Shown here piece by piece: positions 1 through 64,000 of a stretch of 64,000 bases of DNA. A program made the translations under genes and the position numbers. The stretch comes from a virus. The stretch's first letter is position 1. Each line of letters starts with the position of its first letter. The stretch lies in the IMG/VR virus record IMGVR_UViG_3300021197_001787, positions 62,001-126,000 of that record, one strand, 5' to 3'. Under the pieces are notes generated by a model. The model was not told the origin of the DNA. It saw only the letters and a program-made list of their open reading frames with translations, and made no database searches.

Positions 1-309
1 AAACACCGGTGTACCACCCATCCGTATGATCGCCTCTGCAGTTGCAAAAAAAGTAAATGGGGTTGTGATTACTTCGTCGCCGCAGCCGATCTGCAGAGCG
101 ATTAAGGACATTATAAGTGCATCAGTGCCTGAACTACAACCAACTGCAAATTTAGTACCGCAAAAATTAGCAAAATTTTCTTCAAATTGCTGTACAACAG
201 GGCCATTCACAAAACGCTGTGAATCAATAATTGATTCAACTACCGGTTTTATTTCGTGTTTAATAATCTCATGTTGACGTGTGAGATCTAATAATTTAAT
301 TTCATCCAT
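1..309 (-). CDS. DegT/DnrJ/EryC1-type PLP aminotransferase, N-terminal part
   Basis: An open frame of 103 codons starts with ATG at 309 and runs off the left edge. It reads LDLTRQHEIIKHEI near the start, then GPVVQQFEENFANFCG, SSGTDALIMSL and TTPFTFFATAEAI. This is the standard N-terminus of sugar aminotransferases of the DegT/DnrJ/EryC1/StrS family, which aminate keto-sugar nucleotides using PLP. Full members are about 370 residues, so roughly a quarter is visible and the catalytic lysine lies outside. It overlaps the glycosyltransferase upstream by 8 nt, which fits a glycan operon. Confidence 0.88.
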   Translation of the reverse strand, partial: MDEIKLLDLTRQHEIIKHEIKPVVESIIDSQRFVNGPVVQQFEENFANFCGTKFAVGCSSGTDALIMSLIALQIGCGDEVITTPFTFFATAEAIIRMGGTPVF

Positions 310-1198
310 TAATTTTACCATCTATAAAGTTATAATATTTTTGACATACTGAATTCATGTCAAACTGTTCATTTTTGTGCCATGTATTTTGGGTCTTGAG
401 TGAGAAGTCCATCGGCGGTGGATTATATAGCTCAACGGGGCTATAATCCCAAGTTTTCTCTTCAACAATTATAGCATTTTTACCAGCAATTTCTTTAGTA
501 CCGCCGGCACTAGAGCATATAATTTGACAACCACTGGCCATGGCATCTACTACTACATTCGGACAATGATCCAACCACGCTAAATGAATAAAATATTTAG
601 ACGCTTTATACAGTGAGAACAATTTCTCTGTTGATAACTCACCGACATAATGAACTCTATTATGAGCTTGCTTGTCTTCTACCGTGCCGGCTACTATGAG
701 TCCATCGTTTGGCCCAGAATGTTCTATAAAATACCTAATATTTTCATTTAGTCTTTTGTGTGGGCGCCATGATGAGGCACAAGACCAGATATTTTCATAT
801 TTGTCAATTTTAATTTTTTCAACAGAATTAATTAATTCTAAATCGGCACCATTATGGATAATCGCATAATTATTATGTGGCCCAAAATATTTAAAAGTCA
901 ATTCTTTATTGAAATTAGATTGAAATATTACACCGGCTGCTGATTCATAAGTTCTTTTAATATTTGAATTTTGGGCAGCGTAGTCAAAGGCGCTGTTAAA
1001 GTATATGCCGTCGAGCCTTTGGAATAGGGGGGCATTGTGTGTGGTCCTACCAGACTCAATAAAACATAGGTAGGCATCCGGCTCGGGGGTGTTATTGATC
1101 GTGACCCCACAAGACGGCATATACTTAAACAGCTTCTGACCAAACGAATTTGGGCCAGAGTTCGAATTTAAATTAACATTTTCTAAAACTAAATTCAA
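302..1198 (-). CDS. GT4-like glycosyltransferase (298 aa)
   Basis: A GT-B type glycosyltransferase. The C-terminal half has the nucleotide-sugar binding pattern: SWRPHKRLNENI, then the G/E-rich region HYVGELSTEKLFSLYKASKYFIHLAWLDHCPNVVVDAMASG, which is the usual LAWLDxxPNVVVxAMASG signature, and later GGTKEI. The N-terminal domain is short, and 298 residues is below the 350-400 usual for GT4. It overlaps its neighbours by 4 nt (ATGA, upstream) and 8 nt (downstream), so it is probably co-translated. The acceptor sugar or protein cannot be read from sequence. Confidence 0.85.
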   Translation of the reverse strand: MNLVLENVNLNSNSGPNSFGQKLFKYMPSCGVTINNTPEPDAYLCFIESGRTTHNAPLFQRLDGIYFNSAFDYAAQNSNIKRTYESAAGVIFQSNFNKELTFKYFGPHNNYAIIHNGADLELINSVEKIKIDKYENIWSCASSWRPHKRLNENIRYFIEHSGPNDGLIVAGTVEDKQAHNRVHYVGELSTEKLFSLYKASKYFIHLAWLDHCPNVVVDAMASGCQIICSSAGGTKEIAGKNAIIVEEKTWDYSPVELYNPPPMDFSLKTQNTWHKNEQFDMNSVCQKYYNFIDGKING

Positions 1199-1857
1199 AA
1201 TTCATATCCGTATAATTCAATTTCATCGCGATATATTTCATGAACAATAGACTTCATAACACCATTGCCAATATTATAATAATTATTATATTCCGGAAAA
1301 CGATCATTGCTCTTATTGATTGACGGTACATCTATATTTTTTAAGTCAAACTCGCACATTTTACTTAAAGTTTTTAAATCTTCTGTCATATTTTCATAGC
1401 GACCACAAAAATCTATTATTTGCTCACCATTTTTATGTGTGTAATAAGCTTGTGGTCTTAAATGTCCATCAAGTTCGTAATTGAGCAAATCTTCTTCCCA
1501 CAGCCACTTGATTAAGCTTATAAAAAATCTAAATTTAGTTATTTTATCGTCACCTTGTAACATGTGACCACAATTATTAATCTGATGTTCAAAAATTGAC
1601 ACGATTCTATCCCACGGATTTCTAACAAACGTAAAAGTCAACAGATCATCTTTGGACAGTTGATATTCATCTAAAGTGGCATGTTGTAAACTAATGCCTT
1701 TATTTGTAGCAAATTTTGAGTCAGAAAAGTGAGGTATTCTTTGGCCACTAGAAATTGATTTTTTTAATTGAGCATCGGTAGTTCTTCCTGCTGGTAAAAC
1801 ATCGGTGATTGACGTGCCACCAGTTCGCGGAATGTGAAGAAATAGGTAAGGTTTCAT
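1195..1857 (-). CDS. Sulfotransferase family protein (220 aa)
   Basis: The N-terminus LFLHIPRTGGTS is the 5'-phosphosulfate-binding loop of PAPS-dependent carbohydrate sulfotransferases (Sulfotransfer_2-like). FVRNPWDRIVSIFEHQ about 75-90 residues in is the matching 3'-phosphate-binding motif (RNPxxRxxS). The length suits a minimal family member. It lies inside the glycosyltransferase cluster with 4-nt overlaps on both sides, so I infer that it sulfates a glycan made by the neighbouring enzymes. It could instead act on a host surface polysaccharide. Confidence 0.85.
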   Translation of the reverse strand: MKPYLFLHIPRTGGTSITDVLPAGRTTDAQLKKSISSGQRIPHFSDSKFATNKGISLQHATLDEYQLSKDDLLTFTFVRNPWDRIVSIFEHQINNCGHMLQGDDKITKFRFFISLIKWLWEEDLLNYELDGHLRPQAYYTHKNGEQIIDFCGRYENMTEDLKTLSKMCEFDLKNIDVPSINKSNDRFPEYNNYYNIGNGVMKSIVHEIYRDEIELYGYEF

Positions 1858-3473
1858 AATTCTATTCTCTTATATGGAGTTTTATTTCTAACTTCTTGAG
1901 CAGTATTAAACTGTTCTTCTTGTTTAATTTTATCAACATTCAAAGGATTGACTCTGTTATAGACATGCATAACCTCTGGAATATAGATTGCTCTTTCTGC
2001 CGCCATCTCCAATAGTGGTAACATTATAGCTTGATCATAAGCAACTTTGTAGTATCCTTCTTCATTTTTTAAATCATCGTGGTCTATCTCTTTCCACAAT
2101 TTATGTTTAAATGTTCTAAGATGTGAAGCGCGCCATTGATCGCTTCTAAATGAATTGTTTTTAATTACGTCTTCGGGATATTGAGAAGGTTCAACACCTT
2201 TATTGCCATGAGGGGCGTATACATAACTACCATATGTCATTAAGCAATCTTGCGAATTATATACTTTTTCTAAATGACTTAAAGTTTTGTTAGACGGCAA
2301 CCAGTCATCTCCATCTAATAATATAATAATGTCTTCATCATCAATATCTTCAATATTTTGTATTGTTTCAGCGATATTGCCCAAAGCATATTTCTTATCA
2401 ATATTTTGAATTAGTTTAAAGCGGTCGTCACTAACAGTTGATAATGCAGCTATATTCGCACTGCGATCATCAGAACAATCGTCAATCATATAACAATTAA
2501 AATTTTTATTGTTTTGCCTTTTTAGGCTATAGATTGTACGACCAATAAACCCCTCAGTATTAAAGAAAGGGGTAATAATTCTAAATGTTTGTGTGGGTGC
2601 CTGTACATCAGTTTTAGGAGTTTCACAATTCCATATTTCTTCGGTCATTTCCCAAAATATGTCTGGCCTTTCATACATATATTCGATTGTGCTCTCTTCG
2701 GTCTCAAACCATGGCTCATCTTTGTGTTGTACATTGTCATTAAGGATTAAATCACAACCTAATATTTTTGCTTCTATCGTAAACCGTGGACATGTATCAC
2801 CGCCTTTTGGCAAAAAGATGATTCCTTTAGAAACTGCTAATTTTTTGAGTACCTCTTTATATTCAAGACCACCAACTAACTCATACTCTAAGTTATTACG
2901 TTGTGCATAGAAAACACAGTCTTGAGTACCCTTAATCCAGGATTGAGAATTGATAATAAGATATTTATTATTCTTTTCCATATTTCTAAGACTGTTAATA
3001 TAATTCAAAGTCTCGTGTGTAAACAAAGAACTTAAAACGTTATTATTTGCTTTCTCAAGAAACGGAAAATTGTCAAGATATCTTTGTTTTTGATTAGCAC
3101 TCATCCACATTACAGATTTTGCATGCATCATAAACATCGCCACTGCTTTTGCAAGTTGTTTTTCTTTGCAATCACATACTCCTTCTTCTGCTATGTGTTT
3201 TTCAGGAGAACGATATTTACAAAATTTATAATCGTATTCAATGACTGAATACGACAAGTTTTTGATTGCATATACCAAACAATCCAGCGACACTTCTGTG
3301 AAGTTGCCAAAAATCCAGAATGCATTTGGATACTGTGACATTATTTCAACTGTCAAAAATCTTGAATTTATTTGAGCTACTGGCATTAAGCTAGTTTCAA
3401 TCAAGGCCTGAGTTGATAGTTCTCCGCCACCTACATAATCTTTGACAAATAAGTCAGAGACGAATACAATCAT
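1854..3473 (-). CDS. Two-domain glycosyltransferase: GT-B-like + GT2 (539 aa)
   Basis: The C-terminal part, from about residue 298, is a GT-A/GT2 domain: RIITPFFNTEGFIGRTIYSL, then YMIDDCSDDRS, then LLDGDDWLPS, the DxD metal and sugar-nucleotide site. The N-terminal part (about residues 1-290) has GGGELSTQALIE at the start and a GT-B-like C-lobe (NSQSWIKGTQDCV, FLPKGGDTCPRFTIEAKILG), so it is likely a second, divergent transferase. A small cysteine cluster (GVCDCKEK) lies between them. It overlaps the next gene upstream by 1 nt (TAATG). Fused transferases of this kind can add two sugars in sequence. Confidence 0.78.
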   Translation of the reverse strand: MIVFVSDLFVKDYVGGGELSTQALIETSLMPVAQINSRFLTVEIMSQYPNAFWIFGNFTEVSLDCLVYAIKNLSYSVIEYDYKFCKYRSPEKHIAEEGVCDCKEKQLAKAVAMFMMHAKSVMWMSANQKQRYLDNFPFLEKANNNVLSSLFTHETLNYINSLRNMEKNNKYLIINSQSWIKGTQDCVFYAQRNNLEYELVGGLEYKEVLKKLAVSKGIIFLPKGGDTCPRFTIEAKILGCDLILNDNVQHKDEPWFETEESTIEYMYERPDIFWEMTEEIWNCETPKTDVQAPTQTFRIITPFFNTEGFIGRTIYSLKRQNNKNFNCYMIDDCSDDRSANIAALSTVSDDRFKLIQNIDKKYALGNIAETIQNIEDIDDEDIIILLDGDDWLPSNKTLSHLEKVYNSQDCLMTYGSYVYAPHGNKGVEPSQYPEDVIKNNSFRSDQWRASHLRTFKHKLWKEIDHDDLKNEEGYYKVAYDQAIMLPLLEMAAERAIYIPEVMHVYNRVNPLNVDKIKQEEQFNTAQEVRNKTPYKRIEL

Positions 3474-4726
3474 TACAGAGCCTCAGCAAACAACTTCTCA
3501 ATTTCATCCATATCATTAACAATAGTTTGTGATGGCGCTTGAGAATGTACGAGGTCCACAAATTTACTGTACATTTTTTCTTTACTAAACCTTTCTTTGA
3601 GTTCTGCAGCATATTTTTGCGTGTCATAACCTTCTCCGGAAAGAATATCATTGTAACAATTTCTCATTTGTTCTTTTGCAGAAGTTTCCCTAGGGTATGC
3701 CCATGAAGATTCTTTAATCAATACTTTTTCCCACACAACTTCGTCAGGAATTTTATTAATATCAAAGGATACATTATAGAACTGGTCGTTACCAGACTCA
3801 TCACATAAGAAATCTAATTGTCCGGACCACCCTGTGCAAACAACTGGCAAACCTGAGTAAGCAGCTTCAAAAAGTGGCAATCCAAAACCCTCTCCATGTG
3901 GAAACGCTATCATAGCTTTAATATTTGGATTTTTATAAAGGCCATGCATTTCTGTTTCAGTCATATCTCCATGAATTAAATAAATTTTGCATTTCTTTTC
4001 CGGGTATGTGGCGTTAATTTGGTCCTTCAAACGACGGTACATATGTTCACGATCAATAACTGAATTTTTAGCTATATTAGTCTTTACCACTAAGCCAACC
4101 TCATCATTGTGAAATTCTTCAATGAACCATTTAACTGTATTGGCCATATTTTTTCTCGGGCCCCACTGAGCCACAACCAAAAAGTTTGTATCATACTCAA
4201 GATTAAGATTTAAAGGCTCAACATCATCGTATTCCTTTACAGCATAATTTACAAAATCAATTGGCTTTTCAAGTTTAAGATGAGCAGGTTGTCCATTGAT
4301 CTCACCTGAATATGTTGTTTCTTTGAAAGCTGTAGTTGAAAAACTTGATACAACAATAAGCGAATTAACAACTTGGTTGATAGCTTGTAACCATTCTGCA
4401 GCTACTAATGTGCTTTCAATACCAGCAGTATAACCAATATTGATTGTAGCCATATCTTCAAATTCATTAGGAATGGTTACTTGTAGTGACATGTCAAATT
4501 TGCCACCTTGCTGTATAAAACCAATAGTCTTTTCAATAGTATTATCAATCCATTGTCTTTGTTCGCTTTGCTCTGAGATCCATGATGTTTTTCCCCATTG
4601 TAATGGTTGAATATAGATGTCAAACAAATCTTCTCGCGAGCGTAAGGCTTCTAAAGCAAATCGTGATTGTTCGCCATAACCACTTCTTGTAAGGACGGGG
4701 CCCTTAATTAATATTTTCTGTTTCAT
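3473..4726 (-). CDS. GT4 glycosyltransferase (417 aa)
   Basis: I place the start at the ATG at 4726, where GGAGGTAGC sits directly upstream and the upstream stop overlaps as ATGA; the longer frame to 4774 is unlikely. The protein begins with KGPVLTRSGYGEQSRFAL, an acceptor-side glycine loop. It later has VAQWGPRKNMANTVKWF, then YLIHGDMTETEMHGLYKNPNIKAMIAFPHGEGFGLPLFEAAYSGLPVVCTGWSG, the classical GT4 E-x7-E region. It is probably cytoplasmic and part of the glycan island. Confidence 0.85.
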   Translation of the reverse strand: MKQKILIKGPVLTRSGYGEQSRFALEALRSREDLFDIYIQPLQWGKTSWISEQSEQRQWIDNTIEKTIGFIQQGGKFDMSLQVTIPNEFEDMATINIGYTAGIESTLVAAEWLQAINQVVNSLIVVSSFSTTAFKETTYSGEINGQPAHLKLEKPIDFVNYAVKEYDDVEPLNLNLEYDTNFLVVAQWGPRKNMANTVKWFIEEFHNDEVGLVVKTNIAKNSVIDREHMYRRLKDQINATYPEKKCKIYLIHGDMTETEMHGLYKNPNIKAMIAFPHGEGFGLPLFEAAYSGLPVVCTGWSGQLDFLCDESGNDQFYNVSFDINKIPDEVVWEKVLIKESSWAYPRETSAKEQMRNCYNDILSGEGYDTQKYAAELKERFSKEKMYSKFVDLVHSQAPSQTIVNDMDEIEKLFAEAL

Positions 4727-6003
4727 GCTACCTCCATAAAGTGCCACGAATCGTAATTCTTTCTTGTTTCCCAAGAACCGTTTTTCTCAATAAAATCATC
4801 CATTATATTAACCCAACTTTTTTCATAAGTTTCAAAGTTGTAGTTATCTAAAATATGTTGTCTTCCAGCAACAGCCATGACATCATAACGTTTTTTGGGT
4901 AGTTTTATAGCTTTACTTAACATTTTTTCAAAATCTTGCTGGCTAATTCTGTCTTCATAAATGTAAGGTACTTGTAAAGAACCAATAACCGATTTACTTG
5001 AAGGTTGTATACCCCATCCGAACCACTCTTCACCATTGGTGACTTGTTCTTGTAAACCACCTGTCATATTAACAATGATGGGGCTTCCACAAGCTAAAGA
5101 TTCTAAAGTTGCAAGGCCAAAGCCCTCAGCATCTGAGATATTAATGGTATAATCACAAGCACGATAGTAATCAGCCAATTGTTCTGGGGAGACTTTATTG
5201 GTCGATAGCATAACTTGACCATCGGTAAGTCCCAAATGTTCAATTATATGGGGTAAATCTTGGCCATGTGGGTCTTGGGCGTCTGTATGCATGAGCAAAG
5301 AAGCCTTATCGTGGCCCACTTGGTCTAACCATTCTTTAAACCACCAAATAATTGTACCTGATTGCTTTCGTCGGGCATTGCGATTATTCCAAAAGAACAC
5401 CTTTTTCTTTGGGTTGTCCATACTGGACATATCGTCAATTGCTTTTCTAACTTCTTTAACTTGTTTTATTTCTTCAGGTGTTGTTGCTGGTTTAAAAATA
5501 TTTGAGTGCACCGCATGTGGTAAATAACAAGAGTCAACATCTGGTGCCACAGTCTGCAAAATTTTGTAAGTCACTTTTGAAATACAGACAACTTTATCAT
5601 TTGATCTGTAGTATTTTCCATTAAAATATGGAGGTGGGAAATTATCCCAAACATGATAGTATATCATTGGTACATTTGCGCGCACTTCGTTTTCAATTTC
5701 CCATAGCCACTCATAGAACCTAGGGTCAGTCATAAACCAGATTACATCCGGCTTTTCTTTTTGTAAAATACCACGAATCATTTCTTGATTGCCATAACCA
5801 TCAACTGGGTGAATAACCCAATCATCACCATGGCCCTCAACTTTTACAGGGCGATAGTCATTATGCTTAATAGCCCCACCCAAACAAATGAACTTATAAC
5901 GTCCACTTTTGAGTAGGGCCTCAATCATATATTTTGTTTGAGTGCCAACGCCGGAAGGCGAGAGCGGGTGGTCTGATAAGACCAAGATTTTCTTTTTTGT
6001 CAT
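4723..6003 (-). CDS. GT4 glycosyltransferase (426 aa)
   Basis: A full-length GT-B glycosyltransferase. LSDHPLSPSGVGTQTKYMIE forms the N-terminal glycine loop. FFWNNRNARRKQSGTIIWWF and INISDAEGFGLATLESLACGSPIIV are the donor-binding strand and the E-x7-E signature of GT4. It resembles the next gene (3473-4726) in layout, which suggests an old duplication within the operon. An 8-nt gap separates it from the nuclease gene upstream. Confidence 0.86.
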   Translation of the reverse strand: MTKKKILVLSDHPLSPSGVGTQTKYMIEALLKSGRYKFICLGGAIKHNDYRPVKVEGHGDDWVIHPVDGYGNQEMIRGILQKEKPDVIWFMTDPRFYEWLWEIENEVRANVPMIYYHVWDNFPPPYFNGKYYRSNDKVVCISKVTYKILQTVAPDVDSCYLPHAVHSNIFKPATTPEEIKQVKEVRKAIDDMSSMDNPKKKVFFWNNRNARRKQSGTIIWWFKEWLDQVGHDKASLLMHTDAQDPHGQDLPHIIEHLGLTDGQVMLSTNKVSPEQLADYYRACDYTINISDAEGFGLATLESLACGSPIIVNMTGGLQEQVTNGEEWFGWGIQPSSKSVIGSLQVPYIYEDRISQQDFEKMLSKAIKLPKKRYDVMAVAGRQHILDNYNFETYEKSWVNIMDDFIEKNGSWETRKNYDSWHFMEVA

Positions 6004-6010
6004 TTATACC

Positions 6011-6781
6011 TCATGGACAATGTTCAGTTTTATAAAACTTGCATCCGTAGCCACCGGTGCAAGACAAACGGTTTTTAATGTACCGTTTATTTTTGATATT
6101 ATATAACGCCGTGTTTAAAAGTTTAAGCGCATTTTTAGTTTTTATGTTTCCACTGGTTACTCTAAAGAACTCTACATTGTTATTTTTCGCTGTACGCTTA
6201 AGCAATGCGAAGTGAGTTTCTACGTTTTTTGGGTCAATATTCATTTTTTGACAAAAGTAATGTTTATATAATGTAAGTTGGTAAGTTACCATTTTATCAG
6301 AGCGTTTTTTAGAATCCCATCCCCAAGAGCATGTCTTCCAATCAAAGATATGAATTTTCCCATCAGGAGTAGAAACAACAGCATCGATATAACCTTTAAA
6401 TTTATAGTCTTCTTCGTTTTCAATGTCTTCCATCAAAGGCATTTCAACTGCCAATACTTCGTACTCTTCAAAATATTCAGTGAGACCGGTCTGAATCTCT
6501 GGGATTATATGCTTTCCTTGGCCAACCATATCGAGAACTAATTTTTTATTAATATCTATGTCTTCTGGTAACTCCGCAATATTGTTTTTTAATTCTTTTA
6601 CAAAGAAGTCATTATCTACTTCTTCTTTCAGAAGCTTCTTTTCACATACAGAGTGCATAGCAGAGCCAAATGCAGTGTATTCGTTGCCTTTGAAACCATC
6701 AATTTTATCAACGCGCGTTAACTTGTGATAAAAAGAACAAAAATTCCAATCTTTTAATTCAGAATAAGATATATGTGACAT
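6011..6781 (-). CDS. PD-(D/E)XK nuclease, RecB/Cas4-like (256 aa)
   Basis: The start SYSELKDWNFCSFYHKLTRVD is the N-terminal helix plus first cysteine of the RecB/Cas4 nuclease group. GSAMHSVCE gives the metal-ligand His-Glu motif, GYIDAVV the Asp, FDWKTC the D-x-K core, and YQLTLYKHYF the QxxxY motif. The C-terminus CTGGYGCKFYKTEHCP holds three cysteines that, with the N-terminal one, could hold an iron-sulfur cluster as in Cas4 and AddB. The expected role is DNA end resection or recombination. Confidence 0.83.
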   Translation of the reverse strand: MSHISYSELKDWNFCSFYHKLTRVDKIDGFKGNEYTAFGSAMHSVCEKKLLKEEVDNDFFVKELKNNIAELPEDIDINKKLVLDMVGQGKHIIPEIQTGLTEYFEEYEVLAVEMPLMEDIENEEDYKFKGYIDAVVSTPDGKIHIFDWKTCSWGWDSKKRSDKMVTYQLTLYKHYFCQKMNIDPKNVETHFALLKRTAKNNNVEFFRVTSGNIKTKNALKLLNTALYNIKNKRYIKNRLSCTGGYGCKFYKTEHCP

Positions 6782-6799
6782 AATGAACCCGTTTTCTAT

Positions 6800-6828
6800 A
6801 AAATAACATGTATTTTATTAGTTGTCAA
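6800..6828 (-). promoter_or_regulatory. sigma70-type promoter
   Basis: TTGACA (6823-6828), 17-bp spacer, TATTTT (6800-6805), pointing into the nuclease gene that starts at 6781. The -35 box overlaps the 3' end of the upstream gene. Confidence 0.65.
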
Positions 6829-7516
6829 GCGCTTCAACGTTATTAATTTTTTCAAGTTTATTATACAGGGCCGGCGCTATTTTTTTTAAAAATCCATGCT
6901 CATTGGGATTTAAATAAAATTCAGTAAAAGCAGTCGCAAAATATTCTCTTAAGGATGTGGGAGCGTATGGGCTGATAAAGATTCCTGATACTATCTTGGA
7001 CAATTTTTCGTATCCTACGTCTTTTAACAAAAATTGATCAAAATCAAAATCATACTCAGGATTCATAAACAGTTTTTTTGGTGCCTTGAAACCAGCTGAC
7101 CATAATAAATTATAAAGATGTTCTCTTTTAGCTAAAAATTCATTCTTAATTTTTGCATCTGCATATATTTCCTGCCCATACGCGACTTCAACAGCGTGCG
7201 CTGTCTCGTGAATCATATCATCAAGTAGATCTGACTCGTTCATATGTAAATTAGTAATATGTAAAGCACCGTCTTTGTAAAAAGCATTTATGTTACGCTC
7301 TTCAAATTCGTCAAAATGACCAATAATAATCATTTCAATTTCGCTCAATAGCTGTGTGGGTATTAATGACTCAAGTTTTGAAACAGCCATCTCAACATCT
7401 ACAGTATCGCTTACTAAACGATCTTTAAAATAAACATGGATCCCAGTTGAAGTATAAAAATTACTTACTTGTTCTTCAATTTTCTTTTGATTTTGCTGGA
7501 TATATTCCTTGAGCAT
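6818..7516 (-). CDS. Putative zinc metallopeptidase (HETAH zincin, 232 aa)
   Basis: MIHETAHAVE (His103, Glu104, His107) is an HExxH zinc site, and LREYFATAFTEFYL about 85 residues later could supply the third ligand (Glu) in the gluzincin manner. There is no signal peptide, so it should act in the cytoplasm or as a virion-packaged protein. AAGGATTAGACG upstream of the ATG at 7516 supports the start, giving a 41-nt overlap with the gene before. I cannot name a substrate. An architecture like this recurs in phage-encoded zincins of unknown role. Confidence 0.6.
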   Translation of the reverse strand: MLKEYIQQNQKKIEEQVSNFYTSTGIHVYFKDRLVSDTVDVEMAVSKLESLIPTQLLSEIEMIIIGHFDEFEERNINAFYKDGALHITNLHMNESDLLDDMIHETAHAVEVAYGQEIYADAKIKNEFLAKREHLYNLLWSAGFKAPKKLFMNPEYDFDFDQFLLKDVGYEKLSKIVSGIFISPYAPTSLREYFATAFTEFYLNPNEHGFLKKIAPALYNKLEKINNVEALDN

Positions 7517-7760
7517 CGTCTAATCCTTGTTGATAGCCTCTTAAAAAGTTTTCTTCTGCAAATGCATAGGCAAATTCTGGAAAGTCTGCAGCTATAACTT
7601 CTGCTATCATGTGGACAGTTACATCTTCCTTGTCTAGTTTGGTTCCCACATATTCAACAAGGTATTCTTTTAAATGTGTGTCCCCACTCACCCTCATTGA
7701 TAGAAGAGGATTAGTGTGAACATCTTTTTCAGTTATTGTATTGGTATCTTTTTCAGACAT
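7476..7760 (-). CDS. Hypothetical acidic protein (94 aa)
   Basis: A strong ribosome-binding site (AAAGGAG, 8 nt from the ATG) supports this gene. The product is acidic and mostly helical, with a hydrophobic aromatic patch (FPEFAYAFAEENFLRGY). I see no known motif. It overlaps the zincin gene downstream by 41 nt, so the two are probably translated together. Confidence 0.7.
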   Translation of the reverse strand: MSEKDTNTITEKDVHTNPLLSMRVSGDTHLKEYLVEYVGTKLDKEDVTVHMIAEVIAADFPEFAYAFAEENFLRGYQQGLDDAQGIYPAKSKEN

Positions 7761-7807
7761 AGTTTTTCTCCTTTAACTAATATAACTTAAAAATAAGCTT
7801 TTGTTAA

Positions 7808-9142
7808 CTATAAAACTTTAGACGCCAAAGTAGCAAGTTCGGAACGCTCGCCTTTTCGGAAAGTTACATGGCCAGAGATATGATAGTCCTTAAAACTTTC
7901 TACGGCGTGAGCGAGTCCATTTGATGTCTCATTCACATATACATTATCAATTTGCTCAATATCGCCAGTCAATACAATTTTTGTTCCTTCTCCAATGCGT
8001 GTAATAATCGTTTTTATTTCATGCTTTGTCAAGTTTTGAGCTTCATCGATAACAATGAAGGCATTTGCGATAGAGCGGCCGCGGATGTAAGTTAAAGCTT
8101 CTAACTCAATCTTACCTTTTTCCATATACATCTCAAGTGAAGTTCTGTCGCCCATTAAAAACTTAAGATTGTCTTGAATAGGCATCAGCCATGGGAGCAT
8201 TTTTTCTTCCATGGTACCCGGCAGAAATCCAATGTCTTTGCCGAGAGGTTGAACTGGCCTGGATACAATAAGACGTGAGTAATGGTTATTTTCGGTTCGC
8301 AAACCAATAGTCTGCTGTAGACCGGCTGCGATAGCCATAAGTGTTTTTCCCGAGCCGGCGCGCCCAATCAAAGAAACAATCTTAATGTTAGGATCCAACA
8401 GCATATCAATTGCGAAGGCCTGTTCCTTGTTCCTTGCGTCTATGTTCCAATCGGGGATACTCTTATGCACTACCTTCTGTAATGGCGTGAAGTGGTCTTT
8501 AAAGCGCGCTAACGCTGATTTCTTTTCATTAGCATTAGAAACCATCATGACATATTGATTAGGACACCATTTATGGTCGACCTCATCTTCAAGAATAGTT
8601 ATGTCTTCACCGGAATAATAACGGTCAATGATTTGTTCATCAACAGGTTGTACTACAAACCCATTATATAGCTCATCTGTGTTTCTTACGGCTTTTTCTG
8701 ATACGTAATCTTCTGCTGGTATACCAATAGAATCACATATTACTCTCATGTTGATGTCACGAGAGACCATAATGGTTTTTCTGTTATTACTATTTTGCTG
8801 CACAGCCATGGCAGTTGCTATTATTGTATGATCTGGGTGGCGGATGTCTAAATCGGGCGGGAATATAACATTATTTAAAGATGAATAAGAAATAACTTTT
8901 AATATTCCCAGACCTTTATCAATCCTAATACCTTTTTCGAGATTGCCGCGGGAGCGCAATTCATCTAATGTACGTATAAATTGCCTAGCATTGGAGCCAA
9001 CCGAATCTTGTCTCTTTTTATGCCCATCTACTTCTTCTAAAACTTTTAGTGGGATAAAAATATCATGATTTTCAAATTTGTATATTGAGCCGGCGTCTGT
9101 AAGATACACGCTAGTATCAAGTACATAATTCTTTTTAGCCAT
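7808..9142 (-). CDS. phoH: PIN domain-PhoH ATPase fusion (444 aa)
   Basis: Residues 5-135 are a PIN RNase domain (YVLDTSVYL with Asp9; EEVD at 37-40; Asp104; VSRDI around 127-131). Residues from about 235 are a PhoH P-loop ATPase: Walker A GRAGSGKT at 260-267, Walker B FIVIDEAQNL, and LTGDIEQID. The same order occurs in bacterial YlaK/PhoH2 proteins, which act as RNA helicase-nucleases. PhoH-family genes are common in marine phages. The length fits a complete protein. Confidence 0.93.
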   Translation of the reverse strand: MAKKNYVLDTSVYLTDAGSIYKFENHDIFIPLKVLEEVDGHKKRQDSVGSNARQFIRTLDELRSRGNLEKGIRIDKGLGILKVISYSSLNNVIFPPDLDIRHPDHTIIATAMAVQQNSNNRKTIMVSRDINMRVICDSIGIPAEDYVSEKAVRNTDELYNGFVVQPVDEQIIDRYYSGEDITILEDEVDHKWCPNQYVMMVSNANEKKSALARFKDHFTPLQKVVHKSIPDWNIDARNKEQAFAIDMLLDPNIKIVSLIGRAGSGKTLMAIAAGLQQTIGLRTENNHYSRLIVSRPVQPLGKDIGFLPGTMEEKMLPWLMPIQDNLKFLMGDRTSLEMYMEKGKIELEALTYIRGRSIANAFIVIDEAQNLTKHEIKTIITRIGEGTKIVLTGDIEQIDNVYVNETSNGLAHAVESFKDYHISGHVTFRKGERSELATLASKVL

Positions 9143-9187
9143 AGAGTCTGATTAATAACCTTTCTTTATATAGTGTTTAGAAAACAT

Positions 9188-9442
9188 TTATTGTCCGTTT
9201 ACTATTTGCCAATCAGCTATAAAAACTATTGGTTTTTCATCTTTTTTATATGGTACACCACATTTACGTAATTTTTCAACATCTTTTTGTTTATAAATTT
9301 GTGCTTCCCAACCATTTACACCTAATTTAAGTTCAGAATCGTGTGCTATATACCTTTTTTTCAATAGAACACTAACGTATGGGCCGGCAAAAGATTTAAC
9401 CGAGACTCTATCATTTTGGTGATATGTTTTTTTGAAATTCAT
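9188..9442 (-). CDS. Hypothetical basic protein (84 aa)
   Basis: A lysine-rich small protein with alternating hydrophobic residues (VSVKSFAGPYVSVLLKKRY, PIVFIADWQIV), suggesting beta strands. I recognise no family. Its start overlaps a putative membrane microprotein frame by 32 nt. Confidence 0.55.
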   Translation of the reverse strand: MNFKKTYHQNDRVSVKSFAGPYVSVLLKKRYIAHDSELKLGVNGWEAQIYKQKDVEKLRKCGVPYKKDEKPIVFIADWQIVNGQ

Positions 9443-9545
9443 GAATTCTATCTGCGGAGTTGATTGTTTTTGGAAATAACATAATCCTAAAACAGAAAAA
9501 AGCAGCCAAGAACATTACTAAAAAAAGTATTGTTAACTCGGCCAC
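9411..9545 (-). CDS. Putative single-span membrane microprotein (44 aa)
   Basis: A GTG-started frame reads MAELTILFLVMFLAAFFCFRIMLF and then a short basic tail, one clear transmembrane helix. GGAAACG lies just before the start, and a CTATTTATTA motif (9559-9566), shared with other genes here, lies 14 nt further upstream. It overlaps the next gene by 32 nt. Support is the helix, the spacing and the motif only. Confidence 0.42.
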   Translation of the reverse strand: MAELTILFLVMFLAAFFCFRIMLFPKTINSADRIHEFQKNISPK

Positions 9546-9558
9546 CGTTTCCACACTA

Positions 9559-9566
9559 ATAAATAG
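9559..9566 (-). promoter_or_regulatory. CTATTTAT upstream motif
   Basis: A copy of the CTATTTATA-like motif found just upstream of several virion-type genes. It precedes the microprotein start at 9545. Confidence 0.35.
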
Positions 9567-9569
9567 TAT

Positions 9570-10040
9570 CTATTCTATATTGAGTGTTCCAAGTGGTGTC
9601 TCAACTACTACATCCCAACCAATTAAACAAGGCTGAGCGCTGATTAAATTTGAATATGGGATCTCTACTTCTGTTGATAACGTACAGAATCCTCTTTTGT
9701 GATCATATTTTTCAGTTGAAGCTTCAATGAAACTAAAATCATAAAAGTTTTCTTGGATAGTTTCTGAAAGAAAATCACTGAATGTATAATCTCTCTCATA
9801 TTCTTCTAGAAAACCTGAATCTCTCAATTCATTTAGAATATCTTCGCCCCATCTTGTTTGAGCACGAAGGCCAGGGGTCGCGATTAACTCACTAAACCTA
9901 TTAATAACATCAGTCTCTGACATTGCTGTCTCAACTTCTGTTTCGTTGTGTACAAACACATCAGTTCCTTCACTGTAACGTAAGCTAATCGTAGCATCAC
10001 TGTTTAAATCAAGACCCTGTAATTTTTTATAAATGGACAT
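9570..10040 (-). CDS. Hypothetical protein (156 aa)
   Basis: AGGAGGTATA directly precedes the ATG at 10040, a near-perfect ribosome-binding site. The protein is acidic with a predicted beta-rich C-terminal half (STEVEIPYSNLISAQPCLIGWDVVVETPLGTLNIE). No catalytic motif is visible and I do not recognise the family. Confidence 0.7.
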   Translation of the reverse strand: MSIYKKLQGLDLNSDATISLRYSEGTDVFVHNETEVETAMSETDVINRFSELIATPGLRAQTRWGEDILNELRDSGFLEEYERDYTFSDFLSETIQENFYDFSFIEASTEKYDHKRGFCTLSTEVEIPYSNLISAQPCLIGWDVVVETPLGTLNIE

Positions 10041-10049
10041 TATACCTCC

Positions 10050-10559
10050 TTAGTACCATAAATAATCTTTCCAGATTTGTTGTATATTTGACTTTGAGTC
10101 AAAAAAACTATTTTTAGGCTTTCTAGGCGTTTTCATTAAAGTCATGCCAGCCTCGTCGGGTGTTTTATTACCTTTTTTTTGATTGCACTTCTTACATGCA
10201 GCAACTATGTTTGTCCATATTTTATCCCCGCCTCTTGACTTCGGTAATATATGGTCAAGTGTTAATTCTTTATCGCCAAATGATTTCTCACAATACTGAC
10301 ATATATGATTGTCCCTAACAAAAATACTTTTTCTATTACAGTGTAAAGAATTAAACCTAAATTTTATCACACGACATAAAACAATGACAGAAGGAATTTT
10401 AAATATTTTACTTGGTGAATGTATAAATTTGTCATATGTCTCAATTGTTCTAGCTTTTCCTATCAAACACATAACCAGAGCCTCGGTTCCACTGATAATC
10501 TCAATTGGCCGATAGGCTGCATCTAATTTAAGTGTTTTATATTCAAATGGGTTAGACAT
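10050..10559 (-). CDS. HNH endonuclease (about 169 aa)
   Basis: CQYC, then LTLDHILPKSRGG, then NIVAACKKCNQKKGNKTPDEA make a complete HNH motif with two CxxC zinc-binding pairs, typical of the McrA-like HNH group used as free-standing phage nucleases. The frame extends to an ATG at 10586, but the -10 box of the promoter lies at 10587-10592. The ATG at 10559 (MSNPFEY) is therefore the more likely start. It is probably a homing or packaging-type DNase; no group I intron is evident nearby. Confidence 0.85.
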   Translation of the reverse strand: MSNPFEYKTLKLDAAYRPIEIISGTEALVMCLIGKARTIETYDKFIHSPSKIFKIPSVIVLCRVIKFRFNSLHCNRKSIFVRDNHICQYCEKSFGDKELTLDHILPKSRGGDKIWTNIVAACKKCNQKKGNKTPDEAGMTLMKTPRKPKNSFFDSKSNIQQIWKDYLWY

Positions 10560-10586
10560 ATTATTATTTTCTATATTTGTACTCAT

Positions 10587-10615
10587 AACATAATTCTTTT
10601 TTTGTTTACTGTCAA
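10587..10615 (-). promoter_or_regulatory. sigma70-type promoter for the HNH gene
   Basis: TTGACA (10610-10615), 17-bp spacer, TATGTT (10587-10592). Its position argues for the internal start of the HNH frame at 10559. Confidence 0.6.
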
Positions 10616-10617
10616 CC

Positions 10618-11103
10618 CTATTTTTTTGATTTGCCGGACAACCTCCTGTTCGGACCTAAAACATTAACAACATTTTTTACTAATTCTGATGAAGCTGCTA
10701 CTTTTTCATCACCGCCAATACTCCAGAGCATTTTAATACCCATCTCATCACATACATTTTGTTCTGGTGTATTGTGTTTTCCACGATCACCACCGTTTGC
10801 AAAGTATGTAGGCTTGAGGCGCCTTATGGCCTCACAAACTGTACCATCTGAATCATCAACCGAATCGACAAGCACTACTCCTTTAATAGAATTTAAGATC
10901 TCTGCTCGTTGTACAAAATCCATAAATACAAATCCTTTTTTATCATGTAGCCACGCGTCAGAGTTTGCAATTACTATCACATCTCCGTGTTTTGCAGCTG
11001 CGCGGATCATTCTTATGTGGCCGGCGTGAACAGGGTCAAAGCCCCCAGAAACCATAATTGTTGGCTTTTCGCCATTATCAAACATATTATTGTGTATTGT
11101 CAT
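10618..11103 (-). CDS. HxGH nucleotidyltransferase, RfaE/TagD-like (161 aa)
   Basis: VSGGFDPVHAGHIRMIRAA carries the HxGH nucleotide-binding motif (His26, His29), and SSELVKNV near the end matches the ISSTxxR-type C-terminal motif only loosely. FANGGDRG and VIVIANSDAWL are typical of the HldE/RfaE C-domain and glycerol-3-phosphate cytidylyltransferases. It should transfer a nucleotide to a phosphorylated sugar or alcohol. The start has GGAG 6 nt upstream. A link to surface-glycan precursors is inference. Confidence 0.8.
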   Translation of the reverse strand: MTIHNNMFDNGEKPTIMVSGGFDPVHAGHIRMIRAAAKHGDVIVIANSDAWLHDKKGFVFMDFVQRAEILNSIKGVVLVDSVDDSDGTVCEAIRRLKPTYFANGGDRGKHNTPEQNVCDEMGIKMLWSIGGDEKVAASSELVKNVVNVLGPNRRLSGKSKK

Positions 11104-11155
11104 TACAACTCCTATTTGATATTAATTATAACACAAACATAAGAAAAGTTAAATT

Positions 11156-12184
11156 TTATGTTCCGGTGTCAGGTTCAATATAACGGTATCCTATTTCAAC
11201 TAATTCACCAGCACTTGGAAGTGTGCTAAAATACACAGTGTTTTCGGATTCCACATAATACCAATCATAGTTTAAAGCACCGTTAATAAATACTCTTATA
11301 GAGTCCACTTCAGCTTTATGAGTAAGCTTTACTTTTTCAATCGGTTCAATTGAATGGGTGGCATCAGTGACACCAGGCGACCAATCCTCATCACATATAT
11401 CAACTATCACACCACCAATTAAGCTTGTGGCTTCCATATAACGATCACCCACATCTATTGGATTTGGTGGAAAGTCACAAAGAGTATATTCGGCTTCTAC
11501 GTTTATTATGCTGGCCATGAATACAGAGCCCATTCTTAAAGAACCATACCAACTTAAAAAGTCCGACACGGCTGGGTATTCTACATGACTTTGTTCTTCT
11601 TCATCTGAAACAAATACTACCAGTAATCCAGCATCCGGTCGCATCCACGTTGAAGAATACGGATTATGATTGATATAATCGTATACTGAATTAAAACCCT
11701 CTTCATACGGAGCCGAAACAAGAGTTGCTAGCATAGCTGCAGCATCATCAATGTCATCACCCGGCACTAAAGGAAATTCTGTGCTAAGGACAGATTTACG
11801 CGCGTCGGCGCTAATCATTACTAAGCGCCAGTCAGCGGTAGGAAGTGCTAGCAACATAGCCTCAACGCCGGCTAGAAGTTCAGCATTAAAACGATTCATA
11901 GAGCCAGAGCGGTCAACGACCCACAAAATATCAATTCCATCAATTGACATATGCTGAGTAAACGAATCAATCCATATCTCTCCTTCGTTTACTGGCACTT
12001 CCACTTCAATATAGACTGGTACTTCAACTTCTATTTCTTCAGCAACAGTGACTGTCTCTGTAACTGTTTCTGTGACTACAACCGTTTCAGTTTTACCGCC
12101 AGTCACTACTGCATAGTCTTGCGTACATCCAGCCATAAGACTAGACGCCAACAAAAGCAGTCTTTTGATAGTTTTGAGTGCCAT
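11156..12184 (-). CDS. VWA-domain lipoprotein (342 aa)
   Basis: The N-terminus has a lipoprotein signal peptide ending in LMAGC (Cys20), followed by a low-complexity T/V/E stretch (TETVTETVTVAEEIEVEVPV) that looks like a stalk. From residue 82 a von Willebrand A domain begins, with WVVDRSGSMNRF (MIDAS DxSxS at 91-95). It is followed by a beta-rich C-terminal tail. Such a protein would sit on the outside of the inner membrane or on the outer membrane of the infected cell and bind a ligand via a metal ion. It is unusual phage cargo, perhaps for superinfection exclusion or a surface role. Confidence 0.82.
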   Translation of the reverse strand: MALKTIKRLLLLASSLMAGCTQDYAVVTGGKTETVVVTETVTETVTVAEEIEVEVPVYIEVEVPVNEGEIWIDSFTQHMSIDGIDILWVVDRSGSMNRFNAELLAGVEAMLLALPTADWRLVMISADARKSVLSTEFPLVPGDDIDDAAAMLATLVSAPYEEGFNSVYDYINHNPYSSTWMRPDAGLLVVFVSDEEEQSHVEYPAVSDFLSWYGSLRMGSVFMASIINVEAEYTLCDFPPNPIDVGDRYMEATSLIGGVIVDICDEDWSPGVTDATHSIEPIEKVKLTHKAEVDSIRVFINGALNYDWYYVESENTVYFSTLPSAGELVEIGYRYIEPDTGT

Positions 12185-12189
12185 CCCTA

Positions 12190-12399
12190 CTAATACGTAG
12201 GTTCAGGTATCGGAAAAAGTTTATGTTCACTAACTTTTTTTATTTTACCTTCGCCATCAATGAAGATTTCATAATCATAAAAGTCGTCTCTCGGCAATAT
12301 GTTTAAAATCACAGCCATTTTTTTTATTTTTGCCAATGATTCTATTTCGTCGTTGGGAAAGGGTATATAAATTACCCATTGGTCTACTTTGTACTTCAT
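12190..12399 (-). CDS. KVGDLV-family-like small protein (69 aa)
   Basis: Starts YKVDQWVIYIPF and ends with charged beta-strand-like segments (YEIFIDGEGKIKKVSEHKLFPI). The spacing of the opening strand and the aspartate-rich hairpin resemble the SH3-like KVGDLV family, but it is divergent. ATGA overlap (4 nt) with the gene before. Confidence 0.6.
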   Translation of the reverse strand: MKYKVDQWVIYIPFPNDEIESLAKIKKMAVILNILPRDDFYDYEIFIDGEGKIKKVSEHKLFPIPEPTY

Positions 12400-12893
12400 T
12401 TGTAATTTGGCTTGTAATTTTTCAAAACATCATACAGTTTGCCGGGTGAAAGATTTGGTGTTCTATAAATATACAAATCATCCCACATTACTATTCTAGC
12501 TTTAACAAGAGCATGGCCTATCCATTCAGAACAATACCATTTATCTCTATGTTTAATTAAATATGGAAATATTTGTGAACAAATCATGCCGACCCAGTCG
12601 TATTTAGCTCCGTTAGTCTCACTTATAAAGCTATTTAGTTGCTTAAGCTGATAATCTCGTACCGGTTTTCTCCAACTTAATTCAAAACTTAAAAAATCCC
12701 AATCTTGTAAATTTTTTACATCATAAACGGAGCGCGCTGAAACTTTACCTGTTAGTACAGGTGAAATACTAATCCAAGTTATTTTATTAGGCAATATTAA
12801 TTCAGCATGACTATACTTGCTTTTTGTCCACCAGCGCACAATTTTATTAATCCAATTGCCACCGCCTTTATAAAAAGCAATTTTTATAATCAT
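12396..12893 (-). CDS. Permuted papain-like (NlpC/P60, YiiX-type) enzyme (165 aa)
   Basis: KYSHAELIL near residue 30 gives a catalytic-type histidine, and RDKWYCSEWIGHALV near residue 130 gives the catalytic cysteine in the CSE context of YiiX/YebB-like permuted papain-fold proteins. The His-before-Cys order is the circularly permuted arrangement. These enzymes hydrolyse amide or thioester bonds in peptidoglycan peptides or lipids, so a lysis or envelope role is possible. No signal peptide is seen. Confidence 0.72.
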   Translation of the reverse strand: MIIKIAFYKGGGNWINKIVRWWTKSKYSHAELILPNKITWISISPVLTGKVSARSVYDVKNLQDWDFLSFELSWRKPVRDYQLKQLNSFISETNGAKYDWVGMICSQIFPYLIKHRDKWYCSEWIGHALVKARIVMWDDLYIYRTPNLSPGKLYDVLKNYKPNYK

Positions 12894-12937
12894 ATTAGTA
12901 AAATATTCTCCTATTTTTAATTATACAACTTTTTTAT

Positions 12938-13180
12938 TCATCTTGAAACTAAATTAATAAAATCTGAAGGAATATACTCAATTCGGCCAGTTTTAAACCA
13001 GTATATGGTTAATTGATCCTGATAAATTTCATAATCTGGGTCACCTAAAAAATATACATGGTTTTGTACATCAATGACAATACCAGTCATAGGCTCCTCT
13101 TCCCAATAAATAATTGATATATCCTCTTGGACTATATCTCCAATTTCAAATTGGAAATAATTTTTATCTTCATTCCACAC
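12938..13180 (-). CDS. KVGDLV-family small protein (80 aa)
   Basis: The core FEIGDIVQEDISIIYWEEEPMTGIVIDV followed by LTIYWFKTGRIEYIPSDFI shows the family pattern: G-D-I-V opening strand, G-I-V-I strand, Y-W strand, and a terminal strand. It lies alone, 7 nt upstream of the next gene. Confidence 0.68.
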   Translation of the reverse strand: MWNEDKNYFQFEIGDIVQEDISIIYWEEEPMTGIVIDVQNHVYFLGDPDYEIYQDQLTIYWFKTGRIEYIPSDFINLVSR

Positions 13181-13187
13181 ATTTTAA

Positions 13188-13388
13188 TTAGAGTTCGCGT
13201 TTTAAACTTTTTCTCATATACTCAACATTTTCTCTTTTATCTAATACTGTTCTTTCAACTTCTTCGGTCTCTAAATCAAATTGTTCTTTAATTTCCCAAA
13301 GCGCTTCTTCAATTGTGTCTTCTAATCGTTCTTTTATAACACTATCAACTTTTTGCTTTTTATCTTTTTTGAAAATCCAATTAAACAT
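13188..13388 (-). CDS. Hypothetical coiled-coil protein (66 aa)
   Basis: The start is the ATG at 13388, which has GGGGG 9 nt upstream; the longer open frame runs into the tmRNA and is not real. MFNWIFKKDKK is followed by a long charged helix (EALWEIKEQFDLETEEVERTVLDK), probably a coiled coil. No known family. Confidence 0.65.
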   Translation of the reverse strand: MFNWIFKKDKKQKVDSVIKERLEDTIEEALWEIKEQFDLETEEVERTVLDKRENVEYMRKSLKREL

Positions 13389-13408
13389 TTTATATACCCC
13401 CTGTGATA

Positions 13409-13752
13409 TGGTGGAGACGGCGGGAGTCGAACCCGCGTCCAGAATAAGTCTAATTGTAGTCATTCACAAGCTTATCAGTTTTTATATCCCCTAGCTGAAC
13501 GGGTAGACGGTTATATTCTAAAGCTTACCGTCCTGTTGCCTTAGATGGTTTGATTTTTGCAACTTATCTGTTGTTTTGATTAGATTGGAAAGAAGGTTCT
13601 AATCAACCTCCCGATTAAGCCGCTAAGCGGACAGATTCGAAGTGGTTATTGTTATTAGCAATTATTTTTTGTATCTGCGTTTAAAGTCTGCTAATACGTT
13701 TGACTGCTTGCACTTTTCCTCTTTCTTACCCTGTCGAAACCATGGCATCCCC
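13409..13752 (-). ncRNA. ssrA: Transfer-messenger RNA, one-piece, complete
   Basis: The 5' end GGGGATG (13752) pairs with CGTCTCC before ACCA (13409), giving a 7-bp acceptor stem. GGTTTCGACAGGG at the 5' side and GCGGGTTCGACTCCCGC at the 3' side are the tRNA-like D-region and T-arm. CCA is encoded. The mRNA-like part has the A-rich segment before the resume codon GCT (13657-13659) and a tag frame ANNNNHFESVRLAA ending in TAA at 13615-13617. The LAA end is the usual ClpXP/ClpAP degron. At 344 nt it is the normal length. It rescues stalled ribosomes and tags the stalled product. Confidence 0.95.
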
Positions 13753-13962
13753 TTATTTTTTACATTTTTTAATAATGCAGCCAACTGGTGAATAATTTTC
13801 ATCATCTAACCATATTGTGATTACACCATTGTTTTTCTTTTTCTCTGTTGAAGAAAAATGAATGTTTTTTGTAGCAGCGCGCATCGCTGCGGATTCTGTT
13901 GAATGTTTGCTTATCAATGTACCCATGATATATGAGCCATCATATTTATATACTTTCCACAT
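13753..13962 (-). CDS. Hypothetical protein (69 aa)
   Basis: Starts WKVYKYDGSYIMGTLISKHSTESAAMRAATKNI and has VITIWLDDENYSPVGCIIKKCKK, suggesting a small alpha/beta fold. The stop abuts the first base of the tmRNA, so both may share a transcript. 1-nt overlap (TAATG) with the thioredoxin-like gene upstream. No family recognised. Confidence 0.62.
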   Translation of the reverse strand: MWKVYKYDGSYIMGTLISKHSTESAAMRAATKNIHFSSTEKKKNNGVITIWLDDENYSPVGCIIKKCKK

Positions 13963-14546
13963 TATAAACCTTGTTCTATTAGTTGTTTTGTGTATTCTTC
14001 AGAGAACCCTGTGTGCCCATTATAGAACTTCATATCTCTATCAATATAAATATATGTTGGGAACCCCGATATAGCATAACCTTCTATTGACGCCGGGTCA
14101 AACATTTTTTCGCGAGAACCCATCAAGACCGGTGAGGAGGTGATCTCATGTGAAACAACCCACTCATCTATTTCTTCTTCAGTTGGTTCAATACCACTCA
14201 TATAACCATCAATAAGGATAGTAACAAATTGGAATCCTTCTTCGTCATATTCATCTTGTAGAGGTTGTGCAAAGTGGCCTGCATTCTGACAAGGCCCGCA
14301 CCACATGGTAGAAAAATCTATCACAATAATATCCCCCTTGTGACTGTAAAGATCCCAGACCTCACCATCGTGATTTAATAATCTGAAGTTGCAAGGTTTA
14401 TCACCAACATCAATGTGCCGGCAATCTGAATCTGGAATTATTCCTACCGGTTCTAATATTTCTTCTTCAATATCTGATATTGATTCAGTTTGTAATTCTG
14501 CAGCACATCCAATTAAAAGCGCAGCAATAAAATATAGTTTTTTCAT
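13962..14546 (-). CDS. Thioredoxin-like (TlpA-type) lipoprotein (194 aa)
   Basis: A lipoprotein signal peptide ends in LLIGC (Cys14). IIVIDFSTMWCGPCQNAGHF (Cys83, Cys86) is the redox-active CxxC of TlpA/ResA-type membrane-anchored thioredoxins, and ISGFPTYIYIDRD holds the cis-proline and following strand. It should act in the periplasm as a thiol-disulfide reductase. GGAGC 9 nt before the ATG and a CTATTTAT motif above it mark the start. A candidate structured RNA lies just upstream. Confidence 0.87.
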   Translation of the reverse strand: MKKLYFIAALLIGCAAELQTESISDIEEEILEPVGIIPDSDCRHIDVGDKPCNFRLLNHDGEVWDLYSHKGDIIVIDFSTMWCGPCQNAGHFAQPLQDEYDEEGFQFVTILIDGYMSGIEPTEEEIDEWVVSHEITSSPVLMGSREKMFDPASIEGYAISGFPTYIYIDRDMKFYNGHTGFSEEYTKQLIEQGL

Positions 14547-14560
14547 ATAAAGCTCCTAAA

Positions 14561-14568
14561 ATAAATAG
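14561..14568 (-). promoter_or_regulatory. CTATTTAT upstream motif
   Basis: Copy of the motif seen upstream of virion-type genes, here 14 nt before the thioredoxin-like lipoprotein start. Confidence 0.4.
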
Positions 14569-14584
14569 AATGTTTATAAGAAAT

Positions 14585-14700
14585 GTCCGGTTGTGGATCT
14601 CTTGCTCACCACAGCTAACCTACAGTTTATTTATTTAAACCCCCGAGGGCAGAACGTTCATGATAGATATGGAACGTTCGTTGTGTATAAAGTGCCGGAC
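14585..14700 (-). ncRNA. Candidate structured RNA element
   Basis: The ends GTCCGG (14695-14700) and CCGGAC (14585-14590) can pair to close the region. Inside, two GAACGTTC octamers (14652-14659, 14672-14679) can pair with each other around a 12-nt loop. CCCTCGGGGG can form a short hairpin, and TGTGG/CCACA another. There is no open frame. It could be a 5' leader of the lipoprotein gene at 14546 or a small RNA. The octamers could equally be a DNA operator, since their centres are 20 bp apart. Confidence 0.4.
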
Positions 14701-14738
14701 TCACGTGCATTTCATTATTAATTTGTTCAAAGATTATG

Positions 14739-15077
14739 TTAGAAGCCTTTCTTATCAAAAAAATGCTGTACATCATATTTCTTAACTAACTTTCCAAAAG
14801 AAAGATAATCTAAACCAAGAAACCGAGCGGCATCTTTTTTTGATTCTGTGGCTGATATTGCAAATTTGAGCATAGCTTCCTGAACAATATACTTTGAATT
14901 TCTCCATATGTCAAATCCATACATACGATTTTTAAAAAACTTACTTGACAGCTCAAATTTTAATGCTATAATATCTTCTAATGACATAATATTAACTAAT
15001 ACTAATAAATCATCACTAACAAGATTATTATCTCTTAATTTATTAATAATGCTTTTATGTTTAGTTTTAGAAATCAT
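14739..15077 (-). CDS. Putative Fis-type HTH protein (112 aa)
   Basis: The C-terminal half EAMLKFAISATESKKDAARFLGLDYLSFGKLVKKYDV fits the Fis/NtrC-type helix-turn-helix (AAxxLG-x-S..L.KL.KKY). The N-terminal half is helical (SLEDIIALKFELSSKFFKN). It may be a small DNA-binding regulator or architectural protein. 1-nt overlap with the gene before. Confidence 0.55.
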   Translation of the reverse strand: MISKTKHKSIINKLRDNNLVSDDLLVLVNIMSLEDIIALKFELSSKFFKNRMYGFDIWRNSKYIVQEAMLKFAISATESKKDAARFLGLDYLSFGKLVKKYDVQHFFDKKGF

Positions 15078-15856
15078 TATAAGTTAAAATCTAATTCATT
15101 ATCTGTGCTAGCATTATCAGGTTGTGTTTGTTTAGCGGTATCATATGCTTGATTTGTTGGCTCTGACACATTAACATCAAGTTCTTTTTCAAATTTATCA
15201 AAGTATAATTTTAGATTAGCAATCAAGTAATCATAAAACAAATCTTGATCTTCAGAGTTAGAAAGTAAGTCATAAGCATCAACAATAGAGCTTTCAATCT
15301 TCTTAAAGCTAGCATATGCCATGTTTCTACCGGTTACATCAGCACCTTCAATACCAAAATCATCTATTGGGTCTTTTTCTTCTTCAGGCTCTGCCGCATC
15401 CGGGTTAATATCAATAAATTTATCGGCCGGGTCATTGTCATCCACGACGTCGATATCAATTTCCTCTTGTACTTCAGGCGATGGCTCATTTGATTCTGCA
15501 TCATTATTAGCTTCCACCGGTGTTAGTGCGCCTACAACTGCGTTAATGACATGAGATCTAAAAGATTCTCTTTGTTCACCACTTGTCGTAAGTAATTTAT
15601 AATCTGTTTCTAAAATTGGAATAATCTTTTTAAGAAGATCTTCAAGAACATTGATTCCAGTATTCCCGTGTGGTGCAGGATCGTTGTCAGGAGTTGCAGC
15701 TTCTGACAAAATCTGTGTTTCAACGTTGATTAATTTGCGTACGTACTCACGCAATAAAGCCTCTTCAGATTTCATTTTCTGCTCTGCCAAGAGTCTTTTC
15801 TTCTTGACAATGCGTATAGCTTGTCTTATACTACTTCTGATAGTTTCTTCATTCAT
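15077..15856 (-). CDS. Hypothetical acidic, virion-associated-type protein (259 aa)
   Basis: The N-terminal helix (ETIRSSIRQAIRIVKKKRLLAE) is basic and ends in an LAE tripeptide compatible with prohead protease cleavage; it is followed by a long helical region. The middle (EVQEEIDIDVVDDNDPADKFIDINPDAAEPEEEKD) is strongly acidic and low complexity, like a scaffold or core protein. It overlaps the ligase-like/NMNAT gene by 4 nt. I do not recognise a named family. Confidence 0.6.
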   Translation of the reverse strand: MNEETIRSSIRQAIRIVKKKRLLAEQKMKSEEALLREYVRKLINVETQILSEAATPDNDPAPHGNTGINVLEDLLKKIIPILETDYKLLTTSGEQRESFRSHVINAVVGALTPVEANNDAESNEPSPEVQEEIDIDVVDDNDPADKFIDINPDAAEPEEEKDPIDDFGIEGADVTGRNMAYASFKKIESSIVDAYDLLSNSEDQDLFYDYLIANLKLYFDKFEKELDVNVSEPTNQAYDTAKQTQPDNASTDNELDFNL

Positions 15857-17865
15857 TGTGATATGCCTTTTCCTATAATTAGTTTCATAACTTCATCTAA
15901 CATACTTAAATCAACATTTTCTGTTTTATTTGTTTTAAGTCTGCTTTGTCTTTCTTGTTCAGCGTTTTCGTCTGGGACGTCAAGGCCCGGAAAGTTTGGT
16001 TTAACTGCTGCCGCGCCCTGTACTGCTGCACTCACAGTTGCTTCGTTAACTTCGCTCTGCCGCGGCCCTATTCCAAATATTGCTAACAACTCAAAAACGT
16101 TATCCTCTCCGACAAACTCTTCTAATTCTTCTATAGCATCAACGTCGGTCCTTGCTTTGGATATTAAAGATCTCATATCAGTCGCACGGAAAGCGCTGCC
16201 TCCTTGACGATTAATTGCCTTTACAGCGTTGGATTCTAGATCCATAACTTCGACACCTTCTTTTACATCTTTATCATTTACAAAAAGCCATCGATGCCAA
16301 TCGGGCACATCATTATCATCAGGCTTATCACTAGCGCCCAAGACAACTTTGTCTCCCGGTCTAATTTCACCCTCTTTACCAATATATTGAAGTGTAGCCC
16401 CAATCGGAGACGGCTCTTTAGATATTCTTAAGTCTACTTTTGGATTGTCAGCCAAGCCAGCAGATGCTAACAATAACTTCCAGACATCTTCAGCATGCGT
16501 AGCTTTGATAACAGTACCGTCATCTAACATACGGTTTTTCTTCTTGGGGCTTGAAATTAAAATAATTACGCGGTCGATATCACTTCTTCTAGCATACTGT
16601 TCAACCATTTTTAGGTGACCCATATGCGGGGGTTTGAATGCACCGGGCACAAAGGCGATTGTTTCTCCGGTGTAATCAGCATCAACTACAGGATCCTCAT
16701 CCTCGTCTTCCTTTACTGGTTTGTGTTCGTACCCTACAAAATCTTCTTCGTCTTCATTCAAAGAGGTATCATCTTGAAATGCGGAACCCATTCCACCAAG
16801 AATAAATTCTCCAGTAATTTTCACTGGGTTCATACCAAATAATTTGTCGTCACGTAAAACAACACCCTCGTGGTCCATAACGTTACCCATGGGGCTTGTT
16901 AGACCTCGTAACACATCATTACCAAGCATACGAGTTGCATGCATAAAAATAGCACCATATATAGCAGCTTCAGCATCAGCATCTTCAATAAGATCAACAA
17001 TAGCCGGAGAACCGCCTAGAATAGCTTTGTAAAGCTCTTTATGCAAAGGATGGGTCTTCTTACCATTCTTAAGCTTAACAGTCTTATAACGTGGGTTAGA
17101 AGCCTCAGAAAGCCAATCCTTAAGAGATTTGGTTATCTCCCTGTCATCTGATACCTGAATAGTAAAAGGTTGAGACAAAGTAGAAGAAAAATCAATATCT
17201 GTACCTTCTAATCTCTGTGTTGGTACCGAACCATAGACTTGAAATCCATATTCGTTAGCAACAACATTTAATTTTTTAATTAATTTAGCCATTACTTTTG
17301 GATCATAAAGAACTTCACTACTCGGTGCCTTTAATCCATCAGGGCGTTCTGCACCGGGTCTTACATTACCCTTGCTCGCCCCTGATTTAGCTGTTCTTTG
17401 ATAAAACTGATTCATACCATGTATGGCTAAGAAGTTTTCATCGTATTTTGTGACGTTTGTAGTTCCGGCAACATATTCTGTGTTAAGAAACAACGTCGCA
17501 TCGTCCCACATTCCTAATGTTTCTAACTCATCTTTGATATTTCTTAAAGATTTGTTTAAAATCATTAAGAGAGTTTTTATGGCCGGCCTCATACCGTGAC
17601 CTTCAGGAAATCTCTGGTCAACTCTGTCCATTGTGATTCCGCTGATATCTATTTCTTTCATTGAGCCACGGTCAACAGCAAATTGATGAACACCATTATG
17701 TTCAACAACCTTAAACGATACGTTTACACCGTCTATTTTTACTGCGCCGGCAGCTTCTTTCTCAACAAACTTTTTAGCTTTTTCGAAAAAGTCTAATAAA
17801 TCATTACCGGTATCAACCGAATTCAAATCAAATGGGTGGCTCATGTGGCCCGCTGCACCACCCAT
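15853..17865 (-). CDS. Ligase-like nucleotidyltransferase + NMNAT-like fusion (670 aa)
   Basis: From about residue 405, TIAFVPGAFKPPHMGHLKMVEQYAR and IILISSPKKKNRMLDDG form an HxGH adenylyltransferase domain like NadR/NMNAT. The N-terminal 380 residues begin HPFDLNSVDTG and have AVKIDGVNVSFKV (Lys43), which looks like motif I (KxDG) of the covalent nucleotidyltransferase fold of ligases, then VDRGSM and FLNTEYVAGTTNV. Similar two-part proteins occur in T4-like cyanophages. NAD or nucleotide metabolism and repair are possible roles. The C-terminus carries a helical tail. Confidence 0.72.
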   Translation of the reverse strand: MGGAAGHMSHPFDLNSVDTGNDLLDFFEKAKKFVEKEAAGAVKIDGVNVSFKVVEHNGVHQFAVDRGSMKEIDISGITMDRVDQRFPEGHGMRPAIKTLLMILNKSLRNIKDELETLGMWDDATLFLNTEYVAGTTNVTKYDENFLAIHGMNQFYQRTAKSGASKGNVRPGAERPDGLKAPSSEVLYDPKVMAKLIKKLNVVANEYGFQVYGSVPTQRLEGTDIDFSSTLSQPFTIQVSDDREITKSLKDWLSEASNPRYKTVKLKNGKKTHPLHKELYKAILGGSPAIVDLIEDADAEAAIYGAIFMHATRMLGNDVLRGLTSPMGNVMDHEGVVLRDDKLFGMNPVKITGEFILGGMGSAFQDDTSLNEDEEDFVGYEHKPVKEDEDEDPVVDADYTGETIAFVPGAFKPPHMGHLKMVEQYARRSDIDRVIILISSPKKKNRMLDDGTVIKATHAEDVWKLLLASAGLADNPKVDLRISKEPSPIGATLQYIGKEGEIRPGDKVVLGASDKPDDNDVPDWHRWLFVNDKDVKEGVEVMDLESNAVKAINRQGGSAFRATDMRSLISKARTDVDAIEELEEFVGEDNVFELLAIFGIGPRQSEVNEATVSAAVQGAAAVKPNFPGLDVPDENAEQERQSRLKTNKTENVDLSMLDEVMKLIIGKGISQ

Positions 17866-18116
17866 TATTCGTCACCCAGCGATTCTTCTAAGATACCCAC
17901 TTTTTCTTGAAGTACTTGCATTTCATTTTGCATTCTACGAGCGTATCGCTTGACTTCGCGAAGATGTTGTGAGGCAAGCGCAAAACGCCGCTGCTCCGTC
18001 ATGGTGCGCGGTTTAAACTTTGATATTATTTCTTGGAGACCTTGGATATAAGTAAAGATGTTTTTTTCACTAATATCTTCGTTTAAAAAATTTCTCCATT
18101 CTGAATCTAGCGACAT
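17865..18116 (-). CDS. Small protein with LxE-type leader (83 aa)
   Basis: The start is the ATG at 18116, 7 nt after AGGAG; the open frame beyond is not supported. MSLDSEWRNFLNED matches the shared leader of this region (W-R-x-L/F-L-N-E). The rest is helical and basic (RTMTEQRRFALASQHLREVKRYARRM) and ends in a coiled coil. It may be a packaged internal or scaffold protein. Confidence 0.7.
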   Translation of the reverse strand: MSLDSEWRNFLNEDISEKNIFTYIQGLQEIISKFKPRTMTEQRRFALASQHLREVKRYARRMQNEMQVLQEKVGILEESLGDE

Positions 18117-18223
18117 GTCTTGCTCCTGGTTTGTTTGTAATAACAAAAGTTTGTAAATAAACTTATTTTTTATTTTTTTAAGTTCAAGCTTACGTTTAAC
18201 TTTTGTATTTACCGTTCACGAAA

Positions 18224-19072
18224 TTAATCCTTTTTGGCTTTATTCTCATTTACAATCTGAATTGCTTTCTTTAGAACCTCGCGAACTTTTGCCTCGGGGA
18301 TTGCTCGTTTATAACGTGCTTTCCCACCACGACCAGCCTTGGCCTGTGGAGCATTCTCCGGACGATCAGCAAGACCTGTTTCTTCAAGCTCTTCAGCGTC
18401 TTCGCCCTCATCGAGCGTTTCATCGGCATCAGCAGCTTCAGTTACATCCTCCTCAACGGATTCCTCAACGGTTTCTTCAGCCGCTTCTTCGGTAACCGCT
18501 TCTTCAGTAACTTCTTCTTCGCTCTCTGCTTGTAACTCACCTTTTCCATTAAACTCATTAAACTCCTCAAGGGTGTTAAATTTAAATCCCCACGCTTCAG
18601 ATAAAAGCGTACCAATTTCTTTTTCTTTCCAATCATTGAATGACATCTTATAGTCTCCTTCTTGTAGATGTTCGTAATAAATAGTCTCGTTTTTCTCTTT
18701 AAGCATGTCTTCAAAGTCTCTCAAACACATGCTGCCGTCTTTATTAGCCAATTCTTCAGCCTTTCTCATCAACGGATCTTTTTGTGCATATCCAGGCCCA
18801 AGGTACTCAGAACCGTCAAACATACCATCACAATGTTGTTTGTGATGCACTAATTCATGTCCAAGTGAGCGTAAGATATCTTTTGGGTGTCGTCCTGAAA
18901 TATATAAAAACACTGATTTGTCTTCAGGGTCATAATATGCTGTTTTACCCAAAGGGTTTTTTGCGTTTGATTTATCTCTTTTCAAAAATAATCTTGGAGG
19001 ACTTGTAAAACCTATGTGTTTCTGCGCAAATGGCATGAATTTTTTAATTAAATCTTTTAGGACATCATCCAT
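18224..19072 (-). CDS. Zinc metallopeptidase-like protein with acidic tail (282 aa)
   Basis: SLGHELVHHKQHCDG (His72, Glu73, His76) is an HExxH zinc site in a compact N-terminal domain. Residues 140-155 (MSFNDWKEKEIGTLLSEAWG) echo the W-x-x-LxE leader used elsewhere. The region from 175 to 240 is almost pure Glu/Ala/Val repeats (VTEEAVTEEAAEETVEESVE), followed by a basic C-terminal helix. The domain order suggests a packaged or scaffold-linked protease. Confidence 0.68.
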   Translation of the reverse strand: MDDVLKDLIKKFMPFAQKHIGFTSPPRLFLKRDKSNAKNPLGKTAYYDPEDKSVFLYISGRHPKDILRSLGHELVHHKQHCDGMFDGSEYLGPGYAQKDPLMRKAEELANKDGSMCLRDFEDMLKEKNETIYYEHLQEGDYKMSFNDWKEKEIGTLLSEAWGFKFNTLEEFNEFNGKGELQAESEEEVTEEAVTEEAAEETVEESVEEDVTEAADADETLDEGEDAEELEETGLADRPENAPQAKAGRGGKARYKRAIPEAKVREVLKKAIQIVNENKAKKD

Positions 19073-19092
19073 TATAAATTACCTAGCTTAAA

Positions 19093-19100
19093 ATAAATAG
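19093..19100 (-). promoter_or_regulatory. CTATTTAT upstream motif
   Basis: CTATTTAT 20 nt upstream of the metallopeptidase start at 19072. Confidence 0.4.
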
Positions 19101-19112
19101 TTAGCTTATCAA

Positions 19113-19376
19113 TCATATATTATTTTCTTTATAAGTTTGTGATACCAATCTTAGTGTAAAGGTAAAAAATGAAAGTTCTATACTGTTATCATCCAGTGGG
19201 ACTACTCTAGAAATTGACACAAGACGATTTGAGCGTACTTCATTTTGTATATCAACTAGAATACCTAGGTATTCAACCCAGTCATTCGTTTCTTCTGAAA
19301 ACTTAGACCAAGCAACGATATCGCCTACCTGTAATTTCTCGGCGCTAGAGTATCCAAATTCTTTTTCTTGTTGCAT
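19113..19376 (-). CDS. KVGDLV-family small protein (87 aa)
   Basis: KLQVGDIVAWSKFSEETNDWVEYLGILVDIQNEVRSNRLVSI shows the opening V-G-D-I-V strand and the L-G-I-L-V strand. It ends FFTFTLRLVSQTYKE. ATATATTTATAAAC lies just upstream of the start. Confidence 0.66.
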   Translation of the reverse strand: MQQEKEFGYSSAEKLQVGDIVAWSKFSEETNDWVEYLGILVDIQNEVRSNRLVSISRVVPLDDNSIELSFFTFTLRLVSQTYKENNI

Positions 19377-19416
19377 TTTAACAGTTTATAAATATATTGC
19401 TACTACAAAAAATATT

Positions 19417-19569
19417 TTATATAACATGATTAGTAGATTTTAATTTAAAAGCTACCAACATAGATAACAACGTCACCATTGTTATCTCATATCCTAAGAA
19501 GCCATAGAAAATCCAAGTTCCTACAAGGCAAATTAAAAATTTCCAAAAATAATTAAACGTAAATAACAT
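19417..19569 (-). CDS. Two-span membrane microprotein (50 aa)
   Basis: ATG at 19569 overlaps the upstream stop by one base (TAATG). The 50 residues contain two hydrophobic helices (FWKFLICLVGTWIFYGFLG and EITMVTLLSMLVAFKL) separated by a glycine-rich turn. Known holins and small phage membrane proteins share this plan, but nothing more specific can be said. Confidence 0.55.
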   Translation of the reverse strand: MLFTFNYFWKFLICLVGTWIFYGFLGYEITMVTLLSMLVAFKLKSTNHVI

Positions 19570-19868
19570 TAATTAAATCCTACTTCTTCTAATTCTTCAA
19601 AAGGTACCGCAAACAAAAAATTTCCGTCATAGATTAAAACTCTTTCAAATTCATCAAATTCATAATCAACAACATAAACCTTAGCTCCACAAAATAATCT
19701 TTTATGGGCTCTTTGGGCCGGCACCCAGAACCATTTTTCTTCTTTATTTTTACCTTTACAATTAATGTAACAAGGATTTATCAATTTATCGTCTGGATTG
19801 GGTGTTTTACCAGATATCTGTCTTATAATTTGTCTCAATCTTTCCTCATCTAAATTTTTCCATGCCAT
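19569..19868 (-). CDS. Hypothetical protein (99 aa)
   Basis: ATG at 19868 (MAWKNLDEERLRQI) is preferred to the alternative start at 19880. The middle (INCKGKNKEEKWFWVPAQRAHKRLFCGAKVYVVDYEF) is beta-rich with aromatic residues and the end (RVLIYDGNFLFAVPFEELEEVG) is strand-like. It may be a fold relative of the small barrel proteins around it. No confident family. Confidence 0.58.
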   Translation of the reverse strand: MAWKNLDEERLRQIIRQISGKTPNPDDKLINPCYINCKGKNKEEKWFWVPAQRAHKRLFCGAKVYVVDYEFDEFERVLIYDGNFLFAVPFEELEEVGFN

Positions 19869-19869
19869 A

Positions 19870-20130
19870 TCAATAACCACAACTCACTAGTTTTAGACAA
19901 GTATTCAAATCATTCCTATCATACTGTGTCTCTGCTAGTAAGTATTGTTTGTTTAGATCATTAAACACTTCATGTTCATCGTCCATGAAAAATAATTTAT
20001 CATACCATATCCATTTTACAATAAAATTGTCTTTTTTTAAATCGGTTATGATACCTAATTTGATGTTTTGATAATTTTCAGAAAAATATAAGCTAACAAT
20101 ATCGCCTAGCTTAATCTTATTGCGTAACAT
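19870..20130 (-). CDS. KVGDLV-family small protein (86 aa)
   Basis: IKLGDIVSLYFSENYQNIKLGIITDLKKDNFIVKWIWYDK gives the opening strand, the L-G-I-I strand and a V-K-W strand. The tail (LLAETQYDRNDLNTCLKLVSC) is longer than usual. Confidence 0.68.
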   Translation of the reverse strand: MLRNKIKLGDIVSLYFSENYQNIKLGIITDLKKDNFIVKWIWYDKLFFMDDEHEVFNDLNKQYLLAETQYDRNDLNTCLKLVSCGY

Positions 20131-20167
20131 TATAATTTAACATAACACTAACAATTAAATTTAGCAA

Positions 20168-20491
20168 CTAAATTATATGATTGTATGCTAAAAGAAAACC
20201 AGTTATTGCTTGCACAATCATAAAAATTGTGACTGCTTTAGTTTTAAATTCTTTTAATTCTTCAACTTCGTCAAACTTCATTTGTAGCTGACTAGGGGAA
20301 GCAACATCATCCATCTTTTCTTTCCAAGTTTTCAAATCTTGAACTCGGTCTTCTTTTGCTTTTAATTCACTTAATTGTTCTTTAACAACTTGTAGTTCTG
20401 AACGTAGTCCTTCGATTCCGTTAGCCATAGTTTCTAGTTGTTGTAAAACTAGTTTTGAGTAGGTTTCCCACCCATTTCCATTATCAGACAT
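20168..20491 (-). CDS. Coiled-coil protein with C-terminal membrane anchor (107 aa)
   Basis: A long coiled coil (GIEGLRSELQVVKEQLSELKAKEDRV) is followed by one C-terminal transmembrane helix (VTIFMIVQAITGFLLAYN). The topology is that of tail-anchored haemolysin XhlA-type or spanin-like phage proteins, so a lysis role is possible. An alternative is a virion assembly factor at the membrane. Confidence 0.6.
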   Translation of the reverse strand: MSDNGNGWETYSKLVLQQLETMANGIEGLRSELQVVKEQLSELKAKEDRVQDLKTWKEKMDDVASPSQLQMKFDEVEELKEFKTKAVTIFMIVQAITGFLLAYNHII

Positions 20492-20524
20492 TGTGTACCC
20501 TCCACGTCTTTAAGTAGTTGTGAA

Positions 20525-21211
20525 TTAGCAAGTCCGCGTTTCTAATTTATAGCCATTCCTAATTTCAACTACTTTATAGATAACAAGTTTAAAATCTTCG
20601 GGTTTCACATCATTTATTTCAGGGTTATCGCATACTTTAGCCAACACATCATCAATATTCTTTTGAGAATCTTCGTAATATTCAATTCGATTTATATTAG
20701 ATTTACCGTTGGGCATTATTTTATTTTTCATCATTGCGACCATGACATCTCCCTTGGACTCACCTTGTGTTGCTATAGGCCGCACTTCAGAAGAGTCTAT
20801 CCCAATTTCATCTAAATAATCCATAATAGGCCCAAGAGAATTGCCTCGTCTCGCCGTCATGATATATGTTTTAGATTCCGTTGGTGTTTTTCTCATAATG
20901 TCAGTTACAATTTTTATTTCATCGGGATCTTTTACAATTGAAAAATCACTTAAATCAATTTGATAACCTAAGTCCATCAAAGCATCCACAGCATCAAAAG
21001 CTTCTACCCCTTCTTTCGCGGCAGCTGCGTTCATATACTCTTCAAACTCCTGCTGGTCACGTAGGGTCGCTTCTGAGCCATCGGGGGCCTTAACACGTGT
21101 TTCTGACCTCGTATGGGCTATTGTCTCATCGAAGTCAAATATACGAAGAGTTGTGATGGGTTCATAGTCTTCATTCAAATACTTCCGCCAATTTTCAAGT
21201 AGGAGTTTCAT
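20525..21211 (-). CDS. HAD-superfamily phosphatase with LxE leader (229 aa)
   Basis: The ATG at 21211 starts MKLLLENWRKYLNED, the shared leader; the longer frame to 21274 is not needed. RIFDFDETIAHT (Asp26, Asp28) is HAD motif I, YIMTARRG motif II, and YYEDSQKNIDDVL motif IV. The 26-bp segment encoding the leader is repeated at two sister genes. I infer a packaged phosphatase, possibly acting on a nucleotide or polynucleotide end. Confidence 0.8.
   Translation of the reverse strand: MKLLLENWRKYLNEDYEPITTLRIFDFDETIAHTRSETRVKAPDGSEATLRDQQEFEEYMNAAAAKEGVEAFDAVDALMDLGYQIDLSDFSIVKDPDEIKIVTDIMRKTPTESKTYIMTARRGNSLGPIMDYLDEIGIDSSEVRPIATQGESKGDVMVAMMKNKIMPNGKSNINRIEYYEDSQKNIDDVLAKVCDNPEINDVKPEDFKLVIYKVVEIRNGYKLETRTC
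21186..21211 (-). repeat. 26-bp repeat encoding the MKLLLENWR leader, copy 1
   Basis: Identical to the copies at 21574-21599 and 22437-22462. It encodes the start codon and the first eight residues of three different proteins. Confidence 0.8.
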
Positions 21212-21599
21212 CTTGAACTCCAAACAATTTATTATATTCTTCATTATATAACTCTTTAACCGATACGATTGCATCGTCTTCTAGTGCCAGTGCAAAGAAT
21301 GCTGCTGCAGCACGATGGTTTCCATCCATAATATACTGATATTCGCCATTTTTAACTACAACAATTAGCGGAAATTTATAATTGGCATTCTTAACTCTGT
21401 CTGGATCTAATTTGACACTTGGCTTGTTTTTTAAGTTATTCCTTAAAGTAGATGCCTTCATATGCTTGCATTTCCTTCCTTCCTCACAGCTTTTTCCTAT
21501 GATTTTAAAAACATCATTAATAGAGACACTATCCCAAGTTGTCTCTAAACCGTGGGCTTCATTTATATACTGGCGCCAATTTTCAAGTAGGAGTTTCAT
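21195..21599 (-). CDS. ParB/sulfiredoxin-like domain protein with LxE leader (134 aa)
   Basis: Starts MKLLLENWRQYINEA. The centre FPLIVVVKNGEYQYIMDGNHRAAAAF is the ParB/sulfiredoxin-type nuclease or nucleotidase core (DGNHR near the end of the motif, usually DGxHR). The overlap with the HAD gene is 17 nt. A DNA-associated role is suggested by the fold but is not proven. It is probably co-packaged with the HAD protein. Confidence 0.7.
   Translation of the reverse strand: MKLLLENWRQYINEAHGLETTWDSVSINDVFKIIGKSCEEGRKCKHMKASTLRNNLKNKPSVKLDPDRVKNANYKFPLIVVVKNGEYQYIMDGNHRAAAAFFALALEDDAIVSVKELYNEEYNKLFGVQDETPT
21574..21599 (-). repeat. 26-bp repeat encoding the leader, copy 2
   Basis: Second identical copy of the leader-coding repeat. 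It starts the ParB-like gene. Confidence 0.8.
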
Positions 21600-22462
21600 T
21601 ACAGTCCACTAACTTTTAAGGCATCAGCCATCTTTTTTTGTTGTGCTATCATTTCTGGATTGCTAAACGTAGTAGACGTTGCTTCGATTGAATTTTTAGC
21701 TGCTTTAGCCGCGGCATCTGCTAGCGCCTTAGCTTCCGTTTTTTCTAAGGCCGCAACACCGCTTTCAATTACTTTTAGTAATTTACCTCCAATGTCTTGG
21801 CCAATTCCTGCGGTGACATCCTCTGGCGCATTTGCGATCTGAAGTATTCCCCCACCAATATCCTGTAAACCCTCAACTTGTGATGCGGCCTCTCCAATTT
21901 TTAACAACTGTTGCTTGTTAGCTATTATTTCTTGGCTGATCTCTCCCGTACCCAAATCCATTGTTGGTCTAGACATAACATCTCCCGCCATGGCGTCACC
22001 ACCGCCGAAAATGTGGTTTATAACATAAAGAACCAACATTGCTATAATGATTTTAATAGCAAATGAGCCTATCTTGTAAAGTGTTGGATTTTTTTCTTCA
22101 AAGCGTTGCATAAAGCTTCGTATCTTGTCGACAACTCCAAGAATCTTGCCGGCATACTTGGCCGCCTTTTCTTTCATTCTGTCTATTAACATGAATGCTT
22201 GAGTCGAGAGATACAAAACAGGATTGCTGGCCATATCAGCCAGTGCGCCCTCATCTATTTGTTCGATATGATAGTCAACAGAGCGTTCCCAGTTCTCAAG
22301 GAATGTTTCTATGGCGGACTCACTCTCGTTCAAAAGACTGAGAGCATCATAAAAAGATGTTTTAGTAACTGTATCATTTTCAAACAAATACAAATCACCG
22401 TAGTGAGATGAGTTCTTGCTTTCGTTTAAATACTGTCGCCAATTTTCAAGTAGGAGTTTCAT
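21599..22462 (-). CDS. LxE-leader protein with transmembrane segment (287 aa)
   Basis: The ATG at 22462 starts MKLLLENWRQYLNES and overlaps the upstream Cys-rich gene as ATGA. The body is helical, with one hydrophobic span (IKIIIAMLVLYVINHIFGGG) at about 138-157, then Ala-rich helices. It overlaps the next gene as TAATG. A membrane-active internal protein, perhaps for genome delivery, is a possible reading, but no family is recognised. Confidence 0.7.
   Translation of the reverse strand: MKLLLENWRQYLNESKNSSHYGDLYLFENDTVTKTSFYDALSLLNESESAIETFLENWERSVDYHIEQIDEGALADMASNPVLYLSTQAFMLIDRMKEKAAKYAGKILGVVDKIRSFMQRFEEKNPTLYKIGSFAIKIIIAMLVLYVINHIFGGGDAMAGDVMSRPTMDLGTGEISQEIIANKQQLLKIGEAASQVEGLQDIGGGILQIANAPEDVTAGIGQDIGGKLLKVIESGVAALEKTEAKALADAAAKAAKNSIEATSTTFSNPEMIAQQKKMADALKVSGL
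22437..22462 (-). repeat. 26-bp repeat encoding the leader, copy 3
   Basis: Third identical copy of the leader-coding repeat. A diverged fourth copy starts the gene at 26348. Confidence 0.8.
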
Positions 22463-22581
22463 GCACAATTATCTCCACATTCTGCAGAATTCCAGCATCC
22501 ACAACAACAGCAACATCTGCCAATTGTAAGGTCTGCTAATTTTTTTAAGTATAAACTTAATTTTTGAAACAACATATTCAT
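22459..22581 (-). CDS. Cysteine-rich microprotein (40 aa)
   Basis: GGAGGAGAATAAAA precedes the ATG at 22581, a strong start. The basic helix KLSLYLKKLADLTIGR leads into a tail with eight cysteines in 17 residues (CCCCCGCW, then C and C). The stop overlaps the leader protein as ATGA. Such tails can bind metal or be S-acylated; neither can be shown here. Confidence 0.55.
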   Translation of the reverse strand: MNMLFQKLSLYLKKLADLTIGRCCCCCGCWNSAECGDNCA

Positions 22582-22583
22582 TT

Positions 22584-23177
22584 TTATTCTCCTCCGTAAA
22601 TTTCGTATAATTCTTCTTCTTTATTTTCATCTAAAATAGTAGCTACTAAATGCACTCTTGGTTTGTCGCCCCCATTTAAAGCTGTATGATAATCAGTAGT
22701 TTTCATGTAGTATACTGAACCATCTGCTAACATATGCTGTACTTCATTATTAACAATCATCAAAGACCCAGGATTTGTAATTATTGGTATATGAAGACGA
22801 TTCTCCGGATCCCTATGATAACTCAAACAAGCTCTGCTGTCTAGTTTTAAAACTCTGACCCGGCCTAATCTATAATGTTTAGAAAGTGTATCATATACGT
22901 TTTTAAAATAAGTATTCATCAGAATAGGTACGAAAATTTTATAGGCCTCTTCATTGACTTGTTTTTCAATTTGAATTTCCTCATAGTCATCATTTTTTGA
23001 CCAAAAAACCCCCCTCTGTTCAGCAGAACCAGCTTCAGTGCTTATAATACTAATACAATTTACTAGATCTCCACTAAATCCAATATTGGTGACAGCATAT
23101 TCATAAGCCCCTCTTAAGGCCGCGGCATCAAAATGGATATTTAATTTTCTAAAATTATCAATCATTTTAATTATCAT
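22584..23177 (-). CDS. Asp/Arg hydroxylase-like 2OG-Fe(II) dioxygenase (197 aa)
   Basis: SYHRDPENRLHIPIITNPGSLMIV and DYHTALNGGDKPRVHLVATI carry the HxD...H iron ligands and the downstream arginine of aspartyl/asparaginyl beta-hydroxylases (Asp_Arg_Hydrox). The start could be 23177 or 23165. Family members hydroxylate Asp or Asn in proteins, while phage homologues have unknown targets. It lies between the leader proteins and the large structural gene. Confidence 0.72.
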   Translation of the reverse strand: MIIKMIDNFRKLNIHFDAAALRGAYEYAVTNIGFSGDLVNCISIISTEAGSAEQRGVFWSKNDDYEEIQIEKQVNEEAYKIFVPILMNTYFKNVYDTLSKHYRLGRVRVLKLDSRACLSYHRDPENRLHIPIITNPGSLMIVNNEVQHMLADGSVYYMKTTDYHTALNGGDKPRVHLVATILDENKEEELYEIYGGE

Positions 23178-23409
23178 ACACCTTATCTGCTTTATCACTT
23201 GCGATAGTTGTTGCTTTTAACATATCTTCTGGATCAACTTCTTTAAGTATTAAATTTCCTGTTTTTGGTTCAAAATACATGCCAATTAGATCACCTTTGG
23301 AAACATTTTTCATCTCTTCTTCAGTGATTATTATTTGTCCACCATTCTTTTTTACCATCATAGTTAAAACGCTAAAAAGAAAATCTGGGTCTTGCATATA
23401 TTTGCTCAT
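23167..23409 (-). CDS. Hypothetical protein (80 aa)
   Basis: The ATG at 23409 overlaps the upstream stop as ATGA. A helical start (MQDPDFLFSVLTMMVKKNGGQIIITEEEMKNV) is followed by a small beta region (LIGMYFEPKTGNLILKEV). It is reminiscent of short T4-like head- or baseplate-associated proteins, but no family is certain. Confidence 0.6.
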   Translation of the reverse strand: MSKYMQDPDFLFSVLTMMVKKNGGQIIITEEEMKNVSKGDLIGMYFEPKTGNLILKEVDPEDMLKATTIASDKADKVYDN

Positions 23410-25877
23410 GAATTTAAGAATCCTTTCCATGTTTTAACTATACTTTCATTTGTCTGCATAAACGATGGTTGGCGAGCATTGATAAACTGAGCCAACACTC
23501 TGTTAAATACCACGTTAAGGTTGTCTTCGTCGTCCATCTCACCCTCTACAAGCTCTTGGAACAATCCAGTCATAATATCGGGCTCATCGGCATTAATCGA
23601 GAATATAGCGGTATATCTAGCCTCTCCAGCGTGTTCCACTGTTGTGGCGTTCATTTGTAAGTAATACTGAGTGTTCTGTTCTTTTCTTGGCGCATCTAAA
23701 AGTTGCTTTCTCAACTCAATTTTAAAGTCGCGAGAATCAAGAATTTGCATAAGCACTTCCATGCCTAATCCTAAATCTTCTGGATCGTAATAGTGAGAGT
23801 ATCTTGCGGTAGACTCATACGAATCGGAGTAATCTCCGTCAGTTTCTAGATCCCATTCATATGAAGTGAGATTGCCGTCGTCAATCGCCATGGCTAAATT
23901 GATGTAATCGCCACCTTCCATTTGTCCTTCGCGCTTGAAGTAACCAGTGAGGATTTCTTCTAAAGCATCTCTTCTATCATCAATTATAGCATCAACTTTT
24001 TGAAGCGCTTCTTGATATTCTTCGGGGAGGGCCATATATGAACCACCATAAATGTCGGGATGCTCAAAATTAACTTGTATGGATAACGTTATTTCATCTC
24101 TGACACGACGGATTGTGGGAGTATCAACATCAGACGGAAAAAATATATCACCAAATATATTATTTAACTCGTCAACTGAGTTCCATACAACTTCTTCCGC
24201 ATTGCTTGGGAGTCTTTTCCAATCACTTACATCCCATTTGGCAACAAAAGCTGCAAAAGGTTTAATAAACGCCCCATCGCCGCCGTCATCACCAACTTCG
24301 TAGTCGGTATATGTTTGAGCCATTCTGTCGTTGTAATCATTCATTATTTGTTCGCATTGCCCATTGTATTGTGCAATCACGTCACCAATTAAATCAGCGT
24401 CCAAAGTTTCCTCGGTGTCTGTGTTCTGGCGCATCGCACCAGCAAATTCAATATTTTTGTCACCCAACAATTGCTTCATTAATACAGCACGACCTGATGC
24501 CTTCGCAGTATCTTCGTAAGAACCACCAAAAATCATAAATTTGCTTAAATCAATCTTATCACCCTCTTTGGGCATGTTTTGTATGACTTCTTCTTGGTTT
24601 GATCTTGCCCAGTCAGTAACTTGATTGGCTAAACCGGGGATATCCGCACCATACACTCGTTTTTCAGGCATTCCAACGTCTTGGCCATCATCATAACGCT
24701 TTGGAGGCTCATCTCCTTCATAATATCTAACATGACGGATGCGTGTGCGAGAAATTGGCTCAATATCGCCGGTAAATGGACGTTTATCGTCAGCAAATAT
24801 CTCACCTTCTTGGATTTCTTGCTCTGCACTATCAATATTACCCGTGTTAGTGGCGCTCAGAAGGTCTTCTGTCTCAACCACGTATGCTACGGCTCCGTGG
24901 CCTTGAGCCTCGGCTACAGCGCATTTATAGTAGGATTGATAGGCATTTGAGCGACTAGCTGGAGAGTGGCAAGAGGTAATCTCGTCAAAATCACTCATTC
25001 TGAGCACATCTATCGGGTGTCGAGTGATAATAATGGAAAATTTGTCATTATCGATGTTATTTATCTCTTTTTTGATGTATCCGGCGTTCTTTTTCCAATA
25101 TTCGCCGTATTCAGTGGCTAGATCAGTTAAATTATAGCCCGCGGGGCCTGCAACGCCCGGATTTACGATATATAAGTAAATTTGGTCACTAATTCTTTCA
25201 AAATTTTCTAATTCTTTCTCATCAAGTGCAGCTTTACGCATTTGCTTTGTAACATAGTGTGAACTAGTAACTGGTTTACCATTTGGGCCTTTATAATCAA
25301 TACCATCCAAGTGATCATAGACTTTTTGGTATAATGCGTCTTTTCTTCGGCTTAAATCAGCCAATTTAGAGAAAAGCTTGCCAATTTTCATCTGAATCTT
25401 CTTGGTTTTCTTCTTGACGGGCTGATCACCCAAAGTATTGAAGATATCGCTGGCTGTACGTAAATCTCGCTCGGCAAACACCATACCTTTCTCCCAATCT
25501 ACATCATATTCTTGAGATCTGAAGAATTCTGCGAACTTTCCAAGCTCTGTAGACGGGTCAGTGGTCGGAAATGGTATAACAACACGCATTTTGCCACTAA
25601 AAAGGTCGTTTAGGGGCAAATTAGCTGGATCTAGGTCGTCTAATACGTCCTCAAGTACTCGCATCTCGTCTTCGGTGACTTCCCGAAGCACTTTTTCGCC
25701 TGAAGAATACAGATCTTCGTTTCTACGTCTCTTCCTTTTGGTTTTTTTGACACAATTAGGCACCATGCGGTTACCTTTTTTCTTTAGGCCGGCTTTCCTA
25801 TAACCTTTCCAGCACTTTTCTTGTAAAGTGTCCAGCAAATTTGCTGTTTTTAACAGGATTAGTTCATCATTGGTCAT
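23406..25877 (-). CDS. Large phage structural-type protein (823 aa)
   Basis: The N-terminus includes CWKGYRKAGLKKKGNRMVPNC, a motif I associate with T4-like marine-phage virion proteins. Residues near 300 read IIITRHPIDVLRMSDFDEITSCHSP, and YYKCAVAEAQGHGAVAYVVE follows, similar in layout to the PcfJ-like region of the 1132-residue protein downstream in this window. The C-terminus is INARQPSFMQTNESIVKTWKGFLNS, a W-x-G-F-L-N leader-like end. It probably belongs to the capsid or its contents. Confidence 0.7.
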   Translation of the reverse strand: MTNDELILLKTANLLDTLQEKCWKGYRKAGLKKKGNRMVPNCVKKTKRKRRRNEDLYSSGEKVLREVTEDEMRVLEDVLDDLDPANLPLNDLFSGKMRVVIPFPTTDPSTELGKFAEFFRSQEYDVDWEKGMVFAERDLRTASDIFNTLGDQPVKKKTKKIQMKIGKLFSKLADLSRRKDALYQKVYDHLDGIDYKGPNGKPVTSSHYVTKQMRKAALDEKELENFERISDQIYLYIVNPGVAGPAGYNLTDLATEYGEYWKKNAGYIKKEINNIDNDKFSIIITRHPIDVLRMSDFDEITSCHSPASRSNAYQSYYKCAVAEAQGHGAVAYVVETEDLLSATNTGNIDSAEQEIQEGEIFADDKRPFTGDIEPISRTRIRHVRYYEGDEPPKRYDDGQDVGMPEKRVYGADIPGLANQVTDWARSNQEEVIQNMPKEGDKIDLSKFMIFGGSYEDTAKASGRAVLMKQLLGDKNIEFAGAMRQNTDTEETLDADLIGDVIAQYNGQCEQIMNDYNDRMAQTYTDYEVGDDGGDGAFIKPFAAFVAKWDVSDWKRLPSNAEEVVWNSVDELNNIFGDIFFPSDVDTPTIRRVRDEITLSIQVNFEHPDIYGGSYMALPEEYQEALQKVDAIIDDRRDALEEILTGYFKREGQMEGGDYINLAMAIDDGNLTSYEWDLETDGDYSDSYESTARYSHYYDPEDLGLGMEVLMQILDSRDFKIELRKQLLDAPRKEQNTQYYLQMNATTVEHAGEARYTAIFSINADEPDIMTGLFQELVEGEMDDEDNLNVVFNRVLAQFINARQPSFMQTNESIVKTWKGFLNS

Positions 25878-25880
25878 TTT

Positions 25881-26348
25881 TTATTCTTCTTTTTCAGTGT
25901 TTGAGCGCTCTTGCCAATCTGCCGAGACTGAATCAGTTTCAATTGGGCCACCTTTAGCCCATGTTCTGCAAGATCTTGCGCTGTGGCATTTAAAATGGTG
26001 CATCCAACAGTACCCCAACACTCCATCTTCATCAGAAGTCTCACCAGGCATACATTCTTTCATTCTAGGAGATACATCGAAAGCAACACAATTCCCACAA
26101 ACTGACTTTGTTGCAGCTTCGGGGGTCGTATTCCAATATTCTGCTATTTTTACCCAGTAATCAGCGGGTTCATCAACATTTAAAGGGCCATATTGTATGT
26201 GTTCAGCTTTGATAGCAGAATCTCGGTTTTTTGTATTTAGCTCCAAGTCTTGAGTAGCCTCCGGACAAACCAAATCCGTAATTTTTGATATAGTAAGTTT
26301 TACTTCTTCCGATAAGTATCGGCGCCAATTTTCAATTAATAGTTTCAT
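25881..26348 (-). CDS. Cys-rich LxE-leader protein (155 aa)
   Basis: Starts MKLLIENWRRYLSEE, a variant of the shared leader. The core has CGNCVAFD, MKECMPG, LGYCWMHHFKCHSARSCRTW. These six to seven cysteines and histidines suit a zinc or iron-sulfur site. It overlaps the lysine-rich gene by 17 nt. It is probably a packaged metal-binding protein; HiPIP-like or zinc-finger roles cannot be separated. Confidence 0.7.
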   Translation of the reverse strand: MKLLIENWRRYLSEEVKLTISKITDLVCPEATQDLELNTKNRDSAIKAEHIQYGPLNVDEPADYWVKIAEYWNTTPEAATKSVCGNCVAFDVSPRMKECMPGETSDEDGVLGYCWMHHFKCHSARSCRTWAKGGPIETDSVSADWQERSNTEKEE

Positions 26349-27705
26349 CTTGTTCCTTCATTGATTTAGAACCACGGCATTTCCACTTTTTACGTGATAA
26401 TGCATTCGCACATGGCGGATTCTTACACTTTTTAATTTTTGCTGACCGAGCACAGTATGCATCACCTTTCTTTGTGCCGGGCCTGATACGATCACCACCA
26501 CCTTTTGCTTGTCCTTTTTGGCCAAATGAGCGACATTTACCATTTACACGCTTAGCAAAGCGTTTTCCTTTGGAGGGCTTACAAGCTTTCTTCTTTTTTT
26601 TCTCTTCTAAGCTGTCCATTAAGATAATATCACCATCTTCGTGGACTTTTATATTGTTCGAAGAGTCTATAATCTTGTTTATTTCTTCTTTTGACGCCTT
26701 TGTATGTGTCTTCAGTGCGTCCATACCAGCAGCACCACCTTCATCGCGTAAAGCTTTTATAACTTTTGCTTTTAAATTAGATTTTTTTCCCTCATTTAAA
26801 CTTCCAACCAATGCCTTACCAAGTTCTTCAACCTCATTTGATTTTATTTTGGTTATATCAGTCACAGGTTTATTTAATTGGCGTGCAATTTCTGCTGCGT
26901 GTTTTTTTGCAATATCAGGTGTTAACCAACCAGGAACGTTCTGAAATGAACCCTGAACGCCAGATTCACTTTGGCCTAGGACATCTACGTAGTTTAAATA
27001 TCCGTGTGGCATACCGTCTGCTGGTTCAATCCAATAGTTTGCAATATCCCGGCCGGCCTGTGGTCCGCTACTTTGATTACTCTTTGAGTCACCACTCAAA
27101 GTAGATTTAATTTTATCTAAAAAGCCTTCATGCAAAACTTGAGTCAATTCATCCTCAATCATAATTTCAAGAGATTCTTTCTTAGAATTACCCCAGTTTT
27201 TAGCGCCAACCTTACGACATTTAACAAGAGCACCAGAAGCATAAGCAGATGGCCACACTTTATAGCGTGATTTTACCTTGCGATAGCAAGCATCTTTTTT
27301 ACCAGATGACTTTTTCTTCTTCTTCTTTTTCTTCTTGCGCTTTTCGTCAAGCACTGCTTCAAGTTCTTCTTTGATAATTTGCTCTAAATCCATGTATAAT
27401 TCCTCATTTTTCTTAGATTTCTTTTTAGCTTTTTTACCCCATGATTTGCCCTTACCACGCTCTTTGCAAGCGCCCGGGGTTGGTCTACAAGCAGGGTATT
27501 TCTTACGTTTCTCTCCTGAACCACGTCCACAAGATTTATAACCACCCTTTCCATCAGGTGAATTGCAATCAACCCACCCTTTTTTCTTGCCTTTGGCGCC
27601 TTTTCTACCAAACCAATCTCTTAAAGACGATTCCTTGCTAGATTCAGATCCGGCCTTTTTGCGTTTTTTCTTTTTCTCGTCTAACGGGCCGTATAGATCG
27701 TCCAT
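26332..27705 (-). CDS. Lysine-rich DUF5872-like virion protein (457 aa)
   Basis: ATG at 27705 (MDDLYGPLDE) is chosen over the TTG at 27723; PLDE is itself an LxE cleavage site. SSLRDWFGRKGAKGKKKGW, SCGRGSGEKRKKYPACRPTPGAC is a DUF5872-type module. DACYRKVKSRYKVWPSAYASGALVKCRKVGAKNWG is a second, repeated phage motif, and the C-terminus repeats the Cys/Lys-rich theme. The protein is very basic, and condensation of packaged DNA is a reasonable inference. Confidence 0.72.
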   Translation of the reverse strand: MDDLYGPLDEKKKKRKKAGSESSKESSLRDWFGRKGAKGKKKGWVDCNSPDGKGGYKSCGRGSGEKRKKYPACRPTPGACKERGKGKSWGKKAKKKSKKNEELYMDLEQIIKEELEAVLDEKRKKKKKKKKKSSGKKDACYRKVKSRYKVWPSAYASGALVKCRKVGAKNWGNSKKESLEIMIEDELTQVLHEGFLDKIKSTLSGDSKSNQSSGPQAGRDIANYWIEPADGMPHGYLNYVDVLGQSESGVQGSFQNVPGWLTPDIAKKHAAEIARQLNKPVTDITKIKSNEVEELGKALVGSLNEGKKSNLKAKVIKALRDEGGAAGMDALKTHTKASKEEINKIIDSSNNIKVHEDGDIILMDSLEEKKKKKACKPSKGKRFAKRVNGKCRSFGQKGQAKGGGDRIRPGTKKGDAYCARSAKIKKCKNPPCANALSRKKWKCRGSKSMKEQDETIN

Positions 27706-27731
27706 AGTAGTTTTAATCCTCAAGGTACTGA

Positions 27732-27740
27732 CTTAAATAG
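27732..27740 (-). promoter_or_regulatory. CTATTTAAG upstream motif
   Basis: A CTATTTA-type motif 26 nt before the start of the lysine-rich protein. Confidence 0.35.
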
Positions 27741-27758
27741 TATGTTTAAGCTTAAGAT

Positions 27759-29456
27759 TTAATCACTATCTCTTACTTTTTCTGTTCCAGTAGCTATATC
27801 TTCTGCATCTGCCTTAGCTTCACCAGCCAGGGAGTCGTCTTCAAGGCCACCGGCCACATAAGCATTTAAGTTTGAGGATAAGTCTTTAAGATCTCTAAAA
27901 ATACTAAAAATCTGGTCATTAACAGCCCCAACAGACGCATCTAACATGTCTTGTAACCCTTGTGCACCAATATTAATAACACCAACTTCAAATTGATCTC
28001 CATAGGGAAAAAGATTATTTTGGTCTGCTATACTGGGTAATTTAGTTAACTGACCTTTCGACAACTCAAACTGTTTATTATTCAGATAACCCTGTGAAGT
28101 CTGCAGTGCTATATTGTAGAGCTGAGGATCTTGTTTCAGATTTTCAAGTACTTTCAATGATTTTTTGACGGGCATAAATTTAAGTTCTTTAAACTTTTCT
28201 GCTCTCGCGGACCCTCTTGCACCAGCTTTTTTACGAGCAGTTGTTGCTTTTTGATAAGCCACATCAATTATCTGATTGATTACAGCAATCTCTGCATCTT
28301 CTAGTCCCATTTGACCCAGCATTTGGTTTTTCAATTTTACAGGAAAGTTTACATAACCAAATCGTTTATTATTGCTTACAAAAGTATAGTCTTTCATATC
28401 TACAATGTTAGCTAATTCAGCTGCAAGATTCATCTTGGCTGGTTCAATTCCTTTCGCTGCAGCTAGTTCGTTTGCTATATTTATAAATGCGTCAACAACT
28501 GGTTTTAAATCTACAAAAGTAGCGGCCGGTAGTGTAAGAAAATCTTCCAAGCCGCCTGGCCCAGTATTTTGGAGACCAGCGCGCAGGTCCTCAATTGATT
28601 CCGAAAACTTTGTCGGTATTTTAATAAGGTCTAATTCTTTTGGCTTCAGGCCGAGAATTTGTATAAAGTTGTCTCTAGTAAAATTGAAGGCATAGAAATT
28701 TAGTTTACCTGTTTGTTCAAGGCCACTACCATTCAAATCTTTTGTTACAACAACATATTCCATAAAGCCTGCATCAATCTCACCTTTGCCTGTTAAATCA
28801 TCAACCAACTGTTTATAAGAACCGCCGACTTTCAATGAACCTTCTTTATAGAGTTTAAGAGAAATCGGTCGACCTCCTTGGCTGATCACGATATCGGCAA
28901 TAGTGCCGGCACCGCCAGCCGGAATTTGTTTTCCAGTTTCAGCATCGAGAAGTACAGCCAAAAAGGATTCAAAAGCGAAGCCTGCAGATGAAGCATTAAA
29001 GTTGGTGATAATATTAGTCAAAGTTTTATAAAATACAAGGTTAGAAATAACATTCTTAATCTGCTGTCCCGGAGTATCTCCTTGCGCCTCGGGCACCGGA
29101 TTTTCGTAATAAGCGTTCAACGCTTCAATTTTAGAACTTAATTCTCCGCCGGGCGCAATGTTGTTAAGGAATTGTGCTAAGTCCTGGCCAGCCGCAGTTC
29201 TGACTTCCTTCCCTTCACCGTCAGGAGTAGCTAAAGAACCCCACCCAATCTCAGTGATTGGAAGAGTAGGAATAAGGTCAATGGTAAGTTTTTGAGACTT
29301 TCTACCTTTTTGTTTTTCTTGTATAACATCTGGCACCAGATATTGTGATATGGGAAGCTCCATGACCTCTGCTACCATTTCTAACAAACTTTCCATATTT
29401 ATAGTTGTTTGCTTTTTGCTGTATTCTTCGTTGAGAATTGATTTTAAGTCTGACAT
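27759..29456 (-). CDS. Hypothetical phage protein with LNE at N-terminus (565 aa)
   Basis: Starts MSDLKSILNEEYSKKQ, with LNE at residues 8-10. The body mixes helices with regions such as AGGAGTIADIVISQGGRPISLKLYKEGSLKVGGSYKQLVDDL, which resembles a nuclease-like or ligand-binding beta core but shows no clear catalytic set. Its position among virion-type genes and its length suggest a structural or packaged protein. Confidence 0.65.
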   Translation of the reverse strand: MSDLKSILNEEYSKKQTTINMESLLEMVAEVMELPISQYLVPDVIQEKQKGRKSQKLTIDLIPTLPITEIGWGSLATPDGEGKEVRTAAGQDLAQFLNNIAPGGELSSKIEALNAYYENPVPEAQGDTPGQQIKNVISNLVFYKTLTNIITNFNASSAGFAFESFLAVLLDAETGKQIPAGGAGTIADIVISQGGRPISLKLYKEGSLKVGGSYKQLVDDLTGKGEIDAGFMEYVVVTKDLNGSGLEQTGKLNFYAFNFTRDNFIQILGLKPKELDLIKIPTKFSESIEDLRAGLQNTGPGGLEDFLTLPAATFVDLKPVVDAFINIANELAAAKGIEPAKMNLAAELANIVDMKDYTFVSNNKRFGYVNFPVKLKNQMLGQMGLEDAEIAVINQIIDVAYQKATTARKKAGARGSARAEKFKELKFMPVKKSLKVLENLKQDPQLYNIALQTSQGYLNNKQFELSKGQLTKLPSIADQNNLFPYGDQFEVGVINIGAQGLQDMLDASVGAVNDQIFSIFRDLKDLSSNLNAYVAGGLEDDSLAGEAKADAEDIATGTEKVRDSD

Positions 29457-29493
29457 TATATAATCCTATTATGTGTGTATAAGTAGTTTTATT

Positions 29494-30222
29494 TTAACAG
29501 AATTTCATCTTGTTGTATTTACAAATTAATTTAATTGGCTTTTCAATATCTAGTTTTTGTACTGGCACCACCCAAATCATATCTTCTACAATTGCAATGT
29601 TGGGATAATATTCAACATCAACGCCCCATAGGACGCCTACTACTTCTCCAGATTTGTTATAAATTACTGAACCTGAACACCCAAACCAACCATAGGTGTG
29701 CAAAATTATTTGCTTGCCAGAATCTGGTTTATCCTCATAACCAGCGACACGACCACGAATTGTCATAAGTTTATGAGAGGACGGAAAGCCAGAATATGTT
29801 ATACGATCAGATATGTCAGCTATATTTTTCATTGGCTTATATTTCATTGGCTCAAAAAATCTAAATTTGTCTGCAACATATAATACTGCTATATCATCCT
29901 TTGCACTTGAATAAACTAAAGTTGTCTGTTTGTATTCTTCGCCTTTCGCAACAGTATAATTGGTGCCCAAAGGTCCGTCAGCTACATGTTGCGCTGTGAG
30001 GACAAAATAAAATCCTTTGTGTACTAAATAAGAACCGGATCCGTGCCCGCCATTAGCTAAGACTTTTACGGCCGCGGCCCTAACTTTTAATTCCACTTTT
30101 GAAAAAGAAGTGTTGACAGATTCAACAATAACAGCAGAAGACTCATTGGTGTTGTTTGTTTGAGGTATCTCTACCGGTGTAGCCCCCATTAACATAGCTA
30201 CAAACAATAATAAATTTTTCAT
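29494..30222 (-). CDS. Trypsin-like serine protease, exported (242 aa)
   Basis: A hydrophobic signal peptide (NLLLFVAMLMGA) is followed by a chymotrypsin-fold protease with His79 (VLTAQHV), Asp109 or 110 (SAKDDIAVL) and Ser183 (GWFGCSGSVIYN), all in the right order. It resembles bacterial trypsin-like peptidases of the DegP type without PDZ domains. A second relative lies at 54671. It should act in the periplasm of the infected cell. Confidence 0.82.
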   Translation of the reverse strand: MKNLLLFVAMLMGATPVEIPQTNNTNESSAVIVESVNTSFSKVELKVRAAAVKVLANGGHGSGSYLVHKGFYFVLTAQHVADGPLGTNYTVAKGEEYKQTTLVYSSAKDDIAVLYVADKFRFFEPMKYKPMKNIADISDRITYSGFPSSHKLMTIRGRVAGYEDKPDSGKQIILHTYGWFGCSGSVIYNKSGEVVGVLWGVDVEYYPNIAIVEDMIWVVPVQKLDIEKPIKLICKYNKMKFC

Positions 30223-30269
30223 TTTTTGCCCCTTATAATTTAATTGCTTACTCCATTAACTAGATTACC

Positions 30270-30500
30270 TTATGCTTTAGAAACTATTTCTAACGAAGTA
30301 AAGCCATAATCAAAAATAAGATTTTCATTTAAGATTAAAACACGAACATACGGAAACATTGTTTCTTGTTGCGTTATCGCCTTATGTAAGACAATGCCTA
30401 ATTTGTTTTTGTTAACTTTAACAAGATCGCCTACACTATAGGAACTCATCCACCCATTTTCTGTAATATGGAAACCATCTTCGCTATGGTATTCTTTCAT
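30270..30500 (-). CDS. KVGDLV-family small protein (76 aa)
   Basis: ATG at 30500. YSVGDLVKVNKNKLGIVLHKAITQQETMFPYVRVLIL gives the opening strand, the L-G-I-V strand and a V-R-V-L-I strand. It ends TSLEIVSKA, the family C-terminus. It overlaps the gene before by 17 nt. Confidence 0.68.
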   Translation of the reverse strand: MKEYHSEDGFHITENGWMSSYSVGDLVKVNKNKLGIVLHKAITQQETMFPYVRVLILNENLIFDYGFTSLEIVSKA

Positions 30501-30783
30501 TCTGCTCAACTGAGTGCCACTCCACTGTTCCTATGGCGATAGAGAATTTCAGTCCCTCTTCTTCCATGATTGTGTTAACTTTTTCCGAATCAGGCTTATT
30601 GTTCTTAAAAAGCTTTACTTCCCAAAGATATACATCATCCTTGATCATATCAATATGATGTATACGATTCACCAAAGTGCCTTTTATATTTGCCATATGA
30701 TCAAAAATAATATCGCCGACATTCAATGTAACCTTTTCTGCCTCAGCACGCAACAATTCCAAGTCATTCTGGTTTTTCAACAT
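30484..30783 (-). CDS. KVGDLV-family-like small protein (99 aa)
   Basis: ATG at 30783 with GGAG 8 nt upstream. After a helical N-terminus, VTLNVGDIIFDHMANIKGTLVNRIHHIDMIKDDVYLWEVKLFK shows the family strands. It overlaps both neighbours, as members of these chains often do. Confidence 0.6.
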   Translation of the reverse strand: MLKNQNDLELLRAEAEKVTLNVGDIIFDHMANIKGTLVNRIHHIDMIKDDVYLWEVKLFKNNKPDSEKVNTIMEEEGLKFSIAIGTVEWHSVEQNERIP

Positions 30784-31036
30784 TACATGGCTCCATTCTT
30801 CCAGCATTAATCATACCAAGTAAACCAATTTCAGTATACACTTGATTTCTATTGGTGTTATCGGTACAGGGTCCAGTCCATAAAATGTCCCAAGCCCAAA
30901 CCGGTTCGGAATCTTCCCAATCGGACATAACGTTGTGCCGTGTGACCAAAACACCTATATCTTTACTCATGACGTCCTTGAAAACCATTCCTGCGTGTAG
31001 ATCATCTGGATAATATCTATTTGCGTAATACATCAT
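30764..31036 (-). CDS. KVGDLV-family-like small protein (90 aa)
   Basis: LHAGMVFKDVMSKDIGVLVTRHNVMSDWEDSEPVWAWDILWTG keeps the G-x-V-F, I-G-V-L-V and I-L-W strands of the family. It overlaps the next gene by 20 nt and the gene before by 20 nt. Confidence 0.58.
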   Translation of the reverse strand: MMYYANRYYPDDLHAGMVFKDVMSKDIGVLVTRHNVMSDWEDSEPVWAWDILWTGPCTDNTNRNQVYTEIGLLGMINAGRMEPCNVEKPE

Positions 31037-31337
31037 AATAATTAGCTTCGGATATGCTTATCAGGAGCCAATTATTAGTTGGTTGCACACAGTCATAAGT
31101 AAAATATTTGATTTTTTTGCTAGCAATATTAGAAGAAGTACCAAAATTGCACTCGTTTTTAGGATACAAATCCGGCGGTGGAGTGTCAACAACCGGACTT
31201 TTGTTTAAAGGCATAGCATGCGGCACCGGCGCCACGTAAACCGGGAAATGGTTGGCGCTAAAGATAGTGCCGGCCAAAGACACCACAACAAGAATTATTT
31301 GTGATAACGAATTCATTTCTCTAAAAAAATTTTTCAT
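31017..31337 (-). CDS. Exported or membrane-anchored hypothetical protein (106 aa)
   Basis: LSQIILVVVSLAGTIFSANHF is a signal anchor or transmembrane helix, followed by a proline-rich stretch (APVPHAMPLNKSPVVDTPPPD) and two cysteines (NECNFG, YDCVQP). The C-terminal domain faces the periplasm if the helix is a signal anchor. No family is recognised. Confidence 0.5.
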   Translation of the reverse strand: MKNFFREMNSLSQIILVVVSLAGTIFSANHFPVYVAPVPHAMPLNKSPVVDTPPPDLYPKNECNFGTSSNIASKKIKYFTYDCVQPTNNWLLISISEANYYDVLRK

Positions 31338-31355
31338 CCTTGTTTAGTGAGATAA

Positions 31356-31628
31356 TCAGACTTTTATGCGATCAATGATGTAAGGATGTTGTAAGGACAA
31401 GTCTTTATACAGCCTTTTGAGAACTTTCTTTGATACATCCCCAATTTGTTCTTTTGTAGCGGAAGAATCAAGCTCTTTTCTAACCTCTTTTTCAATCATC
31501 GCCTTGAGATCAGCATTTTTAATGGCGGCCTCGGCCTCTTTAGCAGCAATTTTTTTGATTTGCGCTTTATCAGCATTATCAAGCTCTTCGATAATGAGTT
31601 GTTTTAATTTTGTTGTTGTAAGTTTCAT
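31356..31628 (-). CDS. Small helical protein with IIE leader (90 aa)
   Basis: Starts TTTKLKQLIIEELDNAD; the I-I-E at the end of the first helix fits a prohead-protease-type site. The remainder is one long charged helical region (KAQIKKIAAKEAEAAIKNADLKAMI). Similar small proteins occur in T4-like marine phages. It may be a scaffold or internal protein. Confidence 0.55.
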   Translation of the reverse strand: MKLTTTKLKQLIIEELDNADKAQIKKIAAKEAEAAIKNADLKAMIEKEVRKELDSSATKEQIGDVSKKVLKRLYKDLSLQHPYIIDRIKV

Positions 31629-31833
31629 GTTTATTTAAACCAAAAATTTTTCCACTTTTAAATAGTTCGCCAAACGCAGTTTCTTCCGTAAAATTTTCCT
31701 TTGCGCTTACAATACTTACAATTCACTCACAATCGCAGAACGCAGTGAACCAGCATAATCTAACACAACCAACACAGAAAAGGCAGTATAAGCGATTTAA
31801 ACCACCTTTAACGTGCAATTAGTAAGCCACAGC
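31629..31833. other. Intergenic stretch, nothing further recognised
   Basis: Contains one CTATTTAA motif; no supported open frame or hairpin-plus-T-run was seen. Confidence 0.5.
31658..31665 (-). promoter_or_regulatory. CTATTTAA upstream motif
   Basis: AACTATTTAAAAG 29 nt before the start of the small helical protein. Confidence 0.3.
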
Positions 31834-32130
31834 TTATGGACTCTTCACCATCGCAGCTCCAAGGGCGTCATAGGCGAGCTTTTCGTCTAATCGCACAAGC
31901 TCGCTTTCATAATGGTACGATAAATTGCCCTTTATATCGGGCGTCTTGTTGAACCACTTTATTCCACACAGCACGTAGCGACCTGTAATCCCCCTTTCCA
32001 CGATTTCTACGATGGTGCCCCATGATGACGTGCTTTTAACGAACGGTTCCATGACAGTGAAAGTCACAACATCCCCCAACTTTACTCTCGTTTCTTTCGC
32101 CTTCTTGATTTTATTGTTAAGCGTGCTCAT
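31834..32130 (-). CDS. KVGDLV-family small protein (98 aa)
   Basis: ATG at 32130 overlaps the upstream stop as ATGA. VKLGDVVTFTVMEPFVKSTSSWGTIVEIVERG, then YVLCGIKWFNKTPDI, the classic V-G-D-V-V, W-G-T-I-V and I-K-W-F strands. The C-terminal helix is longer than usual. Confidence 0.68.
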   Translation of the reverse strand: MSTLNNKIKKAKETRVKLGDVVTFTVMEPFVKSTSSWGTIVEIVERGITGRYVLCGIKWFNKTPDIKGNLSYHYESELVRLDEKLAYDALGAAMVKSP

Positions 32131-32387
32131 TGGCAAGTTAGCCTTAAGTGATCACGTATCTCAGTCGTTTTTTTAGCCGCTTTAAACCAAAATATTGTAT
32201 ACGTACGATATATTGAGCCGCCCGTATACCCTGCCGTGGAACTGCTCTTTTCTATTACAACACCCAGTGACCCATCCCTGGCCTCATCATAAATCATGAA
32301 GTCTGGTGTATAGCTATACCCACAAAACGTAACCAAGTCCCCCACGTCTAGTTCTTCTAGATGTATATTGTAATCATCGATGCCCAC
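32127..32387 (-). CDS. KVGDLV-family small protein (86 aa)
   Basis: ELDVGDLVTFCGYSYTPDFMIYDEARDGSLGVVIEKSS, then YTIFWFKAAKKTTEIRDHLRLTC. It is the most upstream member of the left-hand group, starting 196 bp below the 32.6-kb boundary region. Confidence 0.7.
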   Translation of the reverse strand: MGIDDYNIHLEELDVGDLVTFCGYSYTPDFMIYDEARDGSLGVVIEKSSSTAGYTGGSIYRTYTIFWFKAAKKTTEIRDHLRLTCQ

Positions 32388-32583
32388 ATAAGTAATTATC
32401 TGGGAAATTTTTACTGGCGTATTTTTTAAACTCAGAAATCTGCAGCCGTATCGTGAACGTACTTAGTCGGCCTCCAGACGCACGCCGGATACATAGAGAC
32501 ATACATTCCGGTGGTGGGGGGGTAGGGGGGTACCCCCGCCTCCTGTCAAGCTCCTGTCAAAAGATATGTCAGCATGCTGTCAA
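32388..32583. other. Non-coding boundary stretch with G-run palindrome and TGACA repeats
   Basis: Around 32510-32540 the sequence is G-rich and contains GGGGGTACCCCC, a perfect palindrome. Directly after it, four TGTCA units (32546-32585) are spaced irregularly. These are the same TTGACA/TGACA boxes as in the three-box promoters but without a matching -10 in the right place. Nothing coding is supported. Confidence 0.5.
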
Positions 32584-32829
32584 TTATCGTCGGGTATGTT
32601 TAACATAGTGTTTGCATCCGTCATATAATACATACACGTATATAAACAACACGACTGGTGTATAGGCTGCAATGATAATGGACTTTGAACCTACCTTATT
32701 TATTATGTTCTTTATTCTCGGCATACAATCATAGTGTTTTATTTGTTTTACTCTCGGCCAATCCCTACATGTAGTGTCGCATATGTATTGAGACAGGGGG
32801 ATTTGCCTATCACTCGCACAAGCAGACAC
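32584..32829 (-). CDS. Possible small membrane protein (46-81 aa)
   Basis: The frame contains a clear transmembrane helix (SIIIAAYTPVVLFIYVYVLY) near its end and a basic C-terminus. The start is unclear: GTG at 32829 or ATG at 32724 (MPRIKNIINK). No strong ribosome-binding site is seen, so this stays tentative. Confidence 0.35.
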   Translation of the reverse strand: MSACASDRQIPLSQYICDTTCRDWPRVKQIKHYDCMPRIKNIINKVGSKSIIIAAYTPVVLFIYVYVLYDGCKHYVKHTRR

Positions 32830-32855
32830 TATATGTAGTGTGTCGTATATAGTGT
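32826..32855. repeat. Inverted repeat ACACTATAT...ATATAGTGT
   Basis: Arms at 32826-32834 and 32847-32855 with a 12-nt loop, 8 nt downstream of the 22-residue microprotein stop. It could be a weak terminator or an operator. Confidence 0.4.
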
Positions 32856-32862
32856 GATGCGG

Positions 32863-32931
32863 TCACAGCGCCATCACTGCGATAAAAAGGATGGTGATAA
32901 TCAGGCTGCCGGCAATGTCGTCGATGGTCAT
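32863..32931 (-). CDS. Membrane microprotein (22 aa)
   Basis: MTIDDIAGSLIITILFIAVM and two more residues, a single transmembrane helix. AAGGAG 8 nt before the ATG and a three-box promoter immediately upstream (32957-33011) are strong support for such a short frame. Confidence 0.55.
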   Translation of the reverse strand: MTIDDIAGSLIITILFIAVMAL

Positions 32932-32956
32932 ATAGTTCTCTCCTTACTATGATTAT

Positions 32957-33011
32957 ATTATACCAGTTCTCGCGCGTTAAGTCAAGCTGTCACATGTCAA
33001 AAGAATGTCAA
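32957..33011 (-). promoter_or_regulatory. Three-box promoter, copy 1
   Basis: TTGACA (33006-33011), 5 nt, TTGACA (32995-33000), 9 nt, TTGACT (32980-32985, the -35), 17 nt, TATAAT (32957-32962). Drives the 22-residue microprotein. Confidence 0.75.
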
Positions 33012-33212
33012 GCGCATAAGTAGTTGGAATCGTTGGTGATACACGGCATTGTAAGTCATTGATATACTGCATCTTTCCTGTCACATGAACTCACACATTG
33101 ACAAACAGTGTGTAAGGGTCTATATATTAAATCTAAACACACAAACAGTCACATTAAAACAGAACAATATAATACACACCGCATTGTCTGACACATAACT
33201 ACGCACATAACA

Positions 33213-33404
33213 CTAACCACCAACAGCCACTATAGGATTATACAGGCCATCTACTACAGGTATAGCAATCGTCTGTATGCATTTAAGAGAGTTATTATAT
33301 AATGTATAGTTATTCTCATCCTTGTCTACTACAACACAATAGCCCTTTGCGCTGTTAGTTATATTATATTTACTTATGAGTTCTCCGGCCTTAAACATCT
33401 TCAC
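33213..33404 (-). CDS. Small beta-rich protein, KVGDLV-like (63 aa)
   Basis: With a GTG start at 33404 it overlaps the gene before by exactly 14 nt. MFKAGELISKYNITNSAKGYCVVVDKDENNYTLYN keeps the K-x-G-E-L-I opening and the G-Y-C-V-V-V strand, a divergent family member. The ATG at 33398 is an alternative start. Confidence 0.58.
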   Translation of the reverse strand: MKMFKAGELISKYNITNSAKGYCVVVDKDENNYTLYNNSLKCIQTIAIPVVDGLYNPIVAVGG

Positions 33405-33714
33405 AGTCCTTGGCTAATACGTCAGCTTCAACCGCCTGTTTCGTCATCTCAGCAATATCAGCAACTGTTAGTTTAACTTCTTTTCTATGTTTATTCTGTT
33501 CTCTCACGAGTTTATTGTAACGCTTCTTCTCGTATGCATTTACATGTAGGTTCTCAATACCCAACGCTTCCAGCTTTGACTTGAATAGTTTAACATCTTG
33601 TAGTCTCGCTGAGTCTTTGCCTACTCTTGAATCCGCGCGAGTTATGACGACTTCGCGAAAGTTCAAACGGCCTTCAACCATTTTAAGTATTGTTTGAGAG
33701 ATATAGTATTTCAT
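33391..33714 (-). CDS. Hypothetical basic protein (107 aa)
   Basis: A charged helical protein (SKLEALGIENLHVNAYEKKRYNKLVREQNKHRKEVKL) with a strand-like N-terminus (KYYISQTILKMVEGRLNFREVVIT). No known motif. Its end (KDCEDV) overlaps the next start by 14 nt. Confidence 0.6.
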   Translation of the reverse strand: MKYYISQTILKMVEGRLNFREVVITRADSRVGKDSARLQDVKLFKSKLEALGIENLHVNAYEKKRYNKLVREQNKHRKEVKLTVADIAEMTKQAVEADVLAKDCEDV

Positions 33715-34064
33715 AATAAAAGAGGGATCTTTGCGGCGGCCCAGTTCCGTTTATCACTGTTCAGCAATAAAGGAGAAGTAGAGTCTTTGTTTATGGTCGC
33801 GCTCTACTCGACTAGTTTGCTCTGGCTTCTATGTTTATAAGGCTGGCGGCTCTCCTATTATTCCAGCGCGTTATCATGAGGGTGGCTAATCCTCTTATAG
33901 CCGTTACTGTAGGATCTTCATTATCTTTAACCTCAAGGGTTAGGGTTGGACATCTTACTCTGCGACACATACAGGCCCGTCGCAGCACTCGGCACTATGG
34001 AGTTGGGGGTTTTCATTTTCTTTACTTTACCTCTCGCGCTTTGCGCTTTACGGGTTAGGTGTGA
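33715..34064. other. 350-bp stretch without a supported gene
   Basis: Open frames here (for example the plus-strand ones at 33831 and 33946) have no ribosome-binding site or recognisable protein. A 27-codon minus frame (MKTPNSIVPSAATGLYV) exists but is weak. A small RNA or a decayed gene is possible. No three-box promoter was found. Confidence 0.4.
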
Positions 34065-34154
34065 TTATAGGATAGCTTCGCCGATTGCGATACCAAGCCC
34101 AAAGGCAAGGAGCAAGAGCGGACTAAAAAAGAGGATTCCAAGAAAGTCGTTCAT
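34065..34154 (-). CDS. Membrane microprotein (29 aa)
   Basis: MNDFLGILFFSPLLLLAFGL and nine more residues, one transmembrane helix. The ATG follows the upstream TAA directly, so translation is probably coupled. Confidence 0.5.
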   Translation of the reverse strand: MNDFLGILFFSPLLLLAFGLGIAIGEAIL

Positions 34155-34556
34155 TTAGATGCCCTCACCAGCAGCTAGCGCAGCAAGATCGGCCTTCTCT
34201 TCATCGCTAAGGTGTTCCTTGGCTTTGTTGCGGAGGCTGGCTGCGCTCATCTTGGTGGGGTTCTTATGCTCACCGTTGCAGCCATCAGCAAAAGACTGCG
34301 CGCCTTCTGGTGTGTTGTAGTCAATGACGGCTTGCTTGCCCTGCGTTGTGGAGTTGCGGAATACGCGCCACATCTGAGGACCAACTTGCTCAACAGTCCA
34401 GCCGGTGAGTTGGCGACGAGTTGGCGGTGCGGGCAGTGGCTTGTATGCTTTCTTACGGCTTGACGTGACTTCGATGTTGTTAATCATCGGGTCAGGGCGA
34501 TACCGAAAGTTGTCGTTAGAGTCAGTGAGTTGGTCGAGGCTGAATGATGTTGGCAT
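34155..34556 (-). CDS. Hypothetical protein (133 aa)
   Basis: AAGGAG before the ATG and a three-box promoter (34585-34639) support it. The centre (QLTGWTVEQVGPQMWRVFRNSTTQGKQAVIDYNTPEGAQSFADGCN) is beta-rich with aromatic residues and the end (LRNKAKEHLSDEEKADLAALAAGEGI) is helical. No family recognised. Confidence 0.68.
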   Translation of the reverse strand: MPTSFSLDQLTDSNDNFRYRPDPMINNIEVTSSRKKAYKPLPAPPTRRQLTGWTVEQVGPQMWRVFRNSTTQGKQAVIDYNTPEGAQSFADGCNGEHKNPTKMSAASLRNKAKEHLSDEEKADLAALAAGEGI

Positions 34557-34584
34557 TGATATATCTCCTTACTTGATATACTAT

Positions 34585-34639
34585 ATTATACACTAAAAAT
34601 GGGGGAAAGTCAACAACTAAGTTGTCAAGAGAATGTCAG
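34585..34639 (-). promoter_or_regulatory. Three-box promoter, copy 2
   Basis: CTGACA (34634-34639), TTGACA (34623-34628), TTGACT (34608-34613), 17 nt, TATAAT (34585-34590). Box 1 holds the stop codon of the 43-residue gene upstream. Confidence 0.8.
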
Positions 34640-34767
34640 GTAGTTTGTGACAAGAGGATAAGAGAGAAAAGCATCAGAGCATTGACCCTGATCATTGTCT
34701 GGCAAAACTCGCGCGATACCAAGTGAAGGGCGATAGGGTGAAGGTTGGATTGTCCGCGAAGTTTCAT
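34636..34767 (-). CDS. Membrane microprotein (43 aa)
   Basis: Starts MKLRGQSNLHPIALHL and ends with a hydrophobic segment (VNALMLFSLILLSQTT). AAGGAAAGAACATT precedes the ATG and promoter copy 3 lies upstream. The TGA stop lies inside the next promoter. Confidence 0.5.
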   Translation of the reverse strand: MKLRGQSNLHPIALHLVSREFCQTMIRVNALMLFSLILLSQTT

Positions 34768-34785
34768 AATGTTCTTTCCTTGTTT

Positions 34786-34802
34786 GGTATAACCATTATA
34801 CC
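34786..34802. repeat. Inverted repeat GGTATAA-n3-TTATACC over the -10 box
   Basis: A perfect 7-bp inverted repeat overlaps the -10 box of promoter copy 3. The same 17 bp recur at 35055-35071 in copy 4. It may be an operator. Confidence 0.5.
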
Positions 34803-34850
34803 ATTAAAAGCAGGTGATTGTCAACAACTAAGTTGTCAAGAGAATGTCAG
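34795..34850 (-). promoter_or_regulatory. Three-box promoter, copy 3
   Basis: CTGACA (34845-34850), TTGACA (34834-34839), TTGACA (34819-34824), 18 nt, TATAAT (34795-34800). Confidence 0.78.
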
Positions 34851-34853
34851 GGA

Positions 34854-35036
34854 CTAGTCAATAGACTCAACACTACAAGTATCTTCATCACCCACATTCT
34901 CAATGATATTGCCGTTCCAATCCTCATCTTCTTCGATCTCGTCTACAAGCTCTTGCTGGAACTCAATCAGGCGATCGAGCAGTTCCGAAGCATCGGCGTT
35001 GCGGGCGGTAATGTCAAATGTCAGTCGGTATGTCAT
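34854..35036 (-). CDS. Hypothetical acidic protein (60 aa)
   Basis: YRLTFDITARNADASELLDRLIEFQQELVDEIEEDED is a strand plus a long acidic helix. AAGGAAAAAAGACT precedes the ATG and promoter copy 4 lies upstream, so it is well supported as a gene. Function unknown. Its fold could mimic nucleic acid, since it is strongly acidic. Confidence 0.65.
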   Translation of the reverse strand: MTYRLTFDITARNADASELLDRLIEFQQELVDEIEEDEDWNGNIIENVGDEDTCSVESID

Positions 35037-35054
35037 AGTCTTTTTTCCTTGTTT

Positions 35055-35071
35055 GGTATAACCATTATACC
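35055..35071. repeat. Inverted repeat GGTATAA-n3-TTATACC, second copy
   Basis: Same 17 bp as at 34786-34802, again over the -10 box of a three-box promoter. Confidence 0.5.
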
Positions 35072-35118
35072 AGAAATGTGGGGGTAAGTCAACAACTAAG
35101 TTGTCAAGAGAATGTCAG
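35064..35118 (-). promoter_or_regulatory. Three-box promoter, copy 4
   Basis: CTGACA (35113-35118), TTGACA (35102-35107), TTGACT (35087-35092), 17 nt, TATAAT (35064-35069). Box 1 contains the stop of the upstream gene. Confidence 0.8.
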
Positions 35119-35339
35119 TCGTTGCAGCAATCGGGGTGTTCCCAGTTGCTCACTTGCCAGTCGCTAATACTACCGGAGTAATGGAGCGCATCAACGAAGT
35201 TGCTCCAAGCCTCGGAGCGCGCTGGAATATCAACGTGTCCAAGGTTCTGCTCATCCTCTTGAATCATCGGAAGGATAAGATCAATAAACTGCTCGCGGGC
35301 AGTCTCCCAAAGAGTAACGGTGTCGAGTTGTGAAGCCAT
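35115..35339 (-). CDS. Hypothetical protein (74 aa)
   Basis: ATG at 35339 with AAGGAG upstream; the longer frame is not used. ASQLDTVTLWETAREQFIDLILPMIQEDE is helical, and the end (WQVSNWEHPDCCND) is acidic with a double cysteine. Its stop codon is in promoter copy 4. Confidence 0.65.
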   Translation of the reverse strand: MASQLDTVTLWETAREQFIDLILPMIQEDEQNLGHVDIPARSEAWSNFVDALHYSGSISDWQVSNWEHPDCCND

Positions 35340-35368
35340 AGAATAATCTCCTTTCTTTCTATACATAT

Positions 35369-35422
35369 AATATAACCCGTTGAGAGGTAAAAGCAAGCAA
35401 GATCGTGTCAGGGAAATGTCAA
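35369..35422 (-). promoter_or_regulatory. Three-box promoter, copy 5
   Basis: TTGACA (35417-35422), CTGACA (35406-35411), TTGCTT (35391-35396), 16 nt, TATATT (35369-35374). Box 1 contains the stop of the KVGDLV gene ending at 35419. Confidence 0.75.
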
Positions 35423-35595
35423 GAGATTACCATCAAGTTTCGCTCACTAATAACTTCAGTTTTACTATTCGACCACAGGATCATCCACCATACGGTTGAC
35501 CATTGGTGGCTCTCGGCATTTTTGACAACGACGCCCACAGGCGCTGATTTGCGGAACTGATCGCGCCGCCACTTAACAAGATCACCTACTCTCAT
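35419..35595 (-). CDS. KVGDLV-family small protein (58 aa)
   Basis: MRVGDLVKWRRDQFRKSAPV, then GVVVKNAES and VWWMILWSNSKTEVISERNL. ATGA overlap with the fused protein upstream. A typical short member, terminal in its chain. Confidence 0.78.
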   Translation of the reverse strand: MRVGDLVKWRRDQFRKSAPVGVVVKNAESHQWSTVWWMILWSNSKTEVISERNLMVIS

Positions 35596-36083
35596 CCTGC
35601 CACCTCAAGATCGCGTTCTGGGAATGTCGGCCATCCGAATCTTTTACTATCTGACATGTCACCAATCCAAGCGATGCGAGCGAAGCCACAGCCGCCTTCT
35701 GCCATCACAAGCCCAACCTTGCCGGCGTAGCCTTGACGGGTTGCGCGCTTGTTGGTTTTACCTCTCACCAGTTGGCCAACCTTAAACTTTGGTGGCTTCG
35801 GAAGTAGGGACTCGATCATCTGAGTCGCGTTGTCACGGAATGAGCCGGCAAAATAGTCAGACTGCATATCTGAGTAGTCATCACAGCGGCGAACGTGGAA
35901 GTTGCAGGCGTCGGCCTCAAGTTGAGCAGCCGTATCGCTTGCCATCGCTCCGTTAGCCAGGAATGAACCAACATAGCCGTTATGCTGGAAACTCCAGCGC
36001 GTTCCGTTATACTCTACATCAATATCAATACCTTGCTTCTTGAAGTGAGTTTTGATTTTCTTGATTACTGCTTTTACTTTCAT
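35592..36083 (-). CDS. Two-domain protein with C-terminal KVGDLV-type domain (163 aa)
   Basis: Residues 1-100 are a separate alpha/beta domain (KAVIKKIKTHFKKQGIDIDVEYNGTRW, then DNATQMIESLLPK). From about 103, FKVGQLVRGKTNKRATRQGYAGKVGLVMAEGGCGFARIAWIGD is a KVGDLV-type barrel. This fusion shows that the small barrel can also work as an appended domain. ATGA overlaps on both sides. Confidence 0.72.
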   Translation of the reverse strand: MKVKAVIKKIKTHFKKQGIDIDVEYNGTRWSFQHNGYVGSFLANGAMASDTAAQLEADACNFHVRRCDDYSDMQSDYFAGSFRDNATQMIESLLPKPPKFKVGQLVRGKTNKRATRQGYAGKVGLVMAEGGCGFARIAWIGDMSDSKRFGWPTFPERDLEVAG

Positions 36084-36256
36084 GCTACCACCTTCATGTC
36101 TTCATCTTTAACCCAGCCGCTTGTGCGCGTCTTCGGATAGAATACCTGCATCAACGTGGGAACCGCATCATGGAACCGTAGCACCACACCAAGATTTCCC
36201 TCTTTACCGCTACTCAGCCTGTATTTGCTTTGAACCATGCTTCCGACTTTGATCAT
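36080..36256 (-). CDS. KVGDLV-family small protein (58 aa)
   Basis: IKVGSMVQSKYRLSSGKEGN, then LGVVLRFHD and LMQVFYPKTRTSGWVKDEDM. GGAGAG upstream of the ATG at 36256 and promoter copy 6 drive it. Its stop overlaps the next start as ATGA. Confidence 0.72.
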   Translation of the reverse strand: MIKVGSMVQSKYRLSSGKEGNLGVVLRFHDAVPTLMQVFYPKTRTSGWVKDEDMKVVA

Positions 36257-36281
36257 AGATTTCTCTCCTTTCTATACATAT

Positions 36282-36335
36282 AATATAACCCACTGAGAGT
36301 GAAACGCAAGGCTATTTGTGTCAAGGAAATGTCAG
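36282..36335 (-). promoter_or_regulatory. Three-box promoter, copy 6
   Basis: CTGACA (36330-36335), TTGACA (36319-36324), TTGCGT (36304-36309), 16 nt, TATATT (36282-36287). Box 1 contains the stop of the gene ending at 36332. Confidence 0.77.
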
Positions 36336-36511
36336 TAAACGAGTTGGATGTGTTCTTTTCTCACCGTCTCGCGCTTTCCGTCAGCAGCCCACTCGACGAT
36401 CCACCAGTCGCTCGGCAGCGACAGCGCAGGCCCGACAATGATCCCAACCGGACCCCAACCTTTGCTTGATGCACCATAGTGATTTCTTCGCACCAAGTTG
36501 CCGACTTTCAC
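36332..36511 (-). CDS. KVGDLV-family small protein (59 aa)
   Basis: GTG start at 36511, overlapping the upstream stop as GTGA. MKVGNLVRRNHYGASSKGWG, then PVGIIVGP and WWIVEWAADGKRETVRKEHI. The end ETVRKEHIQLV is shared with the member at 47870, 11 kb away. Confidence 0.75.
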   Translation of the reverse strand: MKVGNLVRRNHYGASSKGWGPVGIIVGPALSLPSDWWIVEWAADGKRETVRKEHIQLVY

Positions 36512-36669
36512 GCACTTACCAATACGGTTACGTCAGCAGCGCCGGCAATAATGTTGCGCGGGTGCTTTTGAGGTTTGATGTGAACACCATCCTCATCAAT
36601 CTCAATAACTACACCCAACTTTGATCCATAGTGTTTTGTTCTTACTCTTACCAAATCGCCTACTTTCAT
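36508..36669 (-). CDS. KVGDLV-family small protein (53 aa)
   Basis: ATG at 36669. MKVGDLVRVRTKHYGSKLGV, then VIEIDEDGVHIKPQ, ends DVTVLVSA. A compact member; its stop is the GTGA overlap. Confidence 0.75.
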   Translation of the reverse strand: MKVGDLVRVRTKHYGSKLGVVIEIDEDGVHIKPQKHPRNIIAGAADVTVLVSA

Positions 36670-36673
36670 AATC

Positions 36674-37024
36674 TTACCAGTTCCTTGGATCGTTAGCATC
36701 CCACACATCATGTGTTTGTGCTTTTGAAAGTCGTTTATCCTTGACCTTCAGGTTAAAGTTTCGCCGGCTTGCTGCTCGGCTATGCATTTTCGCTTCTTCA
36801 CGTGCATCCATACCGCGCTGGATCATATCATCCTCTGCGAGTGTAAATGTGCGGCCTTCCAAGCTATCGTCAGCTACGCGACCAGATTGCTCCATCAGAT
36901 CGTGACAGAGTTCAAAAGCAGGTTGGCCGTTGCTATCAACGCGGCTGCCGGCTTCATGAAGCAAATCCATAATCAGTTCAAGCTCTCGCTCGGTCACTCG
37001 GATATTCAAAATCTCGTCAGACAT
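36674..37024 (-). CDS. Hypothetical helical protein (116 aa)
   Basis: LNIRVTERELELIMDLLHEAG is an amphipathic helix pair, followed by an acidic central part (ADDSLEGRTFTLAEDDMIQRG) and a basic C-terminus (SRAASRRNFNLKVKDKRLSK). No known family. It follows the 37-residue microprotein directly. Confidence 0.6.
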   Translation of the reverse strand: MSDEILNIRVTERELELIMDLLHEAGSRVDSNGQPAFELCHDLMEQSGRVADDSLEGRTFTLAEDDMIQRGMDAREEAKMHSRAASRRNFNLKVKDKRLSKAQTHDVWDANDPRNW

Positions 37025-37138
37025 TTACGCTCCACACGTGCAGTTAGCCCATTGAAAGGCGAGGAAGATAAGACCAGACCAACAGGTCAGATCAGCGATA
37101 ATAAGAGCGGCCATCATGCCGTTGCGGTTTTGAAGCAT
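37025..37138 (-). CDS. Membrane microprotein (37 aa)
   Basis: MMAALIIADLTCWSGLIFLAF is a transmembrane helix, and the C-terminus (WANCTCGA) has two cysteines. GGAGAAAGCAA precedes the ATG and promoter copy 7 lies upstream. Confidence 0.5.
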   Translation of the reverse strand: MLQNRNGMMAALIIADLTCWSGLIFLAFQWANCTCGA

Positions 37139-37162
37139 TTGCTTTCTCCTTTCTATACATAT

Positions 37163-37217
37163 AATATAACACCGGAAGGGGCGATCGTCAAGGTTTAAGT
37201 TGTCAGGGGCTTGTCAA
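37163..37217 (-). promoter_or_regulatory. Three-box promoter, copy 7
   Basis: TTGACA (37212-37217), CTGACA (37201-37206), TTGACG (37186-37191), 17 nt, TATATT (37163-37168). The stop of the gene ending at 37195 lies in the spacer. Confidence 0.77.
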
Positions 37218-37395
37218 CAAGTGAAAGATGTTGACTACATTCGGTTAGTGGCTCTGGTTCGTTGGTCCACAAAACTTTAACGTCACGGTTGCCACTAAAC
37301 TTTCCTGTCTCGATAATCAAGCCAACATGGACAGATTGACCTTTACGCCAGCGTGGGCGCTGATACCAATACGTCACCAGATCACCGACTTTCAT
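37195..37395 (-). CDS. KVGDLV-family small protein (66 aa)
   Basis: ATG at 37395, overlapping the lipoprotein stop by exactly 14 nt. MKVGDLVTYWYQRPRWRKGQ, then HVGLIIETGK and VKVLWTNEPEPLTECSQHLS. Ends VDKPLTT. Confidence 0.77.
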   Translation of the reverse strand: MKVGDLVTYWYQRPRWRKGQSVHVGLIIETGKFSGNRDVKVLWTNEPEPLTECSQHLSLVDKPLTT

Positions 37396-37615
37396 ATTCA
37401 ACCTTGGTTGTCTTCACATAGAAAATAACCTTATCGCCCGGTTTAACGTGCTTAAGCTGTCTTTTATTGAGCTTTACCCACATTGCGGAGTCTGGTGCAT
37501 TTACAATCTCAACAGGAACCATCCGATCAAAGTACATTTGATCATCCAGCACGGTGCCGTTCATCTTGGCGCGTGTTGCGCAGCCAACTAAAAGCAGTGG
37601 AACTATAAATCTCAT
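37382..37615 (-). CDS. Small lipoprotein (77 aa)
   Basis: MRFIVPLLLVGCATRAK has a lipobox ending at Cys12. The rest is beta-rich (MWVKLNKRQLKHVKPGDKVIFYVKTTKVEYESR). PGDKVIF is KVGDLV-like, suggesting the exported part is a barrel of the same kind. Its last three sense codons and stop lie within the 14-nt overlap with the next gene. Confidence 0.68.
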   Translation of the reverse strand: MRFIVPLLLVGCATRAKMNGTVLDDQMYFDRMVPVEIVNAPDSAMWVKLNKRQLKHVKPGDKVIFYVKTTKVEYESR

Positions 37616-37954
37616 TTATGCAACCTTGGCCCTTTGAGCATCGACATGCTTACACTTACGCCGCCAGCCAAAACCGGGACACGTACACGTCCACGTGCCG
37701 CCGTTGTCGGTCACGGTATAAGTGTTGCCAGTGCTGCCTTGGACCTCGTATGAGGTAACGTCAGCCGGTTGTGCCGGTGCTTCTCGTTCCTCAACGATCA
37801 TATACTCACCAACCCGGTCAAGTGTTAGGGTTTCTGGCACTTCAACCCAATGTTGACCAGACACAGCCCACTTCTGGCCGGCCCTATCGGTGTAAAGCAT
37901 TGGGTTCATACTGACCACAATAGGCAGCGTTTTATTCTTCGTTGTCATCTTCAT
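37616..37954 (-). CDS. SWIM zinc-finger protein (112 aa)
   Basis: The C-terminus NGGTWTCTCPGFGWRRKCKHVDAQ has the CxC...CxH spacing of SWIM zinc fingers. The N-terminus (ADVTSYEVQGSTGNTYTVT) is beta-rich. SWIM domains bind DNA or protein and often accompany recombination or transposition functions. It overlaps the gene before by 23 nt. Confidence 0.7.
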   Translation of the reverse strand: MKMTTKNKTLPIVVSMNPMLYTDRAGQKWAVSGQHWVEVPETLTLDRVGEYMIVEEREAPAQPADVTSYEVQGSTGNTYTVTDNGGTWTCTCPGFGWRRKCKHVDAQRAKVA

Positions 37955-38192
37955 TCTCCGTGGAAGGTCTATGGTTGAGGTAAATATCGGTCATGTCTTT
38001 TGACCAGAAGTCGTCGTACCCTGATACATAATAAGGGCTGATCTCAACTGGATTGCGCTCAAAAAAGTCCTCCAGCATTGAAACGATTTCTTCCATACGA
38101 AGTTCACGAGCAGACTTGTTTTCGTCGGCTTTGGCTTCAGCCATGGCCTTCTTCTTCTCGCGGTATTCGTCAAGGTTTACTATCTCTCCCAT
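37932..38192 (-). CDS. Hypothetical acidic helical protein (86 aa)
   Basis: VNLDEYREKKKAMAEAKADENK, then RELRMEEIVSMLEDFFERNP; both ends are strongly charged. The ATG at 38192 overlaps the upstream stop (TGATG). No known family. Confidence 0.58.
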   Translation of the reverse strand: MGEIVNLDEYREKKKAMAEAKADENKSARELRMEEIVSMLEDFFERNPVEISPYYVSGYDDFWSKDMTDIYLNHRPSTENEDDNEE

Positions 38193-38527
38193 CAAAACGG
38201 CCTGCTATCGCTCATTGGTGAACACTCCCAAACCTTCGGGTGCATGATCACCGGGCCACCAGTTGTGTACTTGGCGAGATTCACGTGACAGGAAGTTGTC
38301 ATAGAATGAAAGCCGTTGGCTGGTGCAGTGAAGTCGGCGATGATGCAGACACCAGCCGGAGTACGTTCGCCGATCTTTAAGTCATAGCTGAATAGCTCCG
38401 CGCTTCCATTTGGATATGATATGCTTGTTAAAGAACACCTGTGATTACGCGCACTTACGCCGTTCCTCCAAGCATCAAGCACGCCGTCATTTGTGCGAGA
38501 CTTACCATAGATCCCCAGCGCGTTCAT
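38192..38527 (-). CDS. Conserved phage protein, unknown function (111 aa)
   Basis: MNALGIYGKSRTNDGVLDAW is a start I associate with a recurrent phage protein of unknown function. It continues IADFTAPANGFHSMTTSCHVNLAKY. It overlaps the gene before by 4 nt (ATGA). Confidence 0.62.
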   Translation of the reverse strand: MNALGIYGKSRTNDGVLDAWRNGVSARNHRCSLTSISYPNGSAELFSYDLKIGERTPAGVCIIADFTAPANGFHSMTTSCHVNLAKYTTGGPVIMHPKVWECSPMSDSRPF

Positions 38528-38712
38528 GCTTCACCTGCTATACGCGGTAGTGCTGAGAGCGTTGTCAGGAAAATATCCCGCATAACTTCGTTTTCCTCTT
38601 CAGCCAGTTGCGAGGCTACCATCAGGCAAGTGATGACATTCTCACATGTTTCGCGACTCTCATCCATTGGTGTTAGTGACCCTGTGACGTTGGGAACATT
38701 ACTTTCAAACAT
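38524..38712 (-). CDS. Hypothetical protein (62 aa)
   Basis: AAAGGAGATAAA before the ATG and promoter copy 8 support this gene. ESRETCENVITCLMVASQLAEEENEV is helical with two cysteines. Function unknown. Confidence 0.6.
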   Translation of the reverse strand: MFESNVPNVTGSLTPMDESRETCENVITCLMVASQLAEEENEVMRDIFLTTLSALPRIAGEA

Positions 38713-38734
38713 TTTATCTCCTTTCTATACTATA

Positions 38735-38789
38735 AATATAGCATTAAATAGTTTAATCGTCAAGCATTAAGTTGTCAAGACTCGCTGAC
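38735..38789 (-). promoter_or_regulatory. Three-box promoter, copy 8
   Basis: TTGACA (38773-38778), TTGACG (38758-38763), 17 nt, TATATT (38735-38740). Box 1 is degenerate (GTCAGC at 38784-38789). Box 2 contains the stop of the upstream gene. Confidence 0.7.
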
Positions 38790-38966
38790 AACTTCTAGCC
38801 ATGGTTCAGGCTCCCAGTCTACTTTACCTGAACCACCTATCCACATTATACCTATTTGTGGCCGTGTGGTAGAAATGGCTTTAGGGTGCCTGTCCACTAC
38901 AATGCCGACAAGCCCCGTGTCATGCGTGTGCATCTTCACCAGATCGCCTTTTTTAATGCGCTTCAT
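38775..38966 (-). CDS. KVGDLV-family small protein (63 aa)
   Basis: RIKKGDLVKMHTHDTGLVGI, then VVDRHPKAI, then IGIMWIGGSGKVDWEP; ends EPWLEVVSES. Its TGA stop belongs to box 2 of promoter copy 8. ATGA overlap with the gene before. Confidence 0.75.
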   Translation of the reverse strand: MKRIKKGDLVKMHTHDTGLVGIVVDRHPKAISTTRPQIGIMWIGGSGKVDWEPEPWLEVVSES

Positions 38967-39241
38967 CGCTCACCTCTAAAGATACGGTCAGCGAAACGCT
39001 TTGCGTTGCGAAGGTTATACATGTCGCCAATATCTTTGACTTGATTAGATTCCTCATCATTCAGATGATTAACAGATTCCTTCATAAACTTGCGGAGCAT
39101 CTTGATAAACTCAATCTTCCCGAACGATTCTTTGTGATATGAGCCGGTACTCACATACTTTTCATGCATGATACGCACCATCTTTAGTGCGTCGTTGATG
39201 CCTTCTCGGTCGTCGGAGTCTATTACGATTGTCATTTTCAT
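38963..39241 (-). CDS. Hypothetical protein (92 aa)
   Basis: MKMTIVIDSDDREGINDALK, then MVRIMHEKYVSTGSYHK and LNDEESNQVKDIGDMYNLRN. It looks alpha/beta with an acidic helix. It lies between the VWA gene and a KVGDLV gene. Confidence 0.6.
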   Translation of the reverse strand: MKMTIVIDSDDREGINDALKMVRIMHEKYVSTGSYHKESFGKIEFIKMLRKFMKESVNHLNDEESNQVKDIGDMYNLRNAKRFADRIFRGER

Positions 39242-39252
39242 TGTTTAGCCTT

Positions 39253-40500
39253 CTATTCATCAATGGCGATGATGCGTTCATTAGTCGAGAAGTAAGGGCG
39301 CGCTGCATATTGCTTCGTGGTCATCCACATACGCTGACACTTGGAGGCAACAGGCTTCGGTGCCATCAGATCAGTCAGAACGATGTGGCCGTCAAAGCCG
39401 CGCTCATTGACATACTTTGTTGGAGCGTTGAAACATGTGCCACCAGTTAGAACGCGCTCGGTCTTCTTACTCTGCCCCTTCTTCCAAGTGTAAACCTTAT
39501 CCTCGGCAACGCGGGTATCGAAGGGGATCACAGTGAACTCCGCGACCTCTGCCAGCTTGTTAAGCTCGGAGAAGAATGCGGCAAGCATGCCATCGTCAAC
39601 AGAGCCGGACTGATCGATACTGATCGCAATCTTAGCGTGACGACGGACACGTTTGCCGGGGTGAACCTTTGGGAATCGCTTGTTAAGTCGGCGCGGCGTG
39701 CTACGCTTGTCAGCGCGCTGGCTTGTTTTGACGAAGTAACGAAGAACTTTGCGCCAGTCAACCTTTGATGAGATCCGATCCATAATATCGCGCCGCACAC
39801 CAGACGAGACTGAACCCCAGTTGCGGGACTTTTCAGCCTCTTCGGCTGCCTTCTTGACTGCTTCTTTAAGACGCTCCTTGGCAATCTCATTGACAGTTGC
39901 ATCACCAGAATCGCCAAAAGCATCGTGGTCGTCAAGTGAGTCAGCATCACCAAACGCATCTCCAGGCTCACCCTCGCCTTCACCTTGCTTCTCCTCGTTT
40001 TCCTTCTGCATCTTTTCAAGCTGAACCAGATACCACTCGTAGGTCTGACATGCTGGCAGATCCTTAAATGGGCCTTCACCCGGCATAACGCCCTTCATCG
40101 GCTCGGTAGCACCCTCAAGGATGGGGCCGGGATCAGCTTCACAGGGAAGTTTGCCCTTCATCTCTGGCAGGCCATTGATAGACAAGTCCATGGCGATATT
40201 ATCAATACGCCTGATACCATCAGCCGGCAGGCGCTTGGTCACATGCTCAAAGATAATATGGTAAAACTCATGCATGAGGATACCGAGCTTGTGGTCATCA
40301 GACAGAGCAGCAAAGAATACCGGGTTATAGAAAAGCTCAAACTGGGCGCGCTCCTTGTTGACACGCACGCCAGCAGTTGGAATAGAAGTGGTGGCCACCT
40401 TATCAATCCGACGCGAGAGCGCGGCAAAGAACGGTTCGCGCATAAGCAGGCGAGCGGTGTGCATGTTGAGATTGAAGGGCTTTTTGGTATCGTCAGTCAT
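39253..40500 (-). CDS. Metallopeptidase-like + VWA-like protein (DUF2201 type, 415 aa)
   Basis: The N-terminal half has GILMHEFYHIIFEH (His77, Glu78, His81), an HExxH-like site. It is followed by an acidic linker (EGEGEPGDAFGDADSLDD) and a VWA-like domain with AKIAISIDQSGSVDDG (MIDAS) and GHIVLTDLMAP. This matches the DUF2201/VWA-like metallopeptidase architecture. AAGGAAAAGAACA precedes the ATG and promoter copy 9 drives it. It pairs with the MoxR-like ATPase upstream. Confidence 0.82.
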   Translation of the reverse strand: MTDDTKKPFNLNMHTARLLMREPFFAALSRRIDKVATTSIPTAGVRVNKERAQFELFYNPVFFAALSDDHKLGILMHEFYHIIFEHVTKRLPADGIRRIDNIAMDLSINGLPEMKGKLPCEADPGPILEGATEPMKGVMPGEGPFKDLPACQTYEWYLVQLEKMQKENEEKQGEGEGEPGDAFGDADSLDDHDAFGDSGDATVNEIAKERLKEAVKKAAEEAEKSRNWGSVSSGVRRDIMDRISSKVDWRKVLRYFVKTSQRADKRSTPRRLNKRFPKVHPGKRVRRHAKIAISIDQSGSVDDGMLAAFFSELNKLAEVAEFTVIPFDTRVAEDKVYTWKKGQSKKTERVLTGGTCFNAPTKYVNERGFDGHIVLTDLMAPKPVASKCQRMWMTTKQYAARPYFSTNERIIAIDE

Positions 40501-40521
40501 TGTTCTTTTCCTTACTCTTAT

Positions 40522-40575
40522 AATATAACGTGTTGGCAGTGCTTTGCAAGCGATATTGTGTCAAGCAAATGTCAA
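40522..40575 (-). promoter_or_regulatory. Three-box promoter, copy 9
   Basis: TTGACA (40570-40575), TTGACA (40559-40564), TTGCAA (40544-40549), 16 nt, TATATT (40522-40527). Box 1 contains the stop of the gene ending at 40572. Confidence 0.77.
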
Positions 40576-40775
40576 GGAAGTTTATACAAGGCTCTAAGTT
40601 TAACCTCATCCAGCCATCCCTGTTGGCCGTCAATGTGTAACTTGAACTCCATGCGCTTGTTGGCCAGATCGCCATACTTGGCGCGCGCAGTTTCTGCGGT
40701 GTCAAGGATGATAGCAGGCTTATTGTCGCTGCGCGAACATACAAGATCACCTATTTTAAGTTTATCAGTCCACAT
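40572..40775 (-). CDS. KVGDLV-family small protein (67 aa)
   Basis: LKIGDLVCSRSDNKPAIILD, then MEFKLHIDGQQGWLDEVKLR. 11-nt overlap with the gene before; its stop is in promoter copy 9. Confidence 0.72.
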   Translation of the reverse strand: MWTDKLKIGDLVCSRSDNKPAIILDTAETARAKYGDLANKRMEFKLHIDGQQGWLDEVKLRALYKLP

Positions 40776-41001
40776 CAGAAATAATCAATAAGTCCTCTTC
40801 ATGAAAAATCATAAGTTCATCGCTCTTTAACCACTTAACTTCGTATTGTATACGATGAGGAGCCTGAACAATGTCGTTGACAACACCGATGCCGTGATGG
40901 CCCTTGAAGGGCCGGCCTAGGCTGCCCAGACCGGTTAGCTTAACCAAGTCGCCAAGCCTAGGCGGCCTTAAGAGCGGCCTGAAGGCGCTACTGTGAGCCA
41001 C
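40765..41001 (-). CDS. KVGDLV-family small protein (78 aa)
   Basis: A GTG at 41001, with GGAG 8 nt upstream, is the best start; it overlaps the MoxR-like gene by 14 nt. PRLGDLVKLTGLGSLGRPFK, then HGIGVVNDIV, then IQYEVKWLKSDEL. Confidence 0.66.
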   Translation of the reverse strand: MAHSSAFRPLLRPPRLGDLVKLTGLGSLGRPFKGHHGIGVVNDIVQAPHRIQYEVKWLKSDELMIFHEEDLLIISDVD

Positions 41002-42067
41002 CAAGAATCTCCACCAAGTGGTCGCTAACGCGCTTGCCTTCTGATGTCTCTGCCTTGTGCAGTGCAATAACATTCGTAGTGTTGTCAGCTTCGCCGAGTA
41101 CAGTCCACAACTTCATAGCTACTTCTGAAGGAAGTGACACAAAGTAATCAGCAAGGTTCTGGATCTGCGCTTCTTGCAAGTCTTCTACCAGCACATCGGC
41201 CGCAGAAATCTTCTCAATCATCGCAGAGTGATCATTGATACCCCATTCAGAAGTCTTGCTGATCTCACCATTGTCAAGCAGGTCTTCAATAGTTACTTGC
41301 CAAGCGTAGTTCTCTGTGAAGTCACGCAAAGACACGGCAGCCTCAAACCCTACAAAAGCAGTGGCCAGATTGAACAGAAGATCGCGGTCGCCACCTTCAC
41401 CCATTGCACCCGTGGGTGCAGCGGTATCGTTGAATCGCTTCCAGCTACGACGTGACGGGTAAACCTTGTTAGGCTCAAAGTCATCACCATGCTCAAGGTG
41501 GCTGCGGTTCTGGTTAATGAAGTCCCACAGAACAGAGTGAACATTGTCCTGCGCCCATGCAAGCCAGTCCTCAGTGGTTGGCTCCACATCGAAAACAGTC
41601 CAGCGGTCAAGCTCTGCCGGGTCCATCTCGCCAACTTGGTATTGAGCGCCATGCTCACCACCATTGACGGCAGCGACGATCAGAGTCTCAGGGTGAAGAT
41701 TCCACCCATTGATCTTGCGGCTATCAGTCAACTCAAAGAGTCCTTGGCGAACCTCCATAGTTGCGCGGTCAACCTCATCAAGAAAGAGCATGACAGGCTG
41801 TGTACAAGCAGTGACAAGCCAGTCAGGAGCGTTCCAAGTGGTAGCCTTGCGGCCATCAGATAGGTCAGCCGTGTCAGGCAGACCTAGAAGATCGCCCTCA
41901 GTCATCTGTGAAGCACGGCGCTCCACCACAGGCAGGTTGCGCTGCTCTGCAATCTGGTATACCACTTGGGATTTACCGATGCCGTGTGGGCCGCGGACAA
42001 GTACGGGAAGGCGCGCATCAAGAATATGAGTAACGGTGCCGAGGAATGTTGTGAAGTCTACTGCCAT
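40988..42067 (-). CDS. MoxR-type AAA+ ATPase (359 aa)
   Basis: Walker A GPHGIGKS (26-33), Walker B VMLFLDEVDRA, sensor-like IVAAVNGGEHGAQYQV and LDRWTVFDVEP place it in the MoxR branch of AAA+ ATPases. MoxR proteins work with VWA partners as metal-insertion or remodelling chaperones. Here the VWA/metallopeptidase partner is the next protein-coding unit but two. CTCGGAGAAAAACACC precedes the ATG and promoter copy 10 drives it. Confidence 0.85.
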   Translation of the reverse strand: MAVDFTTFLGTVTHILDARLPVLVRGPHGIGKSQVVYQIAEQRNLPVVERRASQMTEGDLLGLPDTADLSDGRKATTWNAPDWLVTACTQPVMLFLDEVDRATMEVRQGLFELTDSRKINGWNLHPETLIVAAVNGGEHGAQYQVGEMDPAELDRWTVFDVEPTTEDWLAWAQDNVHSVLWDFINQNRSHLEHGDDFEPNKVYPSRRSWKRFNDTAAPTGAMGEGGDRDLLFNLATAFVGFEAAVSLRDFTENYAWQVTIEDLLDNGEISKTSEWGINDHSAMIEKISAADVLVEDLQEAQIQNLADYFVSLPSEVAMKLWTVLGEADNTTNVIALHKAETSEGKRVSDHLVEILGGSQ

Positions 42068-42117
42068 GGTGTTTTTCTCCGAGAGAGATGAATGTTGTTT
42101 CTTTGCCTTACTCTATA

Positions 42118-42171
42118 AATATAACACGGTAAGGCTTTTCGTCAAGTATTTTCGTGTCAGGGAAATGTCAA
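42118..42171 (-). promoter_or_regulatory. Three-box promoter, copy 10
   Basis: TTGACA (42166-42171), CTGACA (42155-42160), TTGACG (42140-42145), 16 nt, TATATT (42118-42123). Confidence 0.77.
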
Positions 42172-42175
42172 GAGA

Positions 42176-42307
42176 CTACAAAAAAGTTTGCACTAAACTG
42201 TTGACTTGATTGCGAATGTTGTTGACCCTCTTGGGGTTGTCGGCAAGCCAGTTGATACCGAAGTAAAAAACCCCAGCAAAAATAGCATATCTAAATATAT
42301 TGTTCAT
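42176..42307 (-). CDS. Small membrane protein (43 aa)
   Basis: MNNIFRYAIFAGVFYFGINW is a transmembrane helix, followed by a basic amphipathic tail (DNPKRVNNIRNQVNSLVQTF). Start at the ATG at 42307; the longer frame runs into the tRNA gene upstream. It is probably co-transcribed with that tRNA. Confidence 0.55.
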   Translation of the reverse strand: MNNIFRYAIFAGVFYFGINWLADNPKRVNNIRNQVNSLVQTFL

Positions 42308-42327
42308 TTTTGTTCCTATCCAAAAGA

Positions 42328-42412
42328 TGGTAGCTGATGCGGGATTCGAACCCGCAAGCCCAAACGGGCGGGAGATTTTAAGTCTCCTGTGTATACCGTT
42401 CCACCAATCAGC
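42328..42412 (-). tRNA. tRNA-Leu (anticodon TAA)
   Basis: 85 nt including encoded CCA. Anticodon loop CTTAAAA (TAA), long variable arm typical of tRNA-Leu, T-arm GCGGGTTCGAATCCCGC. It has its own three-box promoter (42422-42476). Confidence 0.92.
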
Positions 42413-42421
42413 CATGTTTAT

Positions 42422-42476
42422 AATATAGCCGCTTTACCCTCACCCGTCAAGGTGAGAGTTGTCAAGCGAATGTCAA
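42422..42476 (-). promoter_or_regulatory. Three-box promoter, copy 11
   Basis: TTGACA (42471-42476), TTGACA (42460-42465), TTGACG (42445-42450), 17 nt, TATATT (42422-42427). It sits 10 nt before the tRNA-Leu 5' end. Box 1 contains the stop of the zinc-knuckle gene. Confidence 0.8.
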
Positions 42477-43360
42477 GAAAAATCATAGTGTTCTTGCAGG
42501 CTGAGAGCCTTGATAGCTTCAAGGGTATCGCCTTCGGGATACTTATATTGCCAGTTGCGAGACTTGTTAAACTTGTTTCCGGTCGTCGGAAACTCGCGGC
42601 GAATGGCCTCTTTCATGCTTTTCTCAGATGGCTCAAGCCAGCCGGCCGGAGGATCAAGAGTGGGGAGAAGTGATGCCATTGGCGGCCTCTCATCTACGGT
42701 GAGCGCATACTCGCGAGCTTCACCAAGAGCCTTTATAAGGTTACCAAGGGAGTCACGCGATGTCCACCGGTGTTGGTTTGAGTCCGCGATTTTACGAGCA
42801 TCAACGTGATAGACGACAAGTGCTGACTGACGTGCGACAGATGCATCCCAGTCCACAGACTTGATGTACCGGAGTTGATTGTGCATGCGCCACTCACCGC
42901 CAGAGTCATAGCCACTTGCACGGATAGGCACCATGGAGCCAACGCCAATGCCCATGTTGACGGCATGTTCAAGCGCGGCAATGCGCTCACGGCGAGTCTG
43001 TTCAATAAAAACCTGCTTATCCACCTTAACAGCCTTGCACGTGCGCCGTGTATGTCCTGTCTTGTGACAGTATCCACAAGTCACATTCTTCATGCGCGCT
43101 GCCTTGGATGCCTTGTTGGTAACCTTCTCGCCGGTAGCAAGATCAATCTTGGTGCGCTTCAAATATAGTTGACGCTGATGCTCGGCGCGGTCGTCATACC
43201 ACTGGGCATCGTTTTCGTTGCCGGCTTCGCGTTCTTTCACAGCCATCAACGTAGCGCCGATATACCGATCTTTAACTTCTTCTGTGAGTACGGGACACTT
43301 ACGTTTGTTGTGTCCCTGACGATAGCAGTGGGAGCAGGTTACGGTACCATTGTATGACAT
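42473..43360 (-). CDS. Zinc-knuckle protein (CCHC x2, 295 aa)
   Basis: TCSHCYRQGHNKRKCPV near residue 9 and TCGYCHKTGHTRRTCKAV near residue 94 are two CCHC zinc knuckles. The rest is helical and basic, ending LEAIKALSLQEHYDFS. Zinc knuckles bind single-stranded RNA or DNA. Promoter copy 12 and GGAG before the ATG support the gene. A recombination or RNA-binding role is possible. Confidence 0.78.
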   Translation of the reverse strand: MSYNGTVTCSHCYRQGHNKRKCPVLTEEVKDRYIGATLMAVKEREAGNENDAQWYDDRAEHQRQLYLKRTKIDLATGEKVTNKASKAARMKNVTCGYCHKTGHTRRTCKAVKVDKQVFIEQTRRERIAALEHAVNMGIGVGSMVPIRASGYDSGGEWRMHNQLRYIKSVDWDASVARQSALVVYHVDARKIADSNQHRWTSRDSLGNLIKALGEAREYALTVDERPPMASLLPTLDPPAGWLEPSEKSMKEAIRREFPTTGNKFNKSRNWQYKYPEGDTLEAIKALSLQEHYDFS

Positions 43361-43384
43361 ATATTGTCTCCTTTCTATACTTAT

Positions 43385-43438
43385 AATATAACGTGATGAC
43401 AGCGTTTAGCAAGCGATATTGTGTCAAGCAAATGTCAA
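43385..43438 (-). promoter_or_regulatory. Three-box promoter, copy 12
   Basis: TTGACA (43433-43438), TTGACA (43422-43427), TTGCTA (43407-43412), 16 nt, TATATT (43385-43390). It abuts a leftover of the KVGDLV junction (AAGTCGGTGATCT). Confidence 0.78.
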
Positions 43439-43442
43439 GAGA

Positions 43443-43634
43443 TCACCGACTTGGGTTAATAACCGCCAACCATTTCTTAGGCTCCCATGAGGCTTCTGCA
43501 TCTTCAATCCAATAAACTTTAACTCGCTCTAATCTTGGAGTACCGCGATTGATGCCATCAGGCTTTGTTCGCAAAATGATACCTGTTGCTTTTTCAATAG
43601 CACCGGGCATGTGTACCAAATCACCTACTTGCAC
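43443..43634 (-). CDS. KVGDLV-family small protein, chain A gene 5 (63 aa)
   Basis: GTG at 43634, 6 nt after GGAGG; the ATG at 43649 lies before that ribosome-binding site. (V)QVGDLVHMPGAIEKATGIIL, then LERVKVYWIEDAEASWEPKK. Ends LAVINPSR. 14-nt overlap with the gene before. Confidence 0.75.
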   Translation of the reverse strand: MQVGDLVHMPGAIEKATGIILRTKPDGINRGTPRLERVKVYWIEDAEASWEPKKWLAVINPSR

Positions 43635-43812
43635 TGATAACCTCCACATCTTGAAGCATCGCAAACATAAACCTAAGATGGTAAGCTGTAGATGGCTTAA
43701 CAATAGCTCCACGATTGCCGCCAATAGACTTTAGCTCTGTGACCAATCCGATTATATCAGGCTGGAGTGCCGGAGCCCTTCGCTTAACTCTCACCAGATC
43801 ACCGACTTGCAT
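43621..43812 (-). CDS. KVGDLV-family small protein, chain A gene 4 (63 aa)
   Basis: ATG at 43812 (MQVGDLVRVKRRAPALQPDI), then IGLVTELKSI, then YHLRFMFAMLQDVEVISASR. Both its start and its stop lie in 14-nt overlaps. Confidence 0.78.
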   Translation of the reverse strand: MQVGDLVRVKRRAPALQPDIIGLVTELKSIGGNRGAIVKPSTAYHLRFMFAMLQDVEVISASR

Positions 43813-43966
43813 TGATCGCCTTCCCGCCCCAACTGTTGACCCAATACTCAAGCCTTCCATCCATCGAGCGCACTAATACGTCGCCCCTGTCATTGGCTTT
43901 GATAGCGATACCGATGTATGCCTCTATACTTGGCAGCTTCACGCTAATCAGATCACCGATTTGCAT
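43799..43966 (-). CDS. KVGDLV-family small protein, chain A gene 3 (55 aa)
   Basis: ATG at 43966. MQIGDLISVKLPSIEAYIGI, then AIKANDRGD, then YWVNSWGGKAINASR. Too short for the usual gene-call threshold but flanked by exact 14-nt overlaps on both sides. Confidence 0.72.
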   Translation of the reverse strand: MQIGDLISVKLPSIEAYIGIAIKANDRGDVLVRSMDGRLEYWVNSWGGKAINASR

Positions 43967-44141
43967 TGACTAACTCCATTTGTCTCGTTCTAATCGGAAA
44001 GGGATCTTCATAGCCGGGTATCAGGACATAGAATATATCTGTGTGAGTCCTTGGCTCGCTGACAAAGAAGAACCGTTCCACCACCAAGCCCACAGGCTTG
44101 CCGTCTACCGTTGTGCATCTAACCAGATCACCGACTTGCAT
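43953..44141 (-). CDS. KVGDLV-family small protein, chain A gene 2 (62 aa)
   Basis: ATG at 44141. MQVGDLVRCTTVDGKPVGLV, then VERFFFVSEPR, then IFYVLIPGYEDPFPIRTRQM. Ends ELVNANR. Confidence 0.78.
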   Translation of the reverse strand: MQVGDLVRCTTVDGKPVGLVVERFFFVSEPRTHTDIFYVLIPGYEDPFPIRTRQMELVNANR

Positions 44142-44283
44142 CAACCACCTCCAAGAGTCTCGGCAACATGTGGAACACCATACCATGCTTAGGGAAGTTG
44201 ACGAGCCAGCCGTCATTTTCCCACGCCAAGATGACACCGATGTTACCATCCATAGTCTCACGAACCAAACTGCCGACTTGCAT
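44128..44283 (-). CDS. KVGDLV-family small protein, chain A gene 1 (51 aa)
   Basis: ATG at 44283 after GGGAG, first gene of the five-gene chain. MQVGSLVRETMDGNIGVILA, then WENDGWLVNFPKHGM, ends PRLLEVVDASR. Confidence 0.72.
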   Translation of the reverse strand: MQVGSLVRETMDGNIGVILAWENDGWLVNFPKHGMVFHMLPRLLEVVDASR

Positions 44284-44304
44284 AACTCTCCCTTTCATAC
44301 ATAT

Positions 44305-44359
44305 AATATAACACCGCGAAGCGGTTAGCGCCAGTTTTTTCGTGTCAAGAAGATGTCAT
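44305..44359 (-). promoter_or_regulatory. Three-box promoter, copy 13
   Basis: ATGACA (44354-44359), TTGACA (44343-44348), a weak -35 (TGGCGC at 44328-44333), 17 nt, TATATT (44305-44310). A short perfect hairpin (ACCGC/GCGGT) lies in the spacer. Drives chain A. Confidence 0.65.
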
Positions 44360-45006
44360 GACTTTTTTGGTTTAGGGGCTTTCTTCAGCCGGCGTTCCTC
44401 AACCCAAAAGGCCACCGTTGAACCAACAGGCAGAATCTTATAACGCTTTGAACCCTTGGCGGCAGAAATAACATAGTTCGTGATGGCCATAACAAAGCCC
44501 CCACGCAGTCGGAAGTCTTTGAGTGTGCGTGGACCAAGCCGGCCAGAATCAACCGCAATCAAATCGCGAGACGAGCATGCTGCATTTGCCAGCATATAAT
44601 CGCCAATCTTGTACTTTGGTTGCTTTTTTGCTTCTGCAATAACCTTTTGGGCAAACTTATTGCTAACCATCTTCATGAATGCATGCCGCGGGGGAACTAC
44701 ATCATTCTGAATGTCCGAAACCAAATCGCGAAAATATGGGGGATTGTGTTGGTAGTAGTAAGCCAACACATCAGCCCATTGTGACCAGTTTTTATTATAT
44801 TCCTCTGGCCATGCATTGAGCTTAGCAACTTGTTCCGGTGTGTTCTCATTAAAAATGCGAGTAAGAACCTCCATTTGCTTTTCAGAAAGACGGCGGCCGC
44901 GATCAATCTGGTCAACGATTGATTCACAGAATCCACGCGACCATTGCGTTAGGGTCGGATAGTCTTGTATTTCGCTGATTCTTGCTTTGATTGCGCGTTC
45001 TGTCAT
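44356..45006 (-). CDS. Hypothetical protein with C-terminal barrel domain (216 aa)
   Basis: The N-terminal part is helical (IQDYPTLTQWSRGFCESIVDQ). The C-terminal third (KYKIGDYMLANAACSSRDLI, then LPVGSTVAFWVEERRL) looks like a KVGDLV-type barrel appended to a larger protein. Its stop is in box 1 of promoter copy 13. No exact three-box promoter was found upstream, only a TATATT. Confidence 0.6.
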   Translation of the reverse strand: MTERAIKARISEIQDYPTLTQWSRGFCESIVDQIDRGRRLSEKQMEVLTRIFNENTPEQVAKLNAWPEEYNKNWSQWADVLAYYYQHNPPYFRDLVSDIQNDVVPPRHAFMKMVSNKFAQKVIAEAKKQPKYKIGDYMLANAACSSRDLIAVDSGRLGPRTLKDFRLRGGFVMAITNYVISAAKGSKRYKILPVGSTVAFWVEERRLKKAPKPKKS

Positions 45007-45076
45007 TGTGTCCTGTACTTAAATATACTGAAAAGGGAAAATTTTGGCGAAGAAAAAATCGCGGATCGGGCTGGTA

Positions 45077-45451
45077 CTAATACGTTGCACTACGCTCGAT
45101 GTGGATGTCAAACCCCCACCCTTGAACCTCATTGTCATCCATTTCCTCACCGATACGGACGAAGCGGTAATACTCATTCGCATCGACTTCCTTGCCCTCA
45201 ACTTCAATGCGCTCGCCCTCACACCAATCCATAAAGTCTACAAGGGCCTGTACACACTCATAGTTATCGTACCACTTGATGCCGCCCCAACGGAACAGGA
45301 ATGCACCCTTCTCGTCGTTGTAGTCTTTGATCATTTCATCATGATCCGCCCAACACAACTCGCGTGCTTGTGGTGACTTTGCCATTGTGATCATAAACTG
45401 AGGCATAACCTCTGGTCCGACTGCCAAGATAACTTCTGAACGATAACCCAT
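45077..45451 (-). CDS. Hypothetical phage protein (124 aa)
   Basis: ATG at 45451, after AAGGAG, downstream of promoter copy 14. MGYRSEVILAVGPEVMPQFM, then FLFRWGGIKWYDNYECVQAL and EYYRFVRIGEEMDDNE. This beta-rich layout is seen in a conserved phage protein of unknown role. Confidence 0.68.
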   Translation of the reverse strand: MGYRSEVILAVGPEVMPQFMITMAKSPQARELCWADHDEMIKDYNDEKGAFLFRWGGIKWYDNYECVQALVDFMDWCEGERIEVEGKEVDANEYYRFVRIGEEMDDNEVQGWGFDIHIERSATY

Positions 45452-45474
45452 GTGTATTTTCTCCTTACACTTAT

Positions 45475-45528
45475 AATATAACACCCGGCTGTACAAATGC
45501 AACCCACATCTTGTCAACTAAATGTCAA
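45475..45528 (-). promoter_or_regulatory. Three-box promoter, copy 14
   Basis: TTGACA (45523-45528), TTGACA (45512-45517), TTGCAT (45497-45502), 16 nt, TATATT (45475-45480). The stop of the upstream gene lies between box 1 and box 2. Confidence 0.77.
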
Positions 45529-46003
45529 GAGCTTTTTGATAGTGAAAGGTTCCACGATCGCTATGCTTATTGACAAACTTTTTAACGCTTAGTTTCAGTT
45601 TGGACTGCTCGGTTTTATAACGCTGCTTGGTCATATGTTTGATGGCAAGATTGTCAGCCTCCCAGCCATCGGGGGAATACTCATCATCTTCCAACAAAAT
45701 ATCAATAAAGTCGCCAAGAGAAATAGACCAAACATATTCAACACCGGTTTTTTTCTTGTAAACCAGAAACATCATCACGATATTACGGTCGTCTTGTGTA
45801 AGATTGTGATATTTCCAGCCATCAAACCATTGGGTTCCTTGTTGTTTTTTTAACTCTACTTTCTCTTGTGTCTGATCATTAACAAAATCGTAAAGTGTCT
45901 CATCCACTCGTCGGAATCCAATCAAAGCGGGTCCGAAGGCTTTTTCACCAGAGCCGTATCCACTCACGTTAATCTCAGACAAGACCCTTTTATCCAACTG
46001 CAC
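45518..46003 (-). CDS. Hypothetical protein, coupled to a KVGDLV gene (161 aa)
   Basis: GTG start at 46003, in an exact 14-nt overlap with the KVGDLV gene upstream. The product (QLDKRVLSEINVSGYGSGEK, then FLVYKKKTGVEYVWSISLGDFIDILLED, then KHMTKQRYKTEQSKLK) is alpha/beta with a basic tail and is not a family member. It shows that the junction can carry unrelated cargo. Confidence 0.68.
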   Translation of the reverse strand: MQLDKRVLSEINVSGYGSGEKAFGPALIGFRRVDETLYDFVNDQTQEKVELKKQQGTQWFDGWKYHNLTQDDRNIVMMFLVYKKKTGVEYVWSISLGDFIDILLEDDEYSPDGWEADNLAIKHMTKQRYKTEQSKLKLSVKKFVNKHSDRGTFHYQKALDI

Positions 46004-46163
46004 TGATCACCTCACATTCGTCATCGTATCCCTCAACAATACGGCCATCATTTGTTCTAACAAAAACCTTTTCGGGATAAGTCCGCTTATCCATTTCCAT
46101 GATCATACCAATCTCGGACCACTCAGCATTAACCCAGATTTTCACCATGTCTCCCACCTTCAT
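45990..46163 (-). CDS. KVGDLV-family small protein (57 aa)
   Basis: ATG at 46163, after GGAG. MKVGDMVKIWVNAEWSEIGM, then IMEMDKRTYPEKVFVRTNDG. Ends ECEVISAVG, whose codons also encode the start of the next gene. Confidence 0.76.
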   Translation of the reverse strand: MKVGDMVKIWVNAEWSEIGMIMEMDKRTYPEKVFVRTNDGRIVEGYDDECEVISAVG

Positions 46164-46186
46164 GTTTTTCTCCTTTCTATACTTAT

Positions 46187-46241
46187 AATATAGCACCCAC
46201 ACGGGCTGTTGTCAATGTCTAAGTTGTCAACTAATCGTCAA
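46187..46241 (-). promoter_or_regulatory. Three-box promoter, copy 15
   Basis: TTGACG (46236-46241), TTGACA (46225-46230), TTGACA (46210-46215), 17 nt, TATATT (46187-46192). The stop of the gene ending at 46231 lies between box 1 and box 2. Confidence 0.77.
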
Positions 46242-46578
46242 CAACAAAATGTACACCGATGGGTGCTACACCTCTCGGAACCTCCCCGTCAACAATGCCG
46301 CCGTGCTTTGCTAATACCGTAGTTACCACTTGAACAGGCACGTATGCGTACACCGTTTGTGTGGGAGAGTCGGGTTCTTCGGCATAGTCCATAATCAAAT
46401 CCTCTACGTGACTTGGAAAGCCTACCTCAACTTCTTCGTATCTGTCGGCACCATTGATCCTCGGCGAACAATATGCGCCAACATGAGCTTGGACACTCAT
46501 CTTGAACCCATCGGCGCATACAACCATCCGATTCCGGTTGGACCCTGCTGTATTAAAAAACTCATTCGCACTGCTCAT
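46231..46578 (-). CDS. Hypothetical protein (115 aa)
   Basis: MSSANEFFNTAGSNRNRMVV, then VEVGFPSHVEDLIMDYAEEP and TVYAYVPVQVVTTVLAKHGG. It is beta-rich with an acidic loop. 1-nt overlap with the KVGDLV gene before. Function unknown. Confidence 0.6.
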   Translation of the reverse strand: MSSANEFFNTAGSNRNRMVVCADGFKMSVQAHVGAYCSPRINGADRYEEVEVGFPSHVEDLIMDYAEEPDSPTQTVYAYVPVQVVTTVLAKHGGIVDGEVPRGVAPIGVHFVVDD

Positions 46579-46877
46579 TATTCAAACTCTCCTATTTTGA
46601 CATATTTCAAATCGTTCCTAAGAAAATATGCATCTTCTTTGGCCTTGTTAAAACTTCTACCCCAGCGGCCGTGTGGGCCGTCGTTCTGCATCCATTTTAC
46701 ATAGTATCTCTTCTTTTCATTCTGGGATGTCCAAGAATACACCTTTGGTATTGTTTCTATCTGCACAACCAAACCAACGAGCGGGCGCTTCTCAATCCAG
46801 ATCCGTTTTGACCACCTACGCAAGTCATTTGTTTGTAAAGCATAAGACGATAACGTCACTAAATCACCTACTTTCAT
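46578..46877 (-). CDS. KVGDLV-family protein (99 aa)
   Basis: MKVGDLVTLSSYALQTNDLR, then VGLVVQIETIPK, then RYYVKWMQNDGPHGRWGRSF. Longest free-standing member. 14-nt overlap with the gene before. Confidence 0.76.
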   Translation of the reverse strand: MKVGDLVTLSSYALQTNDLRRWSKRIWIEKRPLVGLVVQIETIPKVYSWTSQNEKKRYYVKWMQNDGPHGRWGRSFNKAKEDAYFLRNDLKYVKIGEFE

Positions 46878-47067
46878 TCAACACCTCCTTATCTAAATAC
46901 ACAACTTCATAGTTTGTTTCGTCTATCACACATCTCATATCATCAACCCATACAACCCACAATCCATCATTGGGAGCCTCATACTCTTCTAGTACAATGC
47001 TAGGGTTGGACCAATCTTCTAAACCAAACCCTATCGGCTTGAAAGATATTAGATCACCAACTTTCAC
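46864..47067 (-). CDS. KVGDLV-family protein (67 aa)
   Basis: GTG start. MKVGDLISFKPIGFGLEDWS, then IVLEEYEAPN, then GLWVVWVDDMRCVIDETNYE. Ends KEVLNESR. Exact 14-nt overlap at both ends. Confidence 0.78.
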   Translation of the reverse strand: MKVGDLISFKPIGFGLEDWSNPSIVLEEYEAPNDGLWVVWVDDMRCVIDETNYEVVYLDKEVLNESR

Positions 47068-47305
47068 TAATCACCTCAAGGGCATTTTCTGCGAAGCCTG
47101 TAGATAAGTGACCATTATCCCACAAAACGTCAACACTCCTGCCGACTCTTGTAGCCCAGCCTTGGTTTTTCACTCTGACTTCTTCTGGCATCCAGCCATC
47201 ATGCAATGCCACTATAATGCCGGTGCGCTTGCCTGTATCTGGCGTCTTTTTGCCCTTGAATACAACAAGGTTACCATTTTGCTTAACAAGATCGCCTAGC
47301 TTCAC
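47054..47305 (-). CDS. KVGDLV-family protein (83 aa)
   Basis: GTG start. MKLGDLVKQNGNLVVFKGKK, then TGIIVALHDG, then RVGRSVDVLWDNGHLSTGFA. Ends LEVISESW. 23-nt overlap with the gene before. Confidence 0.78.
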   Translation of the reverse strand: MKLGDLVKQNGNLVVFKGKKTPDTGKRTGIIVALHDGWMPEEVRVKNQGWATRVGRSVDVLWDNGHLSTGFAENALEVISESW

Positions 47306-47474
47306 TTATAACCTCCAACATTTTAATAAATTCAAAAGTAATCTCCCCGTCAAACCATTGAATCTTGGCAACAGATTTGCCGTGATCAATGGAAGTCTCT
47401 TTAGGCCCAATCATGATTACGATACCTCGATGATCGTGGTCGTGCCGGCTATGTACCAAACTTCCGACTCTCAT
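47283..47474 (-). CDS. KVGDLV-family protein with extended C-terminus (63 aa)
   Basis: MRVGSLVHSRHDHDHRGIVI, then MIGPKETSI, then AKIQWFDGEITFEF; ends LEVISEARRSC. In the overlap a GGT to GGC change in the next gene's Gly codon removes the usual TGA, so this protein gains three residues. Confidence 0.75.
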   Translation of the reverse strand: MRVGSLVHSRHDHDHRGIVIMIGPKETSIDHGKSVAKIQWFDGEITFEFIKMLEVISEARRSC

Positions 47475-47809
47475 GCTTGCACCATCTGTGGGGTTGCATC
47501 AATGTAGTATGATCGATCTGACATGCGTTCCCAGCATGTCTCAGTCCAGTCACCAAAAATCTTCCAAAGATCCTTACTCTTCATTTCCTTCATCTTATCG
47601 TGGTCCCACTCAAACGCTTCCGTTTGCTCGCCATCGGTGTCGCGATAGGCATAGCACTCATTCATCACTTGCAGGGCAGACTCTTCATCACTGACGCTCA
47701 AGAAGTCCAGTATATCAGCTATAGCCGCCAACGCACAACCCTTCTCCGTCAAGTGGATCGAGGTAAACATTTCGCTCTCGTATGTTCCGTGTAAAACCCA
47801 AAGTTTCAT
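47471..47809 (-). CDS. Hypothetical protein (112 aa)
   Basis: AAGGAGAAAA before the ATG; promoter copy 16 lies upstream. MKLWVLHGTYESEMFTSIHL, then CALAAIADILDFLSVSDEES, then WDHDKMKEMKSKDLWKIFGD. Alpha/beta, acidic; no known family. Confidence 0.65.
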   Translation of the reverse strand: MKLWVLHGTYESEMFTSIHLTEKGCALAAIADILDFLSVSDEESALQVMNECYAYRDTDGEQTEAFEWDHDKMKEMKSKDLWKIFGDWTETCWERMSDRSYYIDATPQMVQA

Positions 47810-47828
47810 TTTTTCTCCTTATACATAT

Positions 47829-47873
47829 AAGATAACACCAATACCCTCAACCGTCAAGTTAAGAGAATGTCAG
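47829..47873 (-). promoter_or_regulatory. Two-box variant of the three-box promoter, copy 16
   Basis: CTGACA (47868-47873), a shortened middle, TTGACG (47852-47857), 17 nt, TATCTT (47829-47834). The middle TTGACA box is missing (CTTAAC). Box 1 contains the stop of the gene ending at 47870. Confidence 0.65.
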
Positions 47874-48079
47874 CAAACGAGTTGGATGTGTTCTTTTCTT
47901 ACAGTCTCAGGGTTTCGGCGTTTACCATTTCCAAACCAAAAGATAATCCTCCAGCCCGCGTCTTCGGAGTCTTCCGGGGGCAATAGGCCGGTCATCCCGG
48001 GATGGGCTTCGTATGCGATAATAATCCCCATTGATTGTCCGGGCCGCGCGGTGCATTGTACCAAATCACCTACTTTCAT
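47870..48079 (-). CDS. KVGDLV-family protein (69 aa)
   Basis: MKVGDLVQCTARPGQSMGII, then WRIIFWFGNGKRRNPETVRK. The end ETVRKEHIQLV is shared with the member at 36332. The stop lies in promoter copy 16. Confidence 0.76.
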   Translation of the reverse strand: MKVGDLVQCTARPGQSMGIIIAYEAHPGMTGLLPPEDSEDAGWRIIFWFGNGKRRNPETVRKEHIQLVC

Positions 48080-48082
48080 TAT

Positions 48083-48286
48083 CTACCTGCCCGCATTTCG
48101 TGCGTCTTGCATGCTGCCCACGTACTGATATGCACCCTTGTTATACAATGGGGCTGTACACTTCTTTCTATGCTCGGAGGTTTCTTGTGCGTACTGCTCA
48201 CCACACTCCAAACAATGCTCATACCCCAAAGCTCTACGCTTGGGGTTGAACTCTTCGCCGCAGTCAAAACATTGTGGCCAATCCAT
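48083..48286 (-). CDS. Zinc-ribbon-like protein (67 aa)
   Basis: CFDCGEEFNPKRRALGYEHC, LECGEQYAQETSEHRKKC. Two CxxC pairs make a zinc ribbon, with a later cysteine and histidine. ATG after GGAGAG, driven by promoter copy 17. Such ribbons often bind nucleic acid or proteins. Confidence 0.62.
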   Translation of the reverse strand: MDWPQCFDCGEEFNPKRRALGYEHCLECGEQYAQETSEHRKKCTAPLYNKGAYQYVGSMQDARNAGR

Positions 48287-48307
48287 CTCTTCTCTCCTTA
48301 CCCTTAT

Positions 48308-48352
48308 AAGATAACGCCGCTGTCGCTAAACGTCAAGTCAAAAAGATGTCAA
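48308..48352 (-). promoter_or_regulatory. Three-box promoter, compact form, copy 17
   Basis: TTGACA (48347-48352), TTGACT (48336-48341) directly abutting TTGACG (48331-48336), 17 nt, TATCTT (48308-48313). Box 1 contains the stop of the gene ending at 48349. Confidence 0.66.
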
Positions 48353-48546
48353 GACGCACTGATGATTTTAACATTTGAACGGTGAATCCACCAAATATAA
48401 TCAGTAGGCATACCGTTCACTCTTCTGGATCTAAAGTATCTGACACCTATTTGTGTACCTGTTTTTCTAATATCGACGATGTAACCAAGCCGGTTCTTTC
48501 CGTTCGGTATCTCAACAATGTCGCCAATCTTATAATCAATAATCAT
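48349..48546 (-). CDS. KVGDLV-family protein (65 aa)
   Basis: MIIDYKIGDIVEIPNGKNRL, then GYIVDIRKTGTQIGVRYFRS. Ends VKIISAS with the TGA in promoter copy 17. 11-nt overlap with the gene before. Confidence 0.73.
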   Translation of the reverse strand: MIIDYKIGDIVEIPNGKNRLGYIVDIRKTGTQIGVRYFRSRRVNGMPTDYIWWIHRSNVKIISAS

Positions 48547-48841
48547 CTAACTCAACGCCATTGGTAATGGCGTCAATATATCCGGCGGGTACTTTTACAA
48601 CAAGTGTGCGCCACCCCATCCACTTGGGCCATATCTCATTGAAAGGGAAGGATGGATGTTGCGATTCAATAGTAGAAGCAACCTCATCCATTTCTATCTG
48701 TACCTCTAAATGATTGCCACCATCATCCGAGTTTGCGATTACTTCAAAACGTCCATCAAAATAGTTTGAAATATGTACTAACATTTCGTTAATAGCTGCC
48801 TGCTTTTCTGCCTTTTCCCCGTTGAAAAAAATGTTAGCCAT
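48536..48841 (-). CDS. Hypothetical protein (101 aa)
   Basis: The ATG at 48841 has GGGGG 7 nt upstream, so I prefer it over the TTG at 48916. MANIFFNGEKAEKQAAINEM, then GGNHLEVQIEMDEVASTIES, then WRTLVVKVPAGYIDAITNGV. Alpha/beta, acidic. No family recognised. Confidence 0.58.
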   Translation of the reverse strand: MANIFFNGEKAEKQAAINEMLVHISNYFDGRFEVIANSDDGGNHLEVQIEMDEVASTIESQHPSFPFNEIWPKWMGWRTLVVKVPAGYIDAITNGVELDDY

Positions 48842-48912
48842 GTCTAATCCCCCTATTAGTAAATAAGCATCAAAAAACGATTTAACTTTTTCAAACAAAT
48901 GTACCATATAAA

Positions 48913-49098
48913 TCAATCTACTTTTTGTATGGGTACAATAAAATACTTGTTAAATCTATATGTTTTGTCAGAGCCGAAAAACATAATAGTATACTCGCCG
49001 TTCTCGTTAATCTCTCCAACTACGACAGCATTGCGATTTTTAGGCATGCCCTCTTCGTGGACGCCATCTTTCAATGTAACCAAGTCACCGACTCTCAC
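48913..49098 (-). CDS. KVGDLV-family protein (61 aa)
   Basis: GTG at 49098 (14-nt overlap). (V)RVGDLVTLKDGVHEEGMPKN, then AVVVGEINEN, then YTIMFFGSDKTYRFNKY. The longer frame to 49260 is an artefact of the overlap. Confidence 0.74.
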   Translation of the reverse strand: MRVGDLVTLKDGVHEEGMPKNRNAVVVGEINENGEYTIMFFGSDKTYRFNKYFIVPIQKVD

Positions 49099-49285
49099 TA
49101 ATAACCTCCAGCTTTCCAGAGTCAACCCACCAAAGTTCTCCGTCATTAAATATAACTTGCGCTGATGTTGTGTCATGCCCTGTCTTAGAGATTTGAACCA
49201 CCAAGCCATGCTCTCTACGTGGATCAGCCTCAAACACATCTCTCTCCAGCGCACTTTCAAACTTTACTAAATCGCCGACTTTCAT
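49085..49285 (-). CDS. KVGDLV-family protein (66 aa)
   Basis: MKVGDLVKFESALERDVFEA, then HGLVVQISKTG, then AQVIFNDGELWWVDSGKLEV. Ends EVISESR. 4-nt overlap with the membrane microprotein before. Confidence 0.77.
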   Translation of the reverse strand: MKVGDLVKFESALERDVFEADPRREHGLVVQISKTGHDTTSAQVIFNDGELWWVDSGKLEVISESR

Positions 49286-49383
49286 TGCAGTATCATCCAG
49301 AAAATAGACGAAAAAATGTAGTAACTACAATAGATAAACAATGCATCAAAGAAAGTTCTAATCAAAAAACTACACACTTTCAC
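49282..49383 (-). CDS. Membrane microprotein in a KVGDLV chain (33 aa)
   Basis: GTG at 49383 within an exact 14-nt overlap. MKVCSFLIRTFFDALFIYCS, then YYIFSSIFWMILQ, a hydrophobic helical peptide. It keeps the MKV start of the junction but is not a barrel protein. ATGA overlap with the next gene. The regular context is the main support. Confidence 0.6.
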   Translation of the reverse strand: MKVCSFLIRTFFDALFIYCSYYIFSSIFWMILQ

Positions 49384-49552
49384 TTAGTACCTCCAGAGTC
49401 CATACCGTATTCCAATCAATCGGTTCTTCTTCCCACTCATCAAACCAGCGTACTTGTACAGTCTTTTTATCTTCAGCCATGGCCAAGACAACACCGTGTC
49501 CTAGCCATGAGTCAGGATCATTCTTCACTCTTACCAGATCGCCCACTTTCAT
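49370..49552 (-). CDS. KVGDLV-family protein (60 aa)
   Basis: MKVGDLVRVKNDPDSWLGHG, then VVLAMAEDKKTVQVRWFDEW, ends WTLEVLSESV. 35-nt overlap with the gene before. Confidence 0.77.
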   Translation of the reverse strand: MKVGDLVRVKNDPDSWLGHGVVLAMAEDKKTVQVRWFDEWEEEPIDWNTVWTLEVLSESV

Positions 49553-49700
49553 TTATAATCTCAAAATCAAAACATTCTATGCATCTTTCGTCTATTGACT
49601 TACGGCGACACAGCTCAATGATTGCGCGCCTGTGATGCTTAATCATATTATAATGCGATTCGATGCACCTGTCAATCAGTTGTTTCTCGTATTCCTTCAT
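49518..49700 (-). CDS. Hypothetical basic helical protein (60 aa)
   Basis: MKEYEKQLIDRCIESHYNMI, then HHRRAIIELCRRKSIDERCI, four cysteines. Its end (EIINESGRSGKSEE) reads through the KVGDLV junction because the Gly codon there is GGC, extending the overlap to 35 nt. Confidence 0.6.
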   Translation of the reverse strand: MKEYEKQLIDRCIESHYNMIKHHRRAIIELCRRKSIDERCIECFDFEIINESGRSGKSEE

Positions 49701-49926
49701 CTTTTACATCCCTCTGACATACAATCGTGGCTTCCATATCCTCGTGCAACTTGACCACGTAGAAAACTTTACCTTCGTAAATGTCACATGGGAAAGCAGC
49801 AATGGGCATCACAGCAGTCGCGGGACCGCCGTTAGATGCAGGTGTAGTATTTAGTTCCACCGTAGCAAAATGCGTGTCGTATGAATCAATCATTCCAACT
49901 AAAATAAATGTAGTTAGCATATTCAT
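49672..49926 (-). CDS. Exported or membrane-anchored hypothetical protein (84 aa)
   Basis: MLTTFILVGMIDSYDTHFA gives a short hydrophobic N-terminus that could be a signal peptide. GKVFYVVKLHEDMEATIVCQRD is beta-like. Overlaps both neighbours. Confidence 0.5.
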   Translation of the reverse strand: MNMLTTFILVGMIDSYDTHFATVELNTTPASNGGPATAVMPIAAFPCDIYEGKVFYVVKLHEDMEATIVCQRDVKDEGIRETTD

Positions 49927-50294
49927 TTTGATTCTCCGGGTAAATCACTAAACATTTTTAGAATCAAAAACAACTCGGCAGAACATATGCCGGCAGCTTC
50001 GTACCGCGGTCCACTTTCTGAAACATCAAAATCTTCTTGTAACCACACCATCAACGTTTCAGCGGCATATGCCAACTTTTCATCAGGAACCGTCTGGGTA
50101 ATCAAGAATGTCATGTTAGCATAACGATTGTGGATCCTGCCAAACTCTTTTCTAAAGTTGTCTTGACTATCACGACAAGAATCTACGATATTTAGCAGAC
50201 GTTCGGTACCCCAAAGCCCTAAACATTCTCTCAACTCTGCGCTGTTGCGTACAGAACGCGGCAACGCTGCTTTATTTAGATAGTATTCGTTCAT
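49923..50294 (-). CDS. Hypothetical helical protein (123 aa)
   Basis: MNEYYLNKAALPRSVRNSAE, then LAYAAETLMVWLQEDFDVSE, then GICSAELFLILKMFSDLP. Helical throughout; ATGA overlap with the next gene. Function unknown. Confidence 0.6.
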   Translation of the reverse strand: MNEYYLNKAALPRSVRNSAELRECLGLWGTERLLNIVDSCRDSQDNFRKEFGRIHNRYANMTFLITQTVPDEKLAYAAETLMVWLQEDFDVSESGPRYEAAGICSAELFLILKMFSDLPGESK

Positions 50295-50295
50295 T

Positions 50296-50475
50296 TCAAT
50301 CCTCTAACAACGCTTTTTCAATCTTTATTTTTAGATCGTTCGCTGTTAAAATGGACGCATCGCTGATATTATCCAAGACATCTTGAACTTTTTTGAGCTT
50401 CCTTTCCACTTTGAGCAACGGACTAACGACAACAATGCCGCGGCTATTATCCCGCGGGTAATCATGATAAGACAT
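50296..50475 (-). CDS. Hypothetical small helical protein (59 aa)
   Basis: MSYHDYPRDNSRGIVVVSPL, then LKVERKLKKVQDVLDNISDA. A strand plus a long amphipathic helix. It ends just before the next start; supported by context and frame only. Confidence 0.5.
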   Translation of the reverse strand: MSYHDYPRDNSRGIVVVSPLLKVERKLKKVQDVLDNISDASILTANDLKIKIEKALLED

Positions 50476-50549
50476 TTGATTCCTTTTTATTAAAAATATA
50501 GTACCATATTTGTTTGAACATTTTAATTTTTTCTTTTCTTTTCTTTGAA

Positions 50550-50625
50550 TGGCTGCCCCTCACGGACTTGAACCGTGGACCCAGCGATTAACAGTCGCTT
50601 GCTCTGCCAACTGAGCTAAGGGGCA
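50550..50625 (-). tRNA. tRNA-Asn (anticodon GTT)
   Basis: 76 nt with CCA. Anticodon loop CTGTTAA, acceptor TGCCCCT/AGGGGCA, T-arm CACGGTTCAAGTCCGTG. Confidence 0.93.
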
Positions 50626-50629
50626 ATGA

Positions 50630-50705
50630 TGGTACGGGAGGCAGGACTTGAACCTGCGACAAATCGCATATAAGACGACTGCTCTTACCACTGAGCTACA
50701 CCCGT
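50630..50705 (-). tRNA. tRNA-Ile (anticodon TAT)
   Basis: 76 nt with CCA. Anticodon loop CTTATAT, so anticodon TAT (reads AUA). The acceptor stem has a T-T mismatch at position 6. A TAT anticodon decodes AUA directly, without needing lysidine. Confidence 0.85.
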
Positions 50706-50706
50706 A

Positions 50707-50783
50707 TGGTACACCCTGTTGGACTTGAACCAACGGCCCTCGGCTTAGAAGGCCGATGCTCTATCCAACTGAGCTAAGGATGC
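50707..50783 (-). tRNA. tRNA-Arg (anticodon TCT)
   Basis: 77 nt with CCA. Anticodon loop CTTCTAA (TCT, reads AGA/AGG), T-arm GTTGGTTCAAGTCCAAC. It lies 9 nt below the -10 box of the promoter at 50792-50820. Confidence 0.92.
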
Positions 50784-50791
50784 ATACTACT

Positions 50792-50820
50792 ATTATAATC
50801 TCTTTCGATTACTTTGTCAA
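50792..50820 (-). promoter_or_regulatory. sigma70-type promoter for the tRNA cluster
   Basis: TTGACA (50815-50820), 17 nt, TATAAT (50792-50797). It reads into tRNA-Arg, tRNA-Ile and tRNA-Asn. The -35 box lies inside the 3' end of the gene upstream. Confidence 0.75.
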
Positions 50821-51198
50821 TGGCTTTTCTGCTAAAATAGAATACTTTAACGTAGGTGAAACATTGGAGTACTCAAACTTGTCGAAATCATATTCTTTAC
50901 GATCCTTGAAGGTGTGACCAATAACAAACACTTTGCCAACCAGATCACTCTCGGGATCGGTCACAGTCCAAAAAGTATGTTTCATACCTCGCTCACGGTG
51001 AGTGCAAGAAACCCCAGTCCCTTTGGGAATCACACCAGCATGCCAAAACTGTGACACATTACCATCCCCATCACGCCAATAGTGGGGAATGCTGGTTGCG
51101 GCTGTGATAGTCTCAAACATTTCAAGGTTGATAAACGGAACTTCCGCATCGTTGCGAAAGAAACCGACAGTGTGTCTTTTAACTTTTTCTTGTTTCAT
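50809..51198 (-). CDS. Hypothetical protein (129 aa)
   Basis: ATG at 51198 (MKQEKVKRHTVGFFRNDAEV) fits the 20-nt overlap with the gene before; the longer frame to 51309 is not supported. The product has FETITAATSIPHYWRDGDGN and HTFWTVTDPESDLVGKVFVI, suggesting a beta-rich fold. No family recognised. Confidence 0.6.
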   Translation of the reverse strand: MKQEKVKRHTVGFFRNDAEVPFINLEMFETITAATSIPHYWRDGDGNVSQFWHAGVIPKGTGVSCTHRERGMKHTFWTVTDPESDLVGKVFVIGHTFKDRKEYDFDKFEYSNVSPTLKYSILAEKPLTK

Positions 51199-51373
51199 CA
51201 ATGTCGCTCTTGAAGTAGATGATGTTGCTACCCGGATACATTGCCAGTGGCTCGGCTCCCGGCTTTGCGTAGTTCTCCACGAAGTCAGCCCAAGCATGGT
51301 TTTTGTCATGCTTAGAGGCGAAGGTGAAGGTTGAAAGTCGTTCGTTTATTTTATAGATGATGGTGTAAACCAT
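51179..51373 (-). CDS. Hypothetical protein (64 aa)
   Basis: GGAGAAAACA before the ATG. VYTIIYKINERLSTFTFASK, then MYPGSNIIYFKSDIDETR. A small alpha/beta protein next to the tRNA cluster; function unknown. Confidence 0.6.
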   Translation of the reverse strand: MVYTIIYKINERLSTFTFASKHDKNHAWADFVENYAKPGAEPLAMYPGSNIIYFKSDIDETRKS

Positions 51374-51389
51374 TGTTTTCTCCTGTGAA

Positions 51390-51466
51390 TGGTAGGCTCT
51401 CTCGGGCTTGAACCGAGGACCACCCCGTTATGAGCGGGACGCTCTGACCAACTGAGCTAAGAGCCT
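51390..51466 (-). tRNA. tRNA with CAT anticodon (Met, or Ile2)
   Basis: 77 nt with CCA. Anticodon loop CTCATAA. The acceptor starts with A (AGGCTCT/AGAGCCT) and the D and T arms are regular. Elongator Met or lysidine-modified Ile2 cannot be separated by eye. Confidence 0.85.
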
Positions 51467-51474
51467 ATGTGAAA

Positions 51475-51551
51475 TGGTGGGTGATCTGGGACTCGAACCC
51501 AGGGCCTGCGGATTAAAAGTCCGATGCTCTAACCAACTGAGCTAATCACCC
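51475..51551 (-). tRNA. tRNA-Lys (anticodon TTT)
   Basis: 77 nt with CCA. Anticodon loop CTTTTAA, acceptor GGGTGAT/ATCACCC. Its first 10 nt overlap the 3' end of the coding gene at 51542, whose TAG lies inside the acceptor and D region. Confidence 0.92.
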
Positions 51552-51811
51552 TCTTGCTTTATTTTCCTACCATATGTATCGTAACCCTTGAGTTCCATCT
51601 CAAGCTTTTTTAGTTCTGCTAGACGTAAGCTATTCTTCCAAACCAGCATTGCGTATTGATAGCAGTCATGGTTTTGACTATGATTATGTTCCAATCCGCG
51701 ATCCCTAATGCGGTTCTGGGTTTCTTTAGTTACCTTTGCTAGAGAAACAAGATTAACTTCAATCTCCTTCAGTGCCGCTAACTGTGCATGCCAGATTTTA
51801 TCCTTATCCAT
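51542..51811 (-). CDS. Hypothetical helical protein (89 aa)
   Basis: MDKDKIWHAQLAALKEIEVN, then RIRDRGLEHNHSQNHDCYQY, then LRLAELKKLEMELKGYD. A coiled-coil-like protein. The -10 hexamer lies only 6 nt before the ATG, so the mRNA may be leaderless. Confidence 0.6.
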   Translation of the reverse strand: MDKDKIWHAQLAALKEIEVNLVSLAKVTKETQNRIRDRGLEHNHSQNHDCYQYAMLVWKNSLRLAELKKLEMELKGYDTYGRKIKQEGD

Positions 51812-51817
51812 GGTTGT

Positions 51818-51846
51818 ATCATAACTGAATTTGGAACGACTGTCAA
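51818..51846 (-). promoter_or_regulatory. sigma70-type promoter
   Basis: TTGACA (51841-51846), 17 nt, TATGAT (51818-51823), close to the ATG at 51811. Confidence 0.6.
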
Positions 51847-51848
51847 GT

Positions 51849-52112
51849 TTATTCTCTAAGTTTAGTTTTTAAGATTTTTGATCCCGACGTACCACTGCGG
51901 AATTTAACAATGACATCAACAGACCCCTTGAGAGTGTTTCGTAGGTCTTTTAATGACGGGGCGCGCCAACCGTCCGCTGTTAGCATATAAACATCCCTGT
52001 GGCCATTGTTGGATAGTTTAAGGGCATCGCGATAAACCGCCTTTAAGGATGAATATACTCCCTCAAAATTATCATTGTTGTCAAATAAGCAATATGTGTA
52101 GATATTAGTCAT
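51849..52112 (-). CDS. Hypothetical protein (87 aa)
   Basis: MTNIYTYCLFDNNDNFEGVY, then SSLKAVYRDALKLSNNGHRD, then GSVDVIVKFRSGTSGSKILK. Alpha/beta; no family. It overlaps the small helical gene by 8 nt. Confidence 0.58.
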   Translation of the reverse strand: MTNIYTYCLFDNNDNFEGVYSSLKAVYRDALKLSNNGHRDVYMLTADGWRAPSLKDLRNTLKGSVDVIVKFRSGTSGSKILKTKLRE

Positions 52113-52266
52113 TTTTTTCTGTGCTTAAATCTTTCAGTACAGAGGTTAGGAACTCTTCTTGTATCTTGCAGTCTAAAAGTTCTTTTCTAATTTTTGCTTC
52201 TCTGTCTTTGAGTATTTCCAACTGTATGAAGCAGAACTGTTTTACTTTCTCAATTTTTTGATTCAC
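52105..52266 (-). CDS. Small helical protein (53 aa)
   Basis: GTG start at 52266 overlapping the upstream stop as GTGA. MNQKIEKVKQFCFIQLEILK, then REAKIRKELLDCKIQEEFLT. One long helix with two cysteines. Supported by the overlap context. Confidence 0.5.
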   Translation of the reverse strand: MNQKIEKVKQFCFIQLEILKDREAKIRKELLDCKIQEEFLTSVLKDLSTEKND

Positions 52267-52502
52267 TTTTTACCGCCGCCACAACCTTTGCACTTTGACT
52301 TAACTTGTTTCTTAAATTCTTTTTTAGTAATAATAATTTTTTTGAAATTGGAGAGTATGTCTTCAAGGAACCTACCATTTTCAAAGGCGCGGACGTTATC
52401 ATCTACTACAGCAGCACACACAACTATTGAATTGCGCGGAGAATATAAAAGCATCTCGCCCGGTCTTATGTTGCTTTTTTCTGATATTTCTTCAAATTCC
52501 AT
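52263..52502 (-). CDS. Hypothetical protein with Cys-Gly end (79 aa)
   Basis: IRPGEMLLYSPRNSIVVCAA, then VVDDNVRAFENGRFLEDIL; the first half has the G-E-M-L-L and I-V-V spacing of a KVGDLV barrel. The end KSKCKGCGGGKK could bind metal or be modified. Confidence 0.55.
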   Translation of the reverse strand: MEFEEISEKSNIRPGEMLLYSPRNSIVVCAAVVDDNVRAFENGRFLEDILSNFKKIIITKKEFKKQVKSKCKGCGGGKK

Positions 52503-53398
52503 CAGTCATCCAACGTATTCATTTGGTCATATGAATTATACTTCAATTTAGTCAGTTTGTTAAGCACCTTGGCGCGCCGAAGCATCTTAAAAGCAATGTT
52601 TTCTGGTGAGAACTCCATCAGCTCACTTTCAAGGCCGGCCGATCTCATGTTGCGTATTTTTGTTTTAAGTCGCTCCACGTTTCGCATGACTTTCTCATAC
52701 TCTGACTCATCATATAGTTTCTCAATGGCTGTCGCCTGATCATTAACATCATTTGCTTTTTTGCGCGCTGTCTCAACATCAATGTTTTGTTCAACATACT
52801 CGGGGTGTCTAATCCACTCATCTCTCATTAACGAGTAAACGCCGGTAGAGCGATGGTCTTCGCCGCTATTTTCAACATAAATTTCAACGTCGTAGTCCTT
52901 GATGGTTATATCATGCACATCATTCCACCTCATTCTTTGGGCGTCAAAAAAACCTTTAACTAATTCTTCGTTCTCATCAATCATTTCAAAATTAACAATT
53001 ACGTGAAGGTCCACATCAGAAAACTTTGACCAGTTATAATTTGCCAAAGAGCCGGTAAGGGTAATATCGTCTACTTTAACTTTGATAGGAAGACCTTCTA
53101 TGAAGTCATTGGCTATTTTCAAAAGTTTCTTTTTTATCTCTGGTTCCATCTTTTCACCATTCCAGATTTGTGGATCCAGTTCTTCGTGAATCTTGAACGC
53201 ATCAACATCAACTTCAAGCTCTTCCTCAAGTTGTTTGTCAAAAGTTACATGAGTACCCATCTTTTTGGTGTACGGCGGTGAATTTTTGTTGCCGCCCTTA
53301 CCAAGCATCTTGTTTCTGTCAGCCAGATAGGTTCTAATCCGATTTTTAAAGCTGTTGGCTTCATCAATAGAGGCCAAGTAATCATTCCATTCTTTCAT
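52502..53398 (-). CDS. Nucleotidyltransferase-fold protein (about 298 aa)
   Basis: LTGSLANYNWSKFSDVDLHVIVNF is a minimal nucleotidyltransferase active site (GS-x-SDxD), with a third acidic residue later (YDVEIYVE). The N-terminus MKEWNDYLASIDE looks like an LxE/IxE leader. It is followed by helices. It may add nucleotides to RNA or act as a toxin-like MNT enzyme; the packaged-enzyme reading comes from the leader. Confidence 0.72.
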   Translation of the reverse strand: MKEWNDYLASIDEANSFKNRIRTYLADRNKMLGKGGNKNSPPYTKKMGTHVTFDKQLEEELEVDVDAFKIHEELDPQIWNGEKMEPEIKKKLLKIANDFIEGLPIKVKVDDITLTGSLANYNWSKFSDVDLHVIVNFEMIDENEELVKGFFDAQRMRWNDVHDITIKDYDVEIYVENSGEDHRSTGVYSLMRDEWIRHPEYVEQNIDVETARKKANDVNDQATAIEKLYDESEYEKVMRNVERLKTKIRNMRSAGLESELMEFSPENIAFKMLRRAKVLNKLTKLKYNSYDQMNTLDD

Positions 53399-53402
53399 CA
53401 TA

Positions 53403-53412
53403 CTATAAATAG
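53403..53412 (-). promoter_or_regulatory. CTATTTATAG upstream motif
   Basis: Full motif (CTATTTATAG) only 1-4 nt before the possible start codons of the nucleotidyltransferase gene, which makes a simple -10 role for it here unlikely. Confidence 0.4.
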
Positions 53413-53432
53413 TTCTTAATCACCCATATGCA

Positions 53433-54260
53433 TCACGGAGGGTTAATATACTCTGCTATTTTCCACCAACCAGAGTTATCTGATTGTAGTGTAAGGGAGC
53501 CGCCGGCGGCAACACCCACTAAACTTGTTGAGCCTTCAATTTGCTCTGATCCGTGAGCATCAATATTGACTGAGTTGACGGACGAATCAACTCGCTTGAC
53601 TACATAGAGGCGACCAGCACAACCAACTGCTGTCGGGAGCGTAATCGTCACATTACCACCAGAACAATTCACTAAAACAGTGTGATCACTATCTGTCAGT
53701 GTATAATCCTGCTGTTTGAATACGATTGCTGTGGCGAATGATGAGTTTACATGAAGGCCGCTGCCGGGAGTGGAGTTATTAACCCCGATCTTGTCAGCAC
53801 TTCCATCGACAAATAACATATGAGTCTTGTTGTCAGATTCCACTCGGAAGTCCACAAGCGAGTCAGAAGTTTGATTCACGACAACCTCGGGAACAGCCCC
53901 GTCTAAACGGAATCCTTCTTTTACAGTCCCCTGATCGTTAACTTTGAAAACAATGTGCTTGTTTATTGTCTTGTTTTCAATCACGATATTGTCAGAATTG
54001 TTGATCCCGATTGTAGCCATGTCAGTACCATTCTCTTCAAAAAGAATAGTGGCCTCAGTAGCATTTAATGTTAAGATTTCAGCGGGAGATATTGTACCAA
54101 CACCAATGGCGGTCGCCGTAGCGTGTAATATCTGTGAGCCGCTGGGACGCAGGGTTATGGTGTCTTGCCCAAAGTCAATATATGTGGGTTCACCCTCACG
54201 ATCATCTTCATAATAAATATCGCCCTTGCGAATGCTACCTGATGAATACTTATAAGACAT
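53433..54260 (-). CDS. Fibre or surface structural protein (275 aa)
   Basis: The sequence is a run of short beta repeats rich in D, N, G, V and T (GVGTISPAEILTLNATEATI, then ADKIGVNNSTPGSGLHVNSS), the pattern of trimeric tail or head fibres. The C-terminal TLTDSDHTVLVNCSGGNVTI resembles a carbohydrate-binding or fibre-tip domain. GGAGG before the ATG and a CTATTTAT motif above. It is probably displayed on the virion. Confidence 0.7.
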   Translation of the reverse strand: MSYKYSSGSIRKGDIYYEDDREGEPTYIDFGQDTITLRPSGSQILHATATAIGVGTISPAEILTLNATEATILFEENGTDMATIGINNSDNIVIENKTINKHIVFKVNDQGTVKEGFRLDGAVPEVVVNQTSDSLVDFRVESDNKTHMLFVDGSADKIGVNNSTPGSGLHVNSSFATAIVFKQQDYTLTDSDHTVLVNCSGGNVTITLPTAVGCAGRLYVVKRVDSSVNSVNIDAHGSEQIEGSTSLVGVAAGGSLTLQSDNSGWWKIAEYINPP

Positions 54261-54262
54261 GT

Positions 54263-54607
54263 CTATCCTCCATCATAAATAGTCTGCTCGCCATCTTCAA
54301 ACGTAAGAATTGTTTTATTAGAAGGGTGAGGTTTTATATGTACTTTCTCAAAATCCTGAAGGGAATCGAAGATTGCTAGCCCGCCGCGCGGGGGAGGATA
54401 AAGCCAGTGAATGATACAATGGCCTGACGCCAGCAAGACACCTTCAATGACAACACCCTCGCCAGAAACACCGGTTTCATCTTTTTGGCGGCATACAGTA
54501 AATGTTCTAATGCCGCGGGGCGCCAATCTTGGTGGTGGTTTCGGCTTTAAATCTGGTGGCGGTGATGATTCTTCATCAAGGCTTTCTGTTTTTTCTTTCT
54601 TCGTCAC
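54263..54607 (-). CDS. Hypothetical protein (114 aa)
   Basis: A proline-rich start (SPPPDLKPKPPPRLAPRG) precedes a beta domain (GEGVVIEGVLLASGHCIIHW, then TILTFEDGEQTIYDGG). The GVVIEGVLL strand and the HCIIHW strand recall the small-barrel proteins. No named family. Confidence 0.6.
   Translation of the reverse strand: MTKKEKTESLDEESSPPPDLKPKPPPRLAPRGIRTFTVCRQKDETGVSGEGVVIEGVLLASGHCIIHWLYPPPRGGLAIFDSLQDFEKVHIKPHPSNKTILTFEDGEQTIYDGG
54275..54282 (-). promoter_or_regulatory. CTATTTAT upstream motif
   Basis: CTATTTAT 14 nt before the fibre-like gene. Confidence 0.4.
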
Positions 54608-54670
54608 TCTTTATTTCTCCTAAAGTATTAACATCATTGATTTTATCATATAAAAGTTATATTAAAAATC

Positions 54671-55441
54671 TTATTTATGTAACGCGGTAGACCAGTCAAC
54701 ATTGTAAACTGGTATTACAATAAGTAGGTTTTCTAGAACGTCAACGCCATATTGTGTTGTACCCACGTCTAAAGCCATAATAATACCAATGAGTTTACCC
54801 TTGCTATTAAAGACACCAGAGCCAGATGATCCAGTCCATGCATAAGAATTTAAAAATATATAACCGTTATCGGTAAAGCCAGAGATCGTACCCGCAAATG
54901 AAAGAGGGCCAATGTTATTAGGATAACCGGTATAAAACATTTTGTCAAGTAATTTTGGAAATTTATTACGCCGGAACTCAACTGAATTTAATACCGATAA
55001 TGGCTTTCTGTCTTCTAAGCGCTCAACTTCAATAATAGCATAATCAATTTGCCGATCAATTAAGATATATTCTAAACAATTAGATGTATTATTAAAGTAA
55101 GTTACGATTAAATCTTCGCATGAGCCAACAATGGCGTGCGAAACTGTTAAAACGTAATAGCGCCCAAGATAAACAAAATATGTACCCGTAGCAAGGGAGA
55201 TTCCTTCCCCTGTCTCATCAACAGACATGACCCGAACAGCCGAATCAACTGAGCTTTTTAATGACTTTTTCTCACTAATTGAATACAGTTTTGATATATT
55301 ATTTGATTCTGATAAACTTTTTTTAATCTGACGATTATTAATATTTATTTTCTGCATATTCGCAGAGAATGACGCGATGAAACCAAGAGCAAATAATGCT
55401 AATGACGCGATCATAACTCTTATTATTCTTGGTTTTAGCAT
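54671..55441 (-). CDS. Trypsin-like serine protease, membrane-anchored (256 aa)
   Basis: IASLALFALGFIASF is an N-terminal signal anchor. The protease core has His102 (VLTVSHAIVG), Asp133 (RQIDYAIIE) and Ser206 (WTGSSGSGVF). It is a paralogue in kind of the protease at 29494. A periplasmic role fits. It could process phage or envelope proteins late in infection. Confidence 0.8.
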   Translation of the reverse strand: MLKPRIIRVMIASLALFALGFIASFSANMQKININNRQIKKSLSESNNISKLYSISEKKSLKSSVDSAVRVMSVDETGEGISLATGTYFVYLGRYYVLTVSHAIVGSCEDLIVTYFNNTSNCLEYILIDRQIDYAIIEVERLEDRKPLSVLNSVEFRRNKFPKLLDKMFYTGYPNNIGPLSFAGTISGFTDNGYIFLNSYAWTGSSGSGVFNSKGKLIGIIMALDVGTTQYGVDVLENLLIVIPVYNVDWSTALHK

Positions 55442-55466
55442 GAACTGCCCCTATAGTATATATTTG

Positions 55467-58400
55467 CTAAACTTGTTTTTGGTAACTAAAGAATACCGGT
55501 AGTTCCTCTAATCCGGATTTCATAGCATACCAAACATCATCCTCGTTGCCAGTAATCTTAATTCTTCCGTTCTGTCCTACAGCAACGTATACAGGGGTTT
55601 GGGGGCCATTTTTAATAAAATTCTTGTATCCACCATCGAAAGCATCACCGGGCGCCCGGAATACTCTTGAGCAATACGGTTTTAGCTCACTTACTGGCAC
55701 CATAACATGGTAACCCATATTTTGTGTATTCATGGGCATATCATATGCCATTACTCCTCCGTCCATCCAATCTTGTGCTACTTTCTGTACCGACATGCGA
55801 GGGGTAGGTTGGGGTCTTCCGTTTCTAGCATTGAGAGCGTTGTTCAAGCCAGCATTAGCTTCCCTGATTTTTTTCACTTCTTCTGGGAAGCTGTAACCAG
55901 CAGGGCCTATATTTAAACCAGCGATTCCCCTTATATATGGCAAAAATAACTGTTCTATGTAAATCTTACGAGCTTCTTGTGCCTTGAGAACAAACTTAAG
56001 ACTAAGAAGGGCCATGGTTTTACCAGCCACCTTGCGGGTGCTAATTGTTTGAACAGTTGTCACGCCCTTGCACCCACGAATTACATCTTTGTAATCCTCA
56101 ATTGATGATTTTTGAGTTGTCTCTAACGATAGTTCAATATGCATCTTATAACGTCTAACCTCAATTAATTCATTTAATAAATTATCAATCCTGTCAATCT
56201 GCTGCTCTACACTTTCGTTCTGAACGCCACCATAGCTCTGTACAACAGAGGCCGGCGCCCTCATTCGTCTCAACTGCTCCTGAACATATGCGTCCCAACT
56301 ATATGGCTTGCCGGCATCATCTCCCTCGGGTTCAATGTCTCCATTGCGAGCCATATTAAATCGCTGGTTTCTTATCGGCGAGATATATTGATACCAAGCT
56401 ACATGCTTCTCTGCTTCGCTCATCTGCTCAAAGTTTTGATTGATCCATGTAGCGATCATTATGGCGCGCCGAGCCAAGTCATTGCCCTCCGCACGGCCGG
56501 TGTACATACTATCAATGTTTCTGATGGCTGCAAGCACCGCCTTTCCTGACATCACATCGGCCTTGGTTGCTTCTGCCAGAGAGACAGAGCCTTCAAGTGC
56601 TGTGTTAATAGTCTCTTTGGCGGCATCCATAACCAACTGAGGGTTCGCGTTAAAGTATCTTACGATGTCTTTGACTGTCTGGACCTCTTCTGGTGATGCG
56701 CTGCTGTCTACACCGATGGTATAGCGCCAGCCAATAGGCATCACGGGATATGCACCAGAACCTTGACCTCTGTTATTGTAGCTTGCGGCGCCTACGACAA
56801 CAAAGCGCGAGTCTTTTGCTAAGACAATCGGTACATGTTTGGCTGCATACTTGTCACCGAAGGGCAATTGCTTTTGTCCTGCGGCATTAGCTTGCTTGGT
56901 TTTCTTATACATCCTCTCCAGTGATCTCGCCATATTGCGGTCTAGGTCGGGGCTTCCGTAGCGGGCCACAGAGCGCGCGAATCCGGGGGCCGCGGCTCCG
57001 AAGGCGCGGGAATACAAGTGATCTATGTGGCCAGAGTCCGGGTTTTGCCCCCACATCTTCAATATCATCGGCATATCGCCGTATTCGACAAGCGTGTCGG
57101 CGCTGCTTTCAGGACGGAACCAAAACTCTAGCCCTGACTTGTCAGTGTAGATGTTCCAGTGATCTAATTCATACTCACTCATCTCACCGCGATCACGATC
57201 ATAAGCTGTCTTAACTGAGTAGCCTTCTTGTGCAAGTTTGGTTCTTATCTCTTCTTTGATCTCGCTGTACTTCTCTTCAAATCCCGTTTGTACTTCTGAG
57301 GCAAAGTTCTCTGCTATGCGTCGAGCATCATCTTCGTCTTCCACGGCATCGTATTCGTAACAGCGGAAGCTAACTATAAGGTGTGCGGTTGCTGGATAGT
57401 CTGGGTCTATGTCTTCATCGTCTGGCTGGGCGCCTGTGAGCATTTTAACTTCCCACTCAACCTCGGTTTCTCCGGGGAGATGGTAACCAATCTCATCTAG
57501 ATCTAGTTCGCTCGTAAAGTCTCTTGCTTCGCCTCCCCAAGTGTTCTCGGGTATCGTTTCGTATCTGTCGTCCTGCGTGGTGTCATCAGCTGCTATCGTG
57601 GGCGTGTACTCATTGTTTCTAAGCTCAAATCCTGGCCAACCCAAGTTAATCTCCAAGCTACCATCGCCGTTCATTTGTACGGAATAGTAATCGCCACCGT
57701 GGTCTTCTGGTCCCGACAGTTCTCCGTAGATGCTTGAGTTCTCGCCGTCGTAGTCGTTGACAACCTCGTCTATCGCCTCTTGGATTGCGTCTTCGTCAAC
57801 TGCGCCTGTGAAGTTCACATCGCGGTTGCGTGTTTGCAGATACTCTATCATCTCTCGGAAGCCTTCTTCATCGTTAGAGTGTTCGCCTGTTTCTTGAACG
57901 CTGCTGATGTCGAAATTTCTGATGAACCATTCAATGTGATCCCACATTTCGTAAGGAGGTGCGTCATTAGAGCGTCCTTTGATCTGGTAAAGCGTATCGC
58001 TATCCCAAGTCATCGTGACATAGGACGAGGATGCCTTGCGCTTGCCTTGGCGCTTGCGGAGGGACACTAATACGCCGCGAGAGTCAGAGCCGCAGTGTCC
58101 CATTCGCTCGCCCTCTACGGAGCAGTTAGACACCTGTAAGTTGTACCAGTACGAGCCGTCATCAAAAGTGTGGAGGATGTTGTCTGGATCTTCTTGGTTT
58201 TCCAAGTCTTGCATGGCGGTATTGTAGGCGTTGTCAATATCATCGCCCTTGATCAACTCATAGTTCGCTGGCTCGTCGTTGAGCCAAGAGAACAACTCGT
58301 TATACCTGCCCCAGTATACTCTCCACTGAGCCAACATGTTACGCTGTAACTCATCTTTTACAACCTCAACCTTCTCGGAAGGCAAGCCTGCTTTACTTAG

Positions 58401-58865
58401 TGCCTTGACTGCTTTCATAAATGTCTTGCGCCAAGTGCCGGCGGGCTTTGCCCACGCTTGCTTTATATTATCTGCAACAAATGCGATCTTCTTGTTTTGC
58501 TCGATGGTTTCGTCGTCGTATTGCACGCGAGTTGATGGTTCGCGTACCATTCCATCAACAGTATAGGGAGTGATGGTGCGTGCTTGGACTGGGCTATGTG
58601 TGGCGCGTGGAAGCTGTATCTGGTCTTCAAAGTTACGCTCCATGAAGCTCAGCCAGTTCTGTTGAGTGCTGTCAATGTAGCCGGGGTTGCCCAGCTTGTG
58701 TTCTTTCCAGTTATTGCCTGCGTACATCTTTGACTTCTCGGGAGCATTCGGCATGCCTTCCTCAATAAAGTCAATGATGACCTCGGGCAAGCCGATGTCT
58801 CGTAGCCCCTCCGTTAAAACTTCTTCCTGTAAATACTTAAACCAATTGCCTGTAGAAATGTCCAT
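55467..58865 (-). CDS. Giant virion-type protein with PcfJ-like region (1132 aa)
   Basis: Starts MDISTGNWFKYLQEEVLTEG, an LxE leader (L-Q-E). At about 240-320, QVSNCSVEGERMGHCGSDSRG and SYVTMTWDSDTLYQIKGRS form a PcfJ-like region. Much of the middle is acidic (DDEDDARRIAENFASEV) and the C-terminus is helical (QQIDRIDNLLNELIEVRRYK). Its length and leader suggest a packaged or head-interior protein. The related 823-residue protein lies 30 kb away. Confidence 0.75.
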   Translation of the reverse strand: MDISTGNWFKYLQEEVLTEGLRDIGLPEVIIDFIEEGMPNAPEKSKMYAGNNWKEHKLGNPGYIDSTQQNWLSFMERNFEDQIQLPRATHSPVQARTITPYTVDGMVREPSTRVQYDDETIEQNKKIAFVADNIKQAWAKPAGTWRKTFMKAVKALSKAGLPSEKVEVVKDELQRNMLAQWRVYWGRYNELFSWLNDEPANYELIKGDDIDNAYNTAMQDLENQEDPDNILHTFDDGSYWYNLQVSNCSVEGERMGHCGSDSRGVLVSLRKRQGKRKASSSYVTMTWDSDTLYQIKGRSNDAPPYEMWDHIEWFIRNFDISSVQETGEHSNDEEGFREMIEYLQTRNRDVNFTGAVDEDAIQEAIDEVVNDYDGENSSIYGELSGPEDHGGDYYSVQMNGDGSLEINLGWPGFELRNNEYTPTIAADDTTQDDRYETIPENTWGGEARDFTSELDLDEIGYHLPGETEVEWEVKMLTGAQPDDEDIDPDYPATAHLIVSFRCYEYDAVEDEDDARRIAENFASEVQTGFEEKYSEIKEEIRTKLAQEGYSVKTAYDRDRGEMSEYELDHWNIYTDKSGLEFWFRPESSADTLVEYGDMPMILKMWGQNPDSGHIDHLYSRAFGAAAPGFARSVARYGSPDLDRNMARSLERMYKKTKQANAAGQKQLPFGDKYAAKHVPIVLAKDSRFVVVGAASYNNRGQGSGAYPVMPIGWRYTIGVDSSASPEEVQTVKDIVRYFNANPQLVMDAAKETINTALEGSVSLAEATKADVMSGKAVLAAIRNIDSMYTGRAEGNDLARRAIMIATWINQNFEQMSEAEKHVAWYQYISPIRNQRFNMARNGDIEPEGDDAGKPYSWDAYVQEQLRRMRAPASVVQSYGGVQNESVEQQIDRIDNLLNELIEVRRYKMHIELSLETTQKSSIEDYKDVIRGCKGVTTVQTISTRKVAGKTMALLSLKFVLKAQEARKIYIEQLFLPYIRGIAGLNIGPAGYSFPEEVKKIREANAGLNNALNARNGRPQPTPRMSVQKVAQDWMDGGVMAYDMPMNTQNMGYHVMVPVSELKPYCSRVFRAPGDAFDGGYKNFIKNGPQTPVYVAVGQNGRIKITGNEDDVWYAMKSGLEELPVFFSYQKQV

Positions 58866-58880
58866 GCTTAAACTCCGTCA

Positions 58881-58890
58881 CTATAAATAG
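58881..58890 (-). promoter_or_regulatory. CTATTTATAG upstream motif
   Basis: The full motif CTATTTATAG 15 nt before the giant protein's start. GGAG follows at the right distance. Confidence 0.45.
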
Positions 58891-58906
58891 TTGTTTTTGT
58901 GGGTAT

Positions 58907-59665
58907 CTACACAAATGGTGAGGTCTTTAATAATTCTGCTGTATCTTTCCAGCTTTCAACCTCGTAAGCTGCTCCATTTGGGTGTTCCTTGAGCTTTTCC
59001 GCTAAAGGGTAATCATTACCGGGGAAAGGGATCCTGTCACCCACAAAGTGAATCTGATTGTGTTCAAGGGATTCTTTGAAGTACCTATTAATTATTTGAG
59101 ATTTATCATTGCCTTTGTTAAAAATATCAATACTCACTGCGCCGCCAATAACAAAGTCTAAAGTTTTGTATTTTTCTTTTAGTTTGCTTACAATTTCTTT
59201 CCGTTCTTCCTTCTCAGCATCCCACAATTCATATTCTTTGCGCTGGTCCTGGTTGGCGTTGCGACCAACAATAGAAAAGTTAATCATGCCGACGCGCTCT
59301 TCGTGATGGCGGCCAGTTTTGGTGGGAAAATCTGATTTAGTCACGATTGAGTCCAGTCTTCTTGTGAGGTTTTTTGGGGAAACAAATTTATTCTCATAAA
59401 TTAATTCCCACTCGTTAAAACCAGTACTGTTAACGGGTTCAGGTTTTTGTAAAAATGCATTTCCCATGCATGCAAAAACACCAGACGTTCCATCAATAAC
59501 ATCCATGCCAACTTGGCCTAGTATTCTCTCAAAAGTGCCACCCGAAACAATATAAACCTCTTTACCTATCATCCATTTGAGGAATTGCCCCTGGAACACA
59601 GGATCAATTTTTTGTTTGGCTACGGTCAAAGTACCGTCAACGTCAAAGAGGTAAATATCACTCAT
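58907..59665 (-). CDS. Phosphomannomutase-type HAD enzyme (252 aa)
   Basis: YLFDVDGTLT (Asp8, Asp10) and EVYIVSGGTFERILGQVG open the HAD core; VFACMGNAFLQKP, NFSIVGRNANQDQRKEYE and IHFVGDRIPFPGNDYPLA match the eukaryote-type phosphomannomutase (PMM1/2) family. It interconverts mannose-6-P and mannose-1-P, feeding GDP-mannose for glycan synthesis. It overlaps the isomerase-like cupin gene by 4 nt. Confidence 0.87.
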   Translation of the reverse strand: MSDIYLFDVDGTLTVAKQKIDPVFQGQFLKWMIGKEVYIVSGGTFERILGQVGMDVIDGTSGVFACMGNAFLQKPEPVNSTGFNEWELIYENKFVSPKNLTRRLDSIVTKSDFPTKTGRHHEERVGMINFSIVGRNANQDQRKEYELWDAEKEERKEIVSKLKEKYKTLDFVIGGAVSIDIFNKGNDKSQIINRYFKESLEHNQIHFVGDRIPFPGNDYPLAEKLKEHPNGAAYEVESWKDTAELLKTSPFV

Positions 59666-60000
59666 CGCTCGTAGTCATCCGCGAGCCTAACAACATCACT
59701 GAGGTGTGGTGTCGATACCTCCATTAACCTAACGTATTCTTTGCCAGCACCAAAACGGTGTACTTGGTTGGGCTTAACGTGGTATGTTGCGCCAGTGGGG
59801 TACTTTTCAGGGGGGCCATCTTCATCGGTCCAATTCAGCAGAGTCCCCTCAAGCACATATACTGTTTCTTCTTTTGTTACATGGTACTGAAGCGATAATC
59901 GCTGTTTTGGATTAATATGCAGCATTTTAGCAACATAGTCTTCCGTTTCGGCCCATATGTGTTCAAAACCCCAAGGCTTTTCTACAACTCTTTTTTTCAT
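59662..60000 (-). CDS. Mannose-6-phosphate isomerase-type cupin (112 aa)
   Basis: VEKPWGFEHIWAE, then LHINPKQRLSLQYHVTKEETVYVLEG, then VKPNQVHRFGAG is the cupin core of type II phosphomannose isomerases (ManC C-terminal domain), with QxH and Glu metal ligands around His40. It should supply mannose-6-P to the adjacent mutase. It is a stand-alone single-domain form. Confidence 0.83.
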   Translation of the reverse strand: MKKRVVEKPWGFEHIWAETEDYVAKMLHINPKQRLSLQYHVTKEETVYVLEGTLLNWTDEDGPPEKYPTGATYHVKPNQVHRFGAGKEYVRLMEVSTPHLSDVVRLADDYER

Positions 60001-60001
60001 A

Positions 60002-60352
60002 TTATCTCCAAAATAATTGTATCCCTACGATCAAAAACGACAATAAAATGCATAACATTGTTTTTGTTGTAAACATAGTTTCGTTCAACAGCCACCATGT
60101 CAGCACAGGGAAAGTAAAGTAAGAGGCGCCAAAGCCAAGCATTCTGGCTGTCCAAGCTGCGTTCGTTGCATCAACCGCAATCTTCGTTCCATACCAGAAC
60201 ATAACACTGGCGGGGATTCCAAAGATTATAGCAGCATGGAATGGCTTACCTTCCCACCAAGTCCAGATGTAATGCGAGTAACACTGGAACCAAACGCAGG
60301 CCTGTGCTGTCGCAAAAAGTGCAAAAGTTTTAGCTAATTCAATAGTTGGCAA
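60002..60352 (-). CDS. Four-helix membrane protein, DMT-like (116 aa)
   Basis: A TTG at 60352, 6 nt after GGAGG, is the best start; it overlaps the Dam-like gene by 14 nt. ALFATAQACVWFQCYSHYIW, IFGIPASVMFWYGTKIAV, MLGFGASYFTFPVLTWWL and TMLCILLSFLIVGIQLF give four helices, like half of a DMT/EamA transporter. Its substrate cannot be read. A longer start at 60379 is possible. Confidence 0.65.
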   Translation of the reverse strand: MPTIELAKTFALFATAQACVWFQCYSHYIWTWWEGKPFHAAIIFGIPASVMFWYGTKIAVDATNAAWTARMLGFGASYFTFPVLTWWLLNETMFTTKTMLCILLSFLIVGIQLFWR

Positions 60353-61103
60353 GTATAACCTCCTTCGCTGAATCTTCACGACTTGTGATTCTGCCGTATT
60401 GGTCTAATAAAATTGTTGTTGGAAAGTGTTGATACATTTTAATGATTCGTGGGTGGTAAACATAATCTAAAATTACTTTTTTGTCAAATGTTTTTAACTT
60501 CTCGCATAAATTAGCGTGGTGAACACGTGTTTCTTCAAAGCCTTTATTGATGCCATCATCTAAAAAGTTATAGCTAAAACGACCTGCTGGGATGTAAATG
60601 TAATCAGCATCAGTATCTTGAGTCACCGTATCAACAAAATCAATATCACCGTTCCAAGCAACGTCAAAATTAGTTTTTTTAAATCTCTTGATGTAGTTTA
60701 TAGCTAATGGGTTAAAGTTTTTACTGTCAAGTATTCCAGATTGAATCATGCCCTCCGAAGAGCATCTGTTTAAAATAAAAAACATCGCGGCTCTAACTAA
60801 GTGATCAGAAAACGAACGAAACCTAGTTTGATACACATCAAAAAGTTTTTCATCCTCAATAGGCCAAAAATGGTTAACAGCGTTAACAATAGTTTCAGGC
60901 GAATCAAACATACTTCTCCAAAAATCGTAAATAACATAGCTAGTAGTATGACTGAGGACATGCCGTCCAGATACACCTAGATTTATCTCGGTATTTCCGC
61001 CATATAAAAGATAAGTATCGACTTTTGAATCAATAGGAATTATCTCTTTTAGCAAAGACAGAGATTTAGGAGAAAATCTTAAATCTTTAATCGGCGAATT
61101 CAT
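60339..61103 (-). CDS. Dam-like (D12 class) protein lacking the catalytic motif (254 aa)
   Basis: The N-terminal YLLYGGNTEINLGVSGRHVL resembles the SAM-binding FxGxG region, and VRAAMFFILNRCSSEGM with FNPLAINYIKRF matches the conserved central part of D12-class adenine methylases. Where a D/N-PPY motif is expected there is YIYIPAGRFSYNFL. The C-terminal VHHANLCEKLKTFDKKVILD fits the family again. I infer a Dam relative without catalysis, or one using a very divergent motif. Confidence 0.55.
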   Translation of the reverse strand: MNSPIKDLRFSPKSLSLLKEIIPIDSKVDTYLLYGGNTEINLGVSGRHVLSHTTSYVIYDFWRSMFDSPETIVNAVNHFWPIEDEKLFDVYQTRFRSFSDHLVRAAMFFILNRCSSEGMIQSGILDSKNFNPLAINYIKRFKKTNFDVAWNGDIDFVDTVTQDTDADYIYIPAGRFSYNFLDDGINKGFEETRVHHANLCEKLKTFDKKVILDYVYHPRIIKMYQHFPTTILLDQYGRITSREDSAKEVILANY

Positions 61104-61779
61104 TTTCTTGAAGTTTGTTCTTTAAGTTTTCAAGCTTTGTGCCAAGATTATGGACATCTGTAAGATCAATATCATTAATTTCGGAAAGCATCCGGTGCGC
61201 GTACTCCGGGGTCATTTTAGCTGGATCTTGCTGTGAAGTCAGCTCCTGGATCTGTTGACTTACAGCCTTAATCCTGTCAACATCAATTTCTGTACCTTCG
61301 GTGTCTCGATCCTGTTGCAATTTTTCTGCTAGTAGCTGTTTCTGTGTTTTTAAAGGCGGCATGATACTTTGCATTTCTGGTTCGTTCGCAACGTCTCCTT
61401 CAAGATTTGCGAAGCGTGCAAGTAAATCTTGTGCCTGCTCGGGCGTCAATGTGGAAGGATCAAAGCTAGAAATATCTGGCACGAGCTGCGCAGCTAGTTC
61501 TTCTGGTGTAGCAGATTGCCTCAGTTGATGCTCCTCTTGTTGATACTGAACGTATCCATCAATTATTGCATGAACATCATCTAACATCACATCAATACTC
61601 GCTAGTTCTTGCCTTAAGCCACTAATCTCATTGATTGTGTTAACTGTCATCAACGAGGCCATGTCTGGCACGCTAGCGACAATGGAAGTGAGTCTAGATA
61701 TAGACTTACCAAGAATTCGCGCGGTTTCCGGTGCAAGCTCATTTTCATCAATTGTATATTGAAGTTTTATCTTTTTCAT
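61087..61779 (-). CDS. Hypothetical helical protein (230 aa)
   Basis: Helical nearly throughout, with a Q/E-rich middle (LKTQKQLLAEKLQQDRDTEGT) and S/T-P-E repeats (FDPSTLTPEQAQDLLARFAN, DPAKMTPEYAHRMLSEIN) that look like duplicated helical units. It could be a scaffold or tape-like accessory. It overlaps the Dam-like gene by 17 nt. Confidence 0.58.
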   Translation of the reverse strand: MKKIKLQYTIDENELAPETARILGKSISRLTSIVASVPDMASLMTVNTINEISGLRQELASIDVMLDDVHAIIDGYVQYQQEEHQLRQSATPEELAAQLVPDISSFDPSTLTPEQAQDLLARFANLEGDVANEPEMQSIMPPLKTQKQLLAEKLQQDRDTEGTEIDVDRIKAVSQQIQELTSQQDPAKMTPEYAHRMLSEINDIDLTDVHNLGTKLENLKNKLQENEFAD

Positions 61780-61780
61780 T

Positions 61781-62071
61781 TTATCCTCTTAAAATTTGTT
61801 TTTTAGTGTGTAGTGTTTTTTCAATAAGTTCAGGCGAACCAATAACTACAATCTCGGTGCCTGTGTTTCCTTTATCAATAATCAGTTTGGAGAATCTGTG
61901 ATTAATGTCTAATTCCTCACTGATTAATCCTTGTTCATTTATTGTCCGAAAGCGATGTTCCTCCCTGACCATGACCACATGTTCGGGGTTAATAAAGACT
62001 TCGCGTAATGAATATTTCGCGTTGTTCGTAACAGCGCCAGTGCCGCAAACTTCTGTTAATCTAACTAGCAT
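61781..62071 (-). CDS. Small beta protein, FlbD-like pattern (96 aa)
   Basis: MLVRLTEVCGTGAVTNNAKY, then LREVFINPEHVVMVREEHRF, then KLIIDKGNTGTEIVVIGSPE. The order of the V-R-L-T strand, I-N-P-x-H-V strand and long C-terminal helix resembles the FlbD flagellar-regulator family, by eye only. Role unknown. Confidence 0.5.
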   Translation of the reverse strand: MLVRLTEVCGTGAVTNNAKYSLREVFINPEHVVMVREEHRFRTINEQGLISEELDINHRFSKLIIDKGNTGTEIVVIGSPELIEKTLHTKKQILRG

Positions 62072-62270
62072 CTGTCACCATTGGGTATACATCTCTTCTC
62101 TTTACGTTCCATTTGGCATTATTAGCATAAACACGATAAATATATTGACTCAACGTGCTTAAATAAACGCCAGTAATTGGCCTCTCCGTCATTCGTAATC
62201 TCATTCCTCTCTCTGTCTCAATCCACAGTTCAACGTCCTGTGGGATGTGTACTAGATCCCCTTGATTCAT
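62061..62270 (-). CDS. KVGDLV-family protein (69 aa)
   Basis: ATG at 62270 overlapping the GroEL stop as ATGA. MNQGDLVHIPQDVELWIETE, then ITGVYLSTLSQYIYRVYANN. An isolated family member outside the accessory region, coupled to the chaperonin gene. Confidence 0.66.
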   Translation of the reverse strand: MNQGDLVHIPQDVELWIETERGMRLRMTERPITGVYLSTLSQYIYRVYANNAKWNVKRRDVYPMVTDAS

Positions 62271-63847
62271 TGCTTGTCCTCCGTCTGTATGATCGCATAA
62301 CCAGTTGTAATCAGTGTGCCGGCACAACTAGCAGCGTTTTGAAGCGCCGTGGTTGTAACTTTAACAGGGTCAATGATACCATTTTCAAACATATTTGTTA
62401 ATTTGTTATTTCTAAAATCCCAACCCATACCATCTTCAGCATTAGTCACTGTGTTGATTAAAACATCAGGCGATTCTCCTGCATTCACGGCCATTTGCCT
62501 AAAGGGAGCCTTGCATGCTTCTGTAATTATAAGCATACCCAAATTTTGATCATCGTGGTTTGTTACAATCTCAACATTTTTGCAAGCCAGAAGTAAAGCT
62601 GTACCACCACCGCCAACAATTCCGCTCTCCTGTGCAGATCTGACTGCCTCTAGGGCATCTTCAATTCTGTGTTTCCGCTCAATCATCTCAACTTCAGTAG
62701 AGCCACCTACAGAAATGATAGCGACTCCCGATGATAGTCTAACTACGCGGCCTTGTAAAACTTCTGCGTCTCCCAGCGAACTGGTATCTTTTATCTGTTG
62801 CTTGATAGACTCAATGCGCTTATCAATCTCATTAAAATCACATTTTCCTCCCACAATCGTTGTGGAATATTTGTTACTTTCTATGGCTCGGGCAGAACCC
62901 AGATCTGAAAGTTTTACGTCGGATAATTTTGTGCCACTCTCTCTTGTAATAAATGTAGCACCCACAGATAAAGCCAGATCATCCAGTAAGTGCCGGCGCT
63001 CTTCTCCGTAGAATGGAGCTTTAATAGCAGCAATCTTTAAGGTGCCGCGCATCGCATTCATGATCATAGCAGCCAGAGCTTGACCCTCGATGTCTTCGGC
63101 TACGATGATGAGAGGGCGACCCTCGCGAGCAATCATTTCCAGTAGTGGCAGGATTGGTTCAACTTGTGAAACCTTATAATCAGTAACCAAAATCAAAGGT
63201 TCTTCATATCCCATTGTGCTTCGTCGATCATCAGTGATAAAGGCAGAAGCACAATATCCAGATTGAAACTTAAACCCTTCCGTAACGTCGATTGATGTCT
63301 GCATCGAACGGGACTCTTCAATAGTTATAGAGCCATCTTCGCCCACCCTATCAATAGCAATAGTAACAATACTTCCAATACTGGGGTCGTTATTGGCAGA
63401 AATCGTAGCAATGTGAGCGATGTCCTCTGCACTCGTAACCGGAGCGGCCATAGACTCCAAATTTTGGCTAATCTCTTGAACTGTAGCATCAATACCTCTC
63501 TTTAATTCAATTGGGGATACACCTGAAGCAATATACTTCTGCGACTCATTAAGGATCGCGCGCGCTAATACGGTAGCTGTGGTGGTGCCATCGCCTGCTG
63601 TGTTGTTCGTCTCAATGGCAGCTTGTTTGATAATCTGACAGCCCGCATTTTCAAAGGGGTCCTCAAACGTCACAAAGTGTGCAACTGTTACTCCATCTTT
63701 AGTGATAAAGGGCGCTTTGCCCTGTTCTTGCAAGATTACATTGCGGCCGCGCGGGCCGAGAGTCGACGCTACATTATCAGCCAGCGTGTTAACTCCATTA
63801 AGAATCTTTTGTTGCAAAGAAGTTTTGTTGTCATATGCTCTACTCAT
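62267..63847 (-). CDS. groEL: GroEL-type chaperonin (526 aa)
   Basis: A full-length chaperonin. TLGPRGRNVILQEQGKAPFI and ITKDGVTVAHFVTFEDPFEN give the equatorial N-terminus, TAGDGTTTATVLARAI the ATP site, GGSTEVEMIERKHRIEDAL and GIVGGGGTALL the C-terminal equatorial motifs. The usual GGM tail is absent. It should fold phage or host proteins; no GroES gene is seen in the window, so host GroES or another region may supply it. A sigma70-type promoter lies directly upstream. Confidence 0.95.
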   Translation of the reverse strand: MSRAYDNKTSLQQKILNGVNTLADNVASTLGPRGRNVILQEQGKAPFITKDGVTVAHFVTFEDPFENAGCQIIKQAAIETNNTAGDGTTTATVLARAILNESQKYIASGVSPIELKRGIDATVQEISQNLESMAAPVTSAEDIAHIATISANNDPSIGSIVTIAIDRVGEDGSITIEESRSMQTSIDVTEGFKFQSGYCASAFITDDRRSTMGYEEPLILVTDYKVSQVEPILPLLEMIAREGRPLIIVAEDIEGQALAAMIMNAMRGTLKIAAIKAPFYGEERRHLLDDLALSVGATFITRESGTKLSDVKLSDLGSARAIESNKYSTTIVGGKCDFNEIDKRIESIKQQIKDTSSLGDAEVLQGRVVRLSSGVAIISVGGSTEVEMIERKHRIEDALEAVRSAQESGIVGGGGTALLLACKNVEIVTNHDDQNLGMLIITEACKAPFRQMAVNAGESPDVLINTVTNAEDGMGWDFRNNKLTNMFENGIIDPVKVTTTALQNAASCAGTLITTGYAIIQTEDKQ

Positions 63848-63869
63848 TAATACCTCAAGTTATACCATA

Positions 63870-63898
63870 ATTATATCTCAATACTTAAAATTTGTCAA
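63870..63898 (-). promoter_or_regulatory. sigma70-type promoter for groEL
   Basis: TTGACA (63893-63898), 17 nt, TATAAT (63870-63875), 23 nt before the GroEL ATG. Confidence 0.75.
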
Positions 63899-63903
63899 GT
63901 ATT

Positions 63904-64000
63904 TTATATAATAATATCTGCAATTCCGTGTTCAACTGCCTCTTCAGCCGAAAGATAGATGTTAACTTTTTCATTTAACATCTTAGTTAATCTTTTTCTA
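63904..64000 (-). CDS. ClpP-like protease, C-terminal end
   Basis: The open frame enters from the right edge and ends LNEKVNIYLSAEEAVEHGIA, then DIII. The SAEEAVEHGIAD segment is the conserved C-terminal helix of ClpP-type serine proteases (usually FMSAEEAVEYGLID). The catalytic residues lie outside the window. Phage ClpP-like proteins act as proteases or head-maturation enzymes. Confidence 0.75.
   Translation of the reverse strand, partial: RKRLTKMLNEKVNIYLSAEEAVEHGIADIII

What the first reader, a model, noticed from the sequence alone, without database searches (positions are those of the whole stretch)
32957..48352. Seventeen copies of a three-box promoter define the accessory region
Each copy has two TTGACA/CTGACA boxes 11 bp apart, a gap of 9 bp, a -35-like box (TTGACG, TTGACT, TTGCNN), 16-18 bp, and TATAAT or TATATTATA. 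Spacing is almost invariant, with two shortened copies (47829, 48308) and one with a weak -35 (44305). None was found left of 32.9 kb or right of 48.4 kb, where plain sigma70-type promoters occur. The upstream boxes may bind a phage activator or a second polymerase subunit.
Basis: partly seen in the sequence, partly recalled or inferred. Interest (0 to 1): 0.8.

Follow-up and report, generated by a model that had tools for sequence, protein, structure and literature searches.

The report
Phage promoters with two extra boxes
A large, uncultured group of probably marine bacteriophages drives a block of small accessory genes from many copies of one unusual promoter, an ordinary bacterial promoter preceded by two identical binding boxes at fixed spacing, which suggests an undescribed switch protein that turns the block on together.

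Summary
The window (62-126 kb of a 194-kb T4-related IMG/VR phage record) has 17 copies at the stated places: 14 with both boxes, one lacking box 1, two shortened by exactly 10 bp. All lie on the coding strand, and no further full copies exist in the 194 kb. Dinucleotide shuffles give none.

It is not a one-genome curiosity. The pattern recurs in over 117 IMG/VR stretches (302 distinct copies in fetched DNA) and in one early-type gene cluster in each of nine near-complete genomes sharing about 60 core proteins. Changing either spacing by 1 bp removes it: 227 of 266 true-spacing copies have a -10 box, against 0 of 39 and 1 of 22 controls. It is essentially absent from 84,980 bacterial and archaeal genomes; BLAST found none in named phages.

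The boxes (YTGACA, 3' half invariant) are read differently from the -35 (TTG invariant, rest loose). The -35 is weaker than in the same phages' plain promoters. Best reading: a sigma70 promoter class activated from tandem 11-bp direct repeats by a phage-encoded DNA-binding protein not yet identified. An extra sigma-region-4 contact or a host response regulator is less likely. New variant of a known kind (phage-activated promoter).

The parts
32957..33011 (-). three-box promoter copy (box 1 at the high end, -10 at the low end)
   Evidence: exact boxes, TTGACT, TATAAT
34585..34639 (-). three-box promoter copy
34795..34850 (-). three-box promoter copy
35064..35118 (-). three-box promoter copy
35369..35422 (-). 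three-box promoter copy (TTGC-type -35)
36282..36335 (-). three-box promoter copy (TTGC-type -35)
37163..37217 (-). three-box promoter copy
38735..38778 (-). copy with box 2, -35 and -10 but no box 1
40522..40575 (-). three-box promoter before the VWA-type protein ORF 39253-40500 (PHROG phrog_1314)
42118..42171 (-). three-box promoter before the ATPase ORF 40988-42067 (phrog_1297)
42422..42476 (-). three-box promoter of tRNA-Leu(TAA); the tRNA 5' end (42413) lies 8 bases below the -10, where transcription should start
43385..43438 (-). three-box promoter before ORF 42473-43360 (two CCHC-type knuckles)
44305..44359 (-). three-box copy with poor -35 (TGGCGC) and ATGACA as box 1
45475..45528 (-). 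three-box promoter copy (TTGC-type -35)
46187..46241 (-). three-box promoter copy (box 1 TTGACG)
47829..47873 (-). shortened copy: CTGACA 16 bp above TTGACG, -10 TATCTT (10 bp deleted)
   Evidence: sequence
48308..48352 (-). shortened copy: TTGACA 16 bp above TTGACG, -10 TATCTT (10 bp deleted)
   Evidence: sequence
32543..32583 (-). two YTGACA pairs without a promoter, next to a C-rich non-coding element; similar box pair plus C-rich element in G012, G019, G032
14739..15077 (-). candidate reader 1: 112-aa Fis/NtrC-type helix-turn-helix protein, present in all nine genomes
   Evidence: folds match but not at significant E-values

Best explanation
Each copy is a sigma70-type promoter (TTG[A/C]-type -35, 16-18 bp, TATAAT or TATATT, then a ribosome-binding site and a gene or tRNA) with a tandem operator just upstream: two direct repeats C-YTGACA, 11 bp apart, centred near -48 and -59. 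I think a phage-encoded DNA-binding protein sits on the two repeats on one face of the helix and helps host RNA polymerase, probably through the alpha-subunit C-terminal domains, at promoters whose -35 has drifted from consensus. The accessory block is thereby one co-regulated unit, separate from the phage's box-less promoters. Shown here: the anatomy, fixed spacing, restriction to this phage clade, co-occurrence with a core promoter, and the weaker -35. Two small proteins present in all nine genomes are candidates: the Fis/NtrC-type HTH protein (window 14739-15077) and a protein resembling ribbon-helix-helix (record 128040-128387).
For: Spacing is exact: nine genomes give 91 relaxed copies at 11/15 bp against 0-2 per genome when either spacing is shifted. 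In IMG/VR, 227 of 266 copies at the true spacing have a -10, against 0 of 39 and 1 of 22 in the shifted-spacing controls. The boxes and the -35 have different profiles: boxes T2, A4, C5, A6 fixed and positions 1 and 3 loose; -35 T1, T2, G3 fixed and positions 4-6 loose (each element left out in turn). The -35 is TTGACA in 13 of 75 three-box promoters against 39 of 54 plain ones (Fisher P = 5e-10; 9e-7 if only TTGA-type -35s are compared), and plain ones carry an A-tract that three-box ones lack. The motif is absent from cellular genomes except one phage-like contig and one chance match. In that contig's 2.9-Mb MAG all four box pairs are on the phage-like contig. Box pairs also stand without a promoter, so a protein other than polymerase probably reads them.
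Against: No expression or binding data. No reader is proven, and the candidates are core genes of the clade, so their co-occurrence with the boxes is not independent. The core promoters look fairly strong already (17-bp spacer, often TGn before the -10). A repressor could also use such sites. A host factor is not excluded, because the host is unknown.
Confidence: 0.55

Rival explanations
1. The boxes are extra -35-like contact sites read by a sigma region 4 domain: that of host sigma70, or of the phage's stand-alone 82-aa sigma-region-4 protein (record 127795-128043).
For: The boxes equal the -35 consensus TTGACA and share the preceding C. The genome has a stand-alone Sigma70_r4 protein (E = 1e-10) with over 200 IMG/VR relatives and an invariant recognition helix.
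Against: Position-by-position tolerance is opposite to that of the -35. The protein is absent from G002, G007 and G028, which have the promoters. Its helix (SFARVKQIE) differs from sigma70 (TRERIRQIE) at two of the base-contacting residues (residue roles from general knowledge). Box 2 to the -10 is 32 bp, too far for one holoenzyme.
Confidence: 0.12
2. A host OmpR/PhoB-family response regulator binds the boxes, so the phage block follows a host stress signal such as phosphate starvation.
For: A hexamer-N5-hexamer direct repeat is the geometry of PhoP boxes, and on the other strand the boxes read TGTCA-N6-TGTCA, like an E. coli Pho box (Pho box from general knowledge). Salmonella PhoP boxes work in reverse orientation upstream of -35 (PMC3335776). 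Host PhoB binds some cyanophage promoters (PMC10976474).
Against: The full motif is absent from cellular genomes, and box pairs are absent from the rest of the only MAG with a related contig. The distance to the -10 (32 nt) is one at which a reverse PhoP box did not work (28-32 nt). No OmpR-type domain in the phage. One signal governing a whole block in diverse phages is unexpected.
Confidence: 0.15
3. The boxes are operators for a phage repressor that shuts the block off after early infection.
For: The core promoters look usable without help; box pairs also occur away from promoters.
Against: Sites at -48 and -59 do not overlap the polymerase contact zone. The -35 is weaker than in plain promoters, the usual sign of activation.
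Confidence: 0.13

Closest known systems
T4 middle promoters (MotA/AsiA)
   Same: A phage-wide promoter class in a T4-related phage, sigma70 -10, separate activator site upstream of the core.
   Different: The MotA box replaces the -35 near -30 (from general knowledge); here a -35 is present and two boxes lie further up.
Lambda CII promoters (TTGC-N6-TTGC)
   Same: Phage activator using direct repeats about one turn apart with sigma70 polymerase.
   Different: CII repeats flank the -35 (from general knowledge); here the pair is 11 bp apart and entirely upstream of the -35.
OmpR/PhoB-family boxes (Salmonella PhoP, E. coli PhoB)
   Same: Hexamer-N5-hexamer direct repeat, 11-bp period, in reverse orientation as in PhoP architecture V (PMC3335776).
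   Different: 32 nt to the -10; no such regulator in the phage; no matching host sites found.
UP-element sigma70 promoters
   Same: Upstream element adding to a -35/-10 core.
   Different: Three-box promoters have specific hexamers instead of the A-tract seen in the same phages' plain promoters.

Membership tests
sigma70-type promoter | -35 TTGACA-like, 16-18 bp spacer, TATAAT-like -10 | tested here: met
   Leave-one-out profiles: TTG 93-100%, spacer mostly 17, TATAAT/TATATT
sigma70-type promoter | transcription starts 6-9 nt below the -10 | not testable with these tools
   Only indirect: the tRNA-Leu 5' end falls there
T4 MotA middle promoter | MotA box centred near -30 in place of a -35 | tested here: not met
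   -35 is present; boxes are 15 and 26 bp above it
lambda CII-type promoter | direct repeats flanking the -35 | tested here: not met
   Both repeats lie upstream of the -35
OmpR/PhoB-family box | direct hexamer repeats with 11-bp period | tested here: met
   Spacing exact at 11 bp; shifts abolish it
OmpR/PhoB-family box | cognate winged-helix regulator (PF00486) in the phage | tested here: not met
   No match at E <= 1 in the phage record
OmpR/PhoB-family box | the same boxes in the host regulon | tested here: inconclusive
   Only on the phage-like contig of one MAG; host unproven
promoter read by the phage sigma-region-4 protein | protein present wherever the promoters are | tested here: not met
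   Missing in G002, G007, G028
T4-related phage (carrier) | gp17-type terminase and gp23 capsid | tested here: met
   Terminase_6N and Gp23 matches in Pfam and PHROGs

The most novel reading that the evidence does not exclude
One phage protein of an undescribed activator family binds the tandem YTGACA repeats both at all accessory-block promoters and at the promoter-less box pairs beside the C-rich non-coding element at the end of the block. That element would be a replication-origin-like or boundary site, so the same protein would couple the block's transcription to replication or genome organisation in this clade.
Probability: 0.15. Interest if true: 0.8.

Novelty: new variant of a known kind. 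Interest (0 to 1): 0.6.

Why it matters
Gene regulation in uncultured T4-related phages is almost unknown. This gives a promoter signature with hundreds of exact copies that marks the accessory block, predicts start sites, and can be tested directly. It implies a regulator that no database model describes, and it lets accessory (probably host-takeover) genes be recognised in metagenomes by sequence alone.

Tried and rejected
An accidental control: my first multi-genome pattern had the box spacing 1 bp too long and found nothing in 49 records; the corrected pattern hit 28 of 49 with no reversed-pattern hits. G018 and G034 share one identical pattern match without a -10 and lack the clade's marker protein: taken as chance. 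Considered and rejected: repeat/iteron-only reading (copies are tied to -35/-10 and genes); two overlapping promoters using a box as -35 (no -10 at the matching distance); host regulon as the plain source (absent from GTDB genomes). The ribbon-helix-helix guess for the conserved 115-aa protein was not confirmed by Pfam or PDB sequence searches; Foldseek's best hit was the RHH antitoxin RelB, not significant. The Fis-type candidate gave many Fis/NtrC HTH matches, also none below E = 0.8. An inverted repeat across the -35 is confined mainly to a few promoter lineages (24 of 302, control 8). Literature searches found no description; one query was malformed.

Full report
WHAT WAS CLAIMED AND WHETHER IT IS THERE. 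All seventeen exist on the minus strand. Fourteen have both boxes 11 bp apart and box 2 exactly 15 bp above the -35. One (-35 at 38763) lacks box 1. Two (47829 and 48308) are shortened so that box 1 lies 16 rather than 26 bp above the -35: one helical turn is missing and the second box overlaps the -35. Exact boxes plus TTG at these distances occur 12 times in the window and never in 200 dinucleotide-preserving shuffles. The window is 62001-126000 of a 194,231-bp IMG/VR virus record; scanning the rest of that record gave no further full copy.

WHAT CARRIES IT. The record encodes a T4-type terminase and gp23 capsid, but a DnaE/PolC-type DNA polymerase and a UvsX-type recombinase. About 94% of ORFs are on one strand. 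The block that holds the promoters has 45-51% G+C against about 35-40% to its left and carries mostly small genes of unknown function, plus a VWA-type protein, an ATPase and tRNA-Leu.

IT DEFINES A CLADE, NOT ONE PHAGE. Nine near-complete genomes share roughly 60 core proteins. Each has 3-14 copies, all on the coding strand in one cluster (some clusters run across the contig ends), 91 in all; shifting either spacing by one or more bases gives 0-2 per genome. Across IMG/VR, the same pattern with box spacing +1 or -35 gap +1 gives only 39 and 22 scattered single matches, of which 0 and 1 have a -10, against 227 of 266 for the true spacing. In 84,980 bacterial and archaeal genomes a stricter pattern hit two contigs: a phage-like 12.9-kb contig in a Marinimicrobia MAG, with genes like those of this block, and one single match. 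BLAST with a consensus found nothing convincing in named phages.

TWO PROMOTER CLASSES. Leaving each element out in turn (n = 74-79) gives: box 1 and box 2 = (C)YT[G, rarely T/A]ACA, with positions 2, 4, 5 and 6 essentially fixed; -35 = TTG nearly fixed, then A 72%/C 28%, C 68%, last base free; then a 17-bp spacer, often TGn, and TATAAT or TATATT. The intergenic plain promoters of the same genomes are different: 39 of 54 have a perfect TTGACA, and an A-rich tract precedes it where the boxed class has none. In boxed promoters only 13 of 75 have TTGACA (Fisher P = 5e-10; 9e-7 restricted to TTGA-type). A weakened -35 beside an upstream operator is the usual sign of an activated promoter (inference). 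The copy at 42422-42476 serves tRNA-Leu: the tRNA's 5' end lies 8 bases below its -10, just where transcription should start.

WHAT READS THE BOXES. They are unlikely to be spare -35 elements, because their tolerance profile is the reverse of the -35's. The phage does encode a stand-alone 82-aa sigma-region-4 protein with four conserved cysteines (Pfam PF04545, E = 1e-10), with more than 200 relatives in IMG/VR, usually directly downstream of another conserved small protein (68 of 80). But it is absent from three of the nine genomes and from other three-box records. Its recognition helix differs from sigma70 at two residues that touch the -35 (residue roles from general knowledge). No OmpR-type regulator was found in the phage, although the hexamer-N5-hexamer geometry is that of such regulators and reverse-oriented PhoP boxes upstream of the -35 are known to work (PMC3335776). 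Host PhoB is known to bind some cyanophage promoters (PMC10976474). Against a host regulator: the 2.9-Mb MAG holding the only related cellular contig has all four of its box pairs on that contig. Two small proteins occur in all nine genomes and could be readers. One is a Fis/NtrC-like HTH protein (window 14739-15077). The other is the protein beside the sigma-region-4 gene, whose strand-helix-helix layout resembles ribbon-helix-helix; it is present in every record of at least 160 kb with real three-box promoters and absent from the two chance hits. Neither assignment is statistically significant, and both are core genes, so co-occurrence proves little.

BOXES WITHOUT PROMOTERS. At the downstream end of the block in G000 (window 32543-32583), G012, G019 and G032, box pairs stand next to a C-rich non-coding stretch with a shared core (CCCCCCTACCCCCC...GGAATnTATGTC) and no promoter. 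This points to a protein that recognises the boxes independently of polymerase. What the element does is unknown.

VERDICT. A real, spacing-locked, clade-wide promoter class, most likely activated by an unidentified phage protein bound to tandem direct repeats. It differs from T4 middle, lambda CII and PhoP/PhoB promoters in where the repeats lie and what surrounds them, hence 'new variant of a known kind'. No published description was found in the searched open-access library; that is not proof of absence.

Noticed in passing
window 32430-32900; G012 83200-84100; G019 4750-5150; G032 102600-103100: Conserved non-coding element at the end of the accessory block: promoter-less YTGACA pairs beside a C-rich stretch (CCCCCCTACCCCCC...GGAAT). 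Possibly an origin or boundary element.
   Followed up: partly
record G000:127795-128387 (-), just right of the window (L129): Operon of a small conserved helical protein and a stand-alone sigma-region-4 protein with four cysteines, with many relatives in IMG/VR; arrangement reminiscent of T4 late-transcription cofactor genes.
   Followed up: partly
window 13409-13752 (-): tmRNA gene on the phage, predicted tag ANNNNHFESVRLAA.
   Followed up: no
window 62267-63847 (-) and record 139848-140126 (-): Phage GroEL (chaperonin family E = 8e-142) and a GroES-like small protein, conserved in all nine genomes.
   Followed up: no
record G000:193190-194212 (-): FtsZ/tubulin-family GTPase (Pfam Tubulin, E = 3.5e-8).
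   Followed up: no
window 42422-42476 and copies in L026, L031, L042, L046, L055, L070, L072: The tRNA-Leu promoter and its relatives carry an inverted repeat across the -35 (CTCACC...GGTGAG; CTCGCC...GGCGAG) kept through paired changes.
   Followed up: partly
window about 30-49 kb, minus strand: Several short proteins (58-86 aa) with an N-terminal VGDLV-type motif, possibly paralogues.
   Followed up: no
window 33000-51000: G+C is 45-51% in the accessory block against about 35-40% to its left, suggesting a different origin or codon pressure.
   Followed up: no
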